Shown here piece by piece: positions 1-36,003 of a DNA stretch of 36,003 nucleotides. Every line of letters begins with the position of its first letter. Position 1 is the first letter of the stretch. Made by a program: the position numbers and the translations under genes. The notes below the pieces were generated by a model. The model was not told the origin of the DNA, ran no database searches, and worked only from the letters and a program-made list of their open reading frames with translations. Source of the stretch: Deltaproteobacteria bacterium (GTDB taxonomy: Bacteria > Desulfobacterota > Desulfuromonadia > Geobacterales > Pseudopelobacteraceae); contig JACMKN010000071.1 in assembly GCA_014380135.1 (NCBI GenBank), positions 1 to 36,003 of the forward strand, read 5' to 3'.

Positions 1-627
1 GCCCAGCTTGCCTCGCAGACGAGTTACATGTGTATCTACCGTTCTGGTGTCACCGGCATTGTTGTAGCTCCAGACATTTTGCAAAAGTTTTTCACGGCTC
101 TGTACACATCCGACTTTCTCCACCATAAAGAGTAGAAGTTTGAACTCCGTACTGGTCAAATCAATCTCCAAACCGGCACTTTTTACAGTATGACGTTGCT
201 TGTCGATGACGATATCTCCAATTGAAAGATGATCAGAAATTGGAATTGGTGCCTCATGTTCAAAACGTCTCATGACGGCTTTGATCCTCAAGGATACCTC
301 GCGCGTTGAAAATGGCTTAACGATATAATCGTCGGCTCCGACTTCAAACCCGACCACCCGGTCAATTTCATCACCTTTTGCAGTTATCATGATGATCGGG
401 ATCTGAGCTGTGCGCGAATCCTTGCGGAGTGCCTTACAGACCTCGGTCCCCAACAAACCCGGCAGCATCATGTCCAGAAGGATCAGATCCGGCAGATCTG
501 CCACAGCCCGTTCAAGACCCTGTTTGCCATCATAAACGCAGGTAGTGGCATAACCTTCCTTCTCAAGATTGAAAGCCAATAATTCAGCCAGGTCTTTTTC
601 GTCCTCGATAATCAGCACTTTCTTCAT
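1..627 (-). CDS. OmpR/PhoB-family DNA-binding response regulator (C-terminus runs off window)
   Basis: Own translation of minus strand from ATG at 627: MKKVLIIEDEKDLAELLAFNLEKEGY...DLILLDMMLPGLLG...IIMITAKGDEIDRVVGFEVGADDYIVKPFS...; receiver domain plus winged-helix start (TSTEFKLLLFMVEKVG..RTVDTHVTRLRGKLG). Confidence 0.93.
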   Translation of the reverse strand, partial: MKKVLIIEDEKDLAELLAFNLEKEGYATTCVYDGKQGLERAVADLPDLILLDMMLPGLLGTEVCKALRKDSRTAQIPIIMITAKGDEIDRVVGFEVGADDYIVKPFSTREVSLRIKAVMRRFEHEAPIPISDHLSIGDIVIDKQRHTVKSAGLEIDLTSTEFKLLLFMVEKVGCVQSREKLLQNVWSYNNAGDTRTVDTHVTRLRGKLG

Positions 628-850
628 GTCACGCTCCTGCTCTTGATTCAAAACAGTTAGAATACATTCAATCTCACGCGATCATGTGTAACATACAATT
701 GTTACAGCAATGTTGCAGGCTTATTAAGATTTCGTAGAAATTGTAATACGGAGCTACAGTTAATAGAATTTACAAAAATTTTATCTTACCTCCACACAAT
801 TGTAATATTGATCGTATATAGTAAAGGAAAACAACTAGGGAGAACATGCG

Positions 851-1033
851 ATGAAAATCAGGCTTAATGACGACTATTACTTCTGGTGCTGCGACTGGTG
901 TGACACCGAAAATCTGGTGCTCTGGACAAGACTGCAGGATGGGACCTATTGTGGAGCCTGCCACAAACCGATGAACCTGCCGGACATAAATGGCGTTGAC
1001 ATTGACAGCACGATTGCTGCGGGGTTGTATTAG
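851..1033 (+). CDS. small zinc-ribbon-like protein (CDWC...CGAC)
   Basis: 60-aa ORF with two CxxC-type pairs, purine-rich sequence upstream; followed immediately by another small ORF. Confidence 0.6.
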   Translation: MKIRLNDDYYFWCCDWCDTENLVLWTRLQDGTYCGACHKPMNLPDINGVDIDSTIAAGLY

Positions 1034-1035
1034 CC

Positions 1036-1191
1036 ATGCGCAAGCTGCTAACAAATCTGGCCGAATTGTTTCGCCTGCCGGTTTCGAGCGGTTTTGCTGA
1101 GCTGGATATACAGATAGATAAATTGCGCTTGTTGCGGGATTCTTATCAAGCTCCGCCACAAATACAACTGCATGGAAACGATAGCGAGTAA
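1036..1191 (+). CDS. small hypothetical protein (51 aa)
   Basis: ATG 2 nt after the previous stop: MRKLLTNLAELFRLPVSSGFAELDIQIDKLRLLRDSYQAPPQIQLHGNDSE*; below the ORF-track length cutoff. Confidence 0.45.
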   Translation: MRKLLTNLAELFRLPVSSGFAELDIQIDKLRLLRDSYQAPPQIQLHGNDSE

Positions 1192-1340
1192 ATTCGTACA
1201 ACAGGGTATGGATTTGTAAAGCGAAGAGACTATTATTTGTATTTAACAGTGCTGAATGAAGTTGTGTACTGCCGTTGTTACTAATGCAGGATAAGGATCA
1301 ATGCCCGCGATACAACTGCACCAGGCAAATAGTTCCATAG

Positions 1341-1553
1341 TTATTGACTCTTTTTGAACACCGGACAGTTAGGGCATTTCTGTCGCAGGAGTTCCAATTC
1401 ACGCACTCCAATTTGACTTAGCTCGGCGTTGTCTGAAGCACACAGCTTTTGCACGAGTTCCTCCCATTCGTAACTTGAACAAGGTTTTTCCAAAGGAATT
1501 TTTCTCATTTTACGCGCTTGCTCGACATACTTGCGATTATTCGTAGACATCAT
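1341..1553 (-). CDS. hypothetical protein (70 aa, CPNC motif)
   Basis: ORF with plausible composition; no family recognised. Confidence 0.5.
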   Translation of the reverse strand: MMSTNNRKYVEQARKMRKIPLEKPCSSYEWEELVQKLCASDNAELSQIGVRELELLRQKCPNCPVFKKSQ

Positions 1554-1867
1554 GGCTGTGATCCTCTGTTTTTACAGCGTACGACCAGTTCGTTCGAGCA
1601 CAAGTATCGCTTGTCCTTCTCTACGGTTTTAATCAAAGCATACCATATCCGCCTGTGTGAAATACTATTGTGACATTGCAACTTTATTCTGTCTGATGCC
1701 GGGTTTCCGGATATACGGTTGGTACGGTTGCGACAAGTAACCACAGATTATGCACCGCGTACCCTGCACAACACCGAATTCAAGTATGATCTCATGCTTC
1801 ATGACCCCAATCTCGGCCTTACACTTTGGACAGCTCACATTAACCTCCCATTAAATCTTAGGTGCGA

Positions 1868-2092
1868 TTACACTGCAGCGCAATATTCACTTGGATCACA
1901 GTCGCTTTCACTATCGGATGTCTTATCATGGTTGTCATGCTTTCCAAGATCATGATGCAGCTGTATTACCGCCTTGAAAGCTGCAATGATTGATTCCTTT
2001 GCCGCCTTGTCGCTGCATTGATCATAAGCATTCTTCAAGGCTGCAATGGCGGTACTGGTAAGAATGTTCATATTGAGACGTGCTCTGTCCAT
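1868..2092 (-). CDS. hypothetical protein (74 aa)
   Basis: ORF with helical, acidic composition; no family recognised. Confidence 0.45.
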   Translation of the reverse strand: MDRARLNMNILTSTAIAALKNAYDQCSDKAAKESIIAAFKAVIQLHHDLGKHDNHDKTSDSESDCDPSEYCAAV

Positions 2093-2146
2093 GTTGGTTT
2101 CCTTTCAAATCAATGGGGTTGTTTCTCCATTATGATTCACTTGAAT

Positions 2147-3724
2147 TCAGGCAATGTGACGCTTCAAATGGCGCTGCCATTCGTCGGCAGTCACCTTTTT
2201 CAAAAACGGAAGGGCCTGTGCGGGAGTCATTGAAGGATTGCGATGACTTACCCCGAAATAACGGCACATCACCTCGAAAAGGTAGGTATTGTCCACAAGC
2301 CGGTCCATGCCCAGCTCCCGCGCCTTGTGGCCGTACGCCAGCAGCAGCTGGTCTTCGGCGGTATGATTGCAGGAAGTAAAGCCCACATTTCCGCGGCGTA
2401 TGACGGCCGATGGCTGTCCCTTGATGTTCTTGCCATAGGAACTGTGGGACAGGATTTTGGCCAGGGTGGCATCGGGCTGATAGATGAAATCTCCGGGATA
2501 TGCTGCAAAGTCTGGAGCCATGGCATCCGCAATCATTCGCATCTCATCCTGGCCAATAGCAAAGCCGGTATACTCCCGGACAATTTCTCCGATTTCAGCC
2601 GCTCCCCTGCCCTTCATCTTTTTGATAATGACCTCGAAGGACGCCTTGGCTGCCCGGTATGAACGCAGAGCAGCTGTCGAATCGTTATAGTCCGGTCCGG
2701 TGCCGTTGATCCCCCAACCCGAATTGCCGTGATCGGAAGTGACTATGACCAGGGTGTTTGGATTGGCAGCCAGATATGTGTCAATAACGGCCAGGGTGTC
2801 ATCAAGTTCCAGCGTATCTGTTATCGCTCCCCAGGCGTCGTTGGAGTGACTGGCGTGATCGATCCGCCCCGCCTCCACCTGGAGGATGAAACCGCGCGGG
2901 TTGCGGGAGAGGCGCTGCAGCGCCGCCGCAGTCATTTCCGGAAGACTGGGCTGCTGGGCACCCAGCTCCTTGTCGTTGAGCCGATCTACCGCATAGGCCA
3001 GATGGGAGGGGGAAAAGGAGCCCATCAGCGGTCGTCCGTCCGTCTCGCTGGCCAGAAGCGCCTTGCGGTTCCTGACGACATCAAAACCGGCTATGGCAAA
3101 CTCTGCAAAAAGATCTTTCTTGTCCGGGCGTTTTGTAGCATCAAAATGTACGCTGCCGCCCCCTAGAAGAACATCGGGACGAAAGGCTAGCATATCCAGA
3201 GCAATGGCATCCTCCAGGTCACGATGCGGTTGGTGGGAGACCCAGGCGGCCGGCGTGGCATGGGTGACCCTGGTTGTTGTCACCAGGCCGCAACCGTATC
3301 CTTCACCCTTCAGCAGTTCCAGTATGGTTGTAAGCGGACGACCGTCGGGGAGAGCCGCCAACAGTCTGTTGTTGGTTTTGACACCGGTAGCCCAGGCGGC
3401 CGAGGCCGGCGCCGAATCGGTGACGATACTGGAAAGGCTGGCAGTCGCCATATATCCGACCGACGAACGAGAATCCCGCAGGCGGGCATACAGGTTGGAA
3501 TCTGTTTTTCCGAAAACTCCGGTGCGGATCTCGTGCATCGCCCTCGTCACACCCAGCGGCATACCGTCACCCACGACAAAGATCAGCCCTTTGCCTTTGC
3601 CCGGTTCAAATGACGGCAAAAGTGAAGCCTCACCGCGGTTCGGCATAAATGCATAAAGCGCCCCGGCGCCGAGCAGTTTGATAAGATTGCGACGGCTGAT
3701 ACCTGAAGGAGTAATTTTATCCAT
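2147..3724 (-). CDS. alkaline phosphatase family protein, Tat-exported
   Basis: SRRNLIKLLGAGAL twin-arginine signal; VVGDGMPLGV, TDSAPASAAWATG (nucleophile Ser), EAGRIDHASHSND, VTSDHGNSGWG metal-binding motifs. Confidence 0.93.
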   Translation of the reverse strand: MDKITPSGISRRNLIKLLGAGALYAFMPNRGEASLLPSFEPGKGKGLIFVVGDGMPLGVTRAMHEIRTGVFGKTDSNLYARLRDSRSSVGYMATASLSSIVTDSAPASAAWATGVKTNNRLLAALPDGRPLTTILELLKGEGYGCGLVTTTRVTHATPAAWVSHQPHRDLEDAIALDMLAFRPDVLLGGGSVHFDATKRPDKKDLFAEFAIAGFDVVRNRKALLASETDGRPLMGSFSPSHLAYAVDRLNDKELGAQQPSLPEMTAAALQRLSRNPRGFILQVEAGRIDHASHSNDAWGAITDTLELDDTLAVIDTYLAANPNTLVIVTSDHGNSGWGINGTGPDYNDSTAALRSYRAAKASFEVIIKKMKGRGAAEIGEIVREYTGFAIGQDEMRMIADAMAPDFAAYPGDFIYQPDATLAKILSHSSYGKNIKGQPSAVIRRGNVGFTSCNHTAEDQLLLAYGHKARELGMDRLVDNTYLFEVMCRYFGVSHRNPSMTPAQALPFLKKVTADEWQRHLKRHIA

Positions 3725-3985
3725 GTGGTTCCTTCCTGTTTATATGATTTTTGACAGTTTCAAGTTACACGCATGTATAAAGTACGCTGACTTGATAATT
3801 CTGCAACGGAACGATTTATTACTAGCAAATATTTGATTACATCGGTGTGCCAACTCTGAAATATCTTTGTCACGGATTATGCTGCGCTGCACTGTGTAGA
3901 TTCAGTAACCAAACCGTTACCGAATTGCTACGTAGCAGCAGTCTTATATCTGCTATGATTTTATGATTTTCGGGACGCCTTCTTT

Positions 3986-6178
3986 ATGATGTCAACTCTT
4001 TGCCACATGGTATGGATACTGGTCGTTGCTGTTATTCTGATCTCCGCAACAGACGCTGCGTCTGCCAGCGCATCCAGTTTCTCGGTCACCATTCAGGCTT
4101 CACCTAAGCTGCTCTTGTCACCGGTCGCCCAAGCCGCCATCAATGATACCAGGGCGTTGCTGCAACAGGCCATGCCCTCGGCACATATCAGTATCAACAA
4201 TAAAGCCGGAACGCAGATTGTCATCGTCCTGCCGGATACCAGCCCATCAACTAACAGACCGCATCCCCTCCAGCCTGCTTCGACCGCCAAAAATCGCCTG
4301 TCAACACCCGACCGTTCCTATCGCTGGAAATCCCGTTCCGAAGCTGGCCAAACGGTACTCAGGCTGCAGGCCCGCTCACCTCAGGGGGTTGCTTGCGGTC
4401 TGTATGGTCTGCTTCAAGGCAAGCTTGGATTCCGTTTCCATCATCCGAGGGAGTCGGTCATCCCGGAGTACCACAGATGGCCGCTTCCTGATCATTTCAT
4501 CTTCTCGGGACGTCCACGTTTTGAAAAGAGCGGGTTTCATCTTCACACCATGCACCCGATCGAACTGGCCGAACAGATCCTCAACCCCGATTATCCGAAC
4601 GCTTTCGAGGATGTGGCCCGATATATCGACTGGCTGGCGCGCAACGGCCAGAACACCATGCAGTTTGTGCTTTTGCGCGGGATAGACCGCGACCGCTGGC
4701 CCAGTCATGCGGCCCGGATTGTTGAGTACGCCCATCGGCGCGGTGTTATGTGCGGGGTCCAGATTTCCCTGAGCATGCTGCAGCAGCAGGCCTTTCAATC
4801 CATTACCCTGCTGCGTTTGTATCCCGGCTATCGGCGGCAGGTGGATGACACCCTGGCCTGGCTGTTTCAGATACCTTGGGATTTTGTTTCTCTGGAGCCG
4901 ACCATGGGCGAACATCTGCCGTTTCTGAACAGGCTTGTACCGGACATCCAGGCCCATCTTGAACGACAGGTGGCAGAGCGTTATCATACCCTGCTGCTGT
5001 TCGGTACCCATGTCATCGGCGGCGCTGATGTACCGCGCGAACCGCAGCTTGCCGGCAGCGGCATCCTGGTGCATTCGGTGATGTGCTATTCCGTATCGGA
5101 GACAAGCGCCCCGGTTTATGGCAACCGGAACCAGTGCTTCATGCTGCAGACCGCACAAAAGGAACAACCGCGACGGGAGACCTGGTACTGGCCGGAATCA
5201 TCCTACTGGGTCGGATTTGATACGCCGATACCGTTGCTGTTGTTGCCCTACCTGGATGCCCGCCGCCAGGATATCGAGACAATGGCCAGACTGGAGGTCA
5301 ACGGCCACCTGACGTTCACTTCCGGCTGGGAGTGGGGCTACTGGCTGATAGACTGGAGTATCGCCCGCTGGACGTGGGAGTATCGTGATGCGCAGACTGT
5401 TCGGCAGAGCAGCAGTTTGACTCCGTTGATGGAGATCCTGCCTGATCCGCGTCTGCGACCTATTTGGAAAGAAGCCCTCCGTCTCCAGAACCACTATCTG
5501 AAAGAGCGGGACCTGATGCGCTTCATGGCCGCCGCCACCCCTTTTTCCGAGCTGCCGCACCCCTTTGACAAACCGTTTCAGCCGGCCCCGGAATTCAACT
5601 ATTCCCGGCTGCTCCGATCTGCGAGCCAGCGGGAAGCAGACCTGCAACTCGGCAGGCCAATAAGAGACCTGGAGGAATATGCGCGCACAATGGGGGCTCT
5701 ATCGAAACGGATGGAGGCGATGCTCGCAATGGATGACAGGGCTGGAAATCCTGCTGCTACCATGCGGCGAAAATTGGTGGAGGAATTAAACAGAGCCCTG
5801 GCTGTCAGTTCACTCCGGGCCAGCCATCGGGCCATGACACTTAGAGCACTGTCAGCCAGGGTCAGTGAGCGGACAGGCAATAGCAGGCGGGACAAGAGTA
5901 ACTCAGCAAAATGGCTGAGCAACGCACGATTGGTACGCCACCAGGCTCTCGATCAGGTCAGACAGCAGGAATCCGGCTACCGATATCCGTTACCGCTGCT
6001 GACCGGCCGGCGTGAAAGCATAACCGCCTATCCCTTCGGTTACCTGTATCCCGCCAGCCGGCTGTATTTCTGGGAGCGTGAAGAACAGCAGGTCGAGCAC
6101 GGGCGCTTCGATCCCCTGTTCATGAATCTTTGGGATGTTTCCCGTACGCTGGGGTTGGAAAGTTTATTTTTCAGGTAA
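3986..6178 (+). CDS. exported protein with glycoside-hydrolase-like (GH67/GH20-like) organisation, 730 aa
   Basis: N-terminal hydrophobic signal; GVACGLYGLLQGKLGFRFHHPRESVIPE resembles alpha-glucuronidase/hexosaminidase N-domains followed by a barrel-like region. Confidence 0.7.
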   Translation: MMSTLCHMVWILVVAVILISATDAASASASSFSVTIQASPKLLLSPVAQAAINDTRALLQQAMPSAHISINNKAGTQIVIVLPDTSPSTNRPHPLQPASTAKNRLSTPDRSYRWKSRSEAGQTVLRLQARSPQGVACGLYGLLQGKLGFRFHHPRESVIPEYHRWPLPDHFIFSGRPRFEKSGFHLHTMHPIELAEQILNPDYPNAFEDVARYIDWLARNGQNTMQFVLLRGIDRDRWPSHAARIVEYAHRRGVMCGVQISLSMLQQQAFQSITLLRLYPGYRRQVDDTLAWLFQIPWDFVSLEPTMGEHLPFLNRLVPDIQAHLERQVAERYHTLLLFGTHVIGGADVPREPQLAGSGILVHSVMCYSVSETSAPVYGNRNQCFMLQTAQKEQPRRETWYWPESSYWVGFDTPIPLLLLPYLDARRQDIETMARLEVNGHLTFTSGWEWGYWLIDWSIARWTWEYRDAQTVRQSSSLTPLMEILPDPRLRPIWKEALRLQNHYLKERDLMRFMAAATPFSELPHPFDKPFQPAPEFNYSRLLRSASQREADLQLGRPIRDLEEYARTMGALSKRMEAMLAMDDRAGNPAATMRRKLVEELNRALAVSSLRASHRAMTLRALSARVSERTGNSRRDKSNSAKWLSNARLVRHQALDQVRQQESGYRYPLPLLTGRRESITAYPFGYLYPASRLYFWEREEQQVEHGRFDPLFMNLWDVSRTLGLESLFFR

Positions 6179-6358
6179 ACTTTGCAATATTTCTACCTGC
6201 AATGGCTCCGATTCCCAGGTGACATCAGGATAGAGCGATTTTTCGAGGCGGAGATAGGTGCCGTCTACTCCCGAAGGAGCCCACCAGCATTCGCTTCCAC
6301 GATTGGGCATTTCACTGAAAAGGTACAGGTCGTTGTTCTTGTCTCTGGCTATATACAT
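6164..6358 (-). CDS. small hypothetical protein (64 aa)
   Basis: MYIARDKNNDLYLFSEMPNRGSECWWAPSG...; convergent 3' overlap with the upstream gene; ATG at 6358 preferred over 6391. Confidence 0.5.
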   Translation of the reverse strand: MYIARDKNNDLYLFSEMPNRGSECWWAPSGVDGTYLRLEKSLYPDVTWESEPLQVEILQSLPEK

Positions 6359-6413
6359 GATCACTCTCCTTGTTACTGAAATTAACTTCACTATGTCGGG
6401 ACCGTACGATTAT

Positions 6414-6590
6414 TCAACAACTTTTCAGCAGGTTGGTTGCCACCTCAAAACGCTTGATCTTGCGCGTAGTAGTCTTCGGAAATTCCTCCTGACTGACAAT
6501 GAAATCCTTGACCCGGCTGTGTCCGGCTAACTCCGTTATTATACACATTGTCAGCGGCCGGTTCGGGTTACGATTGCGTAAAGAATCGTT
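6414..6590 (-). pseudogene. C-terminal remnant of a long-chain acyl-CoA synthetase (AMP-binding family)
   Basis: Minus-strand reading ends ...SRVKDFIVSQEEFPKTTTRKIKRFEVATNLLKSC*; matches the conserved 'LPKTTTRKIKR' C-terminal signature; no upstream body of the gene. Confidence 0.65.
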
Positions 6591-6887
6591 AGGGCAAAAC
6601 ACAATGATTCTGACGGTACTCGTAAACCTGTTCGAATCCGTCAAGCTGCAAGGGAAACTTTGAGGGTGTTTTCATGCTCGCCCTCCGTGAATTGTTGAAG
6701 GCCCGGAGATGTCTATCGGAGAGAAAAAAGGCGCTGCGAGGTTATTAACCTCTACCGGAAGTTAATCAGAATGTATGAAGATTGCAAGCCCATCGGAACA
6801 AACGTAACCGGATCGTAATCTTCGCGATTGGTTAGGAACCGATACTCGTCTCTTCCGGGAGGCAGGAGGATCAAATGCAATTACGCC

Positions 6888-7497
6888 TCACGTTATAAGC
6901 CGGGCCATTTCCACCACAAGCCCGCCGGTGGCACGGCACACTTTCACGGCAAAATCCAGATTCAGCGTCTCCAGCGTATCGCCGGGGCCGTGGTAGTGGG
7001 AACTGCGGAAGTTGGTCGTATCGGTTATCATGACAGCCTTGTAGCCATGGTCCCAAAAGGGGGCGTGATCCGAGCGCCGGCTGTCCGGTATTGTCTCCCC
7101 GTTGCCGGGTACCGCCAAGGCAAAATGGGGCAGGTCGATCCGGCATCTCTCAATCGCCCTGACAAATCCGCTAACCAGTTCAAGCGACTTTTCGTTTCCG
7201 ACTACCGCGATGAAGTTCGCCATTTCCGGAACCGGGACAGGTACACCCGCTGGAAATGATTGCGGTACGGAATCACTTGCGTAGGCGACCGATTCCAGCA
7301 CCAGGACACCCTCGATCTCCCAGTCTAGCTTGCGTACATGCCCGGCCAGGGCCCGACTGCCTCGCGTCCACGACTCAGGATCGCCCTCTATCTGGTTTTC
7401 CTCAAGGTTGACCCCGACCAGATGAATGGTCCGTTCAAATCGAAACTGCTGCAGGACCTCGGCCAGTTCCAGCAGCAGCGCCACACCACTGGCGTTG
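6888..7497 (-). pseudogene. M28 family metallopeptidase, 3' half (separated from its 5' half)
   Basis: NASGVALLLELAEVLQQF..IHLVGVNLEE..GVLVLESVAY..SDHAPFWDHGYKAVMITDTTNFRSSHYHGPGDTLETLNLDF; lacks the N-terminal half, which is found at 33376-33716. Confidence 0.88.
7484..7497. repeat. 14-bp direct repeat, left copy (CACCACTGGCGTTG)
   Basis: Identical to 33376-33389; located exactly at the break of the M28 gene. Confidence 0.85.
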
Positions 7498-7963
7498 CGG
7501 CTATTTATCGGATCCGCCCCCCCCTGCACCTGTACCCCCATTTCGATCCATCGCTACCGTTCCCGCATCTCCGGGCCACTCTTGGACCGCATCGACATCC
7601 ACATCGAAGTCCCGGCCGTCAAATACCGCGACCTGGCCGACCGTGGCGAGGCCGAGAGTTCCGCCGCAATTGCCAGGCGGATGGAGCAATCCCGCGAGCT
7701 GCAGCTGGAGCGCTACAAGGGCACCAAAATCCACTGCAACGCCCAGATGACGCCCCGCTTCATCAAGAAATACTGTGAACTGGATGTCAGCGGCAACCGC
7801 ATGCTGGAACTGGTCACTGATCGTTTGGGTTTCTCACCCGTACCTACACTCGCATTCTCAAGGTAGCCCGCACTATCGCTGATCTTGACGACAGCGTTAC
7901 CATCAATGAACAACATATCGCCGAGGCAATTCAGTATCGGAGTCTGGATAGGAAAACAAATTG
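7496..7963 (+). pseudogene. YifB/ComM-family Mg-chelatase-like AAA ATPase, C-terminal remnant
   Basis: CGYLSDP..(C8 run)..PCTCTPISIHRYRSRISGPLLDRIDIHIEVPAVKYRDLADR...ELVTDRLGF then, after a frame change near 7830-7840, [40 protein letters not shown]. Confidence 0.85.
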
Positions 7964-7994
7964 AATATAATTGGGGGGATGTCCCTAATTTCCC

Positions 7995-8162
7995 TTAATT
8001 CCATGAAGTCAACTGATAGGGCTCGGGCTTTCTCCATGGCTGCCACCAAACGACTGCTTCCGCGTTTTTCTCGACGCCCTCGCCTTTCACCTTGAGCCTG
8101 AGCCGGTAATTCATCCCTGCAACGACCTGTTGTTCTGCCCCTTCGTCGGATGTATTCCCGAA
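7995..8162 (-). pseudogene. cystatin-like domain protein, C-terminal remnant
   Basis: Minus-strand frame not in the ORF track: FGNTSDEGAEQQVVAGMNYRLRLKVKGEGVEKNAEAVVWWQPWRKPEPYQLTSWN*; QVVAG cystatin signature and PW motif; in-frame TGA immediately upstream. Confidence 0.6.
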
Positions 8163-8206
8163 TCACCTGCTCGTCTCATCCTACTGTCATTCGATTTCTT
8201 CATTGT

Positions 8207-9193
8207 TCAAACATTTGTACGCTCAGTTTTCGGGTCATGTGCATACGTCGGCAGCTTTGCTACGGTTCCACGCTTACCCTCTGTGACATTGTTGTAAGAC
8301 CGTGTCGTCCGATAGGCGAAATCTATATCATCACATTCGGCAAATCTGTTCAGCACGTCCTCCCATATCTCCTGAGTGCTCTCGCGCCTGTGGCGGGATG
8401 GACAGAGATGACGCACAGTCAGGAGTATCCCGTTTTCCTCGACGGTGGTGAAGACCTTCGGAGTCAGGTCGATCGGGACTATCAGAAAATCCCTTGCATA
8501 TTCCTTCAGTTTTCTCTCCGCGGGCTCGGCCAGATGCCCGGCATGTTTGACTGCTATCTCATTCAGGATATCCTTGGCTCTCTTCCAGTTGCTTTCGAAG
8601 GTAACGAGGACGGCAACCTCGTTCCAGATGAAGTCGTGCATCCCCCTGCTGTAGATTGCCAGGGGTTCGACGAACACTTTGCCGTTGGGGATATGCACGA
8701 TTCGCCCGGTGATCTGGTCCGCATGGACCCAGTTGCCGATCTCTGCGAGGGTAAACCGGAAAAGCGTCAGGTCCATAACATCCCCCGAGTGAATGCCGAT
8801 CTGGATGCGGTCCCCCACGGCGAAGGGCCTCCGCCAGAAAATCAACATCCATCCCACCAGGTTCACCAGCGGATCTTTCAAGGAAATAGCAAGACCCGCC
8901 GTCAAAAGCCCGAGAAAAGTGGCCACGCCGTGAAATCCCTCGAACAATCCCCGGCCCACCAGCAATGCGGTTAGCACGAATGCAGCATAACCGGAGATTT
9001 TCTGCCACTGGTAACGAACCTTCAAATTCTCCGTTTGCCGCCATACCAGCTTCAAAATCAGCCATCGCAAAGACCAGAGAAATGTAATGCCTGTCACATA
9101 GGTGAGCAACAGGCTGTAAAGTCCTACAGAAATACCGGTAGCTTTGCTAAGCCATACAACGAGATTTTGCAAATTTTCCTCAAAATTTTCCAT
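8207..9193 (-). CDS. MscS-family mechanosensitive ion channel
   Basis: FLGLLTAGLAISLKDPLVNLVGWMLIFWRRPFAVGDRIQIG..GDVMDLTLFRFTLAEIGNW..TGRIVHIPNGKVF. Confidence 0.9.
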   Translation of the reverse strand: MENFEENLQNLVVWLSKATGISVGLYSLLLTYVTGITFLWSLRWLILKLVWRQTENLKVRYQWQKISGYAAFVLTALLVGRGLFEGFHGVATFLGLLTAGLAISLKDPLVNLVGWMLIFWRRPFAVGDRIQIGIHSGDVMDLTLFRFTLAEIGNWVHADQITGRIVHIPNGKVFVEPLAIYSRGMHDFIWNEVAVLVTFESNWKRAKDILNEIAVKHAGHLAEPAERKLKEYARDFLIVPIDLTPKVFTTVEENGILLTVRHLCPSRHRRESTQEIWEDVLNRFAECDDIDFAYRTTRSYNNVTEGKRGTVAKLPTYAHDPKTERTNV

Positions 9194-9213
9194 GGTTCAT
9201 TCTTCCTCAACTG

Positions 9214-9330
9214 TCAAACATGATGAAGCCGCAACGAAATTCAACCTGTTTTGGCAGTTCTACCTTTACGCGAGGCGCCTCTTTATAGGGAATCCTGCTG
9301 AGAAGGTGAGTGTCCGACCGTTTCTTCATG
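9214..9330 (-). pseudogene. PPK2 polyphosphate kinase C-terminal remnant
   Basis: Minus-strand reading THLLSRIPYKEAPRVKVELPKQ...* matches ITHLLGRIPYKEAPRKKVKLPKR of the intact PPK2 at 20329-21282; the DNA is also alignable. Confidence 0.75.
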
Positions 9331-9350
9331 GCCGAACCTGACACTCCGAC

Positions 9351-9959
9351 TCATTGCGACTGGGCGGCCGGCGCCACTTCGCGCAGCGCTTGGGCCAGAT
9401 CGCGGCTGACGGCGGCCAGCGCCCGGCTCTGGGCCGCCACCAGTGCGTCATAACCAGCAGCGCCGGCAGGTTCGCTGACCACGGTGCGGCCGGTCTTCGG
9501 AACACCGCCATCGCTTCTGCGGACCGACCAGATGGCCTCCAGGCCGACCCCTTCCCCGGCGGTCATCTCGAAGCGCTGGATATCGAGCAGTAGCCGGTAG
9601 TCAGCCTCCAGGCCAGCGTTCTGCGGATAGGCCGACACACGTGCCGGTTTGAGCAGAATACCCAGGTCGGCCGCTATGATGCGCGGTATCCCGCTCTTCA
9701 GAGACTCGGCCCAGCGGTGGCTCTCCAGGATGTCCACCCGGTTGGCGGTGGTCCGCACAACGAGCTGCGGCCGGTCCAGCAGGTCGGGAAGGGTGATGGG
9801 ACCGATGGCCACCGAGTTAAGGGGTGGGGCTTGCGCCTCGTTTGTCGCGGCGATGTTCAGTGTGTAATACGTAACCTTCGGCGAGTTGCTGCAGCCGGCC
9901 AGCAGGGCAACTGCCAGGCAGAGGGTCGTCATGCCGGTTATGGGGCGCTGCATCTTCAT
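9351..9959 (-). CDS. pqiC: PqiC-like membrane-integrity lipoprotein
   Basis: Lipobox LAGC; SPKVTYYTLNIAA..NSVAIGPITLPDLLDRPQLVVRT typical of PqiC/YmbA; next to pqiB. Confidence 0.85.
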   Translation of the reverse strand: MKMQRPITGMTTLCLAVALLAGCSNSPKVTYYTLNIAATNEAQAPPLNSVAIGPITLPDLLDRPQLVVRTTANRVDILESHRWAESLKSGIPRIIAADLGILLKPARVSAYPQNAGLEADYRLLLDIQRFEMTAGEGVGLEAIWSVRRSDGGVPKTGRTVVSEPAGAAGYDALVAAQSRALAAVSRDLAQALREVAPAAQSQ

Positions 9960-11608
9960 GGTGTATCCTCCTGTTTGCCGCGTATCAGTGATTCGGGGTG
10001 ACGCTCAAGATAATCGGTCAGGACCCGCAACGACTGGGCGGTACGGGCCAGTTCCCGGAGTGTCTCCCGCAGGTCCTGCTGAAGCGGCGCATCGGCCGAC
10101 AGGGTCTGTTTCGCGGCGCTCAGCGTCTTGCGTCCCTCATCCAGGGTCTTGCGCGCCTCCTCCAGTGTCATCCCTATCTCGGGCAGTATATCCTTATCCA
10201 CCCTCCGGACCAACTTGGCAGCATCCTTGAGGGTGGCATCCAGGGTCTGCACCGTCTGGCGCACGTCGCCGGCAACCTCGTCCAGCGGCAGTTTCTCAAG
10301 TTTTTTGACGATCCGCATAAGTGTTTCCTGTAGTTCCACCAGGCTGCCGGGCGTAGTGGGGAACCGGGGTGGGCTCAAAGCCCAGTTTACATTCGCCTTC
10401 GGAGCATTGGGGAAGAAGTCGAGGGCGACGATAAGTTGTCCGGTCAGCAAATTGCCGCTCATGAGCTGCGCTCTCAGGCCGTGTGCAACCATCTCGTTGA
10501 GGATCGCACCATATTCATTAGGGTCCGGCACCGATCCAACAACTCGTGAACGGAGGCGTTCCGGGTAGATGCGCATTTCGACCAGCATGTTGACTTCCTT
10601 GCTGCGGGCGTCGTGTGCCACATGGATGCCGGAGACCTCGCCGACGGTCACCCCCCGGAAGTCAACGGTCGCGCCTGGCGACAAACCCCGCACCGATTCC
10701 TTGAAGATCATGGCAAAACCCTGGCTGATCGTGTCGCGATTTTTCATCGCCTCATCGCGGGTGGCGAACAGGGTAAAGGCTGTGTTGGCACTGATCGGCG
10801 GCGCCTCGCCGCTTTCGTCCAGGGTCTGGAAAGCTATTCCGCCGATGAGGATCGACATCAGCGACTGCGTGTCAAGCTTCAGGCCGCTGGCGTCCATGGT
10901 AAGGTCAACCCCGCTGGCGTTCCAGAAGCGTGTGTTCGCCCTGACATACTTGTCATACGGTGCGGCGACGAAGACCTTGAAGGTTACCCCCTTGCCGTCC
11001 TTGTCGAGTTCATAGGAGACCACCTGTCCCACCTGGATACGCCGGAAGTAGACCGGCGAACCGATATCCAGCGAACCGATATCCGCGCTGTGCAGCTGGA
11101 AGCGGCTCCCCGGCGCATCCATGGCGACGGCCGGCGCCACTTCCAGGCCGGTGAACTCCTGTTGCTGCTGCTTGGATGTCCCGACGTCGACCCCAATGTA
11201 GGAGCCGCCCATCAGCGTCCCGAGACCGGTTATACCACCCCCGGATATCCGGGGCCGTACCACCCAGAATTTGGTGTCCTCTACCAGGTAGGGCGTAACC
11301 TCCTTCTTAAGTTCAACGGTCGCAATTACGTGCGTGATGTCCCTGGCGATGGTGACTTCTTTGACCAGGCCGACCTCCACATCCTTGTACTTGACCTTGG
11401 TCTTTCCAGCCTCCAGCCCGTCGCCGGTCTTGAAGGTGATCGTGATGGTCGGCCCTTTTTGCAGATAGGTCCTGACCACCAGGATGCCACCGATGATGGC
11501 GGCCACGATCGGTATCAGCCAGACCAGCTGCAGGGAGAATCGCTTCCTGGGCTCCGGCACTGCCTCGGGGATGTCGTCCAGCCCGGGTTCTTGCTGCATT
11601 TCACTCAT
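9956..11608 (-). CDS. pqiB: PqiB, MCE-domain intermembrane transport protein
   Basis: VWLIPIVAAIIGGILVVRTYLQKGPTITITFKTGDGLEAGKTKVKYKDVEVG; repeated MCE domains; overlaps pqiC. Confidence 0.92.
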   Translation of the reverse strand: MSEMQQEPGLDDIPEAVPEPRKRFSLQLVWLIPIVAAIIGGILVVRTYLQKGPTITITFKTGDGLEAGKTKVKYKDVEVGLVKEVTIARDITHVIATVELKKEVTPYLVEDTKFWVVRPRISGGGITGLGTLMGGSYIGVDVGTSKQQQQEFTGLEVAPAVAMDAPGSRFQLHSADIGSLDIGSPVYFRRIQVGQVVSYELDKDGKGVTFKVFVAAPYDKYVRANTRFWNASGVDLTMDASGLKLDTQSLMSILIGGIAFQTLDESGEAPPISANTAFTLFATRDEAMKNRDTISQGFAMIFKESVRGLSPGATVDFRGVTVGEVSGIHVAHDARSKEVNMLVEMRIYPERLRSRVVGSVPDPNEYGAILNEMVAHGLRAQLMSGNLLTGQLIVALDFFPNAPKANVNWALSPPRFPTTPGSLVELQETLMRIVKKLEKLPLDEVAGDVRQTVQTLDATLKDAAKLVRRVDKDILPEIGMTLEEARKTLDEGRKTLSAAKQTLSADAPLQQDLRETLRELARTAQSLRVLTDYLERHPESLIRGKQEDTP

Positions 11609-11621
11609 GATAGTATCTCTC

Positions 11622-12242
11622 TTACTGTAGGGGGTCCCAAATCAGGCGAGGATCGAACTCCATGGCGGAGAACATGGTCAGCACCACTACTGCACCGAAG
11701 GCCAGCGCCCCGGGTCCGGCATTGATGGTCGCCAGGGCTCCGATCTGCACCAGTGCAGCCAGAATGGCAACCACGTAGATATCCAGCATCGACCAGCGGC
11801 CCACCAGTTCGACGACCCGGTAGAGCTTGGCCCTCTGCAGCGGTTGCCAGGTGGAACGGCGCTGGACGGAGAACAACAGCAGGGTCAGGGCGATCAGCTT
11901 GAGCAGCGGCACCATGATGCTGGCGATAAACACCACCAAGGCCAGGTCCCACGATCCTGAATGCCACAGGTACAGAATCCCGCTCATGATGGTGTCCGCC
12001 TGGGCGCCGAACAGGGAGCTGGTCTCCATGATCGGCAAGACATTGGCGGGGATATACAGGATGTAGGCGGCGATCAGGAAAGCCCAGGAACGTGCCACGC
12101 TGTCCGGCTTGCGAACATGAAGCGGCGTTGAGCAGCGTGGGCAGTGGAGAGTTTGGCCGCCATGACCTCCCCGGGAGAGCAGGCCGCAGACATGGCAGGA
12201 GAGCAGACCACGGGCGGCAGCGGTTACCAGCGTATCACTCAT
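11622..12242 (-). CDS. pqiA: PqiA half-protein 2 (paraquat-inducible protein A)
   Basis: N-terminal zinc ribbon CHVCGLLS..CPRCSTPLH plus 4 TM; SWAFLIAAYILYIPANVLPIM. Confidence 0.88.
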   Translation of the reverse strand: MSDTLVTAAARGLLSCHVCGLLSRGGHGGQTLHCPRCSTPLHVRKPDSVARSWAFLIAAYILYIPANVLPIMETSSLFGAQADTIMSGILYLWHSGSWDLALVVFIASIMVPLLKLIALTLLLFSVQRRSTWQPLQRAKLYRVVELVGRWSMLDIYVVAILAALVQIGALATINAGPGALAFGAVVVLTMFSAMEFDPRLIWDPLQ

Positions 12243-12868
12243 TGGGTGCCTCCCCGTCGGGGCGCAGAGTGCACCCGGTTCCAGATGTCATGGACATTGA
12301 ATAATGACGCCGTTGCAGTCATCAGCAGGGTGAGAGCACCCAGTGACCAGAGGGCGATGCCGGGGATCAGGGTCCCGTAGTGGGTGAGCTTTACCAGCGC
12401 CACGATCACTCCGATGATGAACACTTCCACCATCCCCCAGGGGTTGCAGATCCGCAGCAGACGCATGAAATGGGTAAAGCCGGCGGGAATGCGTCCGCGC
12501 TTCAGCGCCAGGAGGATATGGATCATAATCGCGAGAACCGCGGCAGGAACCAGAAACGTCGTGAAGAACACGAGTCCGGCAACCGGCCACATGCCCTGAT
12601 TCCACAGGGTATGAACAGCGCTGACGAGCGAGGTGTCGTTGCGCGTCGCCTGGATCTGGAGGCCGATGATGGGAAACATATTGGCGAGGATGAACACTAC
12701 TGCGGCTGCCAGTGTCAGGGCCAGCGTATGGTCGATGCTCCTGCTTTCGACGCGGTACAGCTTCGCACCGCACCGGACACAGCGGGCCACCCCGCCGGGC
12801 GGGAGCGGGATCTCACGCTGGAGCAGGTCACACTCGTGACAGGCTATGATGGACATCGGACTGTTCAT
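12239..12868 (-). CDS. pqiA: PqiA half-protein 1 (paraquat-inducible protein A)
   Basis: MSIIACHECDLLQREIPLPPGGVARCVRCGAKLY; ALTLAAAVVFILANMFPIIGLQ. Confidence 0.88.
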   Translation of the reverse strand: MNSPMSIIACHECDLLQREIPLPPGGVARCVRCGAKLYRVESRSIDHTLALTLAAAVVFILANMFPIIGLQIQATRNDTSLVSAVHTLWNQGMWPVAGLVFFTTFLVPAAVLAIMIHILLALKRGRIPAGFTHFMRLLRICNPWGMVEVFIIGVIVALVKLTHYGTLIPGIALWSLGALTLLMTATASLFNVHDIWNRVHSAPRRGGTQ

Positions 12869-12890
12869 GAATTCACCTACAGTACCTTAG
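12832..12890. repeat. imperfect direct repeat (pqiA leader and first codons), copy 1
   Basis: Minus: AAGGTACTGTAGGTGAATTCATGAACAGTCCGATGTCCATCATAGCCTGTCACGAGTG; see 13133-13176. Confidence 0.75.
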
Positions 12891-13060
12891 CGATAAGCAT
12901 GCCAACCAGTTGAAACGTATTATTTAAGGTAGTTACACAGCAAGCGCTTACAGGTCTGTGATATTTCATTATTATGCACTGCTAAATATCAAGGAACGTT
13001 GGTATTATGCGAAATATCGTGAATAATGACGGGAGGTCTAAAAACAAATGGGGACAAAAA
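12888..13060. repeat. dispersed promoter-region repeat, copy A (homologous to 31033-31204)
   Basis: First 52 bp align without gaps, then TATCAAG..GGTA..ATGC.AAATATCGTG.ATA.TGACGGGAGGT.TAAAAACA.ATGGGGA. Confidence 0.8.
12889..12904 (-). promoter_or_regulatory. candidate sigma54 -24/-12 promoter for pqiA operon
   Basis: Minus strand TGGCATGCTTATCGCT: GG-N10-GC spacing; same element at 31034-31049. Confidence 0.65.
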
Positions 13061-13089
13061 CGGCAGGCAGAATGATTTCAGAAGCGTAG
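13048..13089 (+). pseudogene. vestigial start of a sigma54-dependent regulator paralogue
   Basis: GGGAGG RBS then MGTKTAGRMISEA*, cf. MGIKMEGRGTAS at 31192; nothing else of the gene remains downstream. Confidence 0.55.
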
Positions 13090-15390
13090 AGCATGGTTCG
13101 ATAAACCTACATTCTTTCCTTCTACTCTTTCCACTCGTGACAGGCTATGACGGTCATCGGACTCACCTACAGTATCTTCCGCGGCTGGCCGGTGGAGGCG
13201 ATCACGCTGTTCCACAGCCACCCGTCGGGGTCGATCTTCTTCCGCTCGGAGGTCGCAAGGGAGATCGGCACATGGACGAACTGGTGGTTCCAGAAACCGA
13301 CCAGCATGTTGGTCCGCCCCGTCCTCATCACTGGTCAGCAGTGCTGCCAGCGAGTATGGCGGCAATTCATAGGTCGTACCCTCGAACGATTGCGCCTCGT
13401 CCCACGACACGATATCATCGGGTGATGGGTAAGAAGTATCGAGCCACCGGCGCCAGCCGTCGCCGGGAAGTCCCGGCGGTGGCGGCAGTTCGAAGGTAAG
13501 TTGTTCAGAGTAAGCGTTTATCACGAAATGGAATACAATCCCTCCTGACCGGCTCCAGGCAGTAAAGGCAATACTGTGGGAATCATGCCCCCAGTCGGGC
13601 TGCCCGAGTCGCACTCCATGCCATTCCAGGCGCGCCTGGCGAAGGATCTGGTTGAGGGTCAAATCGGCATATTTCCACGAGGTATGCCACATCAGCCTGG
13701 CAGTAATGAGGAGACGTACAAAGCGGTGGATATCGGCGTGGCGTTCAACCAGTTTCCAGTCGAACCAGCTTGTCTCATTATCCTGGCAATAGGCGTTGTT
13801 GTTCCCCCCTTGGGTGCGGCGTACCTCGTCACCCATATGCAGCATCGGCGCACCGACGGCTATGAGGGTTAAGGCCAGGAAGTTTTTTACCTGCCGGTTG
13901 CGGAGCGCTTCGATTGCCGTATCACCGGTGGGTCCCTCGACGCCGCAGTTCCAGCTCAGGTTCGTGTCGGCGCCGTCCCGGTTCTCTTCGCCGTTGGCCT
14001 TATTGTGCTTGCGCTCGTAGGAAACCAGGTCGTTCAGGGTAAATCCATCGTGGCAGGTGACGAAATTGATGCTCTGCTCGGGCTCCCGCTCCTTGTGACC
14101 ATAGATGTCCGGGCTCCCCAGGAGCCGGGAGACGAACCGGGAAACCGTCCCGCTGCCTCCTCTGAGAAAGCCGCGAACATCGTCACGGAAGCTGCCGTTC
14201 CATTCCTTCCAGGATTCGCCGATGAAAGAACCTACCTGATACAGACCGGCTGCATCCCACGCCTCGGCGATGAGTTTTATCCCCGCCAGTGCCGGATCCG
14301 ATTCAATGTCCCAAAGAACCGGCGGGGTCTCAAGGGGGCGCCCCCGTTCATCACGGGAGAGAATGGCTGCCAGGTCGAAACGGAAGCCGTCCACATGCAT
14401 CTCATCCACCCAGTAGCGCAGGCTGTCTAAAATGAGACGCCGGACAATGGAATTATTCGCGTTAAGGGTATTGCCGCACCCTGAATAGTTGGCATAGGCT
14501 CCGCCTGGCTCGATAATGTAATAGACATCATCCGCCAGTCCCCGGTAACAGAAGGTCGGACCGGTCTGGTCCCCCTCGGCGGTATGGTTGAAAACCACAT
14601 CGAGGATCACTTCGATCCCTGCCCGGTGGAACTCCTTCACCATGTCGCGGAACTCGTCGAGGGGGCCGAGCGGATCCTGGCGCGAACTGTAGCCGGCATG
14701 GGGAGCGAAGAACGACACCGGGCTGTATCCCCAGTAATTGACAAGTCCAGGCCGCGCATCATGAGGATCGAAGTGAAACACCGGCATGAGTTCCACGGCA
14801 GTCACCCCCAAATCCCGCAGGTAGGGGATTTTCTCGATCAGTCCCGCATAGGTGCCTCGTTTTTCGGCGGAGACTCCCGAGGAGGGATGGCGGGTGAAGC
14901 CGGCAACGTGCAGCTCATAGATCACTGTCCTGTCGAAGGGGTGTCGCGGCGGGGTGTCCCCATCCCAGTCGTAACCGCGGTGGTCGGTTACCACACTCTT
15001 CATGGCGGTGGCAGTAGTGTCTCCGAAATCAGCTGTCCGGCGGCCGTAACCGGCAGGGGTGACGACGGCCCGGCCATAGGGGTCGAGCAGGACGGGCCTG
15101 GGTGCTTCAGCGCTCACGGTGCGGTAGGCATAGAGCTGGCCGGCTCCGAGGCCCGGGACAAAGGTATGCCAGTAATGGTAGGTCCGGTTCCAGTGCGAGT
15201 CGAGAAGAATGACCCGTGCCGGCCGCGGATCATCGGCCCGGATGAACAGGAGCAGCTCCACGCCGGCACAATTCCTGGCATAGACGCTGAAATTCACCCC
15301 GCCGTGGCTGAGCGTCGCCCCCAGGGGAAAGCTCTTCCCCTGGGGCAAATTGCGCGCATCCTCATAGGCAATATCCTGACAGTTCATCAT
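13078..15390 (-). CDS. glgX: glycogen debranching enzyme GlgX (the last ~85 aa are out-of-frame PFK/pqiA debris)
   Basis: HGGVNFSVYARNCAGVELLLF..VFNHTAEGDQTGPT..DGFRFDLAAILSRDERG..NFVTCHDGFTLNDLVSYERKHNKANGEENRDG..GDEVRRTQGGNNNAYCQDNE. Confidence 0.92.
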   Translation of the reverse strand: MMNCQDIAYEDARNLPQGKSFPLGATLSHGGVNFSVYARNCAGVELLLFIRADDPRPARVILLDSHWNRTYHYWHTFVPGLGAGQLYAYRTVSAEAPRPVLLDPYGRAVVTPAGYGRRTADFGDTTATAMKSVVTDHRGYDWDGDTPPRHPFDRTVIYELHVAGFTRHPSSGVSAEKRGTYAGLIEKIPYLRDLGVTAVELMPVFHFDPHDARPGLVNYWGYSPVSFFAPHAGYSSRQDPLGPLDEFRDMVKEFHRAGIEVILDVVFNHTAEGDQTGPTFCYRGLADDVYYIIEPGGAYANYSGCGNTLNANNSIVRRLILDSLRYWVDEMHVDGFRFDLAAILSRDERGRPLETPPVLWDIESDPALAGIKLIAEAWDAAGLYQVGSFIGESWKEWNGSFRDDVRGFLRGGSGTVSRFVSRLLGSPDIYGHKEREPEQSINFVTCHDGFTLNDLVSYERKHNKANGEENRDGADTNLSWNCGVEGPTGDTAIEALRNRQVKNFLALTLIAVGAPMLHMGDEVRRTQGGNNNAYCQDNETSWFDWKLVERHADIHRFVRLLITARLMWHTSWKYADLTLNQILRQARLEWHGVRLGQPDWGHDSHSIAFTAWSRSGGIVFHFVINAYSEQLTFELPPPPGLPGDGWRRWLDTSYPSPDDIVSWDEAQSFEGTTYELPPYSLAALLTSDEDGADQHAGRFLEPPVRPCADLPCDLRAEEDRPRRVAVEQRDRLHRPAAEDTVGESDDRHSLSRVERVEGKNVGLSNHALRF
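13133..13176. repeat. imperfect direct repeat, copy 2 (truncated pqiA 5' end)
   Basis: Minus: AAGATACTGTAGGTGAGTCCGATGACCGTCATAGCCTGTCACGAGTGG = ...MTVIACHEW, then diverges. Confidence 0.7.
13167..13335 (-). pseudogene. 6-phosphofructokinase C-terminal remnant fused to the end of glgX
   Basis: Frame offset from glgX: PVMRTGRTNMLVGFWNHQFVHVPISLATSERKKIDPDGWLWNSVIASTGQPRKIL*; typical ATP-PFK C-terminus. Confidence 0.7.
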
Positions 15391-15460
15391 TTTTGCATTC
15401 TCATATGACTAACCTTTCATTCCAGCCCGGCAGCGCCCGTAGTGTCCCGCGAGCTGCCGG

Positions 15461-15736
15461 TCAGCGTGTCGTTTCGATCTTACGGTTCTCCCCGGACGAT
15501 ACAGGCTTTGCTGCCCCCCCGGGCTGAACGGACTGTTCCATCTGAAAGGGAAGACGTTCCCGTTCGTTGGCCAGTTTCGGGGCCTCCTTAATTACCTGCC
15601 AGTTTTTGCCGACCGGCATAACCAGAGGGTTAGAGGGCACCACGGAAGCCTGACCAACTCGCTTGGCGTCAAAAATGGTGCATGAGCAGAGAAGTAAAAG
15701 GCCGGCAGACAGGGTTAGCGGATGAATAAATTTCAT
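15461..15736 (-). CDS. small lipoprotein (91 aa)
   Basis: MKFIHPLTLSAGLLLLCSCTIFDAKR with lipobox; ATG at 15736. Confidence 0.65.
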   Translation of the reverse strand: MKFIHPLTLSAGLLLLCSCTIFDAKRVGQASVVPSNPLVMPVGKNWQVIKEAPKLANERERLPFQMEQSVQPGGAAKPVSSGENRKIETTR

Positions 15737-15761
15737 GACAGGTGTCCTTGAATTAGTTCGG

Positions 15762-18263
15762 TTACACAGGTTGCGCCTTCCAGATTTTCTCACAATACTC
15801 CCGGATTGACCGGTCGGAAGAAAACTTCCCCATCCGGGCGACGTTCAGGATCGACATCTCGGCCCAGTTCTTTCTGTTTCCATATGCCGCACTCACCCGA
15901 TCCTGGCACTCGATGTAGGACTGGTAGTCAGCCAGGAGCAGATACTCGTCGCGGTTAAGAAGGTTGTCCACCAGGGGACGAAACAGGTCCCAGTCGCCGT
16001 TGGAAAATGTTCCTGACGCGATCTGATCGATGGCCTCCTGGAGTTGGGAGTTCCCTTCGTACCAGCTTCGAGGGTTATAGCTGCGGGACTTGATGTCAGC
16101 AGCCTCGGCGGCATTGAGTCCGAAGAGGAAGAAATTTTCCTCGCCGACTTCCTCACGTATCTCGATGTTGGCGCCGTCGAGCGTACCGATAGTAAGGGCG
16201 CCGTTGAAGGAGAGTTTCATGTTGCCGGTACCGGAAGCCTCTTTTCCGGCCACGGATATCTGCTCGGAGAGATCGGCCGCCGGGTAGATCAACTGACCGT
16301 TGGTCACGTTGAAATCAGGAAAGAAGACCACCTTCAGACGTCCAGCAACATCGGTGTCGTTATTGACCACCTCGGCCACGGAGTTGATAAGCTTGATGAT
16401 CAGTTTCGCCATGTAGTAACCGGGCGCTGCCTTGCCGCCAAAGATGAAGGTCCGGGGGGTGATGTCGGCCCGCGGGTCATGCTTGATCCGATTGTAGAGG
16501 GTGATGATGTGGAGCACGTTCAGATGTTGGCGCTTGTATTCGTGGATACGCTTCACCTGAACGTCGAACAGGCTCGCGGGATCCACCTCGATACCGGTTC
16601 GCTCCCGGATGACCCCGGCCAGAGCCTCTTTGTTCGCCTGCTTCACCTTCAGCCATTTCCGCTGGAAGGCAGAGTTCGTGGCAAGGGGCTGGAGCCCGCT
16701 GAGTTCCGTCTCAAGATTGCTGAGCCAGTCATCGCCCAGCTTGGAAGAGATCAGCTCCGTCAGCCCCGGATTGCTGAGCGCGACCCACCGGCGGGGGGTG
16801 ACGCCGTTGGTGACGTTGTGAAATTTATCCGGGAACAGTTCGTGAAAGTCATGCAGCACAGTCTTTTTCAGAAGCTCCGTGTGCAGGGCGGCAACCCCGT
16901 TGACGGCATGGCTGCCCACGCAGGCCAGGTTGGCCATGCGCACGTACTTGTCACCGGTCTCATCGATCAGCGACAGCCGTGCGATCCGCGCATCATCGCC
17001 GGGAAAATGTGACCATGCCTTGTCCAGAAACCGCCGGTTTATCTCGTAGATGATTTCGATAATGCGGGGCAGGACTGAGGAAAAAAGCGTCAGGGGCCAC
17101 TTTTCCAGCGCTTCCGACAGCAGCGTGTGGTTGGTGTAGGCAAAGCACTTATTGGTTATCCCCCAGGCTTCGTCCCATTCCAGCTTATGCTCGTCCACCA
17201 GCAGCCGCATCAGCTCGGCGATCCCTATGGAAGGATGAGTATCGTTGATCTGGATGGCAAAGGTTTCGGAGAGATCCTTGATCGCTCTACCATAGGAGAG
17301 GTGGAAAAAGATCATGTCCTGCAGCGAACAGGAAACAAAGAAATATTGCTGGCAAAGGCGAAGACGTTTTCCGACTTCCGTCTCATCGTTTGGATAAAGG
17401 ACCTTGCTGAGCGTCTCGGAAAGCACCTTGTCGTCCACGGCCCTGTTATACTCTCCGGCATTGAAGGCCTGAAAATCGAACGACGCTACCGCCTCTGATT
17501 TCCAGAGCCGGAGCACCGAGACTCCTCCGGAACGATAGCCGGCAATAGGAGTATCGTAAGCCACACCCATGATGACTTTGACAGGAATCCAGCGAACCGA
17601 CAGCCGCCCGTCAGAATCACGAACAGGCTCCGTATGACCGCCGAATTTGACTTCGAAGGCGAGATCCGGCCGACGTACTTCCCATGGATTACCGAACTTG
17701 AGCCAATTGTCGGCTTTTTCGATTTGCCATCCATTGCGGATCTCCTAGTCGAAGATGCCGAATTCGTAGCGGATTCCGTAGCCTACGGCGGGAACCCTCA
17801 GTGTTGCCAGAGACTCCAGATAACAGGCGGCAAGACGGCCAAGACCGCCATTTCCCAGTCCCGGCTCAACCTCTTGCTTGAGTATATCCTCCAGATTCTG
17901 TCCCAACGTTTCCAGCGCCGCGCGAACTTGAGCTTCAAGTTCCATGTTTACCAGATTGTTCCCCAAATGCGGCCCGAGAAGGAACTCCGAGGACATGTAG
18001 CTGACAACTTTAAGCTTTTCTTTAGCCAAAGAGATCAGGTCATAGAACGACGTAAGCCAGTTCTTAACGACTTGATCGCGAACGGCGTGAGCCACTGCCA
18101 TATACCAGTCGTTACGTGTCGCAAAGTGTAGCGGTTTTGCCTGAGTACAGTGGAGGTGATTAAGAATGGCCTGTTGTATCTCGTCAGAACTCTGACTGGT
18201 CCGCATTGTGTCGTGATTGTTGCTGCCGTGTTTTGTTGCTCGTGCCATAACTTTCCTCCTCAA
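15762..18263 (-). pseudogene. glgP: glycogen phosphorylase with a single in-frame amber codon at 17745-17747
   Basis: N-part ...[39 protein letters not shown], then same frame [70 protein letters not shown]...; both parts full length; likely start 18248. Confidence 0.9.
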
Positions 18264-18290
18264 TGTCTGTTTTTAACCACACGTTGCCCC

Positions 18291-18866
18291 TTATCTTCTG
18301 ATCCCGTCCCAGCAGGCTTCCACGGTCCGGACGATCAAGGAATCGTCCAGCGAAATGAAGCCGAGGATATGATCCCGCGTCACAGTCAAGAGGGGGCCGA
18401 AGGCCAAGGCGAAGAGGGTAGCTTGTGGAAGATTCTTCATCACCTGTCTATCCACCCCCTCCTCTAAAAGCTCGCGATACACATTGCAGTTTCGCTTTTG
18501 CCCCAGCATGTAGTCTCTGCGGAACCCCACGCCGTAGGGAGAATTGTGAAACTGCTCCAGATAGCGAAAGTCGAGAGGGTTCTCAATGAAGTACCGCAGC
18601 AACGCTGTGCCGAGGTGGAGAAACCGCTCTCTGACGGGCTTCTCCGGCGCGTACCCCTCCATGATGAGGGCGGATAACCTGTCTTCAATATCCTTGTAGA
18701 TCTCGGCTATCAGCATGTCCTTGTTCTCGAAATAGAGGTAGATAGTCCCGGTGCCTACACCTGCCCGATCGGCAATCATTGCAAGGGGGGCGCCGTGGAA
18801 CCCGTGTACGGCGATGAGTGCGAGGGTTGCACGGACGATCTCTTCACGTTTGTCAGGTTTTTCCAT
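18291..18866 (-). CDS. TetR/AcrR-family transcriptional regulator
   Basis: MEKPDKREEIVRATLALIAVHGFHGAPLAMIADRAGVGTGTIYLYFENKDMLIAEIY. Confidence 0.92.
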   Translation of the reverse strand: MEKPDKREEIVRATLALIAVHGFHGAPLAMIADRAGVGTGTIYLYFENKDMLIAEIYKDIEDRLSALIMEGYAPEKPVRERFLHLGTALLRYFIENPLDFRYLEQFHNSPYGVGFRRDYMLGQKRNCNVYRELLEEGVDRQVMKNLPQATLFALAFGPLLTVTRDHILGFISLDDSLIVRTVEACWDGIRR

Positions 18867-18894
18867 CGGGTACTTTTCCTTTTCCTGGCGGCGT

Positions 18895-20325
18895 TTATCC
18901 GACAGTTTCCAGCCGGCGGCGCTGCACCACGGCAAATCGGGCCATGATATGGTCGGAATCGTAGTCCCGGCTGATTCCTACCAGGTCGAAGAGCCCCCCG
19001 AAACGCACATCCCCTCCTGCAAGTGCTCTGAGGTTTCCGTTCTTCATCCCCATATACCCGTCGAAATGGGTCCATAACGGTTTCTGACCCCAACCTCTCT
19101 GAACTCCGACTCGCCCGTAGACATCGGGAGGAATGCAGATTAGGCGAAAAGCGCGGGGATCCAGTCCAATGTCCCGGACAATCGTGTTACCCCGCTCAAT
19201 GAGGGCTTTTTCGATGCTAATCCGACTGAGACCTCGGCGATCCTTAAAGCCGAGAGACGAGAGGAGCGTGGAAGCAGGAGTTTCCGTCCCGGCATCCGGT
19301 TCATCGAAATCTTCGATCAGCACGTCTTCCTCTGCGAGGACGGGAACAAACCGGGCACCACCGGAATTGACAAAGGGGTTGAGGCTGAAGAGCTCAACGA
19401 GATCTCGAAAGGCCGCAGGAGCATCGACAGGGAGTTGAATTTCCTTCTTCCGCCAGTCAGCTCCCTGACGACTGATCTCATCGGTGAAGGTTGGGTGCCA
19501 GAGACGCTGATAGATGGAAGCCAGATCATCGGATGAGAGATTGAGAAACCGGCTGCCGGCTGCCAGCCGAACCGGAGACAGGCCTTTGTCTTGGGCTTGT
19601 TCCAATATCTCCTGCGAAAACTGGATGGTCAGCTCCTGAGCTTTTCCGGTAAAACGCCAGATAGAGCCAGTTGTTCTTTCCGCTTCGTCCGATTCTTCCT
19701 TTTCCATCAGTGCGGCTATTTTTTCCAGGTTGGTATAATCACCGCTATTAAGAGCTTCGAATGCCTTCTGCTCGATCCGCGAACCGGTTAATTCTGCCTC
19801 CTCGGAGGCTTTTGGCGAATACGTTTTCATGGTTGCCATGGCAATCTTTCGGGCCGCATAAAAACCCTGCCAATCTGGATCGGCTGTCTGTAGCCGTTCC
19901 AACTGTGTTGAAAACTTATGCAGCAGCGCCTGAGGATCACCGTTCCCCGCGAATCCCTGGAGTCCCGGGGAGAATGGGTCTAAAGGAGGCTCCCCCGGTT
20001 TGTAGATCTTTTCCCCAAACATGCGGAGGTTTTCTTTTTCCTTCAGAGTCCGCTTCAAGCTCGACATCCGGGAACTCAATTCCTTTACTTCGATCCAGTT
20101 TGCCTGCTTCATGGCGACAAAAATGCGATTGGGCAGGTTCAGAACTTCGGTCTCCAAACGCTGAAGTACAGCGAACTCGGACTCACTCAGGCACGGTTCC
20201 AGAAAATCCCGGGCACGCTGCAGATACAGGTCTCCGTATACCGTATCAACGAGTGCAGCTTCCACAAGATCTTCCGCCAAACGCCAGCGGTCCACGGCTG
20301 ATGTGTTCTTCTCATGCAGGTTCAT
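18895..20325 (-). CDS. conserved hypothetical protein, 476 aa
   Basis: Long ORF with coherent composition, 3 nt from the PPK2 gene; no recognised domain. Confidence 0.8.
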   Translation of the reverse strand: MNLHEKNTSAVDRWRLAEDLVEAALVDTVYGDLYLQRARDFLEPCLSESEFAVLQRLETEVLNLPNRIFVAMKQANWIEVKELSSRMSSLKRTLKEKENLRMFGEKIYKPGEPPLDPFSPGLQGFAGNGDPQALLHKFSTQLERLQTADPDWQGFYAARKIAMATMKTYSPKASEEAELTGSRIEQKAFEALNSGDYTNLEKIAALMEKEESDEAERTTGSIWRFTGKAQELTIQFSQEILEQAQDKGLSPVRLAAGSRFLNLSSDDLASIYQRLWHPTFTDEISRQGADWRKKEIQLPVDAPAAFRDLVELFSLNPFVNSGGARFVPVLAEEDVLIEDFDEPDAGTETPASTLLSSLGFKDRRGLSRISIEKALIERGNTIVRDIGLDPRAFRLICIPPDVYGRVGVQRGWGQKPLWTHFDGYMGMKNGNLRALAGGDVRFGGLFDLVGISRDYDSDHIMARFAVVQRRRLETVG

Positions 20326-20328
20326 GAT

Positions 20329-21282
20329 TCACTCCTTTATCGTGTCTGGCTTCGGTTGGACGGACATCTCTCGCATTGTTAAATTCACAGCCTCAAATCT
20401 GCTGGGATCTTCCTTCTCCACGATAACCCTCTTTTTTCGCCTCGCTCGCGGATCAATAGACACATCGGGGATATACTTGAACGGGTAATCGGGGGACTTG
20501 TACGTCCCTTCCTTCTTCCGCTTCGGGAGCTTCACCTTTTTGCGGGGCGCTTCCTTGTACGGTATCCTGCCGAGCAGGTGGGTAATGAGATTCAGTCGCA
20601 CTTTCTTCTTGTCATCGGATTTCGCCACATACCAAGGAGCCCAGGGGGTATCGGACGCCGCGATCATTTCGTCGCGGGCCCTGGTATAGTCGTCCCAGCG
20701 GCTGTACGACTCGATGTCCATGGGGGAGAGCTTCCATATTTTGCGCCCGTCATCAATCCGACGCACCAACCGGCGGGTCTGCTCCTCCGGACTCACCTCC
20801 AGCCAGTACTTGAGCAGGATGATGCCCGAGTCACACGCCAGCTTCTCGAAGTGCGGCGCCACCTCCATGAACTCTTTGCACTCTTCCCTGGTACAGAACC
20901 CCATCACCCGTTCGACCCCGGCGCGGTTGTACCAGCTCCTGTCAAAGATGACCACCTCGCCGGCTGCCGGGAGATGCGGCATATAGCGCTGGGGGTACAT
21001 CTGCGTCTTTTCCCTCTCCGTCGGGGCCGGGAGAGCTACGACCCGGAAGACGCGGGGACTGACCCGCTCGGTGATCGCCTTGATCACTCCCCCCTTGCCG
21101 GCGCCGTCACGCCCCTCGAAGATGATGCAGACCTTCAGCCCCTTGTACTTCACCCATTCCTGGAGCTTGACCAACTCCACGTGCAGCTTGGCCAGCTCCT
21201 TCTCATAATCCTTGGTTTTCAGCTTTTCACCGGCTTTTGCGCCGGTTTCTATACCCTTTTTTTCTTTTTTTTCACCCTTCAT
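20329..21282 (-). CDS. ppk2: polyphosphate kinase 2 family protein
   Basis: VCIIFEGRDGAGKGGVIKAITERVSPRVFRVVALPAPTEREKTQMYPQRYMPHLPAAGEVVIFDRSWYNRAGVERVMGFC. Confidence 0.94.
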   Translation of the reverse strand: MKGEKKEKKGIETGAKAGEKLKTKDYEKELAKLHVELVKLQEWVKYKGLKVCIIFEGRDGAGKGGVIKAITERVSPRVFRVVALPAPTEREKTQMYPQRYMPHLPAAGEVVIFDRSWYNRAGVERVMGFCTREECKEFMEVAPHFEKLACDSGIILLKYWLEVSPEEQTRRLVRRIDDGRKIWKLSPMDIESYSRWDDYTRARDEMIAASDTPWAPWYVAKSDDKKKVRLNLITHLLGRIPYKEAPRKKVKLPKRKKEGTYKSPDYPFKYIPDVSIDPRARRKKRVIVEKEDPSRFEAVNLTMREMSVQPKPDTIKE

Positions 21283-21323
21283 CGATATTACTCCTTTCTC
21301 CAACTTCCTTTTCTCGTGCCCGA

Positions 21324-22121
21324 CTAAACATTTATTACATCGATAAGCTGCAGCCTCTGAAGGAAGCGGGCAAAATCGCGAAGTGTCATCAAGTCCTTTT
21401 CGGGTATTCCGTCCGGGTCAAAATGCATGACGTCATTTCTGATTTTCCTTACACTCTCAAACTTCCCCATACAGGTTTTACGATCAACGGTAATGTTCAG
21501 CTTGTCCCATCTTTCCTGGTTTTCAAGCAACCTTATGTACTCTCCGTAAGTAAGATCTGCAACGGAGGTGACTACGCGTTTAGTATCTGACGGGTCTTTT
21601 GCAGACTCCAATTCTGCAGGGGAAAACCGTTGGCTGATAACTCGTCGCACGTGGTTTTCTATTTCTCCAAGCAACAGGAACGGCTCTGCCAGTTGTTGAA
21701 ACTGCAGGCTCAGATCACTTGCCGTGACGATGCCGGTAATCTTCTGGTCATGGCCACGAACCAGCACATACTGATGTTCCGCAATTATGCCGATTGCTGA
21801 AAAAAACGGTGCATCAGAACGAATCTCCAGGTGTTGTTCCATTAACTCACGAGCTACTGAACAATTCTTACCCACAGCCAGACGGCTGCCGATAGATGCC
21901 CACGTAATCACACCTTTGACGTCTCTTCCGCTTGTCATCACCGGCAACTGGGAAAAGTCATTTGTGAGCATATGAGTAACGGCTTCTTCCAGTTTAGTGT
22001 CAGGGGACACGGAAAGAGGTTTACGGGCTGAAGAAGCAAGTCTGCTGATGCGATAGATCGGGTCGGCATATGCTGAAGATGGCCCCTTTTCTTCTCCCTT
22101 TTCACTTTTCATGCACACCAC
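21324..22121 (-). CDS. CBS-domain protein
   Basis: LSVSPDTKLEEAVTHMLTNDFSQLPVMTSGRDVKGVITWASIGSRL and second copy ending GHDQKITGIVTASDLSLQF. Confidence 0.85.
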   Translation of the reverse strand: MVCMKSEKGEEKGPSSAYADPIYRISRLASSARKPLSVSPDTKLEEAVTHMLTNDFSQLPVMTSGRDVKGVITWASIGSRLAVGKNCSVARELMEQHLEIRSDAPFFSAIGIIAEHQYVLVRGHDQKITGIVTASDLSLQFQQLAEPFLLLGEIENHVRRVISQRFSPAELESAKDPSDTKRVVTSVADLTYGEYIRLLENQERWDKLNITVDRKTCMGKFESVRKIRNDVMHFDPDGIPEKDLMTLRDFARFLQRLQLIDVINV

Positions 22122-22205
22122 TCCTTATTCCGAAATTTCATTTCCCAACCGTACCTACAGACGCACAACGAAACGAACAAAAGAGCTTACGTTGATTCGC
22201 CGGCC

Positions 22206-22988
22206 TTACCTGATGCTTGTCAACTCCCGCCGCTCGCTGAAGATGTAGCGGACCATATAGTATTCGAAGGGATAGTCGCTTTCGTAGTAGCGGAAGCTTA
22301 CCCTATGGCGCAGATCCACTGCCTCAAGAGCGGTAGCCCCCATCTCGATCTCACTGCCGGCTCCGGTTCCTCCAAAAGGATCAATGCTGCTCACGATTGC
22401 CCAGCGGACCGCCCCATCGACGGCGAGTCCGCTCGCATTGCGAACCGTGCTCGGACCGATAAGCGGCAGTACCAGATAGGGGCCTGTCCCGACCCCCCAG
22501 GTTTCCAGGGTGCGATCGAAATCCTCATTCTGCTGCCGCCAGCCAAAGGAGGTGGCCGGATCAAAAAGCCCGCCTATCCCGATGGTCGAGTTGGTCAGAA
22601 ACCGGCCGAGGGTCACCATGGACTTCTTTCCTTTTGCTTGCAGGATGCTGTTGTATAAGGTCCGAACCTCGCGGATGTTGGCGAAAAAATTGCTGACGCC
22701 GGTCTGAACAAAACCGGGAACTGCCGTTTCGTAAGCATTTACAACCGGGAGGAAAAAGAAGCGGTCGGCCTCATAATTGAATTTGTACATGCCTTTATTG
22801 AAGCCTTCCCACGGATCGCGAGTGTGTGAAACGCTCTCGTCGTCGCTGAATTCGCTCACCGTATGCATCGGCGGGATTTCTGAAGCGATATGCGCGTTGC
22901 TCGCGGCACAGCCGGTTAAATACAGGGCCAGTCCAAGGGTGATGAATAAATTAATCATATAGCGAAGCATGTCGTATCTCCTTACCAT
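22206..22988 (-). CDS. mlaA: MlaA/VacJ-family phospholipid-transport lipoprotein
   Basis: LTGCAAS lipobox; DPWEGFNKGMYKFNYEADRFFFLPV..GVSNFFANIREVRTLYNSILQ..RFLTNSTIGIGGLFDPA. Confidence 0.92.
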   Translation of the reverse strand: MVRRYDMLRYMINLFITLGLALYLTGCAASNAHIASEIPPMHTVSEFSDDESVSHTRDPWEGFNKGMYKFNYEADRFFFLPVVNAYETAVPGFVQTGVSNFFANIREVRTLYNSILQAKGKKSMVTLGRFLTNSTIGIGGLFDPATSFGWRQQNEDFDRTLETWGVGTGPYLVLPLIGPSTVRNASGLAVDGAVRWAIVSSIDPFGGTGAGSEIEMGATALEAVDLRHRVSFRYYESDYPFEYYMVRYIFSERRELTSIR

Positions 22989-24259
22989 GTAGCCGAGCGC
23001 AGCCTGTCGATCAGAGAGGCCATATTGTCGCGGTACTCAAGGTTGCCGAGATGCCCGCCATTGGGATAAATCTTGATCCGGGGGCCGAAAACCCGGCGCA
23101 GATAGTCGAGCTCCCCCGGTGCCAGGATGAAATCGTCCTCGTTGGTAATTACGCCGATTTTCGCTGAGGAGGCGAGGTAGCCTTCGATGCTTTTGAGGCT
23201 CAGCGCTTCGATGAGCTCCTCCCTGGAGAGGCCGGGGTGCCTGCTCTGAAAATACGGATAGAAATACTCGTTGAAGTAGTCCAGGAAAGAGAGGTGCAGA
23301 GAGGTCCAGAAGTACTCTTCCAGGGAATCGCTGTTTTTCAACACCTTGTTCTTGGGGACGACATAGCCGCCGTTGGTCATGGCGTCTGAGGTGAAAATCA
23401 TTCCAGCGGAGCCGATGCGAAAGGAAACCGCGATCAGCCCCCCTGCTTCGTTCCGGTTCAGGAGCTGGGCCTGGTAGGCGGAGTAGAGAAAGTCATCGTC
23501 TATGCCGACAAAATCGCCCTTTCGGTAAAAATCGGTGCTTTTCGCCATTATCTGGTTGAAAAACGCTCCGACCCTCCGGGGACCTCCCGGGATGCCGTAC
23601 AATAGCCCCTCGATTCTCGATACCGAGGTGTACAGGCTCACCGGGGGGTTGATCATCAGCACCCTGCGGAAATCAAAGGCCTTACGCTCCTCGTCCAGCT
23701 TGGCAACGAAAGCGGCTTCCGTTCCACCCAGGCTGTATCCGGCGAGAAGGAAATGGGAGACCTCGATGCCCTCCCTGGATACGTTCCAGATCTGCTCCAT
23801 GACTCGATAGAGATCCGCTGCGTCGTCAGGCAGATTCCCCGGCACATGGCTGGTTGAGGCATTGATGATGAAGTTGGAGGAGGTCGGAGAAGGGAGCGCA
23901 ATTACATGAAAACCTGCGCGGTACAAGTTGTTCATGAGGGCAAGCATTTTCGATGACTTGCTGCTGCCGCCGGTCCCCGCTATAAGAAAGACCAGGGGAG
24001 CCTTCCCGTCTTGAAACGCTGCCGTGTAGCGCAGCCCATGGTCATAAAAGAAGATATCCGGCTTCTTCAGGTCCGTTTCCAGGACCATTGTCTTGAGCGG
24101 AACCTCCCCGTTGAGCTCCGGCTTCAAGTTCTGCGGAGTGCCCAGAATCGTCGCAGCGTAGGAGTCAGCAATCGGGTAACGGTAAACAGCGTCGTCGGCC
24201 CAACCAATAGCCGGCATAAGCAGAAGGAAGACAATGAGGACACTTCTTGCAATTTTCAT
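22982..24259 (-). CDS. exported alpha/beta-hydrolase
   Basis: Signal MKIARSVLIVFLLLMPAIGWADD; FLIAGTGGSSKSSKM; GYSLGG nucleophile elbow; overlaps mlaA start. Confidence 0.75.
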   Translation of the reverse strand: MKIARSVLIVFLLLMPAIGWADDAVYRYPIADSYAATILGTPQNLKPELNGEVPLKTMVLETDLKKPDIFFYDHGLRYTAAFQDGKAPLVFLIAGTGGSSKSSKMLALMNNLYRAGFHVIALPSPTSSNFIINASTSHVPGNLPDDAADLYRVMEQIWNVSREGIEVSHFLLAGYSLGGTEAAFVAKLDEERKAFDFRRVLMINPPVSLYTSVSRIEGLLYGIPGGPRRVGAFFNQIMAKSTDFYRKGDFVGIDDDFLYSAYQAQLLNRNEAGGLIAVSFRIGSAGMIFTSDAMTNGGYVVPKNKVLKNSDSLEEYFWTSLHLSFLDYFNEYFYPYFQSRHPGLSREELIEALSLKSIEGYLASSAKIGVITNEDDFILAPGELDYLRRVFGPRIKIYPNGGHLGNLEYRDNMASLIDRLRSATW

Positions 24260-24318
24260 AGGTAATCCCTTTCTCTCAACCCACCATTTTCCGAGATCCC
24301 CCGGCAAGAGCCCGGTTG

Positions 24319-24720
24319 CTAAGCACACAGCTTCTGCCTTGCCAGCAGCGAAGACCTGATAACTCCCAAGAATCTTTGTAACTCTATCGGCTTGGAAAAC
24401 AATTCCGATATACCTGCATTAGCAGCCGCCTCCGCAATTTCCGAGAGGTCTCTTCCGGTTGCCAGAACAATACGCATATCCGAACGTTGCTCTTTTACCT
24501 TGGTTGCCAACTCCACGCCGTTAATTTCCGGCATGTTGAAGTCGGTAATCATCATTTTGAATTTATTATGCTTCAATGTTTCCAATGCCTTAAACCCGCC
24601 TAACGCTGTGCTGACATCAAACCCTTCAGATTCAAGGAGCATGCTGAGAAGGTGTAGATAATTGATGTCATCATCAACGAGAAGGATGTCTTTCGTATTC
24701 ATTCTGAACTCCTTTTTCAA
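24319..24720 (-). CDS. CheY-like single-domain response regulator
   Basis: DILLVDDDINYLHLLSMLLESEGF..MMITDFNMPEINGVELATKVKEQ..IVLATGRDLSEI..GISELFSKPIELQRFLGVI. Confidence 0.9.
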   Translation of the reverse strand: MKKEFRMNTKDILLVDDDINYLHLLSMLLESEGFDVSTALGGFKALETLKHNKFKMMITDFNMPEINGVELATKVKEQRSDMRIVLATGRDLSEIAEAAANAGISELFSKPIELQRFLGVIRSSLLARQKLCA

Positions 24721-24753
24721 CCTGCATATTGTTTTGCTGTCCCGCTGATATCC

Positions 24754-27700
24754 TTACCTGCTTGACGCGAGCGCCCCAGTGATCCGGTCGAGCTCGGTCC
24801 GGGCCAGACGGTATTGCAGCGATGCCTGCAACTCATCCATTTCCGCCTTTCTCAGTGCCGCAACTGTTTCGGCATGCTTTGCCGTCGTGACAGTCCCGGC
24901 TATTAGCCCGTTTTCGCTGAGCCGCGTATTCTCCTTCGATAAGGAAAGCGCCTCACGTGCGACATCGACCATCTGTTTCGAGCGTTCCAGCTTCCGGTAC
25001 GCCTTGTCTAGGTCGATCCCGATCCGCTTGTCTATCCGTGCCAGGTTCTCTTCCGCCTGTGACCGTTGGGCGACTCGCTGGCCGATATCTCCCTTACGTT
25101 TCCCCCAGTCGAAGATGTTCCAGGTCAGCTCGGCCCCGAAGATGCCGATGTTATTCTCGACAAACGGCGCTCCGTCCTGATAGCCGTGCTTGGCAAAGAT
25201 AGTTACGTCAGGAATGTATTCATAGCGCGCGGCACGCACAGCGTGGTGTGATTTTTCCAGCGTTTCGCGAGCGGCAAGCAATTCGCCGTTTCTGGCCCGC
25301 GCCTCATCATAGGACTGGTCTTTCGCCAGTTCCGTCAACTCCGACAACCCGGCCTCGGTTACATCAATGATAGCGTCGCTCGGTAGACCCAATAGGTCGT
25401 TGAGTTCCGAAGTCACGTCCGAGATGCGGTTCTCCGCGACGAGAAGCGCCTGCCTGCCCTGGAGCAGATTGGCCTTGGCCGAGATTAGGGCAACATCGAG
25501 CAGATTCCCCGCCTTTACCGCCTCCTCGGACTCGCGCAGGCTCTCCTGTGCAGCTGTCAGCGAAGCCTGGGCGGCATCCCTTTCCTTGTGCGCAATCAGC
25601 AAGGCGTAATAGAGCTGATGTACTGCCAGGACCGTCTCGTTTGTCGACCTGTTTAGTTCTGCATCCGCAATGCCGCGATCGGCCCGTGCTATCTGATTGG
25701 CCTCATGAATCTTGAGCAGCTGCGTAATCGGCTGAGCGAGGGTCGTTTCGCTGTACAGGACGTCGGTGCGGCTCTGGCTTAACTTCACATCGTTGTTGGG
25801 AAAAGGCCCGCCGCCGACATTTCCCAGACTGCCGGCCGGTATGGTGACATGCTGTTTGTCGGACAAGGCCGTATACTTGGTGTTGTTGGAAAGGAGCGGA
25901 AAGTACTGTGACCGTGCCGAGACGATCTTCTGATCGTTCTCCGTCACCTTCGCCCGACCGATCTTGAGCACCGAGTTCTGCTGCAGAGCCAGTTCGACCG
26001 CCTGCGACAGGGTCAGTGAGTGATTTACCGGCTCTGCCGAGGCATCCTTTCCCGCAGCGAGAAGAACCAATGCCATGATCGCAACGGTGACGGCAGCCAC
26101 CGGCTTGCCGGCCCCCTTCCTGGCGGAACGGGACTTGACGGCCACGTAGATGACGGGAACGACCAGGAGCGTAAAGAACATCGAGAAGATGAGGCCGAAG
26201 GCGATGACGCTCGCCAGCGGGCTCCAGAGGCTCGACCCGGAGATGATCATCGGTGTCACCCCCACCGCGGCGGCCATGGTGGTAAGGAAGATCGGGCGCA
26301 GACGCCGCGACCCGGCCTCCCGTGCGGCCTGTTCCAGGGTCGCCCCTTCGGCGACCCGTTCGTTGCAGTAGTCCACCAGGATAATCCCGTTTCTCACCAC
26401 GATGCCGCACAGGCTGATCAGCCCCATGAAGGCGGTGAAACCGAAGGGGTTGTGGGTTATGATGAGCCCGAAGATCGCCCCGAACAGGGTGAGCGGGATG
26501 GAGGCCATCACCACCAGCGGGTCGGATATGTTCCTGAACTGCACCAGCAGCACCAGGAAGATCGCCACCAGGCTGATCCCAAGAGCGACGAGCATCTGCG
26601 GGAAGGTCTCGTCCTGGTTAAATTTCTCGCCGCCGTAGTCGATCCGGTAGCCCGCCGGGAGTTGCAGGGCCTTGATCTTCGGCATGGCCTCCTCCAGTAT
26701 TTTAGAAGCGTAGTGCCCCGGCTTCGCAAAGGCACGGATGGTCAGGGTGCGTACGCCGTTTCTGCGGACGATCCTGCTGGTCTGCCACTCGGGTGCGAGC
26801 TGGGCAACGGCGCGGAGCGGAACCCTGGCACGGGTCAGTTCCGAGTTGAGATAGGTATTTCCGATATCCGCGAAATTCGAGCGGGAGGCCTGGTCCAGCC
26901 GCAGTTTGATGCTGACCGGGCGGTCCCCTTCCCAGAAGGTGCTGACCGCGGCGCCGTCGAATGCCCCTGAGAGGGTTTGCGATACCGACGCGTCGGTTAT
27001 GCCGAGACGGTTGGCCAGTTCGTCGTTCACTTTCACGTCCACCCGGTACGAATCGTTGAAGTAGTCGCGGAACACGTAGTCGGCAAACGGTACGCCCTCC
27101 AGAATTCCCTGCACCTGTTCCCCCAGCCGCTTCAATTCGCCGATGTCGTCACCGGAGATGCGCACCTCGATCGGCGCCTCCGTCTGGGCTCCCTGCTGGA
27201 CCTCCTTCACGATCACCATCGCCTCCGGCGCCACTTTTGCCAGCACCGGGCGCAGTTCCTTCACCAGCCGTGTAGTATCCTTCACCGAGGCGGTGTTGAC
27301 GATGAACTGGCCGTAGGCGCCATCGGGCTGCTGGGGATTGACGTTGTAGTAGAATCTCGGGGAGCTCTGACCGATGAAGGTGGCATAGTGAGCGACACCT
27401 TTGCTGGCTCCCAGGGTTTTTTCGATCCGCCCCATGACCGCATCGGTGGCCTCGATCCGCGTTCCCTGGGGCATCCAGACATCAATCACGAACTGGTCGC
27501 GCTCGGCGGAGGGGAAGAACTGCTGCGGCACCAGCGCGAAGAGCGCCACCCCGAAGGCGAAGGCACAGCCCCCGAGGGAGAAGGCGAGCCACTTTCTGTT
27601 CATGAAGATGTTGATCCAGACCCCGTACTTGTCCTGGAGCCGGTCCAGCAGACTCTTCTTCTCCTTGCCGTGGGTCTCTACGGCATCATGGTCGTGCAGC

Positions 27701-29181
27701 CCCTTCTTGATGAAGAATCTGCAGAGCAGGGGGGTCAGCATGACAGCCACGATAAATGAAACCGCCAAGGCGATCGCTACGGCGATGGGAAGCGCCATGA
27801 TGAATTCGCCGGAAGAGCCGGTGATGATCAGAAGCGGCAGGAAGGAGGCGATGATGGTAACGGTCGCCGTGAGGACCGGGACGAAGACGTCGCTGGCACA
27901 CCGCCAGGCCGCCTCGGCCTTCGGCACCTTGTGATCAAGGAGTTCCACGTAGTTGTCGGCGATCACGATGGCGTCGTCCACCACGATCCCCAGGACCATG
28001 ATGAGCGCTGCGATGGAGACCTGGTGCAGCGCTATCCCCACCGCGTTCATGACGGCGAGGGTGCCGCACAGGGTCACCGGTATGGCCAGGGCGGCGATGA
28101 GAGCGACCCGCAGCGGTAGGAGTACGATGGTGACGATAACCACGGAAATGATGGCCAGCAGGAATTCGTGGGAGAGCGTGGCAATCCGCTCCTTGACGAC
28201 CCCCGGCTGGTCGGCGACCAGGTCCAGCTGCACGTCAGGGGGGAGGAGCACCTTGAGGCGCTGGAAGACCTTGTCCAGCTGTTCGCCCAGTTCGACAATG
28301 TTCTTCCCCTTCTGCATCTCTACGGAGAGGAGCAGGCAGGGGTCGCCGTCAAAGCGCACCATGAAGGTCGGGTCCTGATACCTGCGCTCTACCTTGGCGA
28401 AGTCCCTGATGTAGGCCGGGTGGCCATCCTTGGAAACGTCCACGAGTACGTTCCGGATCTCGTTTTCGGTATTGAAAATCCCGGTGGTCCTCACGGGGAC
28501 CTTCGAGCGGTCGGCGTCGAAATTCCCGCCGCTCTGGATGACGTTCCGCTGTCTCAGGGCATTCGCTATCTGGCTCGGGTCGGCGAAATACTGCGCCATC
28601 CGTTCAAGGCTGCTGGTGACCCAGATCTCTTCGGACTGCGTCCCATAGGTCACGAGCTTCCCCGCTTCGCGGACCGTGCGCATCTCGTCGTGGATCTTGT
28701 CCGCAAAGTCCTGCAGCTCACGATACCCGTACTGTTTGCCGCGGATGGCGACCAGCATGGCGACGGTATCGCCGAAATCGGAATCCACCACCGGCCCCAT
28801 GATACCAGCGGGGAGTTCGGTGCTCTTCACCACATTCAACTCGTGGCGCAGTTTCGCCCAGAACTGGTCGGAATTTTTGACGTTGTCTTCCAGTTCCACG
28901 TTAATGATGACCACGCCGGGACGGCTCGTGGAATATGTCTTTTCCTTGCGCACCTCGGGAAACTTGAAGATGTGCTTCTCAAGGGTCTTCGTTACCTGTT
29001 TTTCCACCTGCTCGGAGGTCGCTCCGGGGTACATCGCGGCCACCAGCCCGGTCCTGATGGTGACGGTCGGATCTTCAGTCCGTTGCATTTTCAGAAAGGC
29101 ATGAATGCCGATCATGACGACCATTGCCGTCAATATGAGGGTCACGGCGGGGTAGCGAAGCGAAAACTTTATCGGTTTCAT
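24754..29181 (-). CDS. RND efflux permease fused in frame to a TolC-family outer-membrane factor (1475 aa)
   Basis: RND part MKPIKFSLRYPAVTLILTAMVVM...IALHQVSIAALIMVLGIVVDDAIVIADNYVE...RPIFLTTMAAAVGVTPMI; then KGAGKPVAAVTVAIMALVLLAAGKDASAEP; then TolC part LTLSQAVELALQQNSVLKIG...LTWNIFDWGKRKGDIGQ. Confidence 0.92.
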   Translation of the reverse strand: MKPIKFSLRYPAVTLILTAMVVMIGIHAFLKMQRTEDPTVTIRTGLVAAMYPGATSEQVEKQVTKTLEKHIFKFPEVRKEKTYSTSRPGVVIINVELEDNVKNSDQFWAKLRHELNVVKSTELPAGIMGPVVDSDFGDTVAMLVAIRGKQYGYRELQDFADKIHDEMRTVREAGKLVTYGTQSEEIWVTSSLERMAQYFADPSQIANALRQRNVIQSGGNFDADRSKVPVRTTGIFNTENEIRNVLVDVSKDGHPAYIRDFAKVERRYQDPTFMVRFDGDPCLLLSVEMQKGKNIVELGEQLDKVFQRLKVLLPPDVQLDLVADQPGVVKERIATLSHEFLLAIISVVIVTIVLLPLRVALIAALAIPVTLCGTLAVMNAVGIALHQVSIAALIMVLGIVVDDAIVIADNYVELLDHKVPKAEAAWRCASDVFVPVLTATVTIIASFLPLLIITGSSGEFIMALPIAVAIALAVSFIVAVMLTPLLCRFFIKKGLHDHDAVETHGKEKKSLLDRLQDKYGVWINIFMNRKWLAFSLGGCAFAFGVALFALVPQQFFPSAERDQFVIDVWMPQGTRIEATDAVMGRIEKTLGASKGVAHYATFIGQSSPRFYYNVNPQQPDGAYGQFIVNTASVKDTTRLVKELRPVLAKVAPEAMVIVKEVQQGAQTEAPIEVRISGDDIGELKRLGEQVQGILEGVPFADYVFRDYFNDSYRVDVKVNDELANRLGITDASVSQTLSGAFDGAAVSTFWEGDRPVSIKLRLDQASRSNFADIGNTYLNSELTRARVPLRAVAQLAPEWQTSRIVRRNGVRTLTIRAFAKPGHYASKILEEAMPKIKALQLPAGYRIDYGGEKFNQDETFPQMLVALGISLVAIFLVLLVQFRNISDPLVVMASIPLTLFGAIFGLIITHNPFGFTAFMGLISLCGIVVRNGIILVDYCNERVAEGATLEQAAREAGSRRLRPIFLTTMAAAVGVTPMIISGSSLWSPLASVIAFGLIFSMFFTLLVVPVIYVAVKSRSARKGAGKPVAAVTVAIMALVLLAAGKDASAEPVNHSLTLSQAVELALQQNSVLKIGRAKVTENDQKIVSARSQYFPLLSNNTKYTALSDKQHVTIPAGSLGNVGGGPFPNNDVKLSQSRTDVLYSETTLAQPITQLLKIHEANQIARADRGIADAELNRSTNETVLAVHQLYYALLIAHKERDAAQASLTAAQESLRESEEAVKAGNLLDVALISAKANLLQGRQALLVAENRISDVTSELNDLLGLPSDAIIDVTEAGLSELTELAKDQSYDEARARNGELLAARETLEKSHHAVRAARYEYIPDVTIFAKHGYQDGAPFVENNIGIFGAELTWNIFDWGKRKGDIGQRVAQRSQAEENLARIDKRIGIDLDKAYRKLERSKQMVDVAREALSLSKENTRLSENGLIAGTVTTAKHAETVAALRKAEMDELQASLQYRLARTELDRITGALASSR

Positions 29182-29207
29182 ATAATTTATCCTCTCGTGG
29201 CCGCCGG

Positions 29208-30359
29208 CTATTTCCGGCCCGTCTGTTCTGTTGCCGTTACGGTCAGTCCATTTCTCAGCTTTGCCTGTCCTGCCAGAACGATCAGTTCACGACCTTCAAG
29301 TCCGCTCTTTATCTCGACGTTCCTGTTAACTGCCGCACCGATTTCCACGCGCTTGGTGTAGACGCGCTTCTGGTCCGGGTAGTAGACGTACACCTGCGTT
29401 GCTCCCTGCGGGTCACGCACCACCGCATCCCCGGGGATCGTGCCCATGGACACCATTTTATCGCCGTGGATGGTTGCTTCCGCTACCATACCGACGCGCA
29501 GCTCGCGCTCCCGATTCGCAACACTTATCCTGGTCATGAAGGTGCGAGTGTTGGGGTCGGCGGAGACGTTTATGACCCGCACCGTTCCTTCAAATGACTT
29601 CCCAGGCAGGGCAGGGACGGTGATGGCTGCTTTCTGTCCGATCTTGACAAGGTGTACGTCCGTCTCCGGCACGCCGACATTAACCTCCACCGGGTCCATT
29701 TGGACGATCTCGAAGGCGACGCGCCCCGGAGAGGCGGTATCACCCGGCTCTATGGACCGTTTCGCGATGTAGCCGCTGGTCGGGGCACTCAGCGTCCCAT
29801 CCGTCAGATGTTTCCGGGACAGCTTTTCCGACGCAGCCGCCTGCTCGTACTGTTGCCTGGCGGAATCATAGGCGGCCTTGTATTTCTGGAAGTCGTTCGG
29901 TGCAAGGCTTTTGGAGTCATACAACATCTTCATCCGTTTAAATTCGTCTTCCGCCCGTTCATAACCGATGCGGGCCTGATCGGTTTGCGCCTTGGCAGCC
30001 GCCAACGGCAGCTGGTAATCGGTCGGATCTATGGAGGCAAGGACCTGACCTTTTTTTACGTATTCCCCTTCTCGCGGACCCACGAACACGACTTTGCCGG
30101 AAACGAGAAACGACACGTTTGCCGGAGAGTTCTGTGTGGAGATCGTCCCGCTCACCGCTATTGTTTCGCGCTCCTGAACCTGTTGGACTCTCCCAATGTT
30201 CACGGGTACGGCCTCGCTGTTCGATTCCTTCTTCTGCTGTTCACCTTTGCAGGCAGACAGAGAAGCACCCAAAATGAACACGGAAACAGTTACTAGAATG
30301 GATTTGAATGTGCCTTGCATGTGTTGACTCCTTTTTTTGAACTCATCTATCTGCGTCAT
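29208..30359 (-). CDS. RND periplasmic adaptor (HlyD/AcrA family)
   Basis: LSACKG lipobox-like; VSGTISTQNSPANVSFLVSGKVVFVGPREGEYVKKGQVLASIDPTDY..LSAPTSGYIAKRSIEPGD. Confidence 0.92.
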   Translation of the reverse strand: MTQIDEFKKRSQHMQGTFKSILVTVSVFILGASLSACKGEQQKKESNSEAVPVNIGRVQQVQERETIAVSGTISTQNSPANVSFLVSGKVVFVGPREGEYVKKGQVLASIDPTDYQLPLAAAKAQTDQARIGYERAEDEFKRMKMLYDSKSLAPNDFQKYKAAYDSARQQYEQAAASEKLSRKHLTDGTLSAPTSGYIAKRSIEPGDTASPGRVAFEIVQMDPVEVNVGVPETDVHLVKIGQKAAITVPALPGKSFEGTVRVINVSADPNTRTFMTRISVANRERELRVGMVAEATIHGDKMVSMGTIPGDAVVRDPQGATQVYVYYPDQKRVYTKRVEIGAAVNRNVEIKSGLEGRELIVLAGQAKLRNGLTVTATEQTGRK

Positions 30360-30368
30360 TATTCCCTC

Positions 30369-30998
30369 TCAAAAACGGTGGGTAAGATCCAACAGTCTGT
30401 GCCGGGCTTTTTCGTGATCCTCCTCGGATACCCGTTCCGGATCGTCACCCTCAAGGAGCACCGTTTCATGATCGGTGACCCCCAGGAAGCTCAGCACCGA
30501 ACGCAGGTAGGGAATGCTCAGTTCTTGCTCCTGCAAGAAGTCGTGAGGCGAACATGCGTGCAAATGCAGGGATTTCTTGCGCTGGCCGGGAAGCATGCTT
30601 TTCGCCGCCAGCGGCGTCATGCGGTTGGTCGGGTCGGGAATACCGATCGCATCGATGTACATCTTGAATTCGGCCGGGAACCAGAGGTTGAGGCTGCAGG
30701 TGACGAAGACGTACTTGTCGCACCTGCGAAACTGGTCGGCGAGACGAAAGAGTCGTGCGATCTTGTTCCGCTCTCCATCCGAAAGGAAGCCGTAATCCTC
30801 GCCGCGTTCGATCCGCCACCAGACGTTGAGCACGTCCTGATCGACGCGCTGGATGCTGTCGCGATACAGGTCGAGAATCTGCACCTCGTCCTGCGGATTC
30901 CTGCGCAGGTATTCCTCCAGGAATTCATTGCCGAGCGTAAGGGTACGAGATCTATCATGAGGTCTGACATTGCAGGTGACATAGAGCAGGTTGGCCAT
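30369..30998 (-). CDS. NAD(P)H-dependent flavin oxidoreductase / FMN-dependent azoreductase family
   Basis: MANLLYVTCNVRPHDRSRTLTLGNEFLEEYLRRNPQDEVQILDLYRD...CSLNLWFPAEFKMYIDAI; RBS AAAGGAGA upstream of ATG 30998 (track start 31607 is too long). Confidence 0.85.
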   Translation of the reverse strand: MANLLYVTCNVRPHDRSRTLTLGNEFLEEYLRRNPQDEVQILDLYRDSIQRVDQDVLNVWWRIERGEDYGFLSDGERNKIARLFRLADQFRRCDKYVFVTCSLNLWFPAEFKMYIDAIGIPDPTNRMTPLAAKSMLPGQRKKSLHLHACSPHDFLQEQELSIPYLRSVLSFLGVTDHETVLLEGDDPERVSEEDHEKARHRLLDLTHRF

Positions 30999-31033
30999 GA
31001 TGTTCTCCTTTGTATTGACACTGTCTTTGTAAT

Positions 31034-31049
31034 AGCGATAAGCGTGCCA
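31034..31049 (-). promoter_or_regulatory. candidate sigma54 -24/-12 promoter for the azoreductase/RND operon
   Basis: Minus strand TGGCACGCTTATCGCT: TGGCAC, GG-N10-GC, near-consensus. Confidence 0.75.
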
Positions 31050-31054
31050 GCCTC

Positions 31055-31073
31055 TTGAAATACGTAATTTCAA
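31055..31073. promoter_or_regulatory. inverted repeat TTGAAAT-ACGTA-ATTTCAA
   Basis: Perfect 7-bp arms just upstream of the sigma54 promoter; degenerate in copy A. Confidence 0.45.
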
Positions 31074-31095
31074 ATAGTTACATAACCACCTCCTG

Positions 31096-31110
31096 CATAT
31101 CAACGATATG
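31096..31110. promoter_or_regulatory. candidate activator site 1: CATATC-AAC-GATATG
   Basis: Perfect 6-bp inverted repeat, core ATATC-N3-GATAT shared with site 2. Confidence 0.5.
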
Positions 31111-31156
31111 CCATGTTTTTTATTGCGATATATCAAGTAAAATGGGTACAATGCTA

Positions 31157-31171
31157 AATATCGTGGATATT
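31157..31171. promoter_or_regulatory. candidate activator site 2: AATATC-GTG-GATATT
   Basis: Perfect 6-bp inverted repeat; centre 61 bp from site 1. Confidence 0.5.
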
Positions 31172-31191
31172 GACGGGAGGTATAAAAACAC

Positions 31192-32787
31192 ATGGGGATT
31201 AAAATGGAAGGGAGAGGCACAGCCAGCTTGGGAAGCGACAAGGGTATGGCCGGCCGCGACGAATTTATCAGGGAGATAACCCTCAGAATCTGCGGCAGTC
31301 TGGAAATAAAAGAATCGTTGCGCAATGCCTTCGAGTATCTGAAGGAGCAAGTCCCCCTCGAAGCTTTAATCCTCTTCATCATAGATGAGCGACTGGGGGC
31401 AATTCGGCGCATTGAACATGCCTCTGAAAATGTCGCTCTTCCGCCCCAAATTATCCCGCTGCCGGAAGGGATGCTGCGGAAGATTGCCGCCCGGAATTTT
31501 TCCGCGCCGTTCGTAGTGGATACGGGAGGTGACGAAATCTTCCGCACCTTTGCGCCGCTGGTGGGGCTAGATGGGAATACGGACCTGATCGTTCCTTTGC
31601 GAATCAAGGGGGAGCTGCTTGGCGGGTTGAACTTGCGTGCGCGGGGAGAGGGACGATACTGCGAAGAACATCTTGAACTCGCTGGCTATCTTGCGGAGCC
31701 GTTTGCGATTGCCCTTGCCAACGCCCTCGCCCACGAGGAGGTGCTCCGCTACCAGGCCATCCTGTTGGACGACAAGCGCTTCCTGAACCGGGAGTTGCAC
31801 GGTGACGCCGCAGACGGGATCATCGGCGGCAATACGGGGCTGCGCAATGTGATGGAGATGGTTCGCCAGGTGGCGCCGCTCAACAACACAGTGCTCATCC
31901 TCGGCGAGACCGGGACCGGCAAGGAGTTGATCGCCAATGCGATTCACTTTTCTTCGCCGCGCAAAAATGGACCTTTCATCACGGTGAATTGCGGCGCGTT
32001 GCAGGAAAACCTGATCGACAGCGAGCTATTCGGTCATGAGAGAGGGGCTTTTACCGGGGCGGTGGCCGAGAGCCGGGGACGCTTCGAGCGGGCCGACGGC
32101 GGCACCATCTTCCTGGATGAAATTGGTGAGCTCCCGCCGAACGCGCAGGTACGGCTTCTGCGGGTGCTGCAAAACCGCGAAGTGGAGAGAGTGGGAGGGA
32201 AACGCCCGATCCCGGTAGACATACGGGTGATCGCGGCAACGCACCGCAACCTGCAAAGCATGGTGGCGGAAGGGAGCTTCCGCGAGGATCTCTGGTACCG
32301 TTTGAGCGGCTTTCCCATCATGGTACCGCCGGTGCGGCAGAGGAAGGAGGATGTGCCGGCCCTTACCCGTCACTTCGTGACGGTCAGGAGCAGGGACTTT
32401 GGCATCGGGGTGCCCCCGTCAATCGCGCCGGGGGCACTGCAGCGGCTCATGGGATACGACTGGCCCGGCAACGTCCGGGAACTGGAGAACCTGGTCGAGC
32501 GTGAGCTCATCCTGCATCGTGGCGGTCCGTTGACCTTCGGTACGATTCTGCCGGGCCCGGAACAAAAGAACTTGCCGCCCGTCGCCGGCAACAGCAGGTC
32601 GCTCTACCCACTCAACCTGGATGAGGCAAACGCAGTGCATATCACCGAGGTCCTTAAACTGGCCAAGGGGAAGATCGATGGCCCCGGAGGTGCGGCTGAG
32701 ATGTTGGGGATCAATCCGAGCACACTGCGTTCGCGTCTGGACAAGCTCGGCATCAGCTATCGCCGCAGGGCTCGGGAAAGCAACTGA
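31192..32787 (+). CDS. sigma54-dependent transcriptional activator (GAF-AAA+-Fis HTH)
   Basis: GETGTGKELIANAIHF, GAFTGAV, GGTIFLDEIGELPPNAQVRLLRVLQ, DWPGNVRELENLVER; C-terminal AAEMLGINPSTLRSRLDKLGI; N-terminal GAF-like region. Confidence 0.95.
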   Translation: MGIKMEGRGTASLGSDKGMAGRDEFIREITLRICGSLEIKESLRNAFEYLKEQVPLEALILFIIDERLGAIRRIEHASENVALPPQIIPLPEGMLRKIAARNFSAPFVVDTGGDEIFRTFAPLVGLDGNTDLIVPLRIKGELLGGLNLRARGEGRYCEEHLELAGYLAEPFAIALANALAHEEVLRYQAILLDDKRFLNRELHGDAADGIIGGNTGLRNVMEMVRQVAPLNNTVLILGETGTGKELIANAIHFSSPRKNGPFITVNCGALQENLIDSELFGHERGAFTGAVAESRGRFERADGGTIFLDEIGELPPNAQVRLLRVLQNREVERVGGKRPIPVDIRVIAATHRNLQSMVAEGSFREDLWYRLSGFPIMVPPVRQRKEDVPALTRHFVTVRSRDFGIGVPPSIAPGALQRLMGYDWPGNVRELENLVERELILHRGGPLTFGTILPGPEQKNLPPVAGNSRSLYPLNLDEANAVHITEVLKLAKGKIDGPGGAAEMLGINPSTLRSRLDKLGISYRRRARESN

Positions 32788-32906
32788 TAAGAAACGACGG
32801 ATATAATACTTGCCAAATCAGGAAGTTCAAGGTTCGAGTCCGTGATGGTCGCTGCCTCGTTCTCAGGCTAATATCGCCTTTCGCGCTCAGGTCCGTAGGG
32901 TGCCGC

Positions 32907-33245
32907 TCAGAAAAAGAACATTTCCTGACGTTCCAGAAACAGTTCGATCTTATTCCGGTTCTTTTTTAACGGGTAATGACGACCACTTAACCAGTCAGAC
33001 AGTTGTTCAGGGCCTCTCCCCATGGCTTCGCCAAGACAATCCAGATTCATTCCCATAGTTCTCTTAAACCAACCAAGTCGCCCCACTGTGTCATCCGGAC
33101 AGTCGAACGTAATATAACTTAGAAATTTGATAATACTTTGATTATATTGAAGTTCCGGTTCGGTGCCATGTTCCCAGTTCCAGACAGAGGGTTCGGTAAC
33201 GCCGATGATCTCGGCTACTTTTCTCTGGAGGAGGTCGAGATCCAT
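32907..33245 (-). CDS. XRE-family helix-turn-helix regulator, 5' end possibly damaged
   Basis: LLQRKVAEIIGVTEPSVWNWEHGTEPELQYNQSIIKFLSYITFDCPDD; homologous-looking sequence (KQQLPGYPEFPITVGEHIRKKR) continues upstream of the ATG without a standard start codon. Confidence 0.7.
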   Translation of the reverse strand: MDLDLLQRKVAEIIGVTEPSVWNWEHGTEPELQYNQSIIKFLSYITFDCPDDTVGRLGWFKRTMGMNLDCLGEAMGRGPEQLSDWLSGRHYPLKKNRNKIELFLERQEMFFF

Positions 33246-33375
33246 TCGTTTCTTGCGGATATGTTCACCGACTGTGATGGGGAATTCGGGATAACCGGGA
33301 AGCTGCTGTTTTTAGAGAGGAATATGAATTGAGAACGAGTGCCGTCTTGTATAAGAATTGTAGAGAAAGGTTAAC

Positions 33376-33389
33376 CACCACTGGCGTTG
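33376..33389. repeat. 14-bp direct repeat, right copy (CACCACTGGCGTTG)
   Basis: Identical to 7484-7497; at the other M28 break. Confidence 0.85.
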
Positions 33390-33716
33390 TCGTCGGCACC
33401 GGGGGAGTCTGCGACCGTATCGAAATGGGCCAGGACCATAACCTTTTTTTTCCGGATGTGACAATCCGGGACGAGTGGCAATGATGTTTCTGAATTCGCG
33501 GCCGTTCTCATGGAAGCGATGTTCCGACATCTGGAAGCCCAGACAACCCAGGCAGTCTGCTATATAGTCAGCGGCACGCTCCAGCGCTTCGGGAGCCGCC
33601 ACTGGATGACAAGGCCCTTCGAGCGCTTTTATATGGCCTCTGATGCGGTCGATGGAAATCTTGTCTTTGAAAAAATCCGGAGCAGGCATGGACGTTTTAT
33701 TTTCTTTTTCGTACAT
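33376..33716 (-). pseudogene. M28 family metallopeptidase, 5' half
   Basis: DRIRGHIKALEGPCHPVAAPEALERAADYIADCLGCLGFQMSEHRFHENGREFRNIIATRPGLSHPEKK, then after a 1-nt shift in an A8 run VMVLAHFDTVADSPGADDNASG. Confidence 0.85.
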
Positions 33717-33760
33717 TTAATGACCTGACGCAGTCTAAATGCTGCAAACCGGTTAAAGCA

Positions 33761-34514
33761 CTACCTGCTGTTAAGCTTAGCCCGGAGAACGACCTCCGTC
33801 CAGAGGGCATCAAATATGGCAGCAGCATCACTTCTGGGTGCAAAAGCACCAACCGGTGCCCGTTGAATTCCCATGTTCTCTATAATCGAAAGATAGGGGA
33901 TGCTGGTCCGCAACAACCCTTTGATACTGTTCTGGCCATCGCCGATGGTCTCCAGATGAAGCTACTTGCGCCTGTCCACCATCGAGAAAAACGGCATCAA
34001 CTTGAGCGAGAGTTTTTTGTGATCAGCCACATAATCCAGGATCTGTTGGTAGGTTCTCAAAGACAATGTTGTGGGAATCAGCGGCACCAGCATGACATCA
34101 GCGGAATTAAACACGTTTTCCGATACCAGTGAAAAGCTGGGAGGACAATCCAAGGAACATGACGTCATAGTCTTTTTCAAAGCGACCCAGAAACTCATTC
34201 ATCTGTTTTTTGGGTTTTTTGCCACTGTCCAGATACAGGTCCATATGCCGGTAGGAGAAATCCGCCGGCAACAGATCCAGATGCTCAATATTGGTTTCTT
34301 TGACCAGTTCACCGATATCTTTAGTTTTGAAGAGTTTTTTTGTTCCGCCTCTCACTTCTGACTTCACATTGAAATAAAAGCTGGCGGCCCCCTGAGAGTC
34401 CAGATCCCACAGGAGAGTATTCATGCCGCTCTTTGCGCAGGAATAGGCCAGGTTGACGCAATTGGCAGTTTTACCTACACCGCCTTTGATGTTATAGGTG
34501 GCAATTATTTTCAT
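33761..34514 (-). pseudogene. ParA/Soj-family ATPase, disrupted
   Basis: MKIIATYNIKGGVGKTANCVNLAYSCAKSG..; frameshift near 34159; continues DCPPSFSLVSENVFNSADVMLVPLIPTTLSLRTYQQILDYV..FFSMVDRRK, TAG, LHLETIGDGQNSIKGLLRTSIPYLSIIENMGIQRAPVGAFAPRSDAAAIFDALW. Confidence 0.85.
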
Positions 34515-34548
34515 CTGTCACTCCCGTGAATGATTGGATCGAGTAATC

Positions 34549-35841
34549 CTATCTTGGCCTTTTGCGCCTTTCGTAGAACCGCAGGATGAAGAACGTGAAC
34601 CATGCCACGATCAGCATTCCGACAGAAAAGATGGCGTATGATACAGGCCAGGGGATGTTCTTGGTCATCATCGAAAACTCGGACATGCCACCGATGCCTG
34701 CGATCACATTGAGCGGCATGAAGATCACGCTGAGCACGGTCAAGCGGTAAATAACCCGGTTTTGGTTGATGTTGATGAAACCGACGGTGGCGTCCATCAG
34801 GAAGTTGATCTTGTCGAACAGAAAGGCCGTGTGCCCGTCCAGCGATTCAATGTCACGCAGGATCTGCTGGGCATCTTCGAGCTGGATTGCGGACAGGAGC
34901 TTTCTACGAATCAGGAAGGTCAGCGCACGGCGCGTGTCGAGCACGTTCCTGCGGATGCGCCCGTTCAGGTCCTCCTCTTCGGCGATGTCCGCCAGAGTTT
35001 CGGCCGCTTCCTGATCGGTCATGGTCTCGCTGAGCACCTTCTTGCCGACTTCGCCAAGCGCGGAATAGATCTCTTCCAGCGAGTCAGCCGAATACTCCGC
35101 ATCGGCGGCATACAGATCCAGCAGCATGCCCATACCGTCGGAGACATAACCGGCCTGGATACGCGCACGCAGTCGCTGCAGACGGAAAACCGGCAATTCT
35201 TCCTTGCGTACCGAGAAGAGAACGTCGCGAAAAAGGATAAATGCTACCAGAACGTTGCGGGAATCCCCCTCCCGATCGAGCAGAAAATCGGAATGCAGAT
35301 GAATTTCACCGTTCTCTTCCACATAAAAGCGGGCACTGGATTCGATGTCGGTCAGGTCTTCCGAGTCGGGGAGTTCCAACCCGAAATATTGCCCGATCTT
35401 GCGACGGTCGGCCTTGGTGGATCCCACCAGGTCGACCCAGATCGGCTTGATCCCCTCCAGGTCTTCCACCGATTCGACGGTGGTCTGGCATAAGCGCCCC
35501 TGCGCCAGTTCAAAGGCATTCACCACGCAGGCGGAACCGAGATAGCTACTGCGGCTGGCCAGGGTATCCCGGGTAGTGTCGGAAACCTCATCCAGCAGGT
35601 CGTCGACCTGATCGTCGTCAATCTGCCCCCAGACAAGAAACAGATCCTCCGGAGGAAGTTGGTCGAGAATTTCCGCGATCTCGGCCGGTTTCAACCGGGC
35701 AAGCAGCAAACGCAACTCGACCAGGTGCTGTTTCTGCACCATGGTTTCCACCAGATCCTGGCGCGGCATGACCTGCCTGTTGATCATGTCTGCCACAAGC
35801 CTGTGCTTGGACAGCAGATCCTGAACGGCTTGAAGTGACAT
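34549..35841 (-). CDS. CorA-family divalent cation transporter with MgtE_N-like N-terminal region
   Basis: LLLARLKPAEIAEILDQLPPEDLFLVWGQIDDDQVDDLLDEV (MgtE_N-like); C-terminal FINININ-type helix and LTVLSVIFMPLNVIAGIGGMSEFSMM. Confidence 0.88.
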   Translation of the reverse strand: MSLQAVQDLLSKHRLVADMINRQVMPRQDLVETMVQKQHLVELRLLLARLKPAEIAEILDQLPPEDLFLVWGQIDDDQVDDLLDEVSDTTRDTLASRSSYLGSACVVNAFELAQGRLCQTTVESVEDLEGIKPIWVDLVGSTKADRRKIGQYFGLELPDSEDLTDIESSARFYVEENGEIHLHSDFLLDREGDSRNVLVAFILFRDVLFSVRKEELPVFRLQRLRARIQAGYVSDGMGMLLDLYAADAEYSADSLEEIYSALGEVGKKVLSETMTDQEAAETLADIAEEEDLNGRIRRNVLDTRRALTFLIRRKLLSAIQLEDAQQILRDIESLDGHTAFLFDKINFLMDATVGFININQNRVIYRLTVLSVIFMPLNVIAGIGGMSEFSMMTKNIPWPVSYAIFSVGMLIVAWFTFFILRFYERRKRPR

Positions 35842-35936
35842 TATTTACATACCTCGCATAGCGGTTCGGCAAAGCCCCGGTTTAAAACTATCAGGTGAAA
35901 CGGCCTCATGGTAGCTACCACAGATTGCTTGATGTG

Positions 35937-36003
35937 TCACCAGAATACCAGGTTGCCGTGCTCGTCGCGCCCGGTGTCCAGATTCCAGTCTCCGAACCTG
36001 GGC
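35937..36003 (-). CDS. C-terminal end of an unidentified protein (partial)
   Basis: Minus-strand reading ...PRFGDWNLDTGRDEHGNLVFW* open to window edge. Confidence 0.4.
   Translation of the reverse strand, partial: PRFGDWNLDTGRDEHGNLVFW

Follow-up and report, generated by a model that had tools for sequence, protein, structure and literature searches.

How did some 25.9 kb of DNA with no recognizable integrase come to lie inside a single peptidase gene? The window (the whole stretch of DNA analysed here, 36,003 nucleotides) belongs to a fragmented MAG of an uncultured Geobacter-like bacterium (336 contigs, 79% complete), and the comparisons below also rest mostly on MAGs. A first-pass annotation had read the locus as an island inserted into one M28 gene, and had listed site-specific recombination, microhomology integration and long target duplication as possible ways of entry.

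The interrupted M28 gene

That one gene was split by an insertion is borne out by relatives, in which the two pieces align as one stretch to single intact genes. Joined over one copy of the repeat, they match the uninterrupted gene of G022 (contig C3) over 877 bp at 83.7% identity, and those of G057 and G055 at 68.6% and 65.7%. Both halves align to the same G022 gene. Across the insertion site G022 reads GCGCCACACCACTGGCATTATCGTCGG, uninterrupted; its synteny with the window goes on upstream, where 33376-34529 matches the same stretch, and a contig of G021 (C431) also appears contiguous at the site. The in-frame join proposed across one repeat copy stands as an alignment to a single gene, but the N-terminal half loses its frame before the break is reached, through a +1 shift relative to G022 in an A8 tract (33444-33451). 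Given this shift and a neighbouring ParA gene that also appears broken, the M28 copy is either a decayed pseudogene or carries a homopolymer error.

The 14-bp direct repeat is exact, as reported (Table 1). It has no third place in the window, even with up to two mismatches, and its 12-bp core occurs at two places in the whole genome assembly, both at the island borders. Only its inner 8 bp, ACTGGCGT, differ from the core that the inserted module would itself have carried; these are certainly derived from M28, hence 8 bp were duplicated, while the outer CACC and TG could originate from either partner. No tRNA or known RNA gene was found as a target at the site. Since relatives are intact here and the cargo is foreign to the genus, the insertion of a foreign block of about 25.9 kb into one M28 gene is supported, whereas none of the three listed mechanisms is established.

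Table 1. Features of the island and of the M28 gene that surrounds it (window coordinates).
Feature	Position	Strand	Basis
M28 peptidase, C-terminal part	6888-7497	-	Pfam PF04389, E=2.7e-13; 85% identity to intact G022 gene
Left repeat copy, CACCACTGGCGTTG	7484-7497	+	Exact match
Left module end: comM/yifB 3' third, from about nt 1062 to stop, frameshifted	7498-7964	+	PF13335, PF01078
Cargo	8207-32787		Pfam; 82-90% identity to blocks at comM in G041
HTH tail, relic with one stop	32907-33374	-	Homologue of ORF starting at att core in relatives
Right module end: attachment half-site R, ending in GTAGAGAAAGGTTAAC	33328-33375	+	Conserved at R|comM3' junctions in relatives
Right repeat copy, CACCACTGGCGTTG	33376-33389	+	Exact match
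M28 peptidase, N-terminal part, +1 frameshift	33376-33716	-	81% identity to same G022 gene; joined alignment and frames

Ends and cargo of the island

The first-pass annotation had recognized no integrase inside the block, and this is literally true: no recombinase or conjugation family was found by Pfam among the main ORFs of 7.5-33.4 kb, and a recombinase motif scan of the window was negative. What that statement missed is the nature of the two ends: on one side a 3' fragment of comM, on the other an attachment half-site that adjoins a severed HTH tail. On the strength of these we take the island to be a module, itself non-autonomous, from a family of serine-recombinase elements that target comM. 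The comM (yifB) gene belongs to the Mg-chelatase family, and the fragment, coded on the + strand with a frame change inside, is 84% identical to the full comM that the same genome carries on contig C234. At the other end, half-site R lacks its terminal ACAC, and the HTH tail is homologous to an ORF that in relatives is in phase with a serine recombinase across attP.

On C234 the complete comM is followed downstream by an R joined directly to a comM 3' fragment, the junction to be expected of a closed module. R and the comM 3' fragment, the island's own two ends, are thus found joined on C234 and in relatives, and no closed copy of the island itself was seen. No copy of the recombinase that relatives carry at comM (see below) was found in this genome, 79% complete, at E<=1e-60, a point against an origin from such an element. 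An MqsR/MqsA-like toxin-antitoxin pair and a degraded TOTE-like gene, both recognized by eye, separate the intact comM of this genome from the R|comM3' junction (L010, 1134-1864, - strand).

The cargo comprises genes for an MS channel, MlaD/PqiA/ABC auxiliary proteins, isoamylase, glycogen phosphorylase, a TetR regulator and PPK2, followed by a CBS protein, MlaA, an RND efflux system with OEP and HlyD, a flavodoxin-fold protein and a sigma-54 activator. For the most part it shows 82-93% identity to clusters from other families of the order. Most of the window at 8.2-9.2 and 21.3-32.8 kb matches, at 82-93% identity, blocks at comM in G041, a member of a different family whose comM itself is only 74% identical. 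None of the 38 other members of the genus that were searched has the RND part, which is present in 28 genomes of other genera in the order; in G041 it lies at comM, and in most of the 28 there is no comM in the stretches read around it. The CBS-domain protein (21324-22121, - strand) scores 339 bits against the NCBIfam model of the DS11 anti-phage protein, above its cut-off of 260, so that the island carries a candidate defence gene.

Other details of the cargo may be recorded here. A 149-bp block downstream of the MS channel gene (7997-8145) is 90-93% identical in two other families of the order and has no Rfam match. The intergenic stretch before pqiA (12888-13105) resembles the one that precedes the sigma-54 activator in relatives, and the two may possibly represent a shared sigma-54 promoter/enhancer region. 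The RND pump and the outer-membrane efflux protein form one fused ORF of 1475 aa (24754-29181, - strand), and glycogen phosphorylase (15762-18263, - strand) is read as two ORFs, probably through a frameshift.

The comM hotspot and a proposed split integrase

In many relatives comM is itself split, its 5' part running to nt 1055 and its 3' part starting from nt 1051 with CCCTG common to both; the element sits at codon 351-352, has CCCTG as its core and carries an inverted-repeat attP. In at least ten relatives, 5' fragments ending at nt 1055 adjoin the inverted counterpart of R, GAGATGTGTGAACCTTTCTCTAC (here L), and where the contig continues past L it encodes a large serine recombinase of about 506 aa (PF00239 and PF07508), whose nearest NCBIfam families, XisF, CcrB and CcrC, are all matched below cut-off. 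All copies of this recombinase at 85% identity or more whose junction could be read lie in comM. Beside it are genes for a CI/S24 repressor, a TrfA-type initiator, TraE and TraK; with the recombinase, TraE and TraK in place, the element is a probable integrative conjugative element. Its attL reads comM5'-CCCTG-L and its attR R-CCCTG-comM3', and in G016 the two halves of comM lie 141 kb apart on one contig. Relatives also carry integrase-free modules in arrays, each made up of a comM 3' end, cargo, HTH and half-site, and every tandem module finishes with R.

Within the genus, R ends occur mostly at one locus per genome. Among 37 distinct sequences found after R, comM beginning at one and the same nucleotide accounts for 24, some of them of clearly divergent comM types; another conserved sequence follows R in ten, one is a different sequence, one is a chance match in Lacticaseibacillus, and M28 appears once, in the window alone. 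Apart from the chance match, the named carriers are Desulfuromonadales, Geobacteraceae or unspecified Deltaproteobacteria, and the isolates Geomobilimonas luticola and Trichlorobacter thiogenes are among them. G003 and G032 have 35 kb in common at 99.8% identity up to R and then continue into different comM 3' ends, an argument for site-specific recombination, and against copying by homologous exchange, as the origin of the junction.

Three other mechanisms were considered at comM and set aside. No tyrosine recombinase lies near the R-end arrays, the recurrent one near comM being a XerC-like host gene; an integron attC site, suggested by GTTAAC-like motifs, is ruled out by the crossover at CCCTG; and the CCCTG overlap had pointed to Tn7-like transposition and a 5-bp duplication, a reading dropped in view of the serine recombinase at the L end. 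The R end had no match in viral contigs or plasmids; no viral contig contained the recombinase, and plasmids gave only distant recombinases, below 60% identity. A literature search for a serine-integrase element in comM found none among the papers covered.

Further variants occur around these junctions. In L058 (at 9385 and 15633), L106 and L116, R is followed by a left end of another type, CCCTGRATTTGC...AATAACAGGCTGTTACACTCCGACGGAGTGTTAAGC, which has a hairpin. In L041 a 6.8-kb duplication (1056-7845 and 10706-17495, 99.9% identical) begins exactly at comM nt 1051, its copies flanking a 2.9-kb passenger that ends in R. L168 and L169 hold divergent serine recombinases (42-47% identical) whose ORFs end in seemingly antisense comM, suggesting a wider comM-targeting family.

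The recombinase frame offers a reading of the HTH tail. In the integrated state the ORF runs out across the junction and stops soon after in antisense comM. When L and R of G016, which lie on the same contig, are joined as attP, the recombinase frame runs on, still in phase, into the HTH ORF that follows R. Of 29 distinct copies of this ORF, 24 stay open from the core to the end of codon 135; pN/pS is 0.17 in its own frame against about 1.9 in the other two forward frames, and the only in-frame start common to the copies upstream of the HTH is a GTG (TTG in one) within the attachment site. We infer a recombinase-HTH fusion across attP; integration would therefore sever the enzyme's C-terminal domain, leaving the HTH at the far end of the element. 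No circular form with the fused frame was found among viral contigs and plasmids. On balance we lean towards a comM integrase that is complete only in the excised circle and loses its HTH upon integration, the modules, including the one in M28, keeping the severed tail.

Entry into M28 and comparison with known systems

Comparison with the arrays of relatives shows the island, at the level of sequence, to be an integrase-free passenger such as builds up at comM, consisting of a comM 3' end, cargo, an HTH tail and an R half-site. Its history would begin with an autonomous element bearing the large serine recombinase, which inserts at comM nt 1051-1055 and creates attL and attR. If the element excised along with adjacent DNA, from attL to an R lying farther off, it would carry away a comM 3' end and cargo enclosed by R on both sides, and loss of the autonomous element would leave a passenger beside an intact comM, as on C234. 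The module, as a circle or as a template, would then have entered M28 where the sequence is similar to the module's R|comM3' core; in the process 8-14 bp of M28 would have been duplicated and the core lost. Between the M28 site, ACACCACTGGCGTTG, and the module core, ACACCCCTGYCCCTG, 11 of 15 positions agree, and 2.7e-4 of positions reach that level of match.

Both junctions carry the M28 version, with M28-type bases for about 6 bp in each direction. From a serine integrase one would expect the crossover dinucleotide and parental arms only, so that these bases at both junctions and the lost ACAC count against a clean serine-integrase crossover. Most probably, the joining step was an integrase reaction that aborted and was then repaired, or a switch of template driven by microhomology. 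Taken as a whole, we consider it likely that a comM passenger joined M28 at a core-like site otherwise than by a clean crossover.

The strongest competitor, itself unlikely, is a clean integration of a composite at a pseudo-attB in M28 by the serine integrase, followed by excision of the autonomous part, the extra bases being chance variants. It yields exactly the observed order, M28C|comM3'-cargo-R|M28N, and both sites have the TG dinucleotide and the CNCTG core. However, it predicts CACTG-YCCCTG-CGG at the left junction, where we find CACTG-GCGTTG-CGG, and a right junction ending in ACACACCCCTG, and it requires several substitutions that coincidentally match M28. An assembly chimera is highly improbable: the MAG is fragmented and incomplete, and R ends and comM repeats do fall at contig ends in relatives, but two independent false joins would recreate neither an exact 14-bp duplication nor an M28 gene that aligns without loss to intact genes. 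Least credible of all is transposition by some transposase with an 8-14 bp target duplication and no tie to comM elements, which would explain the exact duplication at both ends, but the two ends (CGGCTA.. and ..GTTAAC) form no inverted repeat, a transposase family is missing from the main ORFs, and each end falls on the att core that characterizes the comM family.

If the island is a comM passenger that joined M28, such modules are able to leave their usual site, M28 being an unusual second address. comM, the gene of the natural-transformation helicase, emerges as a hotspot for a family of serine-integrase elements in Geobacter relatives. The passenger modules of this family bring metabolic, efflux and candidate defence genes from one bacterial family to another, and an intact comM can persist beside them.

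Staphylococcal SCC elements, mobilized by CcrA/B/C, also form tandem arrays and have integrase-free members. CcrB and CcrC are among the nearest families to the comM recombinase, below curated cut-off (108.8 bits for CcrB in relatives, cut-off 900; none in the window), which by this measure places the element outside SCC; unlike SCC, the comM element uses a different target gene and a single recombinase. The AbaR/Tn7-like islands of Acinetobacter likewise interrupt comM in its Mg-chelatase domain (PMC11472951), but through Tn7-like transposition, in contrast to the serine recombinase and comM-sparing passenger modules described here.

The accretion logic is that of CIMEs and ICEs as reviewed (PMC5704250). 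Like a CIME, the island lacks integration and transfer genes, and modules of its kind are att-bounded DNA in tandem with an ICE of the same specificity, with which they may move; no such ICE was found in this genome. A CIME retains attL and attR, whereas the left boundary here is the 3' end of the target gene (half an attB) and R lacks its terminal ACAC; moreover, the window copy sits in M28, outside the target gene and away from comM nt 1051-1055, where the element of relatives inserts.

The closest parallel in the recombinase frame is found in the ssrA islands of Dehalococcoides, which have a CcrB-like serine recombinase, DsiB, at attL, occur in tandem and in many cases lack integration genes (PMC3146451). 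They differ in their target, ssrA instead of comM, and the comM element carries conjugation genes. The 3' end of DsiB overlaps attL with its stop outside the island, and full function only on the circle has been suggested (PMC3146451). In the comM element the missing 3' part of the frame can be named, an HTH domain, and this in-frame tail provides a concrete test of the circle-only integrase proposed for DsiB.
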